64,000 nucleotides of DNA. Source: Phlegmacium glaucopus (taxonomy: Eukaryota > Basidiomycota > Agaricomycetes > Agaricales > Cortinariaceae). Location of the stretch: assembly GCA_015039465.1 (NCBI GenBank), contig MU130549.1:80107-144106 (forward strand). Direction: 5' to 3'. This document shows positions 1-64,000 of the stretch, piece by piece; position 1 is the first letter of the stretch; each line of letters opens with the position of its first letter. Under the pieces are notes generated by a model, which saw only the letters and a list, made by a program, of their open reading frames with translations, was not told where the DNA came from and ran no database searches. Both the position numbers and the translations under genes were made by a program.

Positions 1-180
1 CGGAGAGGAGTCCTTGCTGGTTGAATACCAAAGGGAAAGGCAGGAAGAAGGTGTTGGAGAGGAGGTTGTGTTTTATTAGGTAGCGCTTTGCCTATTTGCA
101 GAACATGAGGAGCAGGAAGTTGGGAGGACCGGAGAGGGTTAAGAGATTGGTTTAGGATTGGAAGAGGTTGGAAAGCAGGC

Positions 181-1461
181 ATGGTTGGCGATTTCCACGG
201 GAACCTTACAGCCTTATGCACTAGGCAGCACGAAGTAGGGGGGATGTTCCTTATCGTTTCGGCTCACGACGACGTTGGCCATCATGGTCTATTCGCGACA
301 CATGCATTACTTGCAGAACGATACTGGTGGCCAGGCATGAAACGCAACATTGCTTGGTTCATCACTACCTGTCATCTGTGCCAACTTCGCAAGACACAGC
401 AGAATGTAATTCCCCCTGTGGTCGCGACGCCAGCACCTTTATTCGCGAAGGCGTACATGGACACGATGCACCTTTCGACGTCGTCTGGGTACAAGTACAT
501 TGTCCAAGCGAGATGTTCGTTAACGCATTGGCCGGAGTGGGAGATGTTGAGGAAGGAGACAGCGAAGACGCTCACAAATTTCATTCTTCACAACATCCTT
601 TATCGTTGGGGGACCTTGGTGGAGATCGTCACAGACAATGGTGCCCCTTTCGTTAAAGCGTTGCATTACCTGGAGAAGGTTCACCATATCCGGCATATTC
701 GCATATCAGGTTATAACTCGCGAGCAAATGGAATAGTAGAGAGGTCGCATTTTGATGTGAGGCAGGCGTTGTTTAAGGCGTGTGATGGGGAGGAGAACAA
801 GTGGTCATCAGTGGCGCACTCAGTGTTTTGGGCGGAAAGAGTTACAGTAAGGAGGAGGATGGGATGCTCCCCGTATTTCGCGACGACAGGCACTCACCCT
901 TTACTTCCTTTCGACATCGCGGAGGCCAACTACCTGTTGCCTCCACCTACTGCTGCACTGTCGTCGACCGAACTCATAGCACGAAGAGCTATCGCGCTCC
1001 AAAAGCGAAGGTCTCAATTGGCAACTCTACATGACAAAGTCCACAATACTCAACTTAAGGCCGCAGTCCAATTCGAGAAAGACCATTCGCGAGTTATCCA
1101 CGACTACGACTTTCAGTTGGGAGATTTGGTATTGGTGCGAAATACAGCTATAGAGAAGGCGTTGAATAGGAAGATGCGAGCGAGGTACAATGGTCCGCTG
1201 ATAGTCATTTCGCGGAACCGAGGAGGGGCTTATATTATTGCGGAGTTGGATGGAGCAGTTTTTCAGAGGCCGGTTGCAGCGTTTAGGGTGATTCCTTATT
1301 TCGCGAGGAAGAAGTTGGATTTACCGCCGTTGGAGGAGTTGTTGGATATTTCAAGGAAGAGGTTGGAAGAAATGGAAAATTCCAAAGCTGAGTATTCAGA
1401 TGATGACGATGATGATGACGACGAGGAGGACGGAGAGCGTCTCCAGTTGGAGGAAGACTGA
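181..1461 (+). CDS. Ty3/gypsy integrase (C-terminal pol)
   Basis: Retroelement integrase that would insert the cDNA copy into the genome. A zinc-binding HHCC domain is visible (H29, H34 or H35, C64 and C67). The RNase H-fold catalytic core follows, with D94 (MDTMHL), D152 (TDNGAP) and E187 (NGIVERSH) spaced close to the family's D,D35,E. The C-terminal part around residues 315-350 has the GPY/F-type module of gypsy integrases (RYNGP...GGAYII). The protein ends in a strongly acidic tail (about residues 405-426). The ATG at 181 is only where the open frame begins; in the intact element this is part of a longer pol polyprotein. No internal stop or frameshift is seen, so this part still looks intact. 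Confidence 0.88.
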   Translation: MVGDFHGNLTALCTRQHEVGGMFLIVSAHDDVGHHGLFATHALLAERYWWPGMKRNIAWFITTCHLCQLRKTQQNVIPPVVATPAPLFAKAYMDTMHLSTSSGYKYIVQARCSLTHWPEWEMLRKETAKTLTNFILHNILYRWGTLVEIVTDNGAPFVKALHYLEKVHHIRHIRISGYNSRANGIVERSHFDVRQALFKACDGEENKWSSVAHSVFWAERVTVRRRMGCSPYFATTGTHPLLPFDIAEANYLLPPPTAALSSTELIARRAIALQKRRSQLATLHDKVHNTQLKAAVQFEKDHSRVIHDYDFQLGDLVLVRNTAIEKALNRKMRARYNGPLIVISRNRGGAYIIAELDGAVFQRPVAAFRVIPYFARKKLDLPPLEELLDISRKRLEEMENSKAEYSDDDDDDDDEEDGERLQLEED

Positions 1462-1491
1462 TCCGTATGATGAAACCTTCTAGCGAAGGAT

Positions 1492-1525
1492 GACTGAGGA
1501 CAGTCATTATTTCAGTTGGGAGGAG
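1492..1525 (+). promoter_or_regulatory. First polypurine-tract-like block
   Basis: The block GACTGAGGACAGTC, then TTTCAGTTGGGAGGAG, stands 30 bp after the integrase stop and is followed by TGAGATGG. It matches the block at 3371-3406 directly before the LTR almost exactly. Purine-rich tracts ending just before a TG are the plus-strand primer of LTR elements. Having two, on either side of the antisense gene, is unusual. Confidence 0.5.
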
Positions 1526-1956
1526 TGAGATGGCTGCAAAGTCATTTTCGCGTTTTCGCGTTTTTCACATTTATCTTTTTCTATTTTTTTATCTTCTTTC
1601 TTCATTTCGCGAGTCTGATTTCTCTTATTTTTAGTCTTACAATATGACGCGGACGCACGAGTAACATTTCGCGATGCCAATGCGCGACACATTCCGCACG
1701 CTTTTACCCTTTTCATCATCGTTCCAATCCGTTCAACCCTTACTCTTTATCGCTCCCACAATTTTCACCTTTCCAAAAATTTAAGAAAGTCCTTTTACTT
1801 TATTAGCCAATCTTCCCTTTTCTTAAAAATTTAACAAAGTCCTTTTATCTTATTCCTTATAAAACATTTCGTCAATTCACACAAGAATCAAAATCTTTCA
1901 TTTTAACGACAGTCCATTCTATTTACATATATTCACAACGCGACAAGAAAAGGAGC

Positions 1957-3223
1957 CTAGCCGTCCAGCGAAGTAGTATCCCTCAGACGATCCAACTGGG
2001 CTCGAAAGAGCTCACGCTCATGCGTCAACCGTTCGCGAGTCCGCTTGAGAGCCCTGTCCGAAGCTTGAAGAGCGTCTGAAAGGCGAAAGTTCTCCTCTTG
2101 AAGGTCGAGCACTTCGGATTGCGAAAGCTCGAGTTCCAAACGAAGGTTGGAAGCGGTGTTGAGCGAGTCTCTCGTCAAGTAGACAGGAATGGAAGGAAGG
2201 GTAGCGGGGGACTTGCTGGTGATCTCGACGATGGGAATATGAGTGGAAGGAGGCCGAGCTGCAGTGTCGGTACCCCGCTTGCGTTTGAGAGGACGAGGGG
2301 TGTCTTCCGGAGTCTTAGCCTTAGTCGCGGCCCTAGTACGAGCTCGCTGGACCTCCGGGATAAACGAGCATTTTGTCTTGGAGCCCTCGCACTCCGTACA
2401 TCGCCTTTTCCCTTTGGCGACCACACATTCCTTTTCCTTCGTGTTGCAGGTTTTGCACTACGAAAGTATTTAGTAAGGCAACACCTCAAGACGGGTACAT
2501 ACCTTCTTTTCCATGATGCGCCCTTCATCGCGATGCTTTCCCTTAGCCTTGGACGACTCTTCACCTCGAGAACTAGGAGGCGGAGCAACTATGTGATAAG
2601 GTTAGCGAAGAAGAAAGAGCTACAAAAACTAACTTTACCTTCTTCGACATCATCATCCTCGTCCGCGTCGTCCATAGGATCGTCCAGTTCCTCAGCTGCA
2701 GGTGTGATAGCTGGCGAGCCAGGAGGCGTGACGCCTTCAACTGGGGACAGCATAGCTACAGGAGGCCGGAGTTTATCTAAGTCCTCAAGGAGCCGCCTAG
2801 CGTCAGCCATAGCGACCGTTAGCTCGCTGCAGTTGGTACGAAAGGTCGTCGAAGCCAAGATCCTGTTGGCCAGTTTTTGAAACGCAGCGGGGTCTTGGTC
2901 GCTGAACTCATGTGCCTCGGTCATTTGACGCACGAGATCATTCATCTTGTACTAGGATGAAAGTCAGCAACATACATGAAAGGAGAAAGAAAGGATGTCA
3001 AAGGACGACTTACGATGTCTTGCACCATTACCTTAACGAACTTTTGCTGCATCGGCGCAGGCGTCTCCCCAAAGAATTCCACAGTATCTTCGAACTCCTT
3101 GAAACTTTCGGCGAAGCGATCAGCTAACGAACGAGGTACAGCAGAAGTGGTGACTGGAGCACCAGCACCAGCAGGAGGCGCGACAGAAGCAGCAGCAGTA
3201 GGAGTAGGCGCGGTTGAAGACAT
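1957..3223 (-). CDS. Antisense gene in gypsy element, Zn2Cys6-like plus coiled coil
   Basis: Four-exon gene on the strand opposite to the integrase: complement(join(1957..2457,2503..2588,2639..2951,3014..3223)), predicted 369 aa. All three introns (62, 50 and 45 nt) have GT..AG ends with donors GTAAGT, GTAAAG and GTATGT, and the joined frame is open. The N-terminus is Ala/Pro-rich, then helical (residues ~30-130), then acidic (~150-175). Exon 4 opens directly on a cysteine cluster C204-x2-C-x6-C-x8-C-x2-C-x6-C233, the spacing of a fungal Zn2Cys6 binuclear cluster. A basic stretch and a heptad-like coiled coil (last ~70 residues) follow. The plan is the same as gene Y of the KDZ elements in this window. 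Function unknown; sequence-specific DNA binding is inferred from the cluster only. Confidence 0.78.
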
Positions 3224-3298
3224 GTGGAGGATGGCTTAAGCAGTAGAGGAAACACTAAGAGGTAGACGATGAGGAAGAAAGTGTGGCGCGGACAGTTG

Positions 3299-3307
3299 CC
3301 TTTTATA
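3299..3307 (-). promoter_or_regulatory. TATA box of the antisense gene
   Basis: On the minus strand the sequence reads CTATAAAAGG about 76-84 bp upstream of the ATG at 3223. Position and sequence fit a Pol II TATA box, so the antisense gene appears to have its own promoter and does not depend on LTR transcription. Confidence 0.6.
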
Positions 3308-3370
3308 GATTTTCAACCGCCAGCGGGATCTCACATGACTTGCGGAGGTTTGACCAGGGCGTAGGGTTTA

Positions 3371-3406
3371 GACTGAGGACAGTCTAGATTTCAGTTGGGA
3401 GGAGGA
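3371..3406 (+). promoter_or_regulatory. Second polypurine-tract-like block before the LTR
   Basis: GACTGAGGACAGTC followed by TTTCAGTTGGGAGGAGGA lies directly upstream of the LTR start TGATAGG. This is the expected plus-strand primer site of the element. A mirror copy is in the right palindrome arm at about 9401-9436. Confidence 0.55.
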
Positions 3407-4291
3407 TGATAGGATCCATATAGCCTCTAGGTTCGTAAAACTGGTTATTTTTGCGATTTAACGACTTCGCAGTATACGCGGATGCCTTGCGGGTACCAAC
3501 TTCACTCGCACTCTCATTCGCGGTTGTCGCACATCCTTCGCACATCACACAACATGATATAGGCCTCGCATAACCTTCGCACATCACTCCTACGACCTTT
3601 GTAACTATCCAACGCACCCCCGTTCCTCTTCGCACTTCATACTTCGACGTATCTTCAGCTTTCTCTATCAATACCGGACTTGACCATTTCTTTCCTTTGC
3701 AACCACATCTTCACACAGCTTCTCTTTAATCTCGCGGTCTTTCACGACTCGCATACGCATCCCTTTCACTGGTTTGATCATGGTCCGTATTGTTCTCAAC
3801 TTAATTTCTTTTAACTTTCCATATATATTATTATTTTATCATCTCCTTCGAAACAGGAGGTCATTCAACTGACCTCCTTACTCATCACTTCTATTTTTAT
3901 TCTATCCCCTATTCCTTCGTTACCAAACTACTGGGCTCATGTGACTCCGCATTAGCTCAATTTTTACATTACTGTTTCGCATACCCGCACCTGGCTTAGC
4001 TTGTTACTCTTGTATTAAGTATCTGTAGCAAGTAGGAGGGAAGGTGAACAAGAGACGGCCAGAGTTTTGATCCCATAAACTTTGCAGCAACGTTCTAAGT
4101 CAATAAGTCTCATCCTTTAAGCTATTTCGCGTACTACGTTATCATTCGCAAACTTCGCTATCTTCGCGGTCTACTCTTCTTGCGTATCTCGATACCGAAA
4201 ACTTCTCTTTAAAAACTCTACCGAGGAAATCTACATTAACCCCTCCGAACTACGTTACTACTTGCGGTCTGATCCCACCGCAGGTACATCA
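3407..4291 (+). repeat. Gypsy LTR (left palindrome arm)
   Basis: 885 bp beginning TGATAGG right after a polypurine block and ending GGTACATCA. The 3' end is supported by an independent fragment of the same terminus at about 15728-15799, where homology also stops at TACATCA. The LTR is rich in TTCGC words. There is no coding content I would support: the small open frame 3384-3671 on the minus strand runs through it and looks accidental. Confidence 0.6.
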
Positions 4292-5376
4292 GCGCGACCA
4301 TGGACAAATTTCTGGATAGACCAAAAGGAGAAGCCGGGCCTTGTGGCAGATGAAAGGGCTGCAAAGAAGCGCGTGGCTGCCAGTGACGCAGGTCCAAAAG
4401 TACTTAACAACATCTCCTCGTCAACATATCTATTCATCTCACTGCTGAATCAACACTCAGACCATTTTTACTTATCCCTTCCACTCACACCTACAAGATG
4501 ATGGTGCACCACATACACACAGAAAAATTGAACACAAAAGGTCAGGTCAAATTCACATTAACGCACATACAGTAATTGTAGACCCACCGCTTGTATGACG
4601 CATACACTCGATGGTACTACTGGATGTGTTGTGGACCTATGAAAGTACAGGTAAGTGAAAAGATAGTTCAAGTCACTCCTATCATACTAAGCCCTTCATT
4701 CATTCACTATCGATATCAATCCGCACTGCAGGCCACCTTCCTCCCGTGACACTAACAAGCATTCCAATCACTCACCCAAAAACGCGACAAATGACCTTTA
4801 AATTCATCATCGCCCTCGGCTTCATTCCGTAGCTTCTAAAATTATCCAAGCCTGGAGTTCATTGTAGGCGCGACCTTGGATAACATTTTGGACAGACGGT
4901 CAGACGGGATACAAATATACGATCTACAGTTGGAACTGATTTCTCAGCCCCAACTTAACTGGAACTTAAAAGATCTTAGAGGGAATTTATCGCTTCCTGC
5001 CGATGTGAATTGCTTGGCGATATGAACTCACCGATCTAGAAGAAACACTTCAAGACCAACAACCAGCCAACATGTATACCGGTTTTCACATCTCTAAGAC
5101 TACGTAGCTGCTAACTTATCTTTCGTACTGCTGAGGGCGATTAGCCGTGCGCTTCCCAGTCAGGAATTCAGTCGATATAACTTGCTGGATAGACCGTAAA
5201 GATGGAGGAAAGCCGGGTCTTATGGCGGATGGAGGTGATGAGGGCTGCGAAGGATAAGACCTTGGCTGGAGACCAAAGTCCAAGGGTACTTAGTATAATA
5301 TCTCCTCGTCAACATAAACTCACCGCCCTCTACTCATCCCACCGATGAAAACAACACCTCTTGCCGCACATACAAG
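4292..5376 (+). other. Non-coding stretch with two degenerate repeat copies
   Basis: No gene can be supported. Two diverged copies of a ~150 bp segment sit at about 4305-4450 and 5180-5330. Both read TGGATAGACC, then GCCGGGYCTT, GGGCTGC and ATCTCCTCGTCAACATA. The segment is host or old repeat sequence 3' of the LTR, and its inverted copy is at about 7432-8516. Confidence 0.45.
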
Positions 5377-5660
5377 TTCTCCGATATTCTTCAAGAAAAG
5401 CCAGCTGGAATGCATATCTCAGAGATCGGGCAGAAATCTGGTATCGAAGCGCGGAAGGTTGGAAGAGTTCTCCGAATATTAGCTTCGAAGCACATCTTCA
5501 GAGAAGGTGAGTCAATGTGAACAAACTACTAGTTGATCTCTCAAACTGATTCTACAAATTGAAAAATGAAGTCTCGGACAACGTTTTTGCCAACAACAGA
5601 TTGAGCATTCAACTTCTCAGCAGTAACCCGTTATCTAGCCTCGGGCTCCATTTGTCTCTA
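5377..5660 (+). pseudogene. O-methyltransferase fragment (N-terminal winged helix)
   Basis: Two exon pieces translate as a typical fungal class I SAM-dependent O-methyltransferase N-terminus: 5377-5506 contains PAGMHISEIGQKSGI and VGRVLRILASKHIFRE, and after a GT..AG intron (5507-5571) 5572-5640 contains SDNVFANNRLS. These are the dimerisation/winged-helix motifs preceding the catalytic domain in natural-product methyltransferases. The SAM-binding domain is missing; homology ends near 5660. This is the only recognisably host-type gene sequence in the window. A mirror copy lies in the right arm. Confidence 0.75.
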
Positions 5661-5989
5661 GTCTCCCGTAGCCAGCCTGACGTAATGGCCTCTTTGTAGA
5701 ATTTAGTATTTGTCACCCATATGTAATTTGTCTCTGTTATCACTCCTTTTACAGTGCCTTGCATATTGTTTTGCACACGAAATTTCCAGCGAGCTGTTTG
5801 ATGTGACCACTCTGTCACTTCAAACTTTATTTCGGAAGCGAACAACGGCGGATCTTGGTGTGCCAGTCCTATTGTCAGTGGCAAGGTTTGCTCGTCAGGG
5901 GTTCTGGTGCTGTACACGAGACGCGGATAAGATCCAGAATGGTGGCCTAGCCACGGAACGAGGCTCTGGAGCCATGAAGGGTCAGTCAA
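5609..5989 (-). CDS. Unknown open frame in left palindrome arm
   Basis: 126-codon open frame, identical to 6819-7199 on the plus strand. The middle part (IGLAHQDPPLFASEIKFEV and a Trp/Lys-rich segment) reads like real protein, but I do not recognise the family. It overlaps the end of the O-methyltransferase fragment on the other strand by a few tens of bases. It may be a remnant of a larger gene. Confidence 0.3.
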   Translation of the reverse strand: MTDPSWLQSLVPWLGHHSGSYPRLVYSTRTPDEQTLPLTIGLAHQDPPLFASEIKFEVTEWSHQTARWKFRVQNNMQGTVKGVITETNYIWVTNTKFYKEAITSGWLRETRDKWSPRLDNGLLLRS

Positions 5990-6170
5990 GACTCAGAAGA
6001 AAACCGACCCAGGGTTTTGAGTTGCCGTGGGAGAGTGATTCTGAAGTCACATCAAACAGCTTGTGAAAATTTCGTGTATCGCTTGCCGCATGCCGGTATA
6101 CCGGTGTACTTTCCAACTTTGCAGCGTATATATCCATCGCTGTAATGTCAAATGGCCGGCTCCGTTCAGC

Positions 6171-6195
6171 AAAAAAAAAAAAAAAAAAAAAAAAA
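6171..6195 (+). repeat. A25 homopolymer at palindrome centre
   Basis: 25 consecutive A exactly at the junction between the left arm and the loop. It may be a poly(A) insertion scar or an assembly/repair junction. Confidence 0.9.
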
Positions 6196-6702
6196 TCTCA
6201 TTTACGATATTGCCTGCCAATATTTTGTTCACTTACAGGACCGGATAGGCTGCCAACTCCCATTCGGCCTGGAGGTTGAAGCGGCTATCGGCCTCTTTCA
6301 CGTTCATGCACACAAAGACGAATGTTTCTTCCGGTATGCCACCTCCTTTATCCCGGGAGCCGGTGTTGTTGCCGGTGAGATTTTAGAGTCTCTTTGGTCA
6401 ACTCTGAATTCCATTTCACCCACTGCACGTACGGCAACACTTGTGCACCGGGCTGAAATGTTGGACGATCATGCAGCTGATTCTAATCACAAGAAAATGC
6501 TCGGCATGGTCTCAACTCTATGTAAATCACATCGGAGAGCTGTTGATATGCTTGAACATGCTCAATCATACTACAAAAGCCTGACAATTCAGGGTGGACC
6601 CATTGCAGTGGATAGATGGAAGCAAGATATTGAAAGCGCTGAACGGAGCCGGCCATTTGACATTACAGCGATGGATATATACGCTGCAAAGTTGGAAAGT
6701 AC
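6190..6702 (+). pseudogene. KDZ transposase fragment in palindrome loop
   Basis: The frame encodes the core of a KDZ transposase: IYDIACQYF, then FHVHAHKDECFFRYATSF, then GEILESLWSTLNS and HRAEMLDDHAADSNH. These align with the same segments of the intact KDZ2 transposase in this window. The fragment lacks the CxC2 cluster, the DGNF segment and the C-terminus. It runs about 60 bp into the right arm. The use of CCGG-containing words suggests it derives from the KDZ1 family. It lies in the opposite orientation to the broken KDZ1 transposase at 9482-10721. Confidence 0.85.
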
Positions 6703-6818
6703 ACCGGTATACCGGCATGCGGCAAGCGATACACGAAATTTTCACAAGCTGTTTGATGTGACTTCAGAATCACTCTCCCACGGCAACTCAAAACCCTGGG
6801 TCGGTTTTCTTCTGAGTC

Positions 6819-7199
6819 TTGACTGACCCTTCATGGCTCCAGAGCCTCGTTCCGTGGCTAGGCCACCATTCTGGATCTTATCCGCGTCTCGTGTACAGCA
6901 CCAGAACCCCTGACGAGCAAACCTTGCCACTGACAATAGGACTGGCACACCAAGATCCGCCGTTGTTCGCTTCCGAAATAAAGTTTGAAGTGACAGAGTG
7001 GTCACATCAAACAGCTCGCTGGAAATTTCGTGTGCAAAACAATATGCAAGGCACTGTAAAAGGAGTGATAACAGAGACAAATTACATATGGGTGACAAAT
7101 ACTAAATTCTACAAAGAGGCCATTACGTCAGGCTGGCTACGGGAGACTAGAGACAAATGGAGCCCGAGGCTAGATAACGGGTTACTGCTGAGAAGTTGA
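6819..7199 (+). CDS. Unknown open frame in right palindrome arm
   Basis: Inverted copy of the open frame at 5609-5989, with the same 126 codons. I do not recognise the product and cannot say whether either copy is expressed. Confidence 0.3.
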   Translation: MTDPSWLQSLVPWLGHHSGSYPRLVYSTRTPDEQTLPLTIGLAHQDPPLFASEIKFEVTEWSHQTARWKFRVQNNMQGTVKGVITETNYIWVTNTKFYKEAITSGWLRETRDKWSPRLDNGLLLRS

Positions 7200-7431
7200 A
7201 TGCTCAATCTGTTGTTGGCAAAAACGTTGTCCGAGACTTCATTTTTCAATTTGTAGAATCAGTTTGAGAGATCAACTAGTAGTTTGTTCACATTGACTCA
7301 CCTTCTCTGAAGATGTGCTTCGAAGCTAATATTCGGAGAACTCTTCCAACCTTCCGCGCTTCGATACCAGATTTCTGCCCGATCTCTGAGATATGCATTC
7401 CAGCTGGCTTTTCTTGAAGAATATCGGAGAA
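7148..7431 (-). pseudogene. O-methyltransferase fragment, mirror copy
   Basis: Inverted duplicate of 5377-5660 with the same two exon pieces and intron. Only the N-terminal winged-helix part is present. Confidence 0.75.
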
Positions 7432-8516
7432 CTTGTATGTGCGGCAAGAGGTGTTGTTTTCATCGGTGGGATGAGTAGAGGGCGGTGAGTTTATGTTGAC
7501 GAGGAGATATTATACTAAGTACCCTTGGACTTTGGTCTCCAGCCAAGGTCTTATCCTTCGCAGCCCTCATCACCTCCATCCGCCATAAGACCCGGCTTTC
7601 CTCCATCTTTACGGTCTATCCAGCAAGTTATATCGACTGAATTCCTGACTGGGAAGCGCACGGCTAATCGCCCTCAGCAGTACGAAAGATAAGTTAGCAG
7701 CTACGTAGTCTTAGAGATGTGAAAACCGGTATACATGTTGGCTGGTTGTTGGTCTTGAAGTGTTTCTTCTAGATCGGTGAGTTCATATCGCCAAGCAATT
7801 CACATCGGCAGGAAGCGATAAATTCCCTCTAAGATCTTTTAAGTTCCAGTTAAGTTGGGGCTGAGAAATCAGTTCCAACTGTAGATCGTATATTTGTATC
7901 CCGTCTGACCGTCTGTCCAAAATGTTATCCAAGGTCGCGCCTACAATGAACTCCAGGCTTGGATAATTTTAGAAGCTACGGAATGAAGCCGAGGGCGATG
8001 ATGAATTTAAAGGTCATTTGTCGCGTTTTTGGGTGAGTGATTGGAATGCTTGTTAGTGTCACGGGAGGAAGGTGGCCTGCAGTGCGGATTGATATCGATA
8101 GTGAATGAATGAAGGGCTTAGTATGATAGGAGTGACTTGAACTATCTTTTCACTTACCTGTACTTTCATAGGTCCACAACACATCCAGTAGTACCATCGA
8201 GTGTATGCGTCATACAAGCGGTGGGTCTACAATTACTGTATGTGCGTTAATGTGAATTTGACCTGACCTTTTGTGTTCAATTTTTCTGTGTGTATGTGGT
8301 GCACCATCATCTTGTAGGTGTGAGTGGAAGGGATAAGTAAAAATGGTCTGAGTGTTGATTCAGCAGTGAGATGAATAGATATGTTGACGAGGAGATGTTG
8401 TTAAGTACTTTTGGACCTGCGTCACTGGCAGCCACGCGCTTCTTTGCAGCCCTTTCATCTGCCACAAGGCCCGGCTTCTCCTTTTGGTCTATCCAGAAAT
8501 TTGTCCATGGTCGCGC

Positions 8517-9400
8517 TGATGTACCTGCGGTGGGATCAGACCGCAAGTAGTAACGTAGTTCGGAGGGGTTAATGTAGATTTCCTCGGTAGAGTTTTTAAA
8601 GAGAAGTTTTCGGTATCGAGATACGCAAGAAGAGTAGACCGCGAAGATAGCGAAGTTCGCGAATGATAACGCAGTACGCGAAATAGCTTAAAGGATGAGA
8701 CTATTGACTTAGAACGTTGCTGCAAAGTTTATGGGATCAAAACTCTGGCCGTCTCTTGTTCACCTTCCCTCCTACTTGCTACAGATACTTAATACAAGAG
8801 TAACAAGCTAAGCCAGGTGCGGATATGCGAAACAGTAATGTAAAAATTGAGCTAATGCGAAGTCACATGAGCCCAGTAGTTTGGTAACGAAGGAATAGGG
8901 GATAGAATAAAAATAGAAGTGATGAGTAAGGAGGTCAGTTGAATGACCTCCTGTTTCGAAGGAGATGATAAAATAATAATATATATGGAAAGTTAAAAGA
9001 AATTAAGTTGAGAACAATACGGACCATGATCAAACCAGTGAAAGGGATGCGTATGCGAGTCGTGAAAGACCGCGAGATTAAAGAGAAGCTGTGTGAAGAT
9101 GTGGTTGCAAAGGAAAGAAATGGTCAAGTCCGGTATTGATAGAGAAAGCTGAAGATACGTCGAAGTATGAAGTGCGAAGAGGAACGGGGGTGCGTTGGAT
9201 AGTTACAAAGGTCGTAGGAGTGATGTGCGAAGGTTATGCGAGGCCTATATCATGTTGTGTGATGTGCGAAGGATGTGCGACAACCGCGAATGAGAGTGCG
9301 AGTGAAGTTGGTACCCGCAAGGCATCCGCGTATACTGCGAAGTCGTTAAATCGCAAAAATAACCAGTTTTACGAACCTAGAGGCTATATGGATCCTATCA
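8517..9400 (-). repeat. Gypsy LTR (right palindrome arm)
   Basis: Inverted copy of the LTR at 3407-4291, differing by a 1-bp indel and a few substitutions. The arms are otherwise nearly identical outside the LTR as far as I can see. Confidence 0.6.
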
Positions 9401-9481
9401 TCCTCCTCCCAACTGAAATCTAGACTGTCCTCAGTCTAAACCCTACGCCCTGGTCAAACCTCCGCAAGTCATGTGAGATCC

Positions 9482-10721
9482 AGCGTAACAGTTGGAAAAT
9501 TGATAAGCCGGTGCACTTCAGTCCTCTCAACCTCTAAGTTGCACAACCGAAAAAGATCCAGTAGTTGGGTGGTAAACAGAGTTCTGATCCGTTGAAAACT
9601 TGCCGGCAGCAAACGGGCTGCCAGAAGATCACAGGGCAACAAGTCCACGCCTTGGCATTGGCAGCTAACCATTGCAATGTTATGAATGCCATTGGTATGG
9701 ACAACTCTGAGGTATGTGCCGTTGCCGGTACCACTCTCTGTCGGCAGATATTGGTGTGAAATAGGGGTTTCTGTTTCTTCCTCCTCCAATTCATCCTCCT
9801 TTTCCCCCAAATCTGCAGGATTTTCAAGGGGTTCATCCCCCAGATTGTCATCTCTAAGTGCCTGCAGATAGCGCATGAATTCTTCATCAGCTTGATCCTC
9901 AAGTGGATTAGCATTGAATCCAGTTTCTGCCATGTCAATGTCATCATCATCGTTCATAGGCTGCCGGTGGGTGGCCTGTGCCGGGGCCGGGGCCACTAGC
10001 GTGGAAAGCCGACCCTGTTCCTCATTGTCTCTCGTGTTCTCTACTCTCTCCAAAAAATTGGTGTGACATCTGAGCGCGTCACAGATAGATACACCAGCAT
10101 GATGCCGGACAAGTAAATACACGCTGACCTCCCACAGCTCAGCTGGCTGAAAGAAAGTCCCGTTCCATTGCTCAATGCGATGGAACGGATTCTCTCTGTG
10201 GGAGACACGCATACATGCTCGGCACATGGGAGTACCCATCCCACAATCTCTACACCTCCATACCACAAAGACACCTTTGTCACAATGCTGGCACTGCTTT
10301 GCTTCGTCGGCCAGTACCTCCCGACTCATAAGGGCTTCCAAAAGACTATCTACACGGGCCACGTACTGCAGAATGTACTCCTTTTGTGTCTGGAACGATG
10401 GAAATGTCAGTATACTTGTAAAGCTGTGCGCAGGATTATGCCCACCCGATATGTCTTTGTATGCTCCGGTGGGGGAGGAGACACATTATCCATCTCGTAT
10501 CAAATAGGCAAGGTCTCTGGTCGATTTGCATTGGCTGATAATGTCTGGCGTGGAGTATCTAATGACTCCAATATTTGTTTCGTCACTATTGTTCCGTCGT
10601 TCCTGGTTTCCGTAATTTTTCTGTGTGTGACTGCATGAGCCGAGTCTGGGTCTCCATCTATCATAGGCTGTTTCCCCCGTTTGCGTTTGCGAACCTTTGT
10701 ATTCGGTACTGTGACAAACAT
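9482..10721 (-). pseudogene. KDZ1 transposase, N-terminal part (CxC2)
   Basis: Minus-strand transposase start. From the ATG at 10721 a basic, lysine/arginine-rich segment runs to an in-frame TGA (10500-10502). A short stretch and a probable intron follow, then the frame 10362 to 9482 with the CxC2 cluster characteristic of KDZ transposases (CQHC, CRDC, CRAC, and PFHRIEQW followed by a LRH-type motif). The acidic linker and the THNG-containing segment align with KDZ2. The coding sequence stops abruptly at the palindrome junction, before the DGNF and YDIACQY catalytic segments. Dead by truncation and nonsense. A plausible missing piece, inverted, lies at 6190-6702. Confidence 0.88.
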
Positions 10722-10794
10722 GGCAGTAAAATCAAAGAAATTTGAATACAACAGCCTTCAATTGAATCATAATCGGCACCACATGTGTGCCTGA

Positions 10795-11195
10795 GGTAGC
10801 CGGCCTCATGTTCAGAGTAGCTGGCCTTCCATCTACAATCACCGGCCTCATGTTTAGGTAGCCGGCCCCATGTATGCGATGACTGGCCTGATGTTTACCA
10901 TATCCAGCAGTATGTTTAGGGTAGCTGGCCTTCCGTGTACAATCACCGGCCTCATCTTTAAGGTAGCCAGCCTCATGTATTCAATATCTATGATGTGTAG
11001 GATAGCCAGCAGTATGTTTACGATAACCGGCCTCTTGTTTATGGGAGCCGGCCCCCAGGTAATGGTAGCCGGCCCCATATTTACACTGACCGGCCTCATG
11101 TTTACAAGGTCTGGTTGATACCTTGTTCTATACTTTGGTAGCCGGCCCCCTCTTCACGTTAACTGGCCTCATGTTTAGTAGGTCAGGGATGGTTG
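10795..11195. repeat. GTAGCCGGCCTCATGTTTA minisatellite
   Basis: About 15 imperfect units of roughly 22-26 bp around the core TAGCCGGCCYCATGTTTA fill the intergenic space between the divergent starts of the KDZ1 transposase and X1. Each unit carries GCCGGC or a one-base variant. The open frames through it are products of the repeat and not genes. Confidence 0.8.
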
Positions 11196-11257
11196 GATTC
11201 TTGGTCCAGCCGATATGATGGTTGATACCTTGTCTTATATTTTGTTGCTTCCCGAAA

Positions 11258-14036
11258 ATGCCCCCAGGAGGTCGCCTGCGTCGAGTGTACAATGTGCAAG
11301 AAAGAGCTGTCATGGATCCTTTCAAAAGTGACTACTTGAACGCAACTTCCCCTAGTGCAAGAAAAACCATTGCACAAGTACATATCATCCCCGCTCTTTT
11401 CAACTATTGGGAAGGAAGTGGGCAGGAAGTTGATCCTAATAAGATACGGGCTCAGACTGAAGTGAGTTGTGGATTATTGCACTTGGCTCGCACCTTACAT
11501 GTAGGATCATAAACTAGGAACTTCTTAAATGGCTCAGGAATGTCTGGCGCTCGCACAAGAAGCCGGTGTTGATAGAAGGTATCAAGTATCGACTGACTGA
11601 TATCTTATGGTGGACCCGGGAACAAGATGTCTTTGCCGAGATTGCATCGATCATGGAGCTGCCGTCTGCCAACACGCATACTCCGGGGTGGTTCCCCAAT
11701 CGCACGATAGCCTCAAAGAATGTCATAGATGCGATGTCGCACGAGGAGAGAGAGAAACTCGACCAGGAAGCAGAAAGAATACGGGTTGAAGGATTGCCGG
11801 TCGAAAGGCAACGCAAGTGAGTGTGCCGATGTTCACCACAAGCTGACCTTAATATTCGTTTTCATAGACTGGCCGAACAAAAGTGGTACTCTCGTTTTTC
11901 AACGACGGCCAAGGAGCGCTACCTTGAAATGGGTCTTGTGTCCATCTCTGTGGTGGCCTATACTGACAAGGCTGGCCACTTTGTTATCGATATGTGAGAT
12001 GCATTGGTCAATATATACAACTCACAATGTCTAATTGGATAATCTGTAGTCATGATGACATTGCCGATCTACTGGGAATTCATTCCAAGGCATTTGAGGA
12101 CATCTATGAAGACAAATCCCAGGAAATGAAACGAACAGTCCTTGAGTATATCAAGACACTTCAGGCAGCAAAGGCCGGCCCTGGTGCCGTGTTGCCTCAG
12201 GAAGTCCTCACCATTCAACTAGATCCTGACAGATTTCCAATTGCACCCCGTCCTGCATCATGGAGTGCAGTTAGTAAGGATGACCTGGAACCAATGTACC
12301 GAGTATATATCACACAACATTATCGTAAGTGACTCCACCCAATATGACCTATGTAACTGATTGACTTACAGGTCTTGCGTGCCAGGACCGGGAACGGCAG
12401 GCACCTTTCCAAAGAATCACTAAGAAACCTTCGGACTTCATTGATGCTCAATACTTACCCAATGGTATCAATGTCAATGATCCCCAGTCCATGAAGCTAG
12501 AAGCTATGATCAAATTCTTTCAACATGTTGCCGCTCGTGAAGCGACCCATGGTGTACAACATGCCTTCCGGTTCAAGGCAGTACTCTATAGTCGCAAAAA
12601 TGGATCCCTTCGAGCTGCCCGTTACAATGATGGCGATGCCGAGTCAGACCAGGTGCCAGCACAGAAGAAGAGGTGACCAAAGGCTCGCAGACAGGCAGAT
12701 GTACAACGGCAGTTTGTGGCACCGGCACTATTGGAGGGAGATGGGCTGGCAGATGGCATCCATTCCACTTTGCAGCTCCCTCACACACCGGCACCTGCCG
12801 CTCATGTCGCCGGGATTCCGCCAGCAATCTCCAACCCTAGCCTTGCAGGTGACTCACACCTCCAGCAGGAGACAGGTCACCACGTGACCATCATGCCAGT
12901 CCCGGCGTTAGCATTGGCACCGGCACCAGTCCATCCTCAGATACAGGAACTCCCATTATTGAATATGGCACCAGCACTTGACTCTGGGATGCTGGTACCG
13001 GCACTGGTTCCATTCCAAGAAGTGGAGCTGGTAGAACAAGCAAGACTGGCAGCAGGTCACCATGCAACCATCATGCCAGCACCGGCACTGGCACCAGTCC
13101 ATCCTCAGATACAGGAGCTCCCATTAGGGACCGTCAAAGTTGACCGTATTCGTATTCGTATTCGTATTTGACCGCATTATATAATATAATTTAAAGTCCG
13201 ACACACGGCCTTTGCGTCACATCGGATTCACGATAACACTTCACTCAAGTTCACTATGCCCTCACAAACAGTCCAACTCCTTAATGACTACATCATGTCT
13301 ATGGTGTTTAGAAAACTATTTACCCCTCCTGAAAGAAGGACAATCGACAGCATATGCAGCAAGAATCTATGCTTGATTTGGATTCTCTCACTGCAATACT
13401 TAGTTCTCATTATCCTAATGGTCAACACCATGTTCCCAAGGCTGGAAACCTTAATTTAGCATGGGAGTATGCCCAGAAAGATCATTTCATAAACATGCTG
13501 GGTGTAACTCCAGTGCTCCACTGTTTTTCAAACAATCCTTAATCTCATTGAAGAACATCCTGTATTCACTAGCCTTGGTTGCTTTGGCCATATTGAAATA
13601 AGTGTAATATGAAAATGAGTGTGAATTAGAGGAAGGGTTTTCACCATAGGTGTTGCGTCGAGAGGTATTGAGTTTGACAGCAATGCTGCAGATTATGCAG
13701 GTCACAAAATGGTCACAGTTGACTTTGAATTTTATATTATATAATGCGGTCAAATACGAATACGAATACGAATATGGTCAACTTTGACGGTCCCTATTAT
13801 TGGATGTGCCACCCGACTCTGGAATGCTGGTACCGGCACCAGTTCCAGTCCAGGAAGTTTCAAGACCGGCAGGCTCTAGAAGGTCGGCACGTCAGAAGCT
13901 GGGTCAACACCCCCCACAGGGACTACCGGCCCAAGTCGAAGAACTTGCAAAGGATTCCAGAGCAACTAGAAAGTCGGCACGTCAGAAACCAGCACCGGCA
14001 TTGATGCCAGTGAAAGGCATGAGGCATAAGCGTTGA
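11258..14036 (+). pseudogene. Accessory gene X1 (KDZ1), unknown function
   Basis: Multi-exon gene beginning at the ATG 11258. Exon ends are readable: the donor after CAGACTGAA (GTGAGT, ~11461), acceptor AACTAG near 11518, donor GTGAGT near 11818, acceptor near 11867, donor GTGAGA near 11995, acceptor near 12050, donor GTAAGT near 12326 and acceptor near 12371. The protein matches X2 of KDZ2 along most of its length: a segment ending PALFNYW, then KNVIDAMS, YLEMGL..VVAYTD, H-D-D-I-A, and APFQRI with HAFRF. Intron positions and phases also match X2. The 3' part is Pro/Ala-rich. An in-frame TGA (~12674) and the MITE at 13127-13794 break it. No known domain recognised. Confidence 0.78.
13127..13794. 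mobile_element. 668 bp MITE with GGGACCGTCAAAGT inverted repeats
   Basis: The ends are perfect or near-perfect inverted repeats of ~60 bp starting GGGACCGTCAAAGTTGACC and containing three to four TATTCG units. The flanks (CCCATTA | TATTATTGG) fit a short AT-type duplication, but it is ambiguous because an ATT run is present. An older direct repeat at about 12945-13030 shows what the uninterrupted X1 sequence looked like. The interior carries short remnants of coding sequence on the minus strand, no transposase. Confidence 0.75.
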
Positions 14037-14527
14037 TTGTAATTACAGTACTTGCTGGGAAACTGCTAAGCCCCCCTGTAACTATATTTCAGCGTGATTC
14101 CAATTGAAATATCAGACCTTGCCTCTTGGTCTATTGCCCGGGGTAGATCAGGCAGTAACATCTGAAAGAGTCTATGTGTCCATGTAACATTTCAATTTTT
14201 TGTGTTATTTACAGGCAAAAGAAAGAAGCTACTGTAAATGGTTCACAAGAGGATTATATACAAGGCATTTCAAGAAGACGTATGAAACCACAAGGCGGCC
14301 AACTCATTCCTCCCTTCGCCTTTTTGATGTGGGCTCATCCACGGGTGTGTCAGCTGAACGTTTTGATGAGGTGCTGGTGGCCGGTGGAAGGGAGGGTGCC
14401 GGCAAATGTGTTCGTGGTGACCGGCGAAGTTGAGACATCGGCTGTGCTGGCGAATGTGATCAGGACCGGGTGTTTGGGGGGTCAGGTGAACGATGAGGAG
14501 GATTGCCGGGGACCTCAAGCAGGGTCG

Positions 14528-16264
14528 TCACCCCAGAGGCCTCCTCCTGTGAGGTTTGGGGGTTGGGGGTTGGAGAGTGACGGCTGGAGGAGGGGGAGGA
14601 GGGGGAGGAGGAGGTGCCATGGTGGAGGGTCCAGGAATGTCCACAGCCGCCTGGATTGCGGCTGGTTCATTCCACCCCGGGGATTCATCTGGGGCCTGTT
14701 CAAACTCCGGTGGATCCTCGATGGGGACTGACACCTCCAGGTTGGCTGGTGCCGGTGCCGGCAGGATATCCTGCAGAGTAACGGCCGGTGTCGAGACCGG
14801 CACCAGCTCAGCTCTGATAAGGGCTGGTGTTACTTGCCCAAGGCCTCGTCCGTCCTCGAGTGCCGGGTTGGCTGGTGGCAGTGGTGCTGGCACCGGCAGA
14901 TCATCCTCGAGAGTAATCGCCGGTGTCGATACTGGCTCAACTCTTACCGGGGCTGGTGTGTCTTCCTGCATGGCCGGTGCACCCTCAAATGCTGGTCCGG
15001 GTGCTCGGTCGACAGTGGGTGCTGATGCCGGCATGTCCAGTCCTTCAATTTCTGCCACAAGGGCCAGTTCTGGCCCCGCCTCCACCGTCTCCTGTCCCTC
15101 CTGCTCTGGAACCAGGTCCTTGAGAAGTTCTTCAGCTCGTCGAACACGCTGGAGAAGGTCCAAGACCTGTTGCTCCCTCAGCTCTAACCGGTCCACAATC
15201 TGCTGGCATATATTCCGGTTGACGTCGAGCTCATCGGTCAATGAATCCAGCAGCCCATCGGTGGTCTCCAACCTCTGTGTGAGGTCCGCAATCTGAAGTC
15301 GAGCGACCTGGAGCTCATCAATGACCTCATGAACAATGTGCTCCAGGTCACTGTCGTCGTCTTGGCAGGAACATATTAATTAAGAGACAGGTACTCAAGC
15401 AACAGACTCACCCTGTTCCAACTGCCCAAATGACCTACCAGGGGCCTCATCATCATCGCTCGACAGGACCAATGGTCTGCTCTTCACAGCCTTCTTGGTC
15501 GGTTTTTTGACACGGATCTTTGGTGCCGGTGCTGCTCTTGGTGCCGGTGCTGCTTTTGACTGGACAGGGGCAGCCGGTGCTGGTGCGGCACGATTGCTGG
15601 TATCCATGCTCTCACCCTCCTCGTCGATATCAACACACTTCATCTTTACCTTGGCACAACTCACACAGGCCCTGCCCACGCCGGCCTGTGCCACGCACTG
15701 CATTTCCTGATAAAACCTCACTATCACCCACTGAAGAGAACTACATCAACCCCACGAACTACGTACTACTTGCGGTCTGTCCCCACCGCAGGTACATCAC
15801 CGTTTGGGGGGGAGATGCAGGGATTGGGCGTCGTTGTTCACGATTTTGTTGTCTAGGAGCTGGGGGTGGGGGTGGAGTGACGGCCGTGGCTCGATTGCTG
15901 GTGGGATGTTGCCTCTCAAAGTCTTTCAAGACTTGAGCCTGCCGATCCCAAAAGGCAGTATCTAAGGTGTTGCCCTTTTTTGCTTGGCGCCAGTTGTCGG
16001 TGAATATCCAAAGGAATCGCGGCACGTCGAACTCTTGTTGGATCCCGGCTATCCTCTCGTGGCGTGTGCGCATCAACGTGTCCTAGTGTCAAAGCAGTAT
16101 CTTTAGTGACATTGTATGATGAACAGGAATAAATAACCACTTACTACAGACTTCCGTTCACTCTTGAACGCCGTTTCAAGTGTTCCTGCCACTACCGAAG
16201 CCCTGAAAATGTTGTCGATGTTGTCAATTTGAGTCCGGATGTCGGCAGCCGTGTGTGAAGACAT
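14528..16264 (-). pseudogene. Accessory gene Y1 (KDZ1), half Zn2Cys6 cluster plus coiled coil
   Basis: Minus-strand gene: exon 1 16145-16264, intron 16083-16144, exon 2 ~15800-16082, an interruption at ~15713-15799, exon 3 15412-~15712, intron 15361-15411 and exon 4 14528-15360. Exon 2 (FLWIFTDNWRQ) aligns with FLYVFLNSWNRQ of Y2. Exon 3 has the second half of the cysteine cluster (C-x2-C-x6-C in CVSCAKVKMKC) and a SIM-like LVLSSDDDEAPG. Exon 4 is a coiled coil followed by Pro-rich repeats and PAVTLQPPTP, also matched in Y2. The first half of the cluster is missing exactly where an LTR end fragment sits, so the zinc domain is probably broken. Confidence 0.72.
15728..15799 (+). repeat. Gypsy LTR 3'-end fragment inside Y1
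   Basis: About 70 bp (ACTACATYAACCCC, ACTACTTGCGGTCTG, CCACCGCAGGTACATCA) matches the last ~70 bp of the LTR ending at 4291 with few differences, and homology stops at the same TACATCA end. It interrupts Y1 at the point where the first half of the zinc cluster is expected. Confidence 0.65.
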
Positions 16265-16485
16265 TCTTGGGTAGCAGCAGGTAATTGGGGTTCTATCGGG
16301 AGTTTGTTAGATGTGTAGGGAGGCCGGCAAGCTTGGCATCGGCACTCACCTGTGGTAGAGTTAAAAAAAGAGACGAACTTGATGGCAACTTGGAGTCAAC
16401 ATACAACATGAACGTACATGTGACCTACCAAATATATGCAAACAGACGTGATCAACTAACGCTGGACTGATCAATCTACATCAAG
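16265..16485. promoter_or_regulatory. Shared intergenic promoter region of Y1 and S1
   Basis: 221 bp between the divergent ATGs of Y1 (minus) and S1 (plus). The same divergent arrangement is found at 23214-23437 in KDZ2. It contains two CGGCA words; no clear TATA box was identified. Confidence 0.45.
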
Positions 16486-17360
16486 ATGGCCTCCACAATC
16501 GATCACAATCGTCTCCAGGGTACCTCCAATTGGATACCAGAAGGTTATGTTCTCATCATAGGACCTGACGATAAAGAATACGTCGTGCCTGAGTTCATGG
16601 TGCCGGCACTCCATCAAATGTTTGATGGTTATCGAAAGAAGGTGGATTTGGATGTTTTTCGTGGTGCAGGCAGTGTGAGTAGCCTCACGTTATCCTGAGT
16701 TGGCCCCAAAGGATGTCAGTGTCCTAGTGAGGCATGGGTGCACTATGCCGGCACATTGGGCACAGTGACTCCCAGCATGCCGGTCTGTGAATGATATGGC
16801 GGCACATTGGCCATCGGCATGATGTGCCGGGATATTGATAATTGCCTTGCCGGCCTGTCATAGTGGCAATAAACCGTTGCTACTTAGCGCAATCCTAGCT
16901 CCACATGCCAGTTTGTGGCAGTGGCGCCGGCACAGAAACACCAGCCAGTCATTTGCCATTCATACCTCATAAATATTGTCAGGTGCATGACTTCAATAGT
17001 CCGAACTTTAATGTCATTGGAGAGGGCAAAGTAATGGCACCAACAATTCCTGTGAGTTCAAAACCGTCATGTTAGGCCGACATTTTACTGAGTGAATTCT
17101 AGGGAACCAGCGACCGTGAGCGTTTGTCGGCGCATGCTGAGGTGTTGGCTCTGCAGCAAAGGCTTGGGATATCATACAAAGATGCTTCACATCACCTCTA
17201 TATATCGGAGCTGGAGAGGATGAAGTCGGATGAGAAGATGTACAAAGCCTTCGCCAATTTGCAAGCCTCAACGGAGCAGGCACTCAGAACAGCATACAAA
17301 TCAGTCCGTAACATTGATGGTACGCCCTCTGACACTGCACCGTCCCAAAGCAAAGAGTAG
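16486..17360 (+). CDS. Accessory gene S1 (KDZ1), small conserved protein
   Basis: join(16486..16674,16983..17051,17103..17360), predicted 171 aa. The introns have donors GTGAGT in both cases and the joined frame is open to the TAG at 17358. The N-terminal part carries GPDDKEYVVPEFMVPALHQ; the C-terminal exon has LQQRLGISYKDASHHLYISE, which aligns with the same region of S2 (AQKLGLSYKDAAHRLYMAE). The second exon also keeps a G-x-V-x-x-P pattern shared with S2. Helical, no signal peptide or membrane segment, family unknown. It is the accessory gene nearest to the element terminus. No disabling mutation seen. Confidence 0.72.
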
Positions 17361-17463
17361 CATGTAGTTTACAATCATATAGAGTATTTACATGTGGTTC
17401 CTTCCCAGTATAATATTCCATCGGAAATCCAGTGTGCCGGCACCTACTGCCACAGTATGTGTG

Positions 17464-17654
17464 GCACTGGCACTAACTATGACACCAGCACTAACTATGA
17501 CACCAGCACTAACTATGACACCGGCACTAACTATGACACCGGCACTAACTATGACACCGGCACTGACTCTGACACCGGCACTAACTATGACACCGGCACT
17601 GACTCTGACACCAGCACTAACTATGACACCGGCACTGACTCTGACACCGGCATT
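17464..17654. repeat. 18-bp tandem repeat ACTAACTATGACACCGGC
   Basis: About ten head-to-tail 18-bp units differing at few positions (ACTAACTATGACACCGGC, with ACTGACTCTGACACC variants). Most units carry CCGGCA across the junction. The repeat length is a multiple of three, so several frames stay open through it; these are not genes. Confidence 0.9.
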
Positions 17655-17934
17655 TGGCAGGTGCCAGTTTCCACTTGTTTTGGGCCCTACCATTGGTGGC
17701 CATACCGGTACTGAGGCTGGCACCGCTGGCTTCTCATGGCATAAGAATTGGATCCAAGTTTACATAAGCAAGCTAGATGCTAAGAAATATGCAATTTCAT
17801 ACTTGTCTGCTGACATGGATCCAAGGCAATGTAACTGGTCGGCCACCTGACCTTGCTTACCACATGTTCTATGACATAAATACCACTGCCACTTATTCAA
17901 GGTGAGCCGGTTACATTCCAATGGAAGGCCAATG

Positions 17935-18560
17935 AGGCTCCAAATGTCAGATTAACTTTGGTATTTCCCATGTCAACGTTCTATGAAGTGAAAAGCAATT
18001 CCAAATTACTCTTCGTTTCTTTCATTTGAGTATGAATCAGACAAGGAGTCAATACTCACCCCACTCTGATTCTCCCAACGCCAAGAGGCCGGGGCCTTAT
18101 TTTACCCTGGGCCAGTGTCTTGCTGGTGTATGCTATACTTCTGAGGAAGGATATACAACATTCCCCCTAATTGTTCAGTAGTTCCGACTTCTATAATTTG
18201 TATTATCTTTCGGGTCAGGCCTGTGAATGCTACCGGCACCCTGTATTGAAACTGGCATCCCAACTGCCGGTCCCCACTGCCGGTGCCATGGCCAGTGGCT
18301 GCCAGACACAGGAACCTATGCCACCAGCACTTGGCTGTTGCGGCTTCATCGGCCTCAAGTTGGAATCTTGTCAAAATAACTTTGGTATTTCCCATGTCAA
18401 AGTCTTATGAACCGAAAGCGATTCCACATCGAACTTACTCTAAGTTTGTTTGATTTGAATATTACTGAGCCAAGAAGTTAAGAGTCACCGACGATGTGAT
18501 GCCCACAAATGCCAAGAGGCCGGGGCATTATTTAAACCTGGGCCAGTGCATGGGTCTGTG
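17935..18560. repeat. Two ~120-bp direct repeats in KDZ1 subterminal region
   Basis: The block TAACTTTGGTATTTCCCATGTCAA ... AATGCCAAGAGGCCGGGGC...CCTGGGCCAGTG occurs at about 17950-18115 and again at about 18372-18545 with moderate divergence. No gene is seen between 17361 and 18686. Confidence 0.7.
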
Positions 18561-18686
18561 GTCACTCAGATGCATGACTCCCTACTACTTATTACTGTAC
18601 ACTATATTCTCCGAGGATGAAGATATGACAGTTCACAAATTGTTCAAGTCGGCACTAGGGTCAGTAGTGCCGACTTCTACATCTTC

Positions 18687-19907
18687 GAGGTCTTTACACT
18701 CCCCCACGTCTTCCTGGAGGATTCCTGGAGGATTCCTGCCATTCCTGGTAGGAATACCAGGATTCCAGGAGGAATTTGCTACCAGCCAATTTCCTCTGAT
18801 TTCCCCTGAAATTGACAATTCCTTGTTCTTCCTAATCCAGGTATAAATTTCCTTGATTACCAGGAATCCACCAGGAATCCGGGAATTCCTAGGATCTAAT
18901 CCACCAGGAATCCACCAGGAATCCTTGGAATTCCTGGTACTACCATTAAATAGTATTTATTATTAATATTTAAAGGTAAAATACTAAAACATAAGTTAGT
19001 TGTAATTCATACATATATAGGTTAACATATATTAAAGGTGGCAATGCCTTGCTGCCATTTGAGTTTTGAATTTTGTTCAGGCTGCGAGGTTTGATCATGT
19101 GACCACATGTGACCACATGTGACACATCAGAATCCTAGAGGAATCCAGGAGGAATCCAGAAATTCCTGACAAATGAGATTATTCCTGGTGGATTTCTAGT
19201 AAATTCTGGCTGGATTCCTAGTGTTCCTGGTGATTCCTGGTGGATTCCTGGTTGGTGACAGTTGTGATTGTAAAGAAAGTGCTGTTGAGATGTGTCACAC
19301 CTCACAGCTTGAACAAAGTTCAACATTCAAATGGCAGTAAGGCATTGCCACCTTTAATAGATGTTAACCTATATATGTATGGATCACAATTAACTTATGT
19401 ATTGCTATTTTACCTTTAAATAATATTTAATGGTAGTACAGGAATACTAGGAATCCACCAAGAATTTACTAGGAATCCACCAGGAATAATCTCATTTATC
19501 AGGAATTCCTGGATTCCTGCAGGAAGATATGGGGGAGTGTAAAGTTCAGGATTAAACAATGTATAAGTAATTATAAATGATAATAGCTACCCCTCTCTAA
19601 GGGGTAGAGTTTTTAGTATTAAATTAAAGAAATTAATATGTGTATGACAAAAAAAACTAAGAAAATTTGATTGAAATGATGGTGTAGAAATAATAGTCCT
19701 GGGAATTCACCTGGAATTCATCTGGAATCCACCAGGAATTAACCAGGAATTAACCAGGAATCCCAGGAATTTACTAGGAATTTACCAGGAATCCTCCAGG
19801 AATATTCTCATTTACCAGGAATTCCTGGATTCCTCCTGGATTCCTGGAGGAATCCGGGCAGTCCGTGCGGATTCCTGGAGGAAGACGTGGGGGAGTGTAA
19901 AGTTCAG
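18687..19907. mobile_element. KDZ3-related non-autonomous elements, nested
   Basis: The left end GAGGTCTTTACACTCCCCCA and the first ~150 bp match the left end of KDZ3 (45610). Two right ends of the same type (GGGGGAGTGTAAAGTTCAG) occur at 19549 and 19907, so at least two copies are involved. Between them run GGAATCC/GGATTCC-rich arrays. The part 18687-19549 is a fold-back: sequence at ~18940-19130 returns inverted at ~19255-19440. No coding capacity, and no convincing target duplication is visible at either pair of ends. Confidence 0.72.
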
Positions 19908-20480
19908 ACTATCATTCCTTGTTGAATAATATAGTATAGGTAGTAGTGAGTCGTCTTTACTACTATACAGCGAGGAAGAGCCATTCAACTTGCGGTAGAA
20001 GAAGTACTGGCAGTAGTAGCCAGTAGTTCTTCTACTACAAGTTATATCCTTCCTCAGACAATGCACTGTACATTACTAGTAGCCGGCTTCACCAGTGCCG
20101 AGGTATCAACCCCGGTGTAATGTCCGGTGGTCCAGTTTGCTGACATAACACTGGATCCAATGCACATCTGCCGGTCCTAGTGCCGGCAAACTGCTGGCTT
20201 CACCATGTCATGTCCTTCCTAGGACCGGTGGTCGGTGCCGGAGCCATCACCGGTAGTACATTTGTATTCAGTCATTTATTAAAACCGCATTTGGGCCCAA
20301 TTTACTGCACGCAATTCAGCACTGCCAATGACCGGTCGTCGCTGGCACCGGTCGTCAGTGATGTGCCGGTGCCAAAGGCTGGTAGCAGACTCACTTCCGG
20401 CGTTGGTGCCGGTCATAGTGCCCATGTCAGCCTGCCAAGTTGTTAGTGCCGGTGCCATGGCCAGTGGTACATTAGTAGTG

Positions 20481-20870
20481 AGGTGATTGATGCATTGCCT
20501 TGGAACCATTCATCTCAGCAAAATAGAACCTATGACATTGCTTATTTCATGGGGTCTATCTTGCTGACATACAACTGGATACAATGCAATGTTGATTTCT
20601 TATCTGGAATGAGTGCCGATGGCAGACTCACTTCCAGCGTTGGTGCCATTAGTGCCGGTCATAGTGCTGGCGTCAGCACTGCCGATGACCATTACGGGTT
20701 CTGTGCCGGTGCCATCATCGGTGGTATATTAGTAGGGAGTGATTGATGCATTGCCTTGGAACCATTCATCTCAGCAAACTGGAAACTACAAAATCGCTTA
20801 TTTCATGGGGTCCATCTTGCCTGACATACAACTGGATACAATACAATGTAGTTGTTTCTCTGGAACGAGT
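20481..20870. repeat. 257-bp tandem duplication in KDZ1 subterminal region
   Basis: GTGATTGATGCATTGCCTTG and the following ~130 bp occur at 20481 and again at 20738. The whole stretch 20080-21000 is dense in CCGGCA and CCGGTGCC words and holds no supportable gene. Confidence 0.8.
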
Positions 20871-21129
20871 TCCGGTGATTACCGGCACCATCCCAACTGC
20901 CGGTCTGAGTGTGACTGCCGGCGTCATGTCCGCTTTTCCACCGGCACATGCCTGCATTGAAACCAGGACCCACTTCTGGAGTCACACACTGCCGGTGTCA
21001 ATGATACCGGCACCGACACGACACGTTCTGTGACATAAATGCACCACTGCTGGGCACAATTGCACGCTCCTCCACCCCGGGCCCCATTCTGTTGGCACCG
21101 GCATTTGATGCATGGCAGGTATTTATGGG

Positions 21130-21285
21130 CCATTCCTGGAATGTGTACGGTACAGCACAGTGTGCATTTCTATATATGGTATGTGGTATTCCCGGATTCA
21201 GTGCATTCCGGGAATCCGTACCATACGACACACTGTGTCTGTTCCAGGAATCGTGTGGTACAACACAGTGTAGTGTCCTTATGTG
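21130..21285. repeat. KDZ1 right terminal region
   Basis: The terminus is set at 21285 because the Helitron reading frame (…AMTDY) resumes at 21286. Reading inward from 21285 it begins CACATAAGGACACTACACTG; several ACAGTGTG/CACACTGT words follow, and an interrupted inverted repeat runs around 21145-21265. The matching left terminus is not in the window. Confidence 0.7.
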
Positions 21286-21352
21286 ATAATCGGTCATAGC
21301 AAAGTTAGGCAGTACCTCAACTTGACTCCTAGAAACACTGATGGTTTCATCA
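21286..21352 (-). pseudogene. 67-bp island of Helitron helicase between KDZ1 and KDZ2
   Basis: The minus strand encodes DETISVSRSQVEVLPNFAMTDY, the end-of-helicase motif of RepHel Helitrons, and directly continues the frame that stops at the KDZ2 insertion at 34907 (…CVLPNDE). The TTCATCA at 21346-21352 is the KDZ2 target duplication. The remainder of the helicase beyond …TDY is not found. Confidence 0.85.
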
Positions 21353-21857
21353 CACATAGGTAAACTACAGTGTAACGAGTACGACGCCCAGCGAACGCAT
21401 ACAGTGTAGTCGTCATGATCAGTTCGGGCGAACGCCAGCGAACGCCCTATAGGCTAGGCCAGCTACAGTTGGGCAACATACACTGTAGCCGTTCCAATCG
21501 GTTCGAGCGAACGGGCAAGCAGACATATGAGCCAAGCGGCATGGCATGCCGGTGCCGTCCGGCAGGGATTTGCCTAGCTGGAGGATTGGCGGCATAGCTG
21601 TCATGAGGAGGTAGATGTTAGGCAAATTAATGTGTGAGAGAGGGAATTGTCAGAGGGCATGTAGGTTGAACATGTGATGTAGATATGAGAGCATTGGGTA
21701 AGCTGAGCTGAGTTTAATCTCGAAGCAGGTGAAGCCGCTGCGCAATCGGCAGCTGAGTGACTGCCCAGAGAGCCTGGTCGGCTCGGCACGATACCGCTCT
21801 CTGTTGCCACCATCCAATGCCACTCGTGTGCTGCTGTCTGCGGCTGAAAATTTCCTG
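21353..21857 (+). repeat. KDZ2 left terminal inverted repeat
   Basis: About 500 bp that match 34400-34906 inverted, with scattered substitutions and small indels. It contains repeated ACACTGTA words and GCGAACG motifs near the end (GTTCGGGCGAACGCCAGCGA). Confidence 0.88.
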
Positions 21858-22180
21858 TATGTGCCGCTTTCTGCGGCTGAAAGTGTCATGTATGTGCCGC
21901 TTTCTGCGGCTGAATGGTACGTAGGTGCCGCTTGCTGCGGCTGAAAGTTTCATGTATGTGCCGCTTTCTGCGGCTGAAAGGTTCATGTATGTGCCGCTTG
22001 CTGCAGCTGAAAGTTTCATGTTTGTGCCGCTTTCTGTGGCTGAAAGTTTCATGTTTGTGCCGCTTTCTGTGGCTGAAAGTTTCATGTATGTGCCGCTGTC
22101 TGCGGCTGAATGTTTATGTAGGTGCCGCTTGCTGCGGCTGAACGGTTCATGTATGTGCCGCTTTCTGTGGCTGAATGTTT
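21830..22180. repeat. 33-bp hairpin tandem array in KDZ2
   Basis: About ten units of ~33 bp, consensus GTGCCGCTTTCTGCGGCTGA followed by AAGTTTCATGTAT. Each unit contains the inverted pair GCCGC-N5-GCGGC and so carries the element's CGGC word in both orientations. Only one decayed unit exists at the mirror place next to the right TIR (~34395). Repeated-peptide frames through the array are not genes. Confidence 0.9.
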
Positions 22181-22472
22181 CATGTTTGATGCCCTACAAG
22201 CGGCTACCATATTTGCCGAGAACACTGGGTCATATATAAGGCTGCAGGGATGTCTGCCGCTCTGTGCAGCACGCTTCCCCGCCCGATGTCCCTATGAGCG
22301 GCTATGTACATGCATATTGAACACGGCTCATATGTCAAGCGGCTCAAGACTAAGGTGCTATTTGCGGCTAAATGCTTCAGGGTAGGCAGTGTGATGCAAT
22401 GCCGCTTGTTATATCCTTCTAAACCAAGAATGCAGATTTCAGAACGATTGATTACAGCATAGAATATTTCCA

Positions 22473-23213
22473 TCAAATATTAGATGGCCCTGCTTCTCTT
22501 ATCGCCGTATTTTCCCAATGCCCATCTTTCAAAATATAATTGTCAAATTCCCCCACGTCGATGGCACTGATTGGTGGGTAAAGCTCATGGGAGACAATCT
22601 TGTCCATTCGATGCTTAAGTGCTGAGAAGGACTTTGCTGCCGAATCCGCCATCTTCAACCGTTCAATTTCGGCCATGTAGAGTCGGTGTGCGGCATCCTT
22701 ATAACTTAGACCCAATTTTTGGGCCAGGGCCTGTATCTCCACGTGTAGGAGTGAAGCTTCTTGTTCGGTCAAACTCTATCAAGTAGCCAAATGAGTTCTA
22801 GGAATAATGAGGTCTTCTTTACTCACTGGGTCAAGCGGTGTCTTCACTAACCCAGCTGCGATTGTACTGGAGGACTGGTGATGCTCATGTCATGGCTACT
22901 TTCAAGCGGCAGCGGCAACATGAGCGGCAGCGGGATACAGGTCGGCACATTTAAATAAAGAGTCCCAAATGTCAATGTGCAATGTCAATTGTGCAAATTA
23001 GCTAACCTCATATGTGGTATTCATAGCATTTACTTGTTCCCTGGCATCAATTGCTGCCAAGGCTTGTTCTGTGCTTGGAGCCAGAAAGTCGGGCACAATG
23101 TACTGTTTGCCTTGGTATTGCCGTACTCTGTATCCACCATGAAGTCGAGGTCCGACATGTTGTCCTTGCTGCTGTTGCCCACTTGCAAGGTTATCAACAT
23201 TTTGCGTGTCCAT
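22473..23213 (-). CDS. Accessory gene S2 (KDZ2), small conserved protein
   Basis: complement(join(22473..22775,22827..22883,23007..23213)), predicted 188 aa. The second intron has a GTGAGT donor; the first donor is GTTAGC, weaker but in the frame and place matched by S1. The protein aligns with S1: a K-x-Y-[IV]-V-P-[DE]-F segment in exon 1, a small G-x-V-x-x-P exon 2, and LAQKLGLSYKDAAHRLYMAE in exon 3. Exon 1 is preceded by Gln-rich sequence. Function unknown. The gene diverges from Y2, with about 225 bp between the start codons. Confidence 0.75.
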
Positions 23214-23437
23214 GATAAAGGTGATAATCTCAGAGTCATACATTATCAGGCAAGATCGCATGCTGTGGCGTGAGAAAGGGGCCATCACGTGCATCACAGG
23301 ATCCATTACACGAGCTTTTGTTGATTGAGATGTGGCGTGAGAAAAGCGGCTTGAAGGTGGAAGTAACAAAAAAAAATTTTGATTTCCTCTATAACCTCTA
23401 GCCGCACATTCCAGCCGATTGCCTCTGATCAATAACT
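23214..23437. promoter_or_regulatory. Shared intergenic promoter region of S2 and Y2
   Basis: 224 bp between divergent ATGs at 23213 (minus) and 23438 (plus). It contains an A9-T4 run at ~23369 and GCGGC words. The arrangement is the same as at 16265-16485 in KDZ1. Confidence 0.45.
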
Positions 23438-25941
23438 ATGGCCTATCACACTATCCCTCATCAACAACTCACAGCTTCCCATATCCGGGAATCCCTGCTC
23501 GATTTCGATGACCAAGTCCGACAAGCACTGGAAGGAGGTAATATTCAGGTTACCATGCGGCACATTGCCCGCAGACTGGTGAGACCGATTTCCTGACTTG
23601 AGCAATATGACTACTTACAAAACCTCACAGAGGGACATATGTTCACTGCAGACTACGGGAGATGCAGCTATACGTGCTGCGTTTCCTGCCCGACTTTTTT
23701 TGTATGTTTTCCTCAACTCTTGGAATCGGCAAGAACAGCGGACGGCAGCAGATTTTGTCACTCAGCAGCAAGCCGCTCTTCGTGAGTACGATCGGCACAA
23801 TGGCAAGCAACGAATGCCCTCACCTCGTGGGTCGCCAACACGACCTGCGCCCTCTCCAGCTGGGCCAGGCACTGGGGCAGCCCTGGGTCGTGCCGCTGCA
23901 TCTGCCATGCACTCCCACCCCTCTTCCCACCTGCCGCCAGCCGTTGCCGCTCCTGCTGTTGTTGTGGCCGCCCTGCCCTCTGTCCGCCGTCCTGTAGCCC
24001 GTCCTGCCGGTGCCGCTCAGAAAAAGCCGGCACCCATCTCAGCCAACGTCACCACACCCCAGGGTTCCTCTTCTGCCAGGCCACGTCCCAGGCCTACTGG
24101 CAAGATCATCCCATCTGGCACTGAGGTAATTCACGTTCGACGTGCAGAACCCACACCTGTCACATCCAACCAGATGGATGCTGATCCACCTGTCCGGACA
24201 TTCCGGATGCTTGAAGAAGACGACGATGAAGAGGAACATCGGTCCGATGCATCAGAGGAGGAGGGGGACGAGGAAGACGAGGGGGAGGAGGACGAGGAGG
24301 AGGAGGAGGAGGACGAGAGGCTTGCACGAGCGGCACCTGCCCGGCGGCCCTCAGCGGCATCAGGAGCGACTCAGAGACGACGGCCTGCAACAAAAGCGGG
24401 TGGCAGACATGAACCCCCATGTAAGACATGCCTCAAAGTAGGACGACACTGTTTGAAAGAGATGGGTCACGGGGCATGCTTCTCATGCTACAAAAATAAA
24501 CACCGGTGTGAGTATTCGAAGGGTGGAGAGTACAGGGGAGGGTCAGGGGGTGAGGAGGAGACCAAGAAGAAGCGGCGGCACCGGCAGGCGGTGGCGAAGG
24601 CTGCAAGGAAGATACAGCCGCGGAAGGTGAGAGTAGTAGATGACGATGAGGAGGAAGGGGTCCATGGTCCTGAGAACCATCGGAAGCCTAAGAGCAAAGG
24701 CAAGGCGCCTCCGAAGTCGAAGGAAGTTGTGGATGATGACACAGACGATGGTCCAGTCAGGCCAGCGAGCAATCATTGGGTAGACGTGAGTGACTCCGAG
24801 GCACCAACAAAGTCAAAGCGGCAGGGTCGTCCGGCAAGCCGAACCAAAAAGCAGTGGGAGGGGAAAGCGGCAGCGGCAGAAGGACCAAAGCATGGTTTGT
24901 CCGATTCCATGGTTGCCTGATGTCATTGACTGACATGTGAACGAAGATATGTCCCTCGTAAATATACAGCATCACTTGGATCGCCTAGATATGAAGGTCG
25001 ACCAGACCCTCGAAGGGATCACAGCTGTTTACCTGCGTTCTGCCAAGTTTGAACGGCACATGGAGTTCCTGGAAGAACTTCTGCGTGAAATCCTGGACCG
25101 GCTACCCACCCAGCCAGATTATGGTGTACAGGAGAGCTCGGATGAGGCCGACGCTTCCATGGAGGTTGACGCTACCAGCCCTCCTGGTAGATCCACTCCA
25201 CCTGTCCTGCCCCCTGATGCCTCTCCTGCCGCATCTCATACCGCTCCTCCGGTCTGTCTCCCGAAGCCCAGCATCGTTGCCTCTCCAACGTCCACTCACG
25301 TCACCTCTTCGTATACCACTCCTCCAGTTGTGACTGGCCTCAGTTCGCCTCCCACGTCACTAATGTCTGCTGGACCCATTGCATCCCCAACGTCCGCCCC
25401 TATTGCCTCCTCATCTGCCACTCCTCCTGTTGTTGCCACCTGTGCGGGTGTGACTGCCCCTGGTCCCACTCCCACGTCACCGCTGTCTGGCTGTGCTGTC
25501 GATACTGACATGCCAGTATCTATGGCCATGGCCTGGACACCTACCACTGTGCCGCCTCCGGTACCATCTGCCGCTTTGCCGCATGCCGCTGCCGCTCCTG
25601 CCATCGCTACCCTTGACAATGATAGTACTCCACTGCCAATGCTCCCACCTCCAACTCCTGCTGTCAACCTCCAGCCTCCTACCCCACAAACGTCACAAGA
25701 GGCATTGGAGGCTGGTCCTCGTACTCTGATCCCCTCACCAAACACTCTGCCTCCTTCTTGGCTCCGCAGTCGCAGCCGTTCACCTCGTCCACCGGCTGCC
25801 GGTAACTCAAGCTTGGAACCCCCGACGCAAGGTCCTCTAACCCGCTCCCGTTCGGCCAGCGCAAGTGCGTCCGAACATGCTGGAAGCAAGCACAAGGCTG
25901 AGGACGCGGGACAGGAACGGTCTGGTAAACGTCACAAGTGA
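23438..25941 (+). CDS. Accessory gene Y2 (KDZ2), Zn2Cys6-like, SIM-like motif and coiled coil
   Basis: join(23438..23578,23631..24894,24947..25941), predicted 799 aa; introns of 52 nt each (donors GTGAGA and GTTTGT). The N-terminal helical module (FLYVFLNSWNRQ) aligns with Y1. Then come a Pro/Ala-rich linker, a dense acidic tract (~residues 250-285), and a cysteine cluster C311-x2-C-x6-C321-x8-C330-x2-C-x6-C340 with Zn2Cys6 spacing identical to the gypsy antisense gene. Lys/Arg-rich sequence and the SIM-like WVDVSDSEAPT follow. The third exon starts a coiled coil (NIQHHLDRLDMKVDQTLEGI), then Pro/Ser-rich repeats with PAVNLQPPTP, ending in an SR-like basic tail. Likely nuclear and DNA-binding; the role is inferred. 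Confidence 0.8.
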
Positions 25942-26176
25942 TTGGGACCACGCGGGCTGGTTTTTTTGACTTAGAATACCGAAAACTTTGGCTGTTAGAT
26001 TTTGTCATCTGTCCTTTTTGCCGCCCTCCACACAGGAGGGCGGCTCCTTAAATTTTTTGTTATCTTGCCTCCCAGGAGGACCCAAATGTTACATATGGTA
26101 TTCAAAATATCATCTTTTGCTGTTCTGTGTAGTGAGACAAATCCAAAACATTGAGAGCACCATATTACTACTGGTG
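25942..26176. other. Convergent 3' intergenic region of Y2 and X2
   Basis: 235 bp between the stop codons of Y2 (plus) and X2 (minus). It contains a short inverted repeat (CCTCCACACAGGAGG) and T-rich stretches. No gene seen. Confidence 0.5.
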
Positions 26177-28351
26177 TCAGAAACGTCTGGGTGCCTTGTC
26201 CTTTGCCGTTGCCGCCCTAGTCCTCCTGGCTACTCCTTCATCAGCTGCCATCATAGATGCCGCTGCTGCTGCTCTGGTCCGCATGCTCTGCCGAATCTGT
26301 GGTGGCAAGTCTTGTCCCTGTCTGGGTAATGTGTCGTTATCGTCTGCTCCCGGCCGATCTTGGTGAGTAATGAATGCAGTTGAGATTGATGGTGACTGTG
26401 TAGGGGTGCCGCCTGGTATGGTCACAGCCGCAGCCGCATCGGGTGCTCCGCTTGCCGCCGCGGCCGCTGCTTTGGCTGCTGCATGGCCTCTTGCGGACAC
26501 CCTCACCACTAGCCCTGCTGTTCTGATTCGATCAGTCTCAGTATCCGCTCCCACACACTCTTGTAGTGGTGCTGCTGATGTGGATCTTTGCTCCGTACTA
26601 CCAGCATGAGGGTGTCGGCGTGTGGATACCGCAATCAGCTCATAGCCATCTGGTCCTCTGCTTGCCGCTTCGGCAGTTGCCTCAGTTGCCGCATGGCCTG
26701 TTGCTGACGATACCGCAATTGGCTCAGCTTGTCCAGGTGTAGCCTGACTGCGTCTTGCCACCTCCTTCTCCTTACCTCTCCTGTTGACTGTAACATGGGG
26801 TTGTTGAGTGCTGTTATCTGACATTAGATTCGGATACAATGCGTTGATAGACTGTTTATCCCGTCCAATGAATAGCCTGAATCGAAAGGCCCGTTCTACA
26901 CCGTCCCTGATCTGCCGCTGATATACATGCCGCATGAGCCGAACAATGTTGTCCTTGTGCATATTTCGTGGATCTTTTATCACGAGTCCCTCTGGTCTGT
27001 ATTCATGGGCCACAAATCGATTGGTGTTCTTTTCTACTTGTTCAAAAGGCACCTGCCTCATGAGTCCGCCGCTTGCAAGGTCTAGGCACATTCCCACGTT
27101 ATCATAGTTTGTATGACCCAGCGGCATTCACTCACAGTAATGCTGGCTTAAAAAGGAACGTAGGATGTGTTCCCACTGTTTCTTTGTGAGGTCTCCTGTT
27201 ACTGCTTGCGGCAGCATCGGGAAGCCATTGATGCCGCTGGAGAGGTCAACGAGATCGATGGCCTGCCGGGGACTTGGGAAGGCGTTAACACCGCTTTGTA
27301 AATCAACGAGATTTGTCGAGTGGGATCCAGAGCCGCTAGGGTGGTCGTCCGCTCCTGTCCGATTGCTAACTGAGCTTGCCAACTGCCCATCTTGAGTTCG
27401 GATTGATTTAACAAAGTCAAGTAGTAGCCTTTTAATTTCCATCACTTTGTCATTATATCGTGCTGTAAATGACTGCCCATTTCTTCCCACGTGTTTGGCA
27501 ATGTCTTCATGGCTGCGAGTAGAGAAGGGAATGCGAGCGGTCTGTTAGTATCGGCCACATATGTCTCTGAGCAGCATCAGCACCTACCAATCCACGACCC
27601 AACGCCCTTGACAGTCTGAATGCACAGTGAAAACCATGGTCAACATTCCCATATCCAACCAGCGTTCATGAGCCCACTTCCGTACTACTTCATCTCCATG
27701 TCTCTCTGCCCGCCTTGTCATAAATTTAGCAGTTTGTCTACACCATAAAGCAGGATCTTAGACACTCACTCATGCTGAGTATTTTCAGGGTTACCTTCCC
27801 TCTTACGAGCTTCAACTTTGGCATCAAAAGCGGCACGGTCCTGTGGACTCATGCTGTCGAGAACCTGCTTGCAAGCATGTGTTCGTTGTGCAAAAAATCT
27901 GGGATCCGTCCAATCAACACACATCACATCCAACATCAGCTTGAGTTCCTTATGGACTGCTTCAGTATGCTCCTTCCATATAATATTTAGCGGATTAACA
28001 ATGATTAAACTCTTGTGCTCGGTCAAGGCCGCAACAGGACGCCAGTTGTTTCTAATCCATGTTGCCAAAGCCTATGGACATGTGTCAATAAATATACTGG
28101 TGCTTCATAACAGGTAACACCACAACCTGCTGTCGGGATTTCCATTCTTCATCATTCATTGGGCCGATACCCTGGTCATTCCAGTAATTGAAAATGGCGG
28201 GCAGGATCTTTTCTCGCATTAATTGTCCCCGCAGCTCTCTTGTTGACGAGCTGCGATATTCCTCTTTGAATTTCCCAAATATCTCCTTTTCCACCGGTGT
28301 GTAGAGGCCCTGCTTTCGTGGTTGCCTAGCTTTGGGAGAGGGAGCAGTCAT
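26177..28351 (-). CDS. Accessory gene X2 (KDZ2), unknown function
   Basis: Minus-strand gene with ATG at 28351. Exons: 28127-28351, 27770-28071, 27588-27737, ~27128-27512 and ~26177-27072. The first donor is GTTGTG (unusual); the others are GTGAGT and GTAGGT types. Exon 1 has KILPAIFNYW, exon 2 WIRNNWR and KQVLDSMS, exon 3 WLDMGM..TVHSD, exon 4 starts at the H-E-D-I-A motif, and exon 5 has VPFEQVEK and ERAFRF. Each block aligns with X1 of KDZ1, with the same intron phases. The C-terminal third is Ala-rich and ends in a basic stretch. No known domain recognised; conservation across two diverged elements suggests a real role in the element. Confidence 0.75.
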
Positions 28352-28528
28352 CGTGAGGATACGCAGATAACAACAAAAGACAAATGCCATCGTGACAATA
28401 ACATGCGGCATAACACAAAAGAGAAATGTCATTGTGACAATAACATGTGGTTAACCTCGTGTTCACCTTGAGGTCACTTATCATTGCCCCTTCTCCAACA
28501 TATTTCTTCACAAGTTGCTCTACCAGCC
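28352..28528. promoter_or_regulatory. Divergent promoter region of X2 and KDZ2 transposase
   Basis: 177 bp between the two start codons. It contains a near-perfect ~45-bp direct repeat (AAATGYCATYGTGACAATAACATG, twice), a candidate site for a shared regulator. The corresponding place in KDZ1 holds the minisatellite at 10795-11195. Confidence 0.5.
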
Positions 28529-31500
28529 ATGGAACATCAGCCAGGCCGATCAGTGAAACGGAAAAACAAACGGCAGCGGCTGGTGGAAGGTGAGGACGAC
28601 GCACTGGACACTGTGATGGTAGAAAGAAGGCAGGTGGAGACACCGGCAGGAACTATGCAACAGAGAGTCAAGGTGCCGGTCAGACTCGACGTGATGCGAC
28701 CTGATCAACACGCGGGCATAGGTGTCGCTATGCCATCCACATTACAAGGAGCGGAATCGGCAGGTGCGGCATGTGCGGCAGACATGGCTGATGCCCATCT
28801 TCCTGAGAACAGTGACATGCCAATAGAGGGACCAAGAAAAGAAGGGAATAAACAATTTTTATACCTGCAGGAATTTGCATGCCGGGTGGATAGCCTTCTT
28901 CAGGCCCTACTTTCAAGAGAAGGTCTAAATAACAGTCAGTGCAGTAAATGTAATGCACAAAGCGGGAAATGGAGGTGTAAGGACTGCCTTGGAGCGCAAC
29001 CGCTCTGCCGCCTGTGTATGCGGCAGACACACATAGACAACCCCTTCCACCGGATTGAAAAGTGGACTGGGAAGCATTTCCAAGCGGCAGGGCTTTGGGA
29101 AGTCGGGGTCTATATCCGGCTGCGGCACCGTGACTCTACACCTGCCTGCCAATATATGCAATGGCAGGAGGAGGTATTGGAGAACTTCCAGACCCTCAAG
29201 GATCAAGATGATCACAACATTACTGCTGCCATGCCAGATGTTATCCTACCCAGTTACGCAGACAATGCTCCACCCAATGATATGACCGACGATGCGGCAC
29301 AGGCACAGGACAACGAATTTATGCGGCATATGGATTGGCTTCGCGGATCTGGTGGCAGATCTAGGGACAATGTCGAGGACATATCTGAGATCTTCCGGGA
29401 TGAGGATGAGGATCTATGTGAAGATTCAGAAGCCGATGTTTCAACTGAAGAGATTGGAGTATCGGGATTCGAGTCTTACATTTCACACAATGCCGCTACC
29501 GCTGTGCCGCTCGCCAATGCCCTCAACAATACCTATGTCCGGGTCATTCACACAAACGGTGTCCACCATCTGGCCTTAGCCACATGTTCCTGCACAGGTA
29601 TGCAGGGTCTACCAGAGGATCTGATTCACGCGGGACTTATGCCGACAAGTTTCAAGCGGGTCCGGACGATATTCACACTTGCTGTCCTTGATCAGTTCAG
29701 ATACTCCAATCTGGAAATGAAGGCATCGGCATATCAGTTTTTCGAGATGTTACGCAGAATAACAATGCCAATGACCCCTGCCAAGGTCGTTAACTTTTAC
29801 CATGAATTGCGACGACTATCACGTGTTTGGCGATGGATGAAGAAGTTGAAATGGGCAGGATTGGGTCACAAAGAGGCTAACGCAATGGACGTATCTCCAG
29901 GCGAATTAGCCATATTCTGTCCTGCATGTCCGCAGCCAGGCATTAACCTGCCACATAACTGGTTAACTGATCCGAATTGTTGGGTTTACCGCCGTTTCTT
30001 TGTAGCAGATGGGAACTTCAAGGCGGATCATGTCAAGCAAAATCAAGCTGGCCCTGACCTCTGGTTGTCTGAGGGTGGAGGGATGATGACTCGGCGAGCT
30101 GAATACAAGGAGTTTTTGCGGACAGCCACTGAGCGGCTCACGGTAAGACTGGTATGCCGCACAGCCGTTCTTGCGGACGCTAACTCTGTCCGTAGAAGGC
30201 ACCATGTGAAAACACTTTCAGAGCGATTGAGCAGGCCATGCTATTCTCGAAATCCTGTGACATCACTGGAATAGTGGCGATCGCCTGTGCAAGGCATGGA
30301 TGTTTTGCACCAAATAGTATTGTGGATTTGACACGGGGGGAACAACAGAAAAATGTCGACTGGGCCTTTCTGGAGGCACTTCGGACAACATCCTTAGATG
30401 CGGCCCAGGGTGTCATGCTCATATACGACATAGCCTGTCAGTACTTCATCCATATGAACGACCGGATCGGCACGCAGCTACCGATCGGCTTAGAGGTCGA
30501 CCGGGCAATTGGCTTGTTTCATGTCCATGCGCACAAAGAGGCTTGTTTCTTCAGATATGCTTCATCATTCATTCCTGGGACCGGCGTGTGCGCTGGAGAA
30601 ATATTAGAATCCCTTTGGTCCAACCTCAACACAATATCACCGGCAACATGGACAGCAACATTGGCACATCGGGCAGAAATCATAGATGATCATGCCACTG
30701 ACTCAAATCATTCAAAGACACTTGCCATTGGTATGTTCCGTAGCAATTTTGATGCACTCGAATTTATCCGTTTCAAAGGGACAACGCTTACACGGAGATT
30801 CAAAGAGAGTTTGGACATGGTCAAAGAGACAACAAAGTATTATGATCATTTGACGTCAACCGCTGCCGCTGCCGACATTGCCGAGTGGTCGGCATGCATC
30901 ATAGCGGCTGAGGCAGAGCGACTGAAGGACCCCGCTGTCATGGACATACTTGCCGCACGAGAACCCAAGTGTCATACCCAACCAGAGCCAGTTGATCAGA
31001 TTACACCGATGGGTGAGGATTGGTGTAGATTAGCAATTGCAGTAGAAGAGCGGCAGATTGACATTCAGGATCGGGTCAGACGCCTTGGCAAAGAACCACG
31101 TGAAGAAGACCGGCAGGATGTTGAGCGGCTACGCGGCCTCTTGGTGGCTGAGCTTGCACAGGTGGTGTCCTTGCAGACTATTGCAGTGTCATATGTTGGA
31201 AATATGCGGGTCGTTGCAACTGAACATGATGTGGAACACTTTGAAAATCTTGATGAAGAGGGTCCTCAGTCAGCCGCTGGCCGCTCAGCCAACTCTCTTG
31301 CTGCCGAGGTTTCCGCTCCCACTGAAGGGTTAGCACCAGAGTGTCAGCTTGTCTCTATGCCGTCCAACACTCTTCAGGATGATCATCCTCTTCGCCTGGT
31401 AGAACTCTCACTTAGAAAGGACCAAGCGGCACGATACCTACAGGCTTTGCGGGAGGTCATTGCGGACAAATCTTTTCACTTTTCCGACATAATGCGACTG

Positions 31501-32108
31501 GCACCAAAAAAGAGTGTCCGCACACGTGCCCGCACCGCAGTCGGAAAACTCAATCATCGGATCGCCTTGTATAGCCGCATTTACAGAAGGTGCCGCCTGG
31601 CATTGATCAATCTGAGTGCCGACCAAGAAACGTTGCACCAATTTCAGTTGCTGCAGAGGGATGATGTGATGGCAAGCACTGTCATCCTCGATCCGAATCG
31701 GCCGGGTGCTTCCTCCCTCCGCCTCTCATGGATCTGGCAATCATCAACTGATAGACTTCTGCCGCAGTCCGCTGACTCAGTTCGTGAATGTACGTAAAAT
31801 GATGACTTTGCATCTATGTCCAATTGATTAAGGTTGCGTCAGTCCAACGTGTCCATTGGTTGAGAGCAAGAGCGCAAAATAATCGGTGGAATGAAGAACA
31901 TATATTAGTTGGATATGAGATGGAGTGGTCTGTAAGATACTTTCTTAATAACGCGAGGGTATGGGAAGGGCGCAGCGATGCCGCTGCAGGCAATCCGGGA
32001 GCGGCTGCCTATGCGGCAAGGCAGGTTACCAAATGGCGGCAGGTGGCTGCCTCCTGTGATCATCTCTTTCAGGGCATCAACCCTCATTACGTCAGGCTTG
32101 TTACGTGA
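28529..32108 (+). CDS. KDZ transposase (CxC2 type), apparently intact
   Basis: join(28529..30142,30196..31789,31843..32108), predicted 1,157 aa. Both introns are 53 nt with donors GTAAGA and GTACGT. Order of motifs: a basic N-terminus; the CxC2 cluster (residues ~135-200: CSKC, CKDC, CRLC, PFHRIEKW, RLRHRD); an acidic region; the conserved T-N-G-V-H-H segment; the RNase H-type catalytic core with DGNF (D494), YDIACQY (D616), the H-V-H-A-H-K-E-A-C-F-F-R-Y block and GEILESLW (E673 or E676) as likely acidic residues; and a C-terminal RWNEE..GYEMEWSVRYF segment. A non-ATG open frame extends a little upstream; the ATG at 28529 is the first good start. This is the candidate autonomous transposase of KDZ2. 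Confidence 0.93.
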
Positions 32109-32176
32109 CAATGTGACTTTGTTCGGTTTGATTGTTATCATCAGCCTTTACCATCATTAGCTTGCCAAGAGCGATA

Positions 32177-34306
32177 ATGTCCAAACCTTTGAATCTCTTG
32201 AACATCTATGATATAGAGGAATCTCCTTACAGAACAGATTCCCTTCATATCCAGTCTATCATTAATTACAGTGAAGCCCGGTTCACTGCGGCTTTGCGAG
32301 CAATTGCAAAAGCCGCTCCTCCGAAGGTGTACCTGATGATGGAATGTTTCCTTCAAGAACTAGTACGTCTGTTTGAGATCCTTTGTACAGTTAGAGTTTC
32401 CATCTCCTTCCAGCTTTTCTGTTTGTCTTATGTTGGATTGGCAACGGCTATGGGGCAATCGATCAACATCCCGCTATTGATTCGATCTTTGGCCCAAAAT
32501 TACGAGCACACAACTTCGGCTGCGAAGAGGTTCAATTTAGACAGCAATATACTGGAATATCTGCAGTCTGGCATTGTCGACGTACCAACGAGTCCTATTA
32601 AGAAGTTCTTGCTGGATTGGTGGAATACGGCTGAGACCCCAACACAATCCACCAGCGTTTTCAGCCTTCAAACTGTCTCCAAGTGCCTCGCATTCCATGC
32701 CGCAGAAATTCAACGGGCAAAGCGGCATATTCCTGAGGCGGCCACAGGTAACGCCATTCCGGGGCGCCCTGCTGTTTCTGCTGATCTCTCGGGAGATATG
32801 AACAAGCCGCATTACGGATGGCACAACTCCATTTGGTGTGACCTGGACGGCAACCATTGCCCACGCTGCCGTTTGTATCGGGCGGCTGCACTGGGAGTAC
32901 GGGATGAACTCAATGACCTCCGTAACTATGTGGATGTCGTGGAGAGAGCCCATCGTGCAGAGTACACACTCTCTATACGTCGTGCCGCTGGCCTAAATTT
33001 ATTCTACGAAGCTGCTGTCATCAAAGAGTGCAGCTCGTCCGCCCAGCCATCAGTAGCGGGAGCGGCATCGGGAGCGGCTCATCTTCCTACTCCGCCTTCA
33101 GGAGCAGTGGACCCATCACAGAAGTGGACATGGGGGATTGAGTTGAATGAGGAAGATCTAATCGAGATGGTTCGTGCAGCAGATCAGGACTTTGCCTTGC
33201 CGCACTCGGGCTACGACGAGAGCCTCACCGGTTGGGACTTGCCGTCAGACTCGACCGGTCCCACTAAAAGGGTACACGTCCAGTTAAACAAGGAACTCGC
33301 AAACCCACCAAGCTATGAGAAACTTAGCTCAGATATTGAGGTGGAACCAGAGCTTGAGGCCTCTCAAATTCCCCTGGCCTTTCGCGATTTTCCTTTACAT
33401 CCAGGGGGTCGGCAAGACCCTGCCGCTCCCGCTCCCGGTCGAGTGCCTCTCGAATCAGATACCAGAGAGATGAGGTGGTTGCCTCACCCTCCCCCTGATT
33501 ATGTTCGACCTCCTGCTCAGTTAGGTATGATCACATCTTTGACCATTTTCTGCCTCTTCCCTAATCTCAAGATAGCTGTCGCATCTCTCATAATCGGCAG
33601 CAACATTGACACAGCTATATACATTGGGTCCGATGAGGAGTGTGCCGATGTGCCCACTCAGTCGGCGCACCCGCCTGCAGAGGACATCAGTAGCCCTGCC
33701 GGTGAGATAGCCGCTGCCGCTTCAGAGCCAAATGCCTTGCCGTTAACCATTTTTATGGGGGATTCGGAGGACGATGTTCCATTATCGGTTACCCCCAGTT
33801 TTTTACAAGCTACTGCTCAACAAACCGCATCGAGTGATGGGCAGTGTGCGGCTCCGTGGACCGTTTTCCTTGACGATTCCGACCTTGAGATTTCTGAGAT
33901 GCCTACGAGGACCGCCCTGCCAACGTTCGTATACCTTGATGATTCTGACGATCATGATGTAGGACCATCAACAGCCATCCATGTTGAGGGCAGTCCGGTC
34001 GACTGCAGTGCGGGTATTCTTTCTACGGAGATCTTTATACCATCAGATGATGACATTGAGTCGGGGGAGGGTATTGTATGTGGGGATATCTTTGTTCCAT
34101 CAGATGACGAAGAAGATGATGAGGGCCATCATACTATGTTTAAAGATTTTGCCGATACATTTGTTCCTGATTCAGAGGAGGAAGAGGAGCAAGAGCGGGA
34201 AGCAGGAGCGGCAGGAGCGGCAGGTGGACCTGTCGGAAGAGGCAGCTCGGGCCCCTATACGGCTGCCGATTTTGCCCACTTTGATGACCGCTGGTTGGGC
34301 GACTAA
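32177..34306 (+). CDS. KDZ2 protein with seven tandem SUMO-interaction-like motifs
   Basis: Downstream of the transposase, same strand. The frame from ATG 32177 to 34306 is open; two 51-nt GT..AG segments (32363-32413 and one starting ~33525) look like in-frame introns, which would give about 675 aa. The N-terminal ~330 residues are helical with a C-x-x-C pair (HCPRCRLY). The C-terminal part repeats a hydrophobic core plus Ser/Asp/Glu run: IYIGSDEE, IFMGDSEDD, VFLDDSDLE, VYLDDSDD, IFIPSDDD, IFVPSDDEE, TFVPDSEEE. That is the pattern of SUMO-interacting motifs. I do not recognise the N-terminal fold. Its equivalent in KDZ1 would lie in the part lost at 9481. Confidence 0.72.
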   Translation: MSKPLNLLNIYDIEESPYRTDSLHIQSIINYSEARFTAALRAIAKAAPPKVYLMMECFLQELVRLFEILCTVRVSISFQLFCLSYVGLATAMGQSINIPLLIRSLAQNYEHTTSAAKRFNLDSNILEYLQSGIVDVPTSPIKKFLLDWWNTAETPTQSTSVFSLQTVSKCLAFHAAEIQRAKRHIPEAATGNAIPGRPAVSADLSGDMNKPHYGWHNSIWCDLDGNHCPRCRLYRAAALGVRDELNDLRNYVDVVERAHRAEYTLSIRRAAGLNLFYEAAVIKECSSSAQPSVAGAASGAAHLPTPPSGAVDPSQKWTWGIELNEEDLIEMVRAADQDFALPHSGYDESLTGWDLPSDSTGPTKRVHVQLNKELANPPSYEKLSSDIEVEPELEASQIPLAFRDFPLHPGGRQDPAAPAPGRVPLESDTREMRWLPHPPPDYVRPPAQLGMITSLTIFCLFPNLKIAVASLIIGSNIDTAIYIGSDEECADVPTQSAHPPAEDISSPAGEIAAAASEPNALPLTIFMGDSEDDVPLSVTPSFLQATAQQTASSDGQCAAPWTVFLDDSDLEISEMPTRTALPTFVYLDDSDDHDVGPSTAIHVEGSPVDCSAGILSTEIFIPSDDDIESGEGIVCGDIFVPSDDEEDDEGHHTMFKDFADTFVPDSEEEEEQEREAGAAGAAGGPVGRGSSGPYTAADFAHFDDRWLGD

Positions 34307-34399
34307 TGTTTCATTTGTTGTTTTTTTGGTACAATCTTAAAAATATATTTGTACCATTGCAATGTCTCTGCAGCACATGGCGGAAGTGCATCGGAGATG

Positions 34400-34906
34400 A
34401 AAGATTCAGCCGCAGAAAGTGGCACATGAGCAGCATCAGATGGTGGCAACAGAGAGCGGCATCGTGCCGAGCCGCCCAGGCTCTCCCGGCAGTCACTCAG
34501 CTGCCGATTGCGGAGCAGTTTCAGCCGCTTTGAGACTTTCATCAAACTCAGCTCAGCTTACCCGATGCTCTCATATCTACATCACATGTTTGACCTACAT
34601 GCCCTCTGACAATTCCCTCTCTCACACATTCATTTTCCTATCATCTACCTCCTCATGACAGCTGTGCCGCCAATCCTCCAGCTAGGCAAATCCCTGCCGG
34701 ACGGCACCGGCATGCCATGCCGCTTGGCTCATAGGTCCGCTTGCCCGTTCGCTCGAACCGATAGGAACAGCTACAGTGTATGTTGCCCAGCTGTAGCTGG
34801 CGTAGCCTATGGGGCGTTCGCTGGCGTTCGCCCGAACTGATCATGACAACTACACTGTATGCGTTCGCTGGGCGTCATACTCGTTACAGTGTAGTTTACC
34901 ATCCTG
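34400..34906 (-). repeat. KDZ2 right terminal inverted repeat
   Basis: Inverted match to 21353-21857. It ends GTAGTTTACCATCCTG at 34906 and is followed by TTCATCA, the direct repeat of the left flank. Confidence 0.88.
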
Positions 34907-37900
34907 TTCATCATTGGGAAGAACACATTGAGTGTTGGTTATTGTCCTCATCAATGGTACAACATTCAATGGTAAGTTTTCCAGTTGCACGGATTGTGGG
35001 GGATTAACAAGCTTAACAAATAAAGTGTCAAGCATATGTTGCCCCCTTGAGCCCCGTGTAGCTTGCCAGTCATATACTATTGCATCCTGGCCTTTTGTTA
35101 TGCATAACTCAGTTGCACTGTTTAACCAAATAATTACAGGCAGTCCACGACAAAGTGACAATTTTCCAGGTATGTTTTTTGTGTTGTTACAAGGCAGCAA
35201 ATCCCAGAGAGTCTGTTGAAGGCTTGCTGAAAGCAAGGGAATGTGGGCCCGCTTGTTCCTCAATTGGCCAAATGACTTTTTCTTACTTGTTGACAGGGCA
35301 CGGTTATCAGTTGAGCTAACAGTGTCTTCTGAATAGAAATCAATTAACTCCTGTCCTGTTTCCTCTGCAAATCTTTGTGATCCAAGGTCATTTATTACAT
35401 CCTTTGGTAGATTAAGTGTAGTTATGATTGACACATTTTGAAATTGTTTTTCTTTTGCAGAAGGTCGACCCTCAAGGTTGCTGGATATGCGAGAACGCAA
35501 GAACACAAGATCATTAGGCGTGCAGGCCTTGTACCACATGTTACCCAATGCTTCACGCAACCTTGCATCATCAGGTGTTTGAGTCCTTTGACACACATAT
35601 TTTGACGCAGAATGACAACAGTAGTAATTTGATGCCAGAGTGCCTTCCCAATCGCAGCCTCTTGATCACGCAGACTCTTTGGATTCATGCCCACTGTTCT
35701 GCTATACAAGGATGCGTGTTCCTGACCTATGGCAGGAGGAAGTTGAGCAAAATCACCAGCAAAAATCATGTTCAAGCCTCCAAATGGCAGACCAGCATTG
35801 TTCATCACCATTGCAAGCCTTTCACTGATTGTATACAGATCTTTACAGGACAACATTGACACCTCATCCATAAAAATATAATCAACCCCTTGCAACCTTT
35901 GTTTCACCTCTGCAAGCTGCACATTTGCAGCCTTACTACCAGTGAAATCATTTATACCAAACATATAATGATATGTTGATCCACCCAGTAAAGCAGCAGC
36001 ACTTCCAGTTGGAGCAACAACAACAAACCGGTGAGACTCTTTCTTGCGCTCAAAAAAGTCCATCAAAGCTTTCAACACTTGTGACTTTCCAGTTCCACCC
36101 ATCCCACCAATATGCATCTTAAGCTGCTCTGATGATAAACAGCATGAGTTATTAGCAACAATACAAAATGCACGCTCCTGCTCTGCATTTAGATGAAAGG
36201 CTCTGACCACAGAGTCCATTTCATTTTTCCACTCTGGATTGATGCATTTTTTTTCTAGGTAATCTTTGTCAACAATTTTGACACCTTCAAAAATCTTATT
36301 TCCATACATGCATGACTCACTAGTGGACTTCTGTTGGAAATTTTGCAACCGGCTCTCAAGAATTCCACACCTCTTGGACAAAACTGCATTTTTCCACTCT
36401 GTTCCAGGGCAAATGCCAGAAACAGTTTCATAGGAAGCTGATGAGTTGTCTGGAAGGCTATTTGGATCACATGCAGTCCAACCAAGTCTGGTCATGATAA
36501 GCTTGGTTACATTTATGGATTTATTTTGCTGTTGAAACCTGCGACTCTGTTGTTCATCAATCTCAATGTCCTCAACATGCATACCATCATCAATAAGCTC
36601 ATCCAATTTATCCAACACATTTGATTGGTTCATTTCATTAACAGAAACATCAGTCATCCATTCAGGCACAACAGTAGAGCCTTTCTTCAGTTCAGACATA
36701 AAATCATCTCTTTGGTCAAGGCACTCATAGTGCATATTAAATTTTCTAATTATCTGTTCCTGTCGATCTGTAAATTTATGAGCAACAAATGTTTCATCCC
36801 AAGAGGCTCCCATTAATTTAAGTGCAGAACCAGTCCGCCAGGGCTTGAACAATGTTAACATAGTTGTGCAATAGAACTCTCTATCTCCTTGGTCACGACG
36901 AGGAAGGGTCTGGCCTACAAAGTTAGGTACAAGCAGGGATGGCAAACACTTCAACCCATGAGTTTCAAACAATGGATGCTATGGAGTAAACCGTAGAATG
37001 GAACTGGGTTTCTTCTTCCTGCCAACAGCTGAAGCGCTTTCATGGGTTCCATGCTCCTCAACTGTATCATTGTCTTTAGTAGGGTTCTGAAATTCATCAA
37101 CATCATGCTCAGGATGATCAGCTTCTTCAACATCATGCTCAGGGCAATAGGCTTCTTCTACATCATTGTCATCTGGTGGATGAGACTGCACAGAGACCCC
37201 AGGTTGTTTTTTTGGCAATTTTTCACGTTTATAACTTGATATCCACTCATAAAGTGACACATTTTCTAGTTCAACTGGCCGGTAGATATAATCATACACA
37301 TTTGACATTCCAATAACTTTCCCCTTTTGTTTGAAAATGGTGACTTTCTCAGGCAGCTCTTCATTAAGATCTTCACTCCAAGCCCTCCTAACTTCATTGA
37401 TGAATGATAGCCAGAAGAATGTTACAAACTTATGACTGGTGTAATGATCAGGGTTTCCAAGCAAATACATGCAGATCATAGGTGAGCCCATTTCCAGCCT
37501 TGCACTCATAATATTAACCATTCTTGTCATAAGCTTTCTGGCCTTCACACGACTACTCTTACTACCACCCAGCATTTCAGAGTTTTTCTGAAAGACTGAC
37601 CAAATTGATTCAAAAACCACATGTGTTTTCAGGCTGATTTTTGTGATATAATCTGACACATACAACAGTGTTCCCTTGATAGCGGTTCCAGACCTGAGAC
37701 TTGTCACATCTGTGTTGCAGCGGAATACATAGGAAATCACTGAGGAGAAGTTATTGATCCAACCTTCTTTTTTTTTGATGTTGAGTGCACCAGTGACGGG
37801 GTCAACCTGGGTTTGGTCAAATAGTTCCCGAGGAAAGCGCGATTTGCATCTACCCCACTTGTTATCAAGGCAGCCTTTATATGCTTTTGCTCTGTTTTGA

Positions 37901-40900
37901 GTGCCATTCTTGTTAATGTTGGTACTACAAGTATGTATGTTGGATTTTGACACTACATCATCAACATCAAATGCAAATCTCTCTTGCCATGCATTTAGAT
38001 TTTGACATTTTCTGCAATTATCACATTTTATGGTACAAGGTACAGGTGGAGATTCAGGCAAAGTTTCAGTTGGATCCTGATATGTGTCAGACTTTGATGC
38101 ATGCAATACATTAGCCAATACCTCTGCTTGTGTACCTGTTAAGAACTCACCTTGGTAAGCACTTTCAAGATATTCAACAATCTGGCGCTGGAAGTCAGAG
38201 GTAGGATCAATAATACGATCCCTTATCTCATCTGGTGTGAATCCACCCTTGATCCAAAGCATAAGGTGAATATGAAGTGTCAGGTGACCCTGCTGTTCAA
38301 CGGTACCATAGTAAGCAGATGTCTCTCCATAAAGCCCAGGGTGGTATGAGCCAACACCAAGAATGTGTTCAATGAACTGTTCTACCATAAAGTGGAAAAA
38401 TCGGGCACAGGCCACAGGGTTATTGGCAATGAGTCGATAACGGTCCTCTGGAACTCTAATCTTGGGCTTAAATGTTAAATTTTGATCAGCATAGTACAAT
38501 GCTATGGGATTTTTAACATCAGCAGGTGAAAGTGTAATATACCAAAGTGGTGCACCTTCATGGGCTATCAATGACCAGATTTCATCTCTCATGTACTTTT
38601 TGCTGGTGACTGAACCTGAGACCTTACCACCTATGTGGTCTAGGTCTCGAATAACCTGGAAGCAATCCTTTTCCTGTGGAGTAGATGGTTTTAAAATGTC
38701 ACCTTTTGCAATCTTATCAGCTAGTGTTGAGAGGACTTCTTGATCAAGGTTAAGTAGCCGTTTTGCTATATCTTCAAACTTCTTTGTTTCAGCCAAAAGG
38801 AAACCACCAGTTGTACTGGCCTTTATTTGTTCATGACTGAAGGCTACAAAAGGAAAACTGGCATCTTGCTGGAATCATTTGTCATGGTACATTAAAAGAT
38901 GTCTCTTGTGTTCCCTATCAGACAGCATTGTAGAACCAATACCTCCATGTCCATATGGGAAAAGCCAGGGGAAGAGTTGGGGATACAGTCCTGGGTTTTG
39001 GTATATTGACTCTGCATGTGCACCACGTCCAATTGCAAGAGCTTTACCTTTGTTTGTCCAGTGACGTATTGCAATCACCTTTTGCTCATCTATAGTTTTT
39101 GTGTCAAGATCAGCACCAGTGAGTCCATGAACAATAAATGGACAATCACCAGTCATAACACCATCATCTACATCATTATCAAAGACACTTGTTCCTTCAG
39201 GGACTTTATTAGAAAAGTCATAGCGATACTCCACTGAGACAGGAGGAGAGTCTTCTGGATACTTCTCTAAATTTTCATATGATATGTCTATGTCACTGTA
39301 GTCAATGTGGTTCAACTTTAACCATTCAAGTGCCTTTGCTACATGGTTTTGACTGACAAGAAGAGGTACACGAGACAGATCCTCCTGAGTTGGCTTTGAT
39401 GGACCTGTAAATAGGATGGCAATAATGTCATCCATTTCATCAACTGATGGTGGCAGTGTGTTGTATACCTTTGGCACAGGGGATTCAAATGCAATTACAT
39501 GAGCTACCATTTTTCTGAGGCCACTAGAAGCTACTTTGTGTTAAGTTCGAGGACTCTGTTCCGGAGTTTCGGACGGAGTAACGGACGGAGTCACAGAATG
39601 GAGTCACGGAAGGGATAGGACTTAGCCTCAGCTTATGTGCTGTGCTACCCAGAACCTTCGTGTCCTAATTTCAGAGTAAGACAGAGCGGAGCGGAACCGG
39701 AAGTTGCAAAGAACTTAGAGGAAGACCAAGAGTGGGAAACTAAGTCGATATTCGAACTGAGGAAAACATACAAGTTTCGAGTACTTAAATATAAAAGGAA
39801 TAGCATCCGAAATATAAAATATAAATATAAGTGCTGCGTTCTGCTCCCGAAAGGTCCTGCATTCTTGGGGTGAATAATCCATAGCTGGTGTGCTGACTGA
39901 TGGTGGGAAAGTGATGACAAAGAAATAGTGGTTGTGACGAAGATGTGGAAATGAGTTTGGAGTAACATCAGAAGAGCCGGAATGATACGGAGAAGTCTCG
40001 GAGTTGGACATAGAAGGAGAAAATCTGGAGGCAAGGGAAAGTACTGGAACGGAGTACGGACTACCGGAGACAACTCCGACAGAGTCGGACCGGAGTAACG
40101 TATGACGGAATGTAACACTTTGACAAAACAGCAATTGTGATGTATGCGAGCAACGAGAAGCTTTTCCATGAAATTGAGCTCAGACAACTCCTTTGGAACC
40201 AGGCCAAGCCAAAGGTTATTGGCTAAGGCAAGACATGGTACCTTTCCTTTTCTGATGTTCCTTCAGCAGTCATCACAGATTTTATCACATTGGTAGTCAA
40301 GGACTGGACCTTTGAACTCAGTTATAGATTGAGTGCTCAATTTGTGTTCAATACGAGTTACACCAGGAGCTGCTAGAATATTAAGCATTTTTTTTATGGC
40401 CTTGAGACGACTCAGTTGTTTAACAGGCACTAACTCGCCACACACAGCACAACCAGCCTCTTCCAGGACAGATGGATTGGTTGCCTTGCACCAATCTCTG
40501 ATTATAGTTTCACTCAATTCTTTGGTCAAGGCAGGAGGAGGAAAAACAGAGTCAATGTCAACACTCACTTCATCTTTTGTGCATTTATCCTTTGCTTCAC
40601 CTCTTGCACATTTATTCCTTATTTTATCTTTTGCATGCTTGTCCCTCACTTTATCTTTTGCATGTTCATCCCTCACTGCATCTGACTTCAGGTTTGTACG
40701 GTTCAAATTGTGTGCAATTTTTTTTTTTTGGTTGCGCTTAACCCTCTCCTCCTTTGTGAGGTTTGTGAAAGCATTTGCTGAGGATTCTTTTTTTTTAAGA
40801 GAGGGAGAAAGTTGTGTCTTTAGAACAGATATGTACAAACTGCAATTGATACAATTGTGCTTGCTGAAGGCTTCTACAAGTTGAGCTTTAGGGAGGTGCC

Positions 40901-41225
40901 ATGAAGAACCAAGAGATATTTTATGAATATTTGCAATTTTTTGTATCATATGCTTGGAAATATGTGGTATGATGTCAGTGAGTGACAAGTCAGCATATAC
41001 GAAGCCATGTTCTACAGGGTAGCTCAAACATCCCACATTGTCAACGTGATCTACATATTGAAACACATGGACAGAAGACAATTCATCATTACTTCTTTTA
41101 ATAAATGGTGCAATCGATAGATGTGAAAACAAGTATGCTCTGCCTCCGCCAACAACCACTGAAGAAGGGCTGCAGTCAGGGAGATTAGAACAAAATTCTG
41201 ATGTTTTAGTATTGAAGGTGGGCAT
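34907..41225 (-). pseudogene. Helitron RepHel transposase, decayed and interrupted
   Basis: One gene read from ~41225 leftward. The N-terminal region (CAVCGE, APGVTRIE, GPVLDY, ICDDC; then the VLPP..AILFTGP block) is DUF6570-like. The Helitron N-terminal/Rep domain follows, with the HUH-type HLTLHIHLMLW (~38280), then a PIF1-type helicase with Walker A GGMGGTGKS (~36100) and Walker B FMDEVSML (~35870). Damage: in-frame TGA at 40263-40265 and 38875-38877, TAG at 36979-36981, a 2-bp shift in a TG run near 35590, a 578-bp insertion at 39539, and KDZ2 inserted at 34906. The end of the helicase is partly recovered at 21286-21352. Non-functional. Confidence 0.92.
39539..40116. mobile_element. 578-bp insertion in the Helitron with ACTTTG duplication
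   Basis: Flanked by ACTTTG on both sides (39533-39538 and 40117-40122). The Helitron frame resumes exactly across it (CCFVKV | ASSGLRK), which confirms the boundaries. The ends read TGTTAAGTTC and, inverted, GTTACATTCC. The interior is rich in CGGAG/CTCCG words and codes for nothing. Confidence 0.8.
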
Positions 41226-41795
41226 ATGAGGATGAATGTCATACGATGGTCGTAAGTCAAAGAGGGCTGAGGAGAACATGTTGATAAGATTGCTTGTTAG
41301 CATCACTAACATTGTTCTGTATACAAGGTAACATTTACTGCACAGAGTATGTGCATAACTACAATATGTCGAGCCACATGCTGTCAAATATTCATGCATA
41401 ACAGCATAATTGTGAGGATGACATTGGTTTTGCATGAAACTGAGGGCTAAACGGCGACAAATTAACCAAAACGGACGAAGGGGAAGAACAGATATACAAA
41501 GGAGCAAGCACCAGTAAGAAGAATGAATGGGTTGGAAGCTTCTAGCAGGCATACCTACAGAGAAGGCAGCAACGCTATGCAGCCCAATGTGCCATATTTC
41601 ACAGAAATAGTGCGAACACAAGCACAAAAAACACACCACTAGACGAAGAACATATTGAATTATCACCCCCAAACAGGGTGCGCAAAAACAAGACATGGAA
41701 CGAGCATACACGAACACAGACAAATTAATTTCAAAAGATTGCACATGCGACTTGAAAAAGTAGACAACAGTCAAGGTAGAGCTTTCCACCGGACA

Positions 41796-42235
41796 GATTA
41801 TATGGACAGCACAGGAGGTGCGAGAGTTGAAATGCAGCTGCGAACTGTCAACGACGGGGTTGATAGACTTGATACGCAGTGTGGGGTTCTTGTCAGAAAA
41901 TCTGGTCAGTTGAACCAGCATGAGTAATAATGAAATTCGACTCACAGTAGTATGGACAGCACGGGAGGTGCAAGAGTTGAAATACAGCAGCAAACTGTCA
42001 ACGACAAGGTTGATACGCAGTGCAGGGTTCTTGTCAGAAAATCTGGTCAGTTGAAGCAGCATGAGTAATGATGAGATTTGACTGACAGTAGTATGGACAA
42101 CACAGGTGGTGCAAGAGTTGAAATGCAGCTGCAAACTGTCAACGACCAGGTTGATACGCAGTGCGGGATTCTTGTCAGAAAATCTGGTCAGTCGAAGCAG
42201 CATGAGTAATAATGAAATTTGACTCACCATAATAG
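41796..42235. repeat. ~145-bp tandem repeat, three copies
   Basis: TATGGACARCACRGGDGGTGC followed by GAGTTGAAATRCAGC..GTCAACGAC..GTTGATACGCAGTG recurs at about 41799, 41950 and 42091. A long minus-strand frame runs through the units into the Helitron gene, but the repeat part looks non-coding. Confidence 0.8.
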
Positions 42236-42453
42236 TATACAGAGATTGCTTAAACTCAAGGACAACATTATGAATGCAGAGGATGGAGAGCACAATGACA
42301 CAAAGCAATAGCAAGTGCATGTGAAAGTAAGTAGCAACTTGGTACAAGCAGCTGAAATAAAAAAGCAGTGGATCAGTACACTGCTGTTCGTCAAATTCCA
42401 TTGCCTGTCAATCAAAGTCCCTTGGAGATAAGTGTGAGAATATCTGATGGTTT

Positions 42454-42777
42454 CTAGTGAAACCTGTCACCTGTCTGCAAATCGGATGCCATGCCCGTCT
42501 CCGTGATAGAAAATAAATGTTGATATAAACACTTCATAAGCGCAAGAACACCGGCTCGTGTTAAAAACTGTACTTGAGGGGAAAATGCGCTCGTCTTGAC
42601 AAATGGATTTAGAATGACTGCAGCAATAAGGACATCCTGATCTGCTTTGGCCCACCACTTCTTGATGCTGTCAAGAATAGTTGTACATCCGAGGATATTG
42701 GCAGGGTCCTTCGCTTTGAGATCGTTGTAATAAATGGAAAGTGACCCGAATGCCAGTGTGAGCAGTATTTGATCCAA
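42454..42777 (-). pseudogene. hAT-family transposase fragment
   Basis: The segment WWAKADQDVLIAAVILNPF followed by a short helical stretch is the conserved core found in fungal hAT transposases (typically RWxKxDQDxFIAAxxLNPFY). Only about 100 residues are present; no BED finger or C-terminal dimerisation region is seen. It lies just beyond genes Z and W, which may be cargo of the same element. Confidence 0.65.
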
Positions 42778-43288
42778 ACGACAAAATGATGCCTGCGCTA
42801 TATTTGTGGCTCTTGCAAGCGGTTTGAGATGAGGTTATTTACAAGAGCTCAGAGAGTATGTCGAAGTTCAAGTAGGTGTTCGAAGCAAGGTAAAGCACTT
42901 CTGATGTGCATCTGTCCATGCCATAAAGAAGTCAGAAAATCACGCACACTTTAACTCAACCATCTCCTGTGTTCGGGGAACCTGTCGGCTACCATTTTCG
43001 ACTTCTCTTGCATCTTCAGTAAGAATAGTATTGACACGATCTTCCAAGCACCATTTACAAAATGCTTTTGCCTTGTCATGTGTTGTACAAGACACAAAGC
43101 AATGCAAGCGTGAGCAAATGAGATGAAAAAGAAGTGCATGAATGGTGTTCTATAGCGTTCCATTAGGTAAATAGTGTTGATGTTCATGTGTCAATCAAAG
43201 TCCCTTAGAGCTAAGCACGAGTGCTTGGTGTCAGACAGGCAAAAAAAAAGCATAGTTGGATTTAATAGATATGGTCTACAAATTACAA

Positions 43289-44087
43289 TCAAGACCCATC
43301 AGGGAGGGCCAGCAAGATAACAAAATGAAGATTAGTAGATAGACCATTCAGACCATGAGGGCCTTCTCCAAAAGTATTCAGTGTGTACCCAACCGAGACA
43401 ACAGCATCGTAGGGAACATCCTGAAGCCCCCGTTTGTAGAGAGGCCAAGTAGAAAGTTTTGCAAAGTCAGCATCCAAAAACGTAAATTCACGAGCCCCTT
43501 CAACTGAACGGCCATCATAGATCAGAACTACGAGAACAGCCAGCATTAACATGCCAATTTAAATAAAAAGACAATAGAGTGAGAACAAGTACCTCACTGC
43601 TCAAAAGTACGGGTTGTGACATAATTGTCGGACCGGCGTGCAGGGGCAGGACTGTGCACAACAGTCATAGCACATGATCCCCCTTTTCTGGGAGTTCAGG
43701 GAGAGGTGGGAGTTGGTCCAGCTGCACAAAATAATATAAGAATGTTACGAAAGATAAGGGGAGAAACATACTAGATGAGGACATAAACAACGGAGAGGAC
43801 AGAGTCCTGGGCCTTGTAGTAAATGACAGTCCTTCAGTGGAAATGGCGCAAGACAGGGAGTCGAACCCCAAAACCTTCCCCCACATAGTAGTGTCATGGC
43901 GGAAGGGAGCTAGGGACACCTTGTGAACAATTTTCTCATTGTCGGGGCCACCAGTATAGCCTTTGGAGATAATTGCGCATTCAGTAACAATACCTGTCAT
44001 GATACACATGGCTACAGATGTCGGTTCCTTTAGCTTGAGACAGCCCGCATCAGCAATGAACACATCTGGAGATGCACTGATGTAACT
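43289..44087 (-). pseudogene. Gene Z, 3' exons, unknown function
   Basis: Exon pieces on the minus strand. 44087 to ~43770 begins after a TGCAG acceptor and encodes ASPDVFIADAGCLKLKEPTS, then a hydrophobic/Cys segment and KIVHKVSLAPFRHDT. After an intron there is a short LDQLPPLPELPEKG piece, then 43530 to 43289 with LIYDGRSVEGAREF and VGYTLNTFGEG to the TGA. It reads as real protein, but I do not recognise a domain. The upstream exons appear to be at 45390-45609 and 51294-52799, separated by insertions. No gene is seen between 42778 and 43288. Confidence 0.5.
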
Positions 44088-44099
44088 GCACAGAGGTTG

Positions 44100-45380
44100 T
44101 TGAGAAAAGGTGTATTTTCAAGATTATAAAAATCTCTACTCAAAACAATAACTCAATCAATACTTTATACAATCTTAATAATGCAAGTTGGGTTTTCTAG
44201 TAAGTATAACCTTTCCAATATTTTGAATTCACTTCAACTAACACACACAACAACAATAATGATTTGGATCAATTAAAGGATGATCAAACTTGTAAGTGGT
44301 TTTGCAATTTATGGCTTGCACCAACAATCAGCAGAAGAATTCCTAAGACTTCTCTGATTGATTTACAATTTGTGTACACAAAAGTCCAAGACTTTGTTAC
44401 AACTTCAACACAATTGCATACACAAGAAGACTCAAACTTCTGCTATGACTTTAACACAATTGCATACACAAGAAGCCCTCTTGCTTCTGCTATGACTTTA
44501 ACACAACAACAACTTTTACAACAATTCAACAATTATTGCAACAAGTCAAACAACTCTGAGAAACTGATTTATTTTCAAGTCCACTACTCAAAGACAAGTG
44601 TTCTTGCTCAATGTCTAAGACAGTGAGCTGTACTAGGTTGCAAATGAGGGGGGGAAAGAAAGAATCCAATTTTCTGACTATTTACAAACCCTGGGAGGTA
44701 TTTTATACATTTGAGATATTTAAAAATAGATAATGTCCAAAAATAGATATACTGGTTCCTGGTACCCTTACTTTGGTTCTGGCACCATGTGCACTCATTG
44801 TTCCTGGAAACATAGGGGTTGTTCTATTTTTAGCCCCATGTTCCTAATTTTAGGTAGTTTCCACCCCTCTTGGTGGGAACTGTGCCTATTGTGCCTGGAA
44901 ACAATCTTTATGATTGTTCAGCACTCCCCCTATCCTTAATCATCATGATTCCCACACAATCACATGGTTCCACTATCTTGGTTATTCTGCTTCCACTGTT
45001 GCTAGGGCACCAAGTTCCCCTGAATATTTATTAATAATATTCTGTTGCTCCAAAATCACACCCCATGACATTGCTAACCCAATATTGTTTATTTAACTTT
45101 TCCTGTGCCAAGTCTATAAGGATATTCATGGATTTATTGGTTTTAATCCAGACATGCAATTTGTAGTGTAACAAATGATAGTCTATTGACCACACTTATT
45201 AACTATATGCATTTAAGTCACACAGTAATAGGTCTAATCAGCAGTTGTAGGGTAGACAACTCTGATTCCCTTGTTTATTATCAGTTGTATTAACCAGTTA
45301 TTGGTGCATTAATTAATATTTATGCTGAAATAATAGATAAAAATTGCAAAAACCATGCTTATGCAGATTTAAATCATATC
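44100..45380 (-). other. AT-rich insertion-like stretch inside gene Z
   Basis: No gene supported. On the minus strand it has a TATA-like TATAAAATACC (~44695) and LTR-like overall composition, with a near-duplicated 60-bp unit (ACACAATTGCATACACAAGAAG) at ~44405-44510. It might be a solo LTR of a copia-type element, but I could not fix the ends or a target duplication. Confidence 0.35.
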
Positions 45381-45389
45381 AGCGCGTGC

Positions 45390-45609
45390 AGGATTGATGA
45401 AAATTCCAGACTTTGTGAATAACAGAGCATGGACAAGACGACTGCACAAGATCATGAGCATCAAAAAAAAAACAAAAACAACCAGCAATGAAATTTTGAA
45501 ACATACGAGATATCTTCCATTCCCATCTGATTCTGTATGTTTTGGAGAGTGACAACTCCCATTCCAACTGTATTGACATATGCATATTGACGGACGGACC
45601 GATAGATGC
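45390..45609 (-). pseudogene. Gene Z, middle exons
   Basis: After a CAATACAG acceptor the minus strand gives an open exon (NGSCHSPKHTESDGNGRYL), then GTATGT, then a further exon from a TGTGCAG acceptor (SCPCSVIHKVWNF). The upstream half of this intron lies on the other side of KDZ3 (51294 onward), so KDZ3 sits inside an intron of gene Z. The last exon runs into a stop at ~45380 near the insertion-like stretch. Confidence 0.5.
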
Positions 45610-45943
45610 GAGGTCTTTACACTCCCCCACGTGTTCCTGGAGGAATCCTGGAGGAATCCTACCATTCCTGGTAGGAATCTTCGGATTCCAGGAGGAATTT
45701 CCTACCAGCCAATCTCCCCCGAAATTGCCATTCCTGGCTCTTCCCAATCCAGGAGGATTCCGGGTGGATTCCGGGTACTCACAGAAATTCATACCAGGAA
45801 TTTGGGAATTCCGGGGGACTGAACTTTTTGCATTCCGCAAGGATTCCATGGAATCCTTGCGGAATAAGCAGAATCCACCCGGAATCCAACTGGAATCCGT
45901 GTAGAATTAATGTACAATTAGTCATCAAAAATTAATTGTCACG

Positions 45944-46019
45944 AGCATGGTTCGAACTTACAACCTGGTAATTACTGTATAGTGCTGGCGAGCTAACCGC
46001 TAAGCCACAGGGCCATGCT
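45944..46019 (-). ncRNA. tRNA-like sequence with A and B boxes
   Basis: 76 nt on the minus strand, framed by a perfect 7-bp stem (AGCATGG / CCATGCT). It contains TGGCTTAGCGG, a good Pol III A box, and AGTTCGAACC, close to a B box. The T-arm overlaps the terminal stem, so it cannot fold as a normal tRNA. It is probably a tRNA-derived remnant or Pol III-type promoter; no isotype assigned. Confidence 0.35.
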
Positions 46020-46168
46020 TTTTTTCCTCACAAGGTACTATATCAGTAACGCCGGCCTTTGCCTGTAACCGTAACCATCCCCAGCCACTGCTCCCACGCC
46101 TTTCAACACCGACCACCAACAACCCACAACCCCAACGCCGTTACACCACGACATCGCCACCATCGAAC

Positions 46169-48523
46169 ATGCCCACGACCCGCTCATCTGGCAAACAACG
46201 CCGTACCAAGGCCAAAAACAACGGATCCCCGCCCCGATCAACGTCGACTGGCACTCGGAAACGTGCCACGTCACAGACTGAAGTGGGCCCCGCCACGAAG
46301 AAACAACGAAAACAACGGTGAGTCCCCATTTTTGATACATTAAATATTTACATTTTCGTATATAGAAAAACCTCGAGCATGAAAGCTCGAGACGATGCCG
46401 CTGCCGCGACCCCCACTGTTAATCAGCTCACAAAGTGAGTTTTTATTTTTATTTTTAAATTTACTGACAAATTTTTTTATTACAGAACTGAGCTGGCCCT
46501 CGAAAGCAGTGGGCTCAGCGTCGCTCCACCCCCTCGCTCTCGTTCCCTTGCCACCACCACCTTTCCACCCCCCCCTACTCTCAGCATCTGGGGTCGTCAA
46601 CGCCGTTCGGACACCAACCCGGAGTCAACCAAGGAAAGCGAAGACAATGAGAATGAGAGCGGCGATGAGGATAACGCAGGCCAGGAAGACGAGAACCAGG
46701 AGGTCGAGAACCAGGGCCCAGACGATGACGACCAGAACACGGACAACGACGACCAGAACACGGACAACGACGACCAGAACACAGACAACGACGACCAGAA
46801 CCCAGACAACGACAGCACCAACAGCAACAGCACCAACAACGAAGACGACAAAAGCAACGACGACGAAAACGGCACCGAGAACAGCAGCAACGACGACAGA
46901 AACGACAAAAACGACAAAAACGACAATGACAAAAACGATAACGACAAAAACGACAACGCCGCCAACACAACCACCAACCCTACCTCTGCAGCTGACACCG
47001 GGGCCAACACCGTCGACACCACCTCCACTGCCAGCACCGTCGACACCACCACCCCCTTGAGCGCCAACACGGGCGCCAGTAGGGCTGCCAACGCGGGTGC
47101 CAGTGCCGTCAACGCGGGTGCCAGTGCCGTCAACACGGTCACCCCCCCTGCTGCCAGTGCTGTCGACAGCGCTGATGCCGTTGACGCAGGGGCCAATTTC
47201 GGAGGTGAGATATCATGAATATTACACCTAAATATAATTATCATCTAATATATTACCATATTGAAATAGGTGACAGTATTCCAATTCAACAAGGTAAAGG
47301 ATTATATGATTAAATATCCATTTTCTGAAATAAGCCTATAGATATCCATATGGCAAGTCCTCCCACTAGTCCCTCTCGAAATTTGCAGGGGGCTTCTCGT
47401 ACTAGTGGTGGGATTATTCGTGGCCGGGCAATTGGCAATACATTTAATCTTGCTGATGCACCTGGTATTCAAGATGATGCCAATTTCCCCTTTCTTACCT
47501 CTGGCAAGGTATATTTGTACTCTGCTTCAGATTCTTTGCAGTTGGATCCTACCAGAGTCAAACCAAATCATGTCCTCAAAATTGATGTTTCACCATCGCT
47601 GGCGCCTATTCTTACTAAGGTAGCACGAAAATATTCTCCAATACGTGGTATGGTTTCTTTCTGAAGTTTAAATCTTATCTTTCTCACTTTAAAAACAGGA
47701 TCAAATGTCCGTATCTATACATTTGAGGAGAATGAGTGGAATGTTAAGGGTAAATATGAGACTGCTGTTGAAGATGATGATGATATTAGGTGGATGGTGA
47801 TTGGTAAAGAGAATGTGTTACCAATTTGGCTGGTAAGTATTAAATCAAATATTTTCATAAAAATATTTACAAACTTATTTTGGATAGGAAAAAGATCAAG
47901 ATGTTACACCCCCTACTACTAGGGTTGGGACCCCTACTTCCATGATGTTCAATCGCCGCTCTGCTTCAGCTGGACGTGGAGTATCTATTGGTCATTCAAC
48001 AGGTGGAGAGTCTTCATACTATGATGAGCTTAGGGAATATCTTGGTATTCCTTCCAACTTGTCTGACCGCTCAGAACGATCTCTTCGTTTCTCCTATCAG
48101 AAGTATAAGGCATTTCTTGCAGCAGCCCAGACATTGGAGGAGAAGTGGAAGGGAAAAGAGTTACCATTTGACCGAAAGCCAGTTCAGGAGCATATCATTG
48201 AAACTATGCAGTCAAAGACATATTGGTATGATTATATTCGGAAATATTTTCCTAAGGTGGTGGAATATCCAGAGATGGTGGCTTGGTTGGAAAATGATGA
48301 CAATGCACCATCTGATCTTGAAGTATGGGGAGTGGAGAAGGTACAATACACATTTGGGGATCTTGACAAGTACTTAAAGAGTGGAGGAGTTGGGTTATCC
48401 ACAGAGAAGTTGGAGAGCAAGGAGAAAAGTGTCAAGGGAAAAAAGAAGGTCCCAAAGAGGAATGAAAAAGCAGATGGATCTGGGGATAAGAAAGGGAAAG
48501 GCAAGGAAAAGGCCAGGAAGTAA
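46169..48523 (+). CDS. KDZ3 accessory protein with Asn/Asp repeats
   Basis: join(46169..46317,46366..46434,46486..47204,47270..47293,47342..47647,47699..47832,47888..48523), predicted 678 aa. All six introns are 45-65 nt with GT..AG ends, and the joined frame is open. The N-terminus is basic (RSSGKQRRTKAK). Exon 3 is a long low-complexity acidic region of D-D-Q-N-T-D-N and N-D-K-N-D repeats, then Ala/Thr/Val repeats. The C-terminal third looks globular (YLYSASDSLQLDP, YTFEENEW, LGIPSNLSDRSERSLRF, ESKTYWYDYIRKYFPKV-like) and ends in a Lys-rich tail. No known domain recognised. It lies upstream of the transposase on the same strand. Confidence 0.72.
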
Positions 48524-48660
48524 GTAGATAGTCAAATTGTAAATTGAAAAAGCAGTTATGAAGTGGATATTTCAGAAACTACTTCTTGCTTCAAACATTA
48601 ATCTTTGGTATCAATATTTTCCAAGGACTTCCAGTCCTTGTTTGGGCTGTGGTGGCATTG

Positions 48661-50933
48661 ATGCTTTTGCCAATGGCTGCTGCACTACCAGTGGAAACAC
48701 CATTTCCAGATATTCCTTTTGATGAATTTAGCCAGTTCATTAAAAAAAACTTCAGCTCTACTATATCACTAGCCTCTGTTCTTTGCATCTTATTCAGTAT
48801 GACTGAAAATCCTGAACTACTCACTTTGCATGCAAGACAACAAAATCCCAGACTTGAAGGAGAAAATAGAATTTCTACATCTGGCTGGATAAGATGCCTA
48901 TCACGGTCAATTCAAAGCAAATTATGTGAGGATGGGATTAGTTTGCTGAAGGAATCTGATGAAGGCCCTAATACAACTGAAGATCAAAAAGTCACCACAC
49001 TTAGCATGCGGTTAGATGCATTGGCTAAACTGTTGGAACTAAATCCATGTAGTAAATCTGGCAAGATTAAACAAAAATTAAACCCAGTTTCATATAAAGC
49101 AATTGAAGCTGTTCATGTCATTTGCCCTGATTCCTTTCAATGTGAAACACTATCCTGTAAACCACGATCACTACAACAAATTACCAGACTACGGGACATT
49201 CCTCTTGTTACACTAATAAAAGGCTTTACTATATATGAAAATTGCCCAGTTCTTACTGGACAATGCCATAAATGCAATGCCACATATTATGCAGATCATG
49301 AACGTGCACCTGTGGAGGGAGGCCAACAGAGATATACAAAAGTATACTTAAATTCAGCAAAATATCTCAAGATTGGTCAGAATATCTGGGTTGATCGTTT
49401 ATTCTCCAATGCTGTGTTGAGTGGAATGTACAGTTTTCATGCATCAGCAGCTGCATATACTGAGTTCTGGAATGATGCAGTTTGGAAAATGCAGCCAGGA
49501 AAATCACCTAAATTATCTCGCCGTCAAGTTTGGCATACATTTGTTCAGGAATCAATCCGATCAATTGCATGTTCATTTGGAATAAATTTGGAGCTGGAAG
49601 ATGGTCTTAACATTGACCAAGTTACTCAAGAAGCATTTAAGATTTTGGGTGAAAGAGGAATTATCAGATTTGCTGAGGGACATAATTGCTCAGAATGTAC
49701 TCACAGATACAAACCAAGAGCTGATCAATTTTCCTTGTATGATTCTGCTGCCATAGTTGGAATGGATGAAGATAGTCTGGTTCCAAGACTAGAAGTTGAT
49801 GTTAGTGAGATTCAGGAAACCCAGACCCCCCAGACAGCACCTATTGCTGGACCAGCACAAATTTCCCCAGATGAAAATGCTGATGTAAGGATGGTTGTTC
49901 TTGATGGTCTTGTTGTAGGTTCTAGTGTATGTTTTCAAGTCTTTCAATATTAAAGCAAAGTTATTAATTAAAATTTCTAGCATTGTGCTTATGATAACTG
50001 TGGAAAAGCACTGGCAAATTCTCGAGGTGGTGTCTTTTGTGAGATACATGAGCAACAATATGGTGCCAAGTGTCATGTTCATAATTGCACAAATCAAAAA
50101 GTTAGAAAAACCCAAGCTTGTTGGCAGCATCAAGAGCAGTGGACACAGTATGTTCAACAAAACAAACGACAGAAATTATCAGGTTTCCGCAAAATCTTTC
50201 ATCAGCCAGAAATTCAGCCATGGACACAGCCAGTTCAAGTAAATACACAACCACATGATGAACCAACAGAGGAACTGGAAAGAAAGAATTATTTTTCTCC
50301 TTCTCGATCATATTGTGTTGAAACAATATGTGCACCATGTGGTGTTGTCATAGCATGGGCTAAATTTGAAAAATCTGAATCTCCAACCAATATTTTGGCA
50401 TTTTTGGAAACCATATTTCCTACAGAAGAATCACGACCAGATTACATTTGCATTGACAAGGCATGTCTTGTCCTTCGCACAGCAATTGCAAATGGAAGCT
50501 GGGATAGGACATGGAAAAAGACTAGTCGGTTTGTAGTGGATTCCTATCACTACATCAATCATCGAACAGCAGATTATTTATGTCGAAAATGGTGCAATCC
50601 TGCACCACTAGATGGCTCTGCACCAAATTTAGTAGTTGTGGAGAAAGACAAAGATGGAAATAACTATTACAAGCGTGCATTTAACACCCAGGTAAATACC
50701 CTACAGTTAGATAATATGTCTTACTTATAAACTGAGTCAATTTCTAGGCATGTGAACAACTTAATGCATGGCTAGGAGGTTTTGAAAATATTCTCAAAAG
50801 AATGACACCTAGTAACTTTGACTGGTTTCTGCATGCTATGTTATGCTACCATACAAGGCATGTCATTGAAAAGCAGAATAGCAAAACCAGCAGCACAGAT
50901 GATCATGAAAGTGATGTTGATAGCTCTGACTAA
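48661..50933 (+). CDS. KDZ3 transposase (CxC5/CxC6 type)
   Basis: join(48661..49926,49981..50691,50748..50933), about 720 aa if the ATG at 48661 is used; the open frame extends upstream to 48586 and the true start is uncertain. Exon 1 carries the CxC5-type cluster (CHKCNATYYADHE) and later CSECTHRY. Exon 2 starts the CxC6 module (HCAYDNCG, RGGVFCEIHE, CHVHNC, ACWQHQ), then an RNase H-like core with YICIDKACLVLR and VDSYHYINHR. Exon 3 has CEQLNAWLGG and FDWFLHAMLCYHT, the typical end of this family. Introns have donors GTATGT and GTAAAT. No internal stop. Likely the mobilising enzyme for KDZ3 and for the related non-autonomous copies at 18687-19907. Confidence 0.9.
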
Positions 50934-51009
50934 TTTGATAACTAGTGCTAGAATGAACAGTTGTAAATAAAGACTTGTAATAGTATTAAAAATATACCAA
51001 ATTTGTTGT

Positions 51010-51275
51010 AAATGTCAGGAATCCACCAGGAATTTACCAGGAATCCACCAGGAATCCACTAGGAATCCCAGGAATCCACCAGGAATACTAGGAATCCACC
51101 AGGAATCTGCTAGGAATTTACTAGGAATCCCAGGAATCCGCTAGGAATTTACTAGGAATCCGGTAGGAATCCACCAGGAATAATCTCATTTACCAGGAAT
51201 TCTGGGATTCCTCCAGGAATCCTCCAGGAATCCTGGCAGTCCGGGCGGATTCCTCCAGGAAGACGTGGGGGAGTG
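51010..51275. repeat. GGAATCC subterminal array of KDZ3
   Basis: About 16 copies of AGGAATCCACC-type units in the last 270 bp of KDZ3. The mirror motif GGATTCC occurs in the first ~290 bp (45625-45900). The same units fill the related elements in KDZ1. Likely transposase-binding subterminal repeats. Confidence 0.85.
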
Positions 51276-51293
51276 TAAAGTTCAGATAGATGC

Positions 51294-52799
51294 TGGCAAA
51301 TAAATGAATTCAACAACAGAGCCCAGATGCAGCCAGACGTACCCTAGGTCAGGGAGACCATCATAAATCGGGGCAAGCGCAGGGTCTTGGATGCTCTTGA
51401 GCATTACCTGCGTAGTAGGGTCTTCTTCCTCGAAGGCAATGGAACTATCAGATATAAACAGGTCAGCATATCAATCATGAGGATCACACTGAATTAATGT
51501 ACATGGCATCAGCAGGCATGTCATGACTATCATGCTGGAGCGATATGTCATGCGGGACAATCCCTATGTCTCCATCTCCAGGGGCGTCAGGTTCCTGGTC
51601 GCTCCAAGCTACGTCATGATTGACTTTTCCAATTTGATAGATTTACTATAAATATCAAGAGCAAACCATGAATATAATGATCAAGATTAAACTGGGGAAG
51701 ACTTACAGGGGTGTAGACGGCCATTTGTACTCTGAGAATTCCAGAGTTGCAGCATTAGTGACCTGGTTTGCATTTTTGTTTGGCACGTAGGCAATACTAA
51801 AAACAGACCATGAATCAATATACTGGCAAACAAATGGACGTGCATGAAAATAAAAAACTCACAGCGAGTGGCTGGGAGACCGAGGAGCTTCCCTGCCCTT
51901 GCCCTTACATTTTACAGGAGAGCTTGCCCTACACGGAAGCCAATGAATAAGGGGTAGCAGAAAAAAACAAGATACTCACTTGGCAGAGCTGTCCAGTCCA
52001 GCATTTACGGCGTACAACACCTTCTCAGTCATTACTTTTGTACGTCTAGAGAAACATAAGAGATGGCAGGACAATAAAAAAGACACTTACTCAGGACGGG
52101 CTTGCTTATCCACCATTGTACTGTAATCAAAAATGTCAGAACAATCAATACAATAAGGTAGGTCATATATTAGTAACATACATTGCAAGGTCCACGCCCA
52201 CAGGATCGGACGCACAAACAGAGTCCTGTGAACTGAACATAGGAGAGCTACCAGAATCTGCAACAGCTTTCATAGTAGCCAGAACAAGATTGCTACAACG
52301 AAAGTTTCAGACAAGTAGACAGAATATCACTGAATGAAAGAGCATGAACGAAACAGAAACAGCAGGGAAGATCCTGAAAAGCCTGTGATCCAGGGGTTGG
52401 GGTTGGGGTTGGGGTGGTATCACAATTGGTCACTGCACTGCAACGAATAAGAATGAGCCACATGTATAGACGATAAACTGAAGGCTACATACACACATTT
52501 TTTCTTGACTGGGGTTGATGTATCTATAATTTCACTATCCCAGCAATAAGTAAGATATAGGCTTGAAAAAACAGATATAAATCACAAACATGTCTGAATC
52601 GTCTGAATGAATAACAGTTTTCCGCCTGACACCACATTGTGAGCAGATTGTAATGCAACAGAGATAAGGATAACACTCACTTGGACTGGCGATTGACAGT
52701 CGTCATGGCAGGAGTTCTGTTGAACCAACTGTAAGAATAAATCTAGCGAGAATCAAAAAGACCAAACCTCATGGCGGCAGACGCTTTCTTGGTAGACAT
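51294..52799 (-). CDS. Gene Z, 5' part with many short exons
   Basis: Minus-strand gene starting at the ATG 52799 (MSTKKASAAM). It continues through at least nine small exons separated by ~45-110 nt introns with GTGAGT/GTAAGT-like donors. Recognisable exon pieces include RTPAMTTVNRQS, MKAVADSGSSPMFSSQD, TEKVLYAVNAGLDSSAK, KCKGKGREAPRSPSHS, TNAATLEFSEYKWPSTP, DQEPDAPGDGDIGIVP and SIAFEEEDPTTQVMLKSIQD. The last one ends at a GTACGT donor, and KDZ3 is inserted 50 bp further on, inside that intron. I do not recognise the protein. Exon boundaries beyond the first and last are approximate. Confidence 0.5.
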
Positions 52800-53901
52800 G
52801 GTGCTGGGGCTCGAGTAAAAAAAATAGGCGGGATACTGATTTCTGACCACCATCTTACGTCTATTTTTATGGCAAAATACCCACAGCAACAGGCTCAAAA
52901 ATTCACTAACAAGCTCAGAAGCACAATCATCAATCAGAATTCCATAAAACTTCAAATCAGAAATTAATAGCTGTCAACTGGGATGGACAACAAATCACAG
53001 TTAATAAGAAGGCCACACACATACAGCAAGAAGTTGCAGTGGGGTGTTGTATGGTTTGGGGCCGACAGGACTAAATGCATGAACTCAGTTACAATGTAGT
53101 TATTGTATGATGTCCTGTACTCACCTAATGATCCCGTTCATGATCCTGCAAATCGGGTCCAATGACAAGGGCATTGCAAATCAGACAGAGAATCATCATG
53201 TTACAATGCTAGCTTGCATGCTAACCACAGATAAGCAACCACCAGCACAAAACAGACGCTTGAAATTGAACTTCCAAATGTACATCACCTGCCAGACAGC
53301 AGCAGATATCAAAATACCAAGCGAGCAGAGGCAGCGAATCACTTAGCGAATCACATAGCTACATCATCAGTGTTAACGAGGACTGCCCCCATAGCATTGT
53401 CAAACCAAATGATGAGAAACAAGAATGCCAAATGCCAGACAGCAACAGCCATAGAAATTCCAAATGGGCAGAGATAGCAAATTGGCTTCGCAAGACTAGA
53501 TTAATAAAAAAAAAGAAAAGGAAGTTTGTAGTCAGCTGACGTAGTTGAAGAAGTAAAAACCTCCCCGCTGATATGAGGGCTACCGACTCCCATACCTTGA
53601 TACATTTAAACAATCCACAATGGACAAATTCTACAACAGCGTAGGAGCTGGTGAGCGCTTGTAAAAAAATGACGGTCTATGGGAGTCTAACACATTAAAT
53701 AGCCAAAGCCCTTGAGAAAAGCGCATCTGAAAATGAAGAGGTATCAGATGGGCATTTGGCAAGCTTACCAACGGTGAGTATAGATCGAGGATAGTCGTGC
53801 CAAAAAATAACACCCACATCACATAGGATACCCAATGGCATACCAAGTATAAAGTCAAACATTTTGAGAGACCAACAACATTGAGATTGATACAAATTGA
53901 T
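52800..53901. other. Intergenic region between genes Z and W
   Basis: 1.1 kb separating two divergent genes. The short open frames here lack codon character or splice support. One 70-bp segment (CAAATGCCAGACAGCAACAGC) resembles an upstream segment at 53270-53310. I see no gene. Confidence 0.4.
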
Positions 53902-54785
53902 ATGAACAACCAAGTTGCAGAAGAAGCAGTGTTTACTATCCAGGGAGTGCTATCGGCCAAGAATCTGCCTCCCATAGAGCTACTTATGAGAGGTAATTCA
54001 CAAACGGTCGAACCAAGAACATCCTCTCAAGCACGGTATCTTTGTCAAGGCATTGGGTTGGTTGGTTACGGGACCACTACATTCGAAAAAGCAATAAGCA
54101 GCACGCAAGAAATTTATGGCATATTTGATCGCAACGTACAAGATGCGTCGCTTGAATCTTGGGCATTAACAACTTCTACTGTGCAGGGCAGCATATTTGA
54201 AGCATCAAACAGATATCTCACATTGAAACGTGACACACCTGACATGCAGCCTGTCTCCATTTCACCATTAGTAGACCCCCACAGCATCCTCAAAAGGCTC
54301 ACAAAGGAAGGGTTCTGGTATGAAGAAGAAAACAACATGCACTATTATCAGGTACATAAGAGCAGTACAAAGGGCGCCAAAAGGTAAGGAACACACCAAG
54401 ACATGCTACAATGCTAACAAGCATATGTGAAGCGTGGAAGCCATGAACCCACAAGTCTTTCGCATTGGAGACATCGTTGAAGCCCAGGTTTTGTTCATCG
54501 CTGTACCTTTGAAGGACAACAAACACAAGATGCTCGTCATATTGCGATCGATTGCACTGTTGGACACACAATTCAGCCAGGTAAGAGCAGTCAGTTAAAA
54601 AATTGTAGATCTTACCAAATAAAAATGTATAGGAAGCATTAAAAAGTAGAATGCGCGAACCTGAACCGACCCAACAAATGACATTGAAGCGTCGGGTAGG
54701 CTATGGCGATTACATAGACGCAGAAGAGGGGTCTGAGCAGATGCAAGTTGACAATCATATTGAGCGACGCCAGAGGATAGCTTGA
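53902..54785 (+). CDS. Gene W, conserved-looking unknown protein
   Basis: join(53902..54383,54433..54580,54633..54785), predicted 260 aa; introns of 49 and 52 nt with donors GTAAGG and GTAAGA. The first exon has a segment GLVGYGTTTFEKAISSTQEI and KEGFWYEEEN. The second has PQVFRIGDIVEAQVLFIAVP followed by MLVILRSIALLD, a pattern I associate from memory with many unnamed mushroom proteins of likely transposon origin. The third exon is short and ends in a basic/acidic tail. No enzyme domain recognised. Divergent from gene Z. A tail duplication follows the stop. Confidence 0.6.
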
Positions 54786-54855
54786 GGACGAGGGAGGGGT
54801 CCGAGCAGATGCAAGTTGACAAACATATTCAGCGACACCAGAAGATAGATTGACA
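54716..54855. repeat. 70-bp tandem duplication at the end of gene W
   Basis: GGGTCTGAGCAGATGCAAGTTGAC...AGGATAGCTTGAGGACGAGG is repeated once with a few changes immediately downstream. The second copy lies after the stop codon. From 54856 to 55280 nothing is seen. Confidence 0.85.
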
Positions 54856-55304
54856 ACGAGGCAGTGCACACCTTTCTCACTTTGTATTCAACTGTTTGTT
54901 TACATATCTGCGACAACAATGATTATGAACCATCTTTTTTCGAAGCACATGTTTTTAAAATCTGATTGGCAATCACCGCACGAATAGATGCTGACCCGTT
55001 TTTTTCAAATTTGCAGGGTCAGGTTTGTATAAGACCGAGTCCTCAATACTGAGAACTCAGAACAGCCCAGCACGGAAATGCCATTTAAGTGGGCACCACT
55101 TTAACTTGGGAAGGGTTTAAAACTTGACGAACAGAGTTGGCATCAAAGCCCTCCAACTATTAAGTACCTGACTGCGAACAGTAGGTACGACGGACGAGAC
55201 CAGGAAACCTAGAAAGAGAGGGGCCCAACGTGCTGCGGGCATTGTTTGATTTGTTGGTTCAAAAGTTTTCGAGTAGTGTCACTGTGATTAAATAAAAACA
55301 TGTG

Positions 55305-55830
55305 TTATCCATTCTGCGGGTTATCAATCACTGTACAGAACTTGGAAACATCACCTAGTGAGGCTTGAAGCCGTTTGGTTCTGCCTATAAACTTAATTAG
55401 CTCATGCATAGCATCCTTATTCAAGAGTATTGATCTGAAGTTCCTTGAGGAGCAGCCCAGCTTCTGATCCAAAGTGTGCCTTTCATAGTCGTAGCTTGGG
55501 CATTTGAATAAGAAGTGGGTGACTGTCTCTGGGGTTTCAAGCCCTCTGATGTTTTTGCAATTACTGCAAGATTTCGATTTGATCTTCCCTATTCTGTTGA
55601 GATAGACATTCAGTGGAATATGATTCAATCACAACTGAAATAGGAGACTGCATTGTGCACGAGTCAGCTCCTGCTGTAGAGATCTGAACTTGTCAAAAGG
55701 AAAGCTGGGATCGATGGCGTCCATTCTTGCTCTTTGTGGGGATTTGAGCCATCGGCCCCTCCAAACCCTGCTTAACTCGAGAGCGAACTGCTCTTTAGTT
55801 TTGCTACAAGTTAGAATACAGATTGCCTTG
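55305..55830 (-). pseudogene. LINE 3' fragment (RNase H C-terminal/zf-RVT region)
   Basis: The minus strand encodes the end of a fungal non-LTR polyprotein: SKTKEQFALELSRVWRGRW, LTRAQCSLLFQL, then an in-frame TGA, NHIPLNVYLNRIGKI, a cysteine-containing knuckle (CSNC…FLFKCPSYDYERH) and the terminal helices, with a stop at 55305. It fits directly after the LINE segment ending near 62085, so the two are probably one LINE split by a ~6.2-kb insertion block. The stretch 55831-56100 has no supportable gene. Confidence 0.75.
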
Positions 55831-56109
55831 CGAAATGCTAGATATATTTAAGTTTGGCTGTAGCGTAAAATACAAGAATATGCTAGTGCAGTGCAAACAC
55901 GATCTAATTAAACATACCAATCTTTCTGGGAGCGGAAGGCGACCGAATGGAATCTTGGAAACTAAGAACTCATCGCGGTATATATGTTTTGTTGGATTCC
56001 ACTTTGGTCGAAACCGGGGGTGAGCTGAGGAATGACTACGGATTAACCACGAGAGAAACAAGCCGAGGCGCATCGTAGTTGTGACGAAGAACCACCCGGT
56101 CGACGTGAG

Positions 56110-57414
56110 TCAAGCCTTGGGAATGTTTCTCATTGCATGACGCTGCAATTGCGGCTGAAGGTTGAGCGGAAGCATATCTATGTGAATCTTGCCAAGATAG
56201 TCGAGACAACGCCAATATTCCAGAAAGGCATGTGAACGCCACCGCCCAAATCTCTTTACCATATCAGGTGGGACCCCAGAAACGAGATAGAAGGTGGTCC
56301 CGCCAATACGAAAGCAGTGGCCAGTGATACGCGGATATCCCTTCTTGGTAGCCTGGAGAATCTGGTTGATACGACGTATGAATTTTAGTCGTGTGAGCGT
56401 AACCAAGTTATTGTGTATGTCACGATATGCTGACAAGGGGTGGTTGATCGAGAGTTTGTTCTTGATAAAGTGCTTGTGCATCGCGTGAATTGGATCCAAG
56501 GGTGCTTCTTGACGGGGAATCCACACATCGTCACCCCGTGCCTTCTGGGTTTTAGACCAAGGAAGGTGGAGGTTGCAGGCACCGTTTGTAGCTGTAGATT
56601 CGGCAATATGGCTGAAAGTGGCATGACGATGTGGGTTGAATTTTTTAAGGTCCTGAGTGGGGGGTAGAATTTCGCCTATGCGAAGTTGACAGAAGAATGA
56701 TAGAAAGCAAATAGCCCGGATACAATTGTCCAAGCCTGAAGATCGGTTGAGGCCAACATTTAAATCGTTGAGCATTGCGATCGTTACGGGGGCCCTTTTG
56801 TCGTAAAATGAAGAGGGGGGTCTAAGCTCCTCCACTCCTTTGAGAGTTCGGCGTAGCAGTCCCCCACCCAGCCAAATCAAACCGAGTCTATCGTGTTCCT
56901 TTTTGATGGCGGCAAGTTTAGCGCTTACAGTCCGTCCCGCCAGACGGCCTGCAAATGATGAGGCCCAAGCAACGAGCAAATCCTCCCTAGCAGGGAGTGC
57001 CGCCTTCCTATGGATACCGAGACGCTCACAGAAGCCCAGAAACTCTTGCAACCTACTCGCGTCTTTCGACAATGTGGATTTGTTGGTAGAGGCCCCCTGG
57101 GTCAGGTGGATTTTTTGCATTAAGTCGGGCGGCAGCATCAAGTTTGGCCGTTGAATATTTGTGCAAGGAACAGGGGTCCAGCGAGGGTATGGTTGGGGTC
57201 TGAAACGATGGTAAGGAATGTTGGAACCATGAAGCTGTGCTAGTTGGGAAATACTGAAAGTAGCTGTGTCGGTACGAGCAGAGAATTGAGGCTGCCTAAA
57301 AGGTGGCATTGTAATGGCAACAACGAGAGAGAGGAATAAGGGGAAAGCGAACATCAGTGTAATTGCGATGCCGGCTGGGATACTTGCAAAGCTGTCTATC
57401 GTCCAAATGGGCAC
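56110..57414 (-). CDS. DIRS-type tyrosine recombinase
   Basis: Phage-integrase-fold recombinase that would insert the circular DNA intermediate without target duplication. An N-terminal SAM-like helical domain (SRLQEFLGFCERLG, LVAWASSFAGRLAGRTVSA) precedes the catalytic domain with the first arginine in FFCQLRIGEILP, the H-x-x-R in GHCFRIGGTTFYL, a Trp/His position in FGRWRSHAF, and the nucleophilic tyrosine likely in LEYWRCLDYLG. The open frame extends to 57414, but the first ~35 codons are hydrophobic and may be untranslated; MPPFRQPQF near 57310 is a better start. No internal stop. Confidence 0.88.
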   Translation of the reverse strand: MPIWTIDSFASIPAGIAITLMFAFPLFLSLVVAITMPPFRQPQFSARTDTATFSISQLAQLHGSNIPYHRFRPQPYPRWTPVPCTNIQRPNLMLPPDLMQKIHLTQGASTNKSTLSKDASRLQEFLGFCERLGIHRKAALPAREDLLVAWASSFAGRLAGRTVSAKLAAIKKEHDRLGLIWLGGGLLRRTLKGVEELRPPSSFYDKRAPVTIAMLNDLNVGLNRSSGLDNCIRAICFLSFFCQLRIGEILPPTQDLKKFNPHRHATFSHIAESTATNGACNLHLPWSKTQKARGDDVWIPRQEAPLDPIHAMHKHFIKNKLSINHPLSAYRDIHNNLVTLTRLKFIRRINQILQATKKGYPRITGHCFRIGGTTFYLVSGVPPDMVKRFGRWRSHAFLEYWRCLDYLGKIHIDMLPLNLQPQLQRHAMRNIPKA

Positions 57415-57426
57415 CAGTCATTATAT

Positions 57427-59439
57427 TTATAAATTATGATAGTCTACTGGTTTGTGTATGAATTCTAACAGATGAAATGGCAACTTGGGTGGGAAAGCAT
57501 AAAGTGATGATCTGTGTGGAAATATGCCCCGTGAGGGACCGTCCGCCTCATTCTCTAAAGTCGGGACCCAAACCGAAGAAATCCACAGGTTGTGCTCCTG
57601 AATAAGCTTCACAATCTCACGAAGAATTGCATTTTGTTGTGTCCCCCTAGAACATCCTGCTCCCAATGCCCCAACCACACCTCTATTGTCTGAGCGAACA
57701 ATTATGTGGCAATTTGAAAATTTGCCAGAGAGCAATGTTCGGACGGCCAGCTCTACCGCAACCATCTCTGCCCAGCCTATGTCTCTACCCTCGGCTTTCC
57801 AACCTTCCTTGAACTTCCATGCGAGCCACCTTCCATCAAGAACAAGGCCTATGCCCCAACTAGTTGATGCATCGACGAATAAATTTGTGCCTGAAGGTTT
57901 GGGGGGCCGTATGATTTTCATGCCGACAAAGTCATCCTGAAGGTGTTGTCGCCACCATGTCATATCGTCTGAGATGCTTGCTGATAATCTGTGCTTCGCG
58001 TCACTCGATGCATTCATCTTGAATCCCCCTCGGAATTTGTATAGCATAACAAGACGGGAACGCCCATCTGGGACCACCAAGCAGACATGGTTTAGAGTCC
58101 CAATGACCTTCTCAGCCTCCTTCGCAGTATGAAGAGATCCAAGGCACCAAGTGGAGATGCGATCAAGGTACTTGATCCGTTTCTTCAAAGGGAGTTCGAC
58201 CATTTTTAACGATAGATCCCACCGAAAACCGATGTACATAAAAGCGGATGAAAAGTCGACGAACTTTGCAGGGGACCACGGCCATCCCAATTCCTACGCA
58301 ATGTCCCATATGAGTTGAGAGGAATAAGCGAATTCGTAAGAGCCGTCTGATAGTTTTTTGCGAGGGTACTGCAGGAAAATGAAATCATCGACCCATTTTA
58401 TGACCGCCTCAATACCTCGGGCCAGAAATATCTGGACCAGTGCATCAGCTACTCGGCCGAATATTCCCGGCGAAGGAGAGGCACCAAAATTGAAGACATG
58501 GTCGAGATGAATGAGGCCCTTGATCATTATTGCAAGGAATCGTCGCGCTGAGGGATGGATGGGAATATTTCGGAATGCCGAATCAACATCGAAAACCGCC
58601 GCCTGTGACCCTTCAGGTGCGTCTGCAACCAGCAGATAGCATTCAGAAAACGAGCCCCACAAACATTGAAACTTCTTCGAATCTATAATGGTGTTGATGG
58701 AGATTTCCGTGGGGTCGACAATGTATTTAGAAGATGAGGGATCGCGAGGTAATGTTTCGAGATTAATACAGTGTTTATTCTTGGGATAGGAATGATTTAC
58801 AATAACACGACGCTTGTCGCCAGCTTGGTCAATGACAGCTAAAGGGGCGGTACGAAAGTGCCCAATGAGAGAAAAAAGTCTTTGAGGGTCATAACCCTGG
58901 GATAATCTACCAAGCGCAATTTCTTCAGCGTATTTCGAAGTAACAAAATCTTCATCCTCCTTGGATGTGTAATGGTTGTCGGGTATGAAAGTGCAAGAGA
59001 GAGAAAAATGTTCTAAACCACAGAAAAAGCCTTCCCTGAGGCCTACCGGAATATCGTAGAAGTCGTTGAGGATGCCGGCATTCCTCAAGGCGATTTCCCA
59101 AGCATCGGCTTTCAGCTTGGTGACTATGGGGAAAATGTCATCAGGCAGCGCACCTGGCGGACCCATGGGACAGGTCTCCGCACAATGAACAAGAGTGGCT
59201 GTAGGAGCAGCTGGCCCCTCGTCGGCAGCCCAAGGCGGAGACGTTAAATGCGATACACACAATTTTGTTTCCAAGGAGGCGGTCGACCCACTTCCCCTGC
59301 TCATTGGCAACAAGTCGTTTTGCACTGCCTTGGTGATCCTTGTGGGAGTGGGCATCACCGCAGAGGTAACAACGGAACGGGATGGATGGCTGGTGGGAAT
59401 GAAAGGACAAAGAAAAGGATGCGGGAAAATGCGGGGCAT
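57427..59439 (-). pseudogene. DIRS-type reverse transcriptase-RNase H
   Basis: Minus-strand frame with the RT fingers/palm (DKRRVIVNHSYPKN, FDVDSAFRNIPIHPSARR), the catalytic box VKWVDDFIFL, then an in-frame TAG at 58294-58296, connection sequence (GWPWSPAKFVDFSSAFMYIG) and RNase H (LFVDASTSWGIGLVLDGRW, EMVAVELAV, RSDNRGVVGAL). The TAG separates RT from RNase H within what is otherwise one frame. The 5' part overlaps Gag in another frame, as expected for a frameshift-expressed pol. Confidence 0.83.
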
Positions 59440-60364
59440 GGTAGCCTCCTCGATTGGACACGAAGGTGTTGCCCCCCATCAGGCCTCAACCTTTCCCCCT
59501 GCCGCTGAAGGCACTATTTGACTTGGAGGATGGAAAGGATGAGGGGGTGTTCAAAGGTTGACATAGTTGCTCGAGCAAGGAAGGTATAAGAGTTCTCATT
59601 TTGTACTTGTGGAATAAGTGCTCGTCAAAGATAAGGCCAAATGAGTCGTCTCTCCTTCCAATCCACGAAGTGTAAGCTTCGATGATGTAACCTCGATAAG
59701 CGGGCCAATCTTGCGTGTAATCGGGTCGTGCAGCAATGATGCTGAAAAACTCCTGGAACATATCGGTGCAGTCCAGGGCTCGCTGGCACCCAGGTTGGAT
59801 GTCATCCCCAAAAACGAGATATTTACGCATGCCTCGGGTAAAGTTCTCGCGAATTTCGGTAAAGTCGTCCGTAGACAGGGAATAGTCCTTTGCTGCCGTT
59901 AAAGTCTTCTGTTTCATCCTGATCTCCCCCTTGTCATTCATTCCAATTTCAGTATCGAAGGCATCACCAAAGCACGTTGCGTTCAAGCAAGCCTTATGTG
60001 TACAAAGGGAAAGGGGAATGTAGTTTTTGAAACCACTCTGGAGCTCTTTGATAACTGCAATGGGCAGCTTGCTGGTGGTGTTTGTGATGACTCGAGAGAA
60101 GAACTTTCGTGAAGCAGGCATGAGAGCTGCGTTAACAGGGACATTTGACAAGGTGGGGCCTAAGGCTGATGCGATTGCAGCAATGAGGTCCGCATTGATA
60201 CCCGGCTGTGGTGGAAGAGTTGGGGACATATGTGGTGGGGATGCTGGAACATTGTCATCAAATGGCGCAGCCATTCGTTCATGCCGAGCACGGTGTGTGG
60301 ACTCATGGAACTGTGATGATCCTAAGGTGTTCGCAGGGCTAGCCCTGTCCGCGTTTGCGTGCAA
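59141..60364 (-). pseudogene. DIRS-type Gag with CCCH and CCHC zinc motifs
   Basis: From the ATG 60364 the frame has a Pro-rich start, a helical capsid-like region (PIAVIKELQSGFKNYIPLSL, FTEIRENFTRGMRKYLVFGD) and an in-frame TGA at 59486-59488. The same frame then continues with C-x9-C-x5-C-x3-H (CCCH type, in GCRRGASCSYSH) and C-x2-C-x4-H-x4-C (CSLCGDLSHGSARC), ending at 59141. The paired CCCH+CCHC arrangement fits nucleic acid-binding Gag of fungal DIRS elements. One nonsense codon splits it. Confidence 0.72.
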
Positions 60365-60532
60365 TGAACACTGCGAAGAGAAAGAGTGTGACTATATGCA
60401 CGTTAAAATTGAGAATGCAGGAGGGGATAGGGTCACGCACACCATGCAGGTGGATATCATATTGCATACCACCATGAAGCTCAGCTCTATTGTGGACGGT
60501 GCCAGGGTCGCCTGACCTTGACTATATGCGAG

Positions 60533-61666
60533 TCAATAAGTGAAAATAGAGCAGAGAAATATAATACTAACGCCAAACGGAAGGCGAGACTGCGCAGAAA
60601 GTGGGGGAATTGATCGCCTGCGTGCAATTGCCGAGCCATGCGGGCTCTGATGATCCTGGACGTTGTCAGGAGAGTGGCGCAGCTGGCGAGCCCCAGCATT
60701 GTAAGCTGTGTCGGCATGTTCTGCAAACAGCTGCCTAGCAACAGCTGAATTCCCGGCCCTTGAATGCTGGGATTGAGGTGAGCGAATGGTGTAGGTCACG
60801 CCGCCTACCAAGGGTGCTGCAACGTAACCGGGCATAGCAAAGCCCCCAGCAATGGGAAGCAAGCCTTCGGCTGCGGCCCAGGCTGCATTGCTGTCACGAG
60901 TGCGGAATGAAGTAGGTGTGCGCCGCGCGGGCGTGGGTGTATGCGCACCAGGAGTGGCGGGTTTTTGCAATAATGGATTTGAGGCTATAGGGCTGGAAAA
61001 AGGTGTTGCGATGAGCTCGGAACACCCCTTATGAGGGGGGGAGACACAATGGCTCCCTCGCGGTGCAGAAGAGGGCTGCAACATGACATGAGGGGTAGAA
61101 TTGCGAACAGAGCCAGGAACATGTCGTTGGGATGTGAACGAAGTAGGAGGTGACATATGCGAGTCAGTAGGTTCCTGGCCTCTGCAAGGCGTGCCTGGGG
61201 CAGCACTCGTTGCTGCACGTTTGCGACCTGTCAGACCTGACCCAGAGACCTCTGGAACCAGCTGGGGTATGGAGATGTCCCGAAAGCCACCTGCATTCCC
61301 AGCCAGAACTGAAGCCCTGTCGGTAGACTCAGGTGGTCCGGGTGCCGCTTCTACCACTGAGGCCAGAATCCGAAAGCCGTGGTTGACCACCTGGCGTCTT
61401 CCCGGGTGGGTGTCAGCAGCAGGCGGCTCAGGAATGGGCGGAGCACGAGAAGCAACACGGGATGAGCGTCGAACCTCCATGCGAGAAATGTCAGTGGGTG
61501 CTGTAACCCGTCGACCAGCTCTTGACACCGGAGGTGCCTCCATCTCTGCCACAAAGGTGTCGGAAAGGGGGGCAGAGCCCTGCCCACTGTTGGTGCCGTC
61601 CGCCAACGAACCTGCATGGTGTTGACGACCGGCCCTCGCTCGCTGTCCTCCTGGCTTAACCGACAT
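60533..61666 (-). CDS. Unknown Ser/Pro/Arg-rich protein, truncated
   Basis: 377-codon minus-strand frame from the ATG 61666. Basic and Pro/Ser-rich, low complexity, no domain recognised; possibly the Gag start of another LTR element. The last readable coding part (SRLPFG) is followed by a GTTAGT donor, and the presumed intron runs into the start of the DIRS element at ~60520, so the 3' part is lost. Upstream sequence (61667-62080) is AT-rich with three TTTGTGCGATAATGAG repeats and may be the element's LTR or leader. Confidence 0.45.
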   Translation of the reverse strand: MSVKPGGQRARAGRQHHAGSLADGTNSGQGSAPLSDTFVAEMEAPPVSRAGRRVTAPTDISRMEVRRSSRVASRAPPIPEPPAADTHPGRRQVVNHGFRILASVVEAAPGPPESTDRASVLAGNAGGFRDISIPQLVPEVSGSGLTGRKRAATSAAPGTPCRGQEPTDSHMSPPTSFTSQRHVPGSVRNSTPHVMLQPSSAPRGSHCVSPPHKGCSELIATPFSSPIASNPLLQKPATPGAHTPTPARRTPTSFRTRDSNAAWAAAEGLLPIAGGFAMPGYVAAPLVGGVTYTIRSPQSQHSRAGNSAVARQLFAEHADTAYNAGARQLRHSPDNVQDHQSPHGSAIARRRSIPPLSAQSRLPFGVSIIFLCSIFTY

Positions 61667-62084
61667 AAAAGAAACTAGTCACAAAGGAAGAGTCAAAAGA
61701 AGGAGAAGAGTCAAACGGAAATGACGAGAAAAGGAGCTGAAAGGTACGTGAGAAACGAATTCAGAGAGAGCAATGACCACAGAAAGGTGAAGTGAAAACG
61801 AGGAAAAAGTGCACAGAGATTCTTGCAGAAGACGACGTGACAGAAGCGAAGGAGACTTGTGCGAAGAATGAGATTTGTGCGATAATGAGATTTGTGCGAT
61901 AATGAACACAAATTTATAATTTAATGCGAAATAATACAGGCGAATAGCGAAGTAAGCTTGACTTGATGAAGTAAGAGATGAAGGAGTAAGAGATCACCTG
62001 ATCTCGACGCGATGTCGCATGAGCTCTCAACGCGGTCGTTTTCTACCTTAGGCAAAACATCGGTACATTGCGATCGTGCCTTAC
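61667..62084 (-). other. AT-rich leader or LTR-like region
   Basis: No gene seen. GTGCGA/TCGCAC repeats (61857-61905) and a TATAAATT-like stretch (~61915 on the minus strand) lie upstream of the 60533-61666 frame. It joins the LINE at ~62085 after the sequence GGTGGAGGTAGA. Whether it is a true LTR cannot be decided here. Confidence 0.35.
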
Positions 62085-64000
62085 TCATCTACCTCCACCT
62101 ACTACTGCGTTCAGTGGCAGTGGACATTTGAGTGTTTTTGGCAGCAGATCCGCATACGAAACCGACCCATTGGCTGCCAGCTTTGCTTCTCTGTCCGCCC
62201 TTTTGTTGCCTGCTACATTGCTGTGAGCCGCTACCCATCACAGTTTGACTTTATGAGCCATAATGTCTAATCACATTCCCCTAGTTAGCTGCTGCGAGAT
62301 CTTCAGGAAGAGGTCTGTGATGTAGGAACTAGATTTTGCTCAACGTGCTCCTATTGTCTGAATAAATGATTGACTATCCGTATAGATCGAAATTGGACGG
62401 TAACTTAGCTGGTTTTCCCCTTTGAGCAGCCAGAACGCAAGCACACAGCCGATAGCTTCCGCATCCTTTATCGAGTATTTGCTGTCACTGCCCAGTTTAT
62501 ACCGTAGGATCCTTGCCAGGTTAGCTGAGCGGTCCCTGTACATGACCATGGCAGCGCCCAGGTTTCCGTCCACTGCTGATCCATCAGTGTAGATGTGAAT
62601 GACTGCTTCATCCATCGCTTCCTGCCTGATTGATTCTTCCTTGCTGTCTGGTATGCAGGTTAAGATTGGCAGCGGGTGGCTGGGAAATAGCGGAGTGATC
62701 TTCTCCATATGGTTAGGATTGAGGTTGAACATACGCATCAGGTGCTGCGTGTTAGTGATGTGGGTCTTGGCTGGGTGACTGTAATACCAAACCAGCTGCC
62801 TGCTTGCTGGATTAGTCATAGGTAGAGTACTTAACCTAACGAGTGATCTGTAGCAGATCTTTCTCAGTAAGAGGTCCATAGGCAGAAGACCTGAGTGCGA
62901 GTCCAGGAGGTCAGTGGGAGACAAGCACAGTGCCCCAGAGATCGCTACGGTAGCTATCCTCTGGAGCTTCTCCAACTCCTTGAGGGCTCTCACCGAGCCC
63001 GTGTTTCTTTTCTTACCTACCTCTTTGGTGGGTGGGGTGTACCACGTGTCGAGACCATACATCATTTTTGGGACCGCTACTGATAGGTAGAGTTGACGCA
63101 TGTGTTTCGGTGACATACCCGCTGCCGTTCTGGTGAGCCGACAAAAGAGGAGAACCCAGGCAGCTGCTTTGGCAATTGCCTTTTGCATTTGAACCGACCA
63201 GTTGAGGTGACTATCTAGGTGGATGCCCAGGTATTTGTAGCTGGCCGCCGCTTTGATTGTTTTGCCCCCTAGCTTAAGCGGCGGGTGCAATGGGGTTGAC
63301 TGCCTACCGAGAATGACAGTAGCTTACTTCCTTGTAAAGTGTGTTACTGCTAACTTGTCAATTTCAAACCTAGAGTTATGGTCGGTAGCCCAGTTGAAGC
63401 CCCCTTTGTCGCGGTCCATGAAGGTCGTGATCATGTTGACTGTGTCCTGTATGCTGTTACCTACTGCCATGACCATAGCGTGGTCCACAAAACCAGGTGT
63501 TTCCTCTTTTGAGTTGATTGCTATGTCTAGTAGGTCAGCGTTGTAAAGGATATAAAGAATCATAGAGAGAGGGTCGCCTTGACCTATCCTGTTGTTGATT
63601 CTGATGACTTCTGATACAAAGTCGTCGAATTTCAGCCTGGTCCTCCTGCCTCTCAGGATTTGCTGAACGATATTGACATAGACTGTAGGGATCCTACGCT
63701 TGCGCAAGTTGTGAATCAACCGATCTGTAACTGCATTTGGGAAGGCCCCTTCGACATCCAGAAAAAGAATTGAGACCACTTTGCCCCTCCTCCATGCCGA
63801 TTTGATTTTGTCAACGAGAACATGCACCGCGTCCATTGTCATCCTACCAGGTTGACCTCCATAGTGATTATCGGGCAAGAGGCGCTCCTTTTCCACCAGC
63901 CTCATTATGTTTTCCACAATGATGGCTGTGAAGACCTTAGCTAACATACACAGCAAGGCAATAGGCCTATAGGCTTTGGGCACTTCGTAGCTGGGCTTAC
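62085..64000 (-). pseudogene. LINE (non-LTR) reverse transcriptase and RNase H, decayed
   Basis: Minus-strand polyprotein entering from the right edge. RT motifs: YRPIALLCMLAKVFT, GGQPGRMTMDAVH, LFLDVEGAFPNAV, GQGDPLSMILYILYNADLL, and the catalytic box read as GFVDHAMVMA, where the second aspartate of the usual x-D-D is histidine. After an in-frame TAA at 63324-63326 the same frame continues through KYLGIHLD and the thumb region to an RNase H domain (HIYTDGSAVDGNLGAA, KDAEAIGCVLAFW, IYTDSQSF) and, past further stops, WVAAHSN..NKRAD. The C-terminal part continues at 55305-55830 beyond the inserted block. Not functional. Confidence 0.85.

Follow-up and report, generated by a model that had tools for sequence, protein, structure and literature searches.

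Transposons of one KDZ clade in Phlegmacium glaucopus carry a dispersed six-base word, (C or G)CGGCA, which is confined to the elements, exceeds what codon use accounts for, is conserved between diverged copies, recurs in tandem arrays built of unrelated units and matches in its first letter the subtype of a zinc-cluster protein that the elements encode. The word is likely read by this protein, which would coat the element and in doing so probably block its silencing, a reading to which we give a probability of about 0.5. The elements concerned, KDZ1 and KDZ2, lie with part of a gypsy element in the stretch of 64,000 nucleotides analysed here (the window), for which a first-pass annotation had proposed that each of the three encodes a zinc-cluster protein binding a word scattered over its own DNA.

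Structure of the two KDZ elements

KDZ2 (21353..34906, + strand) has CA..TG ends and lies between the two copies of a 7-bp target-site duplication, TTCATCA (21346..21352 and 34907..34913, unstranded). Its left inverted arm (21359..21854, +) is an inverted match of 91% to the right arm (34399..34900, -), and a subterminal 33-bp array of about 11 copies, the unit of which contains TGCCGC, occupies 21827..22193 (+). The KDZ transposase gene comprises a CxC2 part (28472..30274, +; PF18803, E 1e-18) and the transposase core (30196..31797, +; PF18758, E 3.9e-38). Two further open frames have relatives elsewhere, the one at 26177..27127 (-) on C10, C198, C224 and C227 and in KDZ1, the other, at 32132..34306 (+) and with no Pfam match, on C10 and in all six CCGGCA elements fetched; for relatives of KDZ2, C223 and the region of C227 around 62 kb gave weak signals only. 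The first open frame of the zinc-cluster gene (23583..24920, +) contains a complete cluster, C-x2-C-x6-C-x8-C-x2-C-x6-C (24420..24509, +), by its sequence a half-swapped Zn2Cys6. The frame that follows (24934..25941, +), with a stretch that looks by eye like a coiled coil and a Pro-rich tail, is likely the downstream part of this gene, because the homologous locus L033 joins zinc cluster, coiled-coil-like stretch and a similar tail in a single 751-aa frame.

KDZ1 is a remnant bearing CCGGCA words (9485..21345, -, ends approximate) and interrupted both by an insertion at about 18690-19905 and by the palindrome to its left. It retains a CxC2 part (9469..10485, -; PF18803, E 1e-12) which has a 97.8% twin on C224, repeats with CCGGC spaced mostly in 21-bp steps (10797..11104, +), an 18-bp array whose unit contains CCGGCA (17465..17652, +) and an open frame with a coiled-coil-like stretch, again judged by eye (14528..15379, -). 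The latter adjoins a zinc-cluster remnant (15620..15709, -) which is in frame from Cys3 to Cys6 only, so that the six-cysteine pattern ascribed by the annotation to all three elements is complete in KDZ2 and antisense to the gypsy element, and partial in KDZ1.

Word content of the KDZ elements

GCGGCA/TGCCGC is the top-ranked 6-mer of KDZ2 (21359-34900), with 81 occurrences against 10.9 expected under an order-2 Markov background (P 3e-42), and when the 33-bp array is left out (22200-34390) 66 remain against 8.9 expected. In the 9.2 kb of KDZ1 at 9485-18690, CCGGCA/TGCCGG occurs 49 times against 11.8 expected (order-2 Markov, P 6e-16) and ranks second, after the overlapping CGGCAC. The two words differ by the single base preceding CGGCA, and their densities are 5.98 per kb (GCGGCA in KDZ2) and 5.48 per kb (CCGGCA in KDZ1); the right flank of KDZ2 (34914-64000) is nearly free of both, at 0.28 and 0.10 per kb for GCGGCA and CCGGCA, respectively. 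Along KDZ2 the counts of GCGGCA per kb bin are 13, 5, 6, 6, 8, 9, 1, 9, 3, 3, 6, 5, 4 and 3 (last bin 0.55 kb), and the words of both elements stand in coding and non-coding DNA alike. The loading of each element, the one-base difference and the spread over coding and non-coding parts had all been noted by eye, and the counts against shuffled and flanking backgrounds uphold them.

It is very improbable that base composition, codon usage or the expansion of repeats produced the word, even though it occurs in arrays and in alanine/proline-rich frames and an order-3 background lifts the expectation to 48 for KDZ2 (81 observed; 200 shuffles, maximum 78) and to 36 for KDZ1 (49 observed; shuffle maximum 60), a background whose fit includes the words themselves. 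Codon or GC bias is ruled out as the cause by synonymous-codon shuffles, over which the coding excess reaches z 13.3 in KDZ2, 8.3 in KDZ1 and 10.5, 12.7, 19.5, 8.0, 8.6, 9.3 and 5.8 in seven other elements (thus 5.8-19.5 over the nine), while six control regions treated in the same way gave z -1.7 to 1.7. Repeat expansion alone is ruled out by masking of all tandem arrays, after which the nine elements still hold 378 words against 39 expected. The arrays have unrelated units of 15-33 bp and contain the word or its core. The clean neighbouring DNA and the conservation described below also speak against a by-product.

Nature of the zinc cluster

Profile comparison indicates that the KDZ cluster is a Zn2Cys6-related domain with its halves in the opposite order. 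Pfam scans of the clusters returned chiefly Zn_clus, and PF00172 matches 20 of 22 at E <= 10; in native order, five clusters score 12.9 to 20 bits, below the cut-off of 21. With the halves swapped, the Zn_clus score rose in all five clusters tried (of the 22), to 18.1 to 26.1 bits in one stretch spanning both halves and above the cut-off in three, and the same swap lowered the score of both canonical Zn2Cys6 controls. A profile of the 22 clusters has LEU3 as its best PDB match (E 0.019) and Pex12 as its eighth (E 1.8); the seven other than Pex12 are, to judge by their names, Zn2Cys6 regulators. A lysine is invariant across all 22 aligned clusters and occupies the site of a base-reading lysine of Gal4. 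The cluster thus shares with the Gal4-type domain (PF00172) six cysteines in two halves of similar spacing and differs from it in the reverse order of those halves, so that the Zn2Cys6-like label of the annotation holds as to kinship and needs amending as to arrangement.

Protein searches returned few relatives: none of 2164 candidates reached E 0.001 with the KDZ2 zinc region, and the C-type frame of L043 gave two matches, both from Phlegmacium glaucopus, among 7991 candidates scored. A search of viral contigs found no relatives, no paper was found joining KDZ, Zn2Cys6 and transposase, and the matches listed from the Zn2Cys6 literature contained nothing on swapped halves or on such transposons.

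As Zn2Cys6 domains are typical of transcription regulators, and P0002, of the CCGGCA subtype, has (by eye) acidic and coiled-coil-like stretches, the protein could act through the word simply to turn transcription of the element's genes up or down, as ordinary regulators do, and have no role in silencing. This we consider improbable, since tens of words across 9-16 kb, gene bodies included, far exceed the needs of promoters.

Zinc-cluster subtype and word

The annotation had asked whether the word changes with the zinc cluster, and a forward test supports such a link. All ten loci chosen by zinc-cluster similarity carry the predicted CCGGCA, although the lineages they represent number fewer than ten, L046 being nearly identical to L048, L044 to L045 and L040 to L043, and one locus, C198:239602, lies about 11 kb from a previously read word-bearing stretch. 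Besides KDZ2 itself, GCGGCA outnumbers CCGGCA at five of six loci of the KDZ2 subtype, one of the five being clipped at the element border, and the sixth, L036, has neither word. Pooled, GCGGCA and CCGGCA stand at 29:7 in these six loci and at 5:159 in twelve loci of the other subtype; L039 has nine of each and L050 none clear. On C41, C164, C228 and C224 the word is present and the zinc cluster was not found in the stretches read, of which those of C228 and C224 begin at contig ends; the words on C164 begin just before CxC2.

The first letter of the word goes with the zinc-cluster subtype. This ties the candidate reader to the word by association, for the element tree may contain just a single C/G switch; and since the CxC2/KDZ transposase varies in step with that switch, the zinc protein is not thereby identified as the reader.

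The word might instead be a binding site of the transposition machinery, that is, of the transposase or of a TNPA-like accessory factor in the manner of En/Spm, its spread through the interior being a by-product. The transposase changing in step with the word, the word-bearing array near the KDZ2 end (21827-22193) and the inverted arms would all suit such a site, and CACTA elements are described, in the available part of one account, as varying in TNPA-type proteins and subterminal motifs (PMC2613891). The same part describes for En/Spm TNPA what would be paralleled here, an element-encoded binding protein (a candidate in our case) and a short repeated motif. KDZ words, however, are not restricted to subterminal DNA; they run throughout the KDZ2 interior and through coding sequence, and five KDZ loci whose transposases fall into other subgroups lack the dispersed word in the stretches read, which leaves this explanation doubtful, if less so than an ordinary regulator.

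Other KDZ loci, conservation and decay

Eleven other KDZ loci of the genome were considered, and dispersed CCGGCA was found at six; the five with transposases of other subgroups have neither dispersed word nor zinc-cluster match in the stretches read. Where element borders fall inside these stretches, the word drops to near zero beyond them. Between diverged elements (70-80% identity) it is retained at 282 of 793 aligned places, about 2.5 times the rate of control CpG 6-mers (862 of 6131); GCGGCA is kept at 4 of 64. Coding CCGGCA on C10 is slightly raised (9 against 4.5, z 2.3, synonymous shuffles). Local words on C148 (GAATATT), C48 (ACAAATT) and C60 (GGAGGGA) were dropped as self-words because they lie mainly in a few local clusters.

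Pooled over seven C-type elements, the CpG decay products CCAGCA (183) and CTGGCA (155) exceed the 67.5 expected of each, an excess at word sites which would agree with methylation of the word; these decay products are outdone by near-words, CCGGCT and TCGGCA for example, whose excess is larger, and in KDZ2 no excess of decay products stands out. Decay at C-type sites would also be expected if the word were a tag by which a host factor finds and silences the elements. Elements should lose such a tag, and yet the word is kept above controls and recurs in unrelated arrays, making this highly unlikely. The link of KDZ elements to TET/JBP genes cited by the annotation was not seen here: Tet_JBP gives 13 matches in the genome, 11 of them above cut-off, and none within the word-bearing stretches read.

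The gypsy part

The gypsy integrase frame (109..1461, +; PF17921, E 1.4e-16) contains TTCGCG words, and a complete zinc cluster of the same spacing lies antisense to the element (2368..2457, -). TTCGCGA occurs eight times on the + strand of 1-3322 (span 292..2038, +) and is the most frequent 7-mer there; the chance of any 7-mer reaching eight is 0.022, 0.015 and 0.13 under order-1, order-2 and order-3 shuffles. Eleven of twelve TTCGCG lie on one strand; the non-coding count is 5 against 0.6, and the coding count of 7 is within synonymous shuffles (mean 2.4, maximum 8). The gypsy part has 33 matches, the aligned length exceeding 1.2 kb on eight further contigs, and a diverged copy lies at C145:761613-764283. 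The excess of TTCGCGA, known from one copy, is moderate and the case for a gypsy self-word weak.

Comparison with known systems

VANDALs are Mutator-like elements. The VANC proteins of Arabidopsis VANDALs are, in the available part of the source, a family of element-encoded proteins, every member of which goes with a short motif that is repeated over its own element, builds up in tandem repeats, varies by subfamily and sits in non-coding regions, with loss of methylation demonstrated (PMC5735166). The KDZ words would serve an analogous self-recognition, in which the type of element and the DNA-binding domain are different and coding DNA bears words too. The KDZ elements likewise are enriched in a short motif over their own DNA, have motif-bearing tandem arrays and a motif that varies with protein subtype, this last an association and perhaps a single C/G switch. 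They differ in having words also in coding sequence, above synonymous shuffles, where those of VANDALs are described as non-coding; in a KDZ (PF18758) rather than Mutator-like transposase; and in a candidate reader that is Zn2Cys6-related.

Kyakuja/KDZ elements of Agaricomycetes are characterized, in the part of the report available, by a KDZ core, a CxC domain, CA..TG termini and target-site duplications of 7 bp, and two Laccaria families are said to be without TIRs (PMC12730594). Core and CxC domain were found here, the duplication and ends in KDZ2 only; the inverted arms of about 500 bp at both KDZ2 ends differ from those Laccaria families, as does the lack of a TET/JBP gene in our word-bearing stretches from that group. 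For Cryptococcus KDZ, the accessible parts of the account give a CxC1 domain and 8-bp duplications, and name no self-word (PMC12810828).

A proposed self-address system in fungal transposons

To return to the reading favoured at the outset, the half-swapped domain would bind the CGG core of the word, the coiled-coil-like stretch that follows it may drive assembly, and the protein would then coat the element along its whole length, with a VANC-like anti-silencing effect on a target containing CpG; the element would so recognise its own DNA and likely be shielded from silencing. Of the self-recognition first put forward for all three elements, the zinc-subtype/word link and the kinship with Zn2Cys6 argue for it, whilst the weak gypsy case and the incomplete KDZ1 cluster detract. 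More tentatively, a self-recognition code may have arisen in fungal KDZ elements independently of plants, in which the half-swapped zinc cluster recognises a CGG word that the choice of synonymous codons has spread over the whole element, genes included, and subfamilies diverge by one letter together with the reader, each lineage opening only its own silenced DNA.

If true, transposons would have a second example of sequence-specific self-recognition, unrelated to the first and from a different kingdom, with tens of sites per element and a rearranged form of a DNA-binding domain that is very common in fungi. A binding word would then constrain protein-coding DNA, and a protein-DNA code would be visible within a single genome, where two related subtypes and two words, one letter apart, would allow direct tests of how such codes evolve.

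Dispersed words within the KDZ elements

The two KDZ transposons of the window, in a genome of 60.5 Mb and 259 contigs (G000; the window is C193:80107-144106), are each packed with a word of their own, as the first-pass annotation had claimed. KDZ2 (21353-34906) is a clean insertion with a flanking 7-bp duplication on both sides (TTCATCA), CA..TG ends, inverted arms and CxC2 and KDZ domains, and GCGGCA/TGCCGC ranks first among its 6-mers (81 vs. 10.9 expected). KDZ1 (9485 to about 21345, minus strand), which is interrupted by a repeat-rich insertion and broken on its left side by a large palindrome, has CCGGCA/TGCCGG within its top two (49 vs. 11.8). The base preceding CGGCA gives a sharp logo, mostly G in KDZ2 (A12, C17, G81, T25) and mostly C in KDZ1 (A5, C65, G5, T18, both segments counted), with a weak preference for A just 5' of the word; density is 5.5-6.0 words per kb within the elements vs. 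0.1-0.3 per kb in the DNA right of KDZ2. The similar claim for TTCGCG in the gypsy part (1-3322, the portion outside the palindrome) held in part: TTCGCGA outnumbers every other 7-mer there, but its count is only moderately unlikely by chance and nearly all copies sit on one strand.

The palindrome (3323-6170/6638-9484), with arms of about 2.85 kb that are 99.8-100% identical and a 467-nt loop that carries part of a KDZ as well as an A25 run, reflects either an inverted duplication of recent date or an error of assembly. Minisatellite-like AGGAATCC/CCAGGAAT repeats lie at 18690-19905 and 51016-51261, and in contig C41 of the same genome.

The KDZ words were also said to occupy coding DNA, and this was borne out. 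When synonymous codons were re-dealt 300 times over stop-to-stop frames (rather than gene models) of 100 codons or more, the observed count exceeded every shuffle in 9/9 elements, which rules out codon bias as the source of the words; six control regions gave z between -1.7 and 1.7 for both KDZ words, and the non-matching word was near expectation in the elements' coding DNA (highest z 2.3, CCGGCA in C10). Tandem arrays as the sole source are likewise ruled out, as 378 words remain beyond all arrays vs. 39 expected. Several unrelated array units (at least those of 15, 17, 18, 19, 20, 21 and 33 bp) contain the word or its CCGGC core.

Other loci and word turnover

The genome holds 76 KDZ matches, and the 11 best-scoring loci besides the window were examined (seven as 20-kb stretches, and C228, C210, C224 and C48 as stretches of 10 to 14.5 kb). 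Repeating the count in these copies revealed dispersed CCGGCA in six (C164, C41, C227 at 82 kb, C228, C198 and C224), with 52 to 123 CCGGCA per stretch vs. 3 to 12 GCGGCA; wherever a border is included, the word all but disappears beyond it. The stretches from C148, C238, C60, C210 and C48 have 2 to 4 CCGGCA each and no dispersed word; local clusters of different words occur at such loci, GAATATT and GGACACC in C148 (L010), GGAGGGA in C60 (L020-L021) and ACAAATT in C48 (L028). Among three loci selected as KDZ2's nearest relatives, GCGGCA ranks first among 6-mers in C10 (26 vs. 4.8 expected) and is weak and interrupted in C223 (8 vs. 2.3) and in C227 at 62 kb (10 GCGGCA, 6 CCGGCA). There are 13 Tet_JBP matches in the genome, several sharing contigs with KDZ matches (C13, C120, C138, C188, C206) at about 8 to 26 kb.

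In alignable pairs, which overlap in members so that the counts are not independent, words were retained in 282/793 cases at 70-80% identity vs. 862/6131 for control CpG 6-mers of equal GC, and in 162/211 vs. 732/1201 at 90-97%; numbers at 80-90% (8/15 vs. 72/154) are too small to tell, and there is no difference at 97-100% (154/175 vs. 968/1118). Because most words are unshared at 70-80% identity, words must also be gained or lost. Across seven pooled C-type elements (those with CCGGCA), the CpG decay products CCAGCA (2.7-fold) and CTGGCA (2.3-fold) are raised, compared with 0.4- to 1.0-fold for transversions at these two positions, but near-words such as CCGGCT and TCGGCA (over 4-fold) exceed them; decay products are unremarkable in KDZ2.

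The zinc cluster and its word

The elements had been said to encode a six-cysteine, Zn2Cys6-like cluster; the relationship stands, but the halves are swapped and KDZ1 lacks the first two cysteines in frame. Twenty-two clusters, a few with an incomplete start, align on C-x2-C-x6-C-x8/9-C-x2-C-x3-K-x2-C, and their profile matches eight PDB sequences, seven of them Zn2Cys6 regulators (two LEU3, LAC9, AlcR, PPR1, Pho7 and one more; best E 0.019) and the eighth Pex12 (E 1.8). The LEU3 alignment crosses over, the second half of the KDZ cluster lying on the first half of LEU3 and vice versa. Exchanging the halves of five clusters raised their Zn_clus scores (14.6 to 21.2, 14.2 to 24.2, 12.9 to 20.3, 20.0 to 26.1 and 16.0 to 18.1 bits), the match then running as one stretch, and lowered those of the controls LEU3 (39.0 to 30.8) and GAL4 (48.0 to 39.7). 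By sequence, therefore, the clusters represent a circular permutation of the Zn2Cys6 domain. In the cluster of C227 (82 kb) the first cysteine is missing in frame, and several word-bearing elements gave no zinc cluster within the part of each examined. C-type zinc proteins also share, by eye, an N-terminal stretch of about F..PRF.W.FT..W..AK (window 15561-16060, minus strand; P0001; L049).

Whether the word follows the cluster was addressed by genome searches with the KDZ2 cluster (24 places) and the C227 (82 kb) cluster (23 places). The ten next-best places of the latter search, 1.6 kb each and selected by cluster alone, all carried the predicted CCGGCA (9 to 20 vs. 0.7 to 1.3 expected; GCGGCA 0 to 2), although they are not ten lineages, as L046/L048, L044/L045 and L040/L043 are near-copies and C198:239602 is close to an element examined earlier. 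More distant C-type clusters, fetched as divergent, gave CCGGCA:GCGGCA of 12:0 (L052) and 10:0 (L053), and six KDZ2-like places besides KDZ2 gave GCGGCA:CCGGCA of 11:4, 5:2, 7:1, 0:0, 2:0 (clipped) and 4:0. L039 has the two at 9:9 with CCGGCC on top, and L050 has 0:2 for the two KDZ words. At L051 (C9:34600-35799), with a divergent cluster, the KDZ words are 0:0 and AGCCGC/GCGGCT leads (7 vs. 0.5 expected), perhaps a third word. Near a KDZ1-like cluster, L049 (C101:3200-4799) has 12 CCGGTA (0.4 expected) alongside 10 CCGGCA. The C/G difference may have arisen only once and been passed on with both the transposase and the zinc gene.

The system most resembled is VANC/VANDAL, in which a short motif, multiplied by tandem repetition within an element, is bound by that element's VANC protein (PMC5735166); the likeness lies in the short motif over the own element and in the tandem repeats. 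The KDZ word system is not a member: it belongs to a KDZ, has a permuted Zn2Cys6 as candidate reader and places words in coding DNA as well. The candidate zinc protein is predicted to bind the word, which would probably lead to anti-silencing of its own element.
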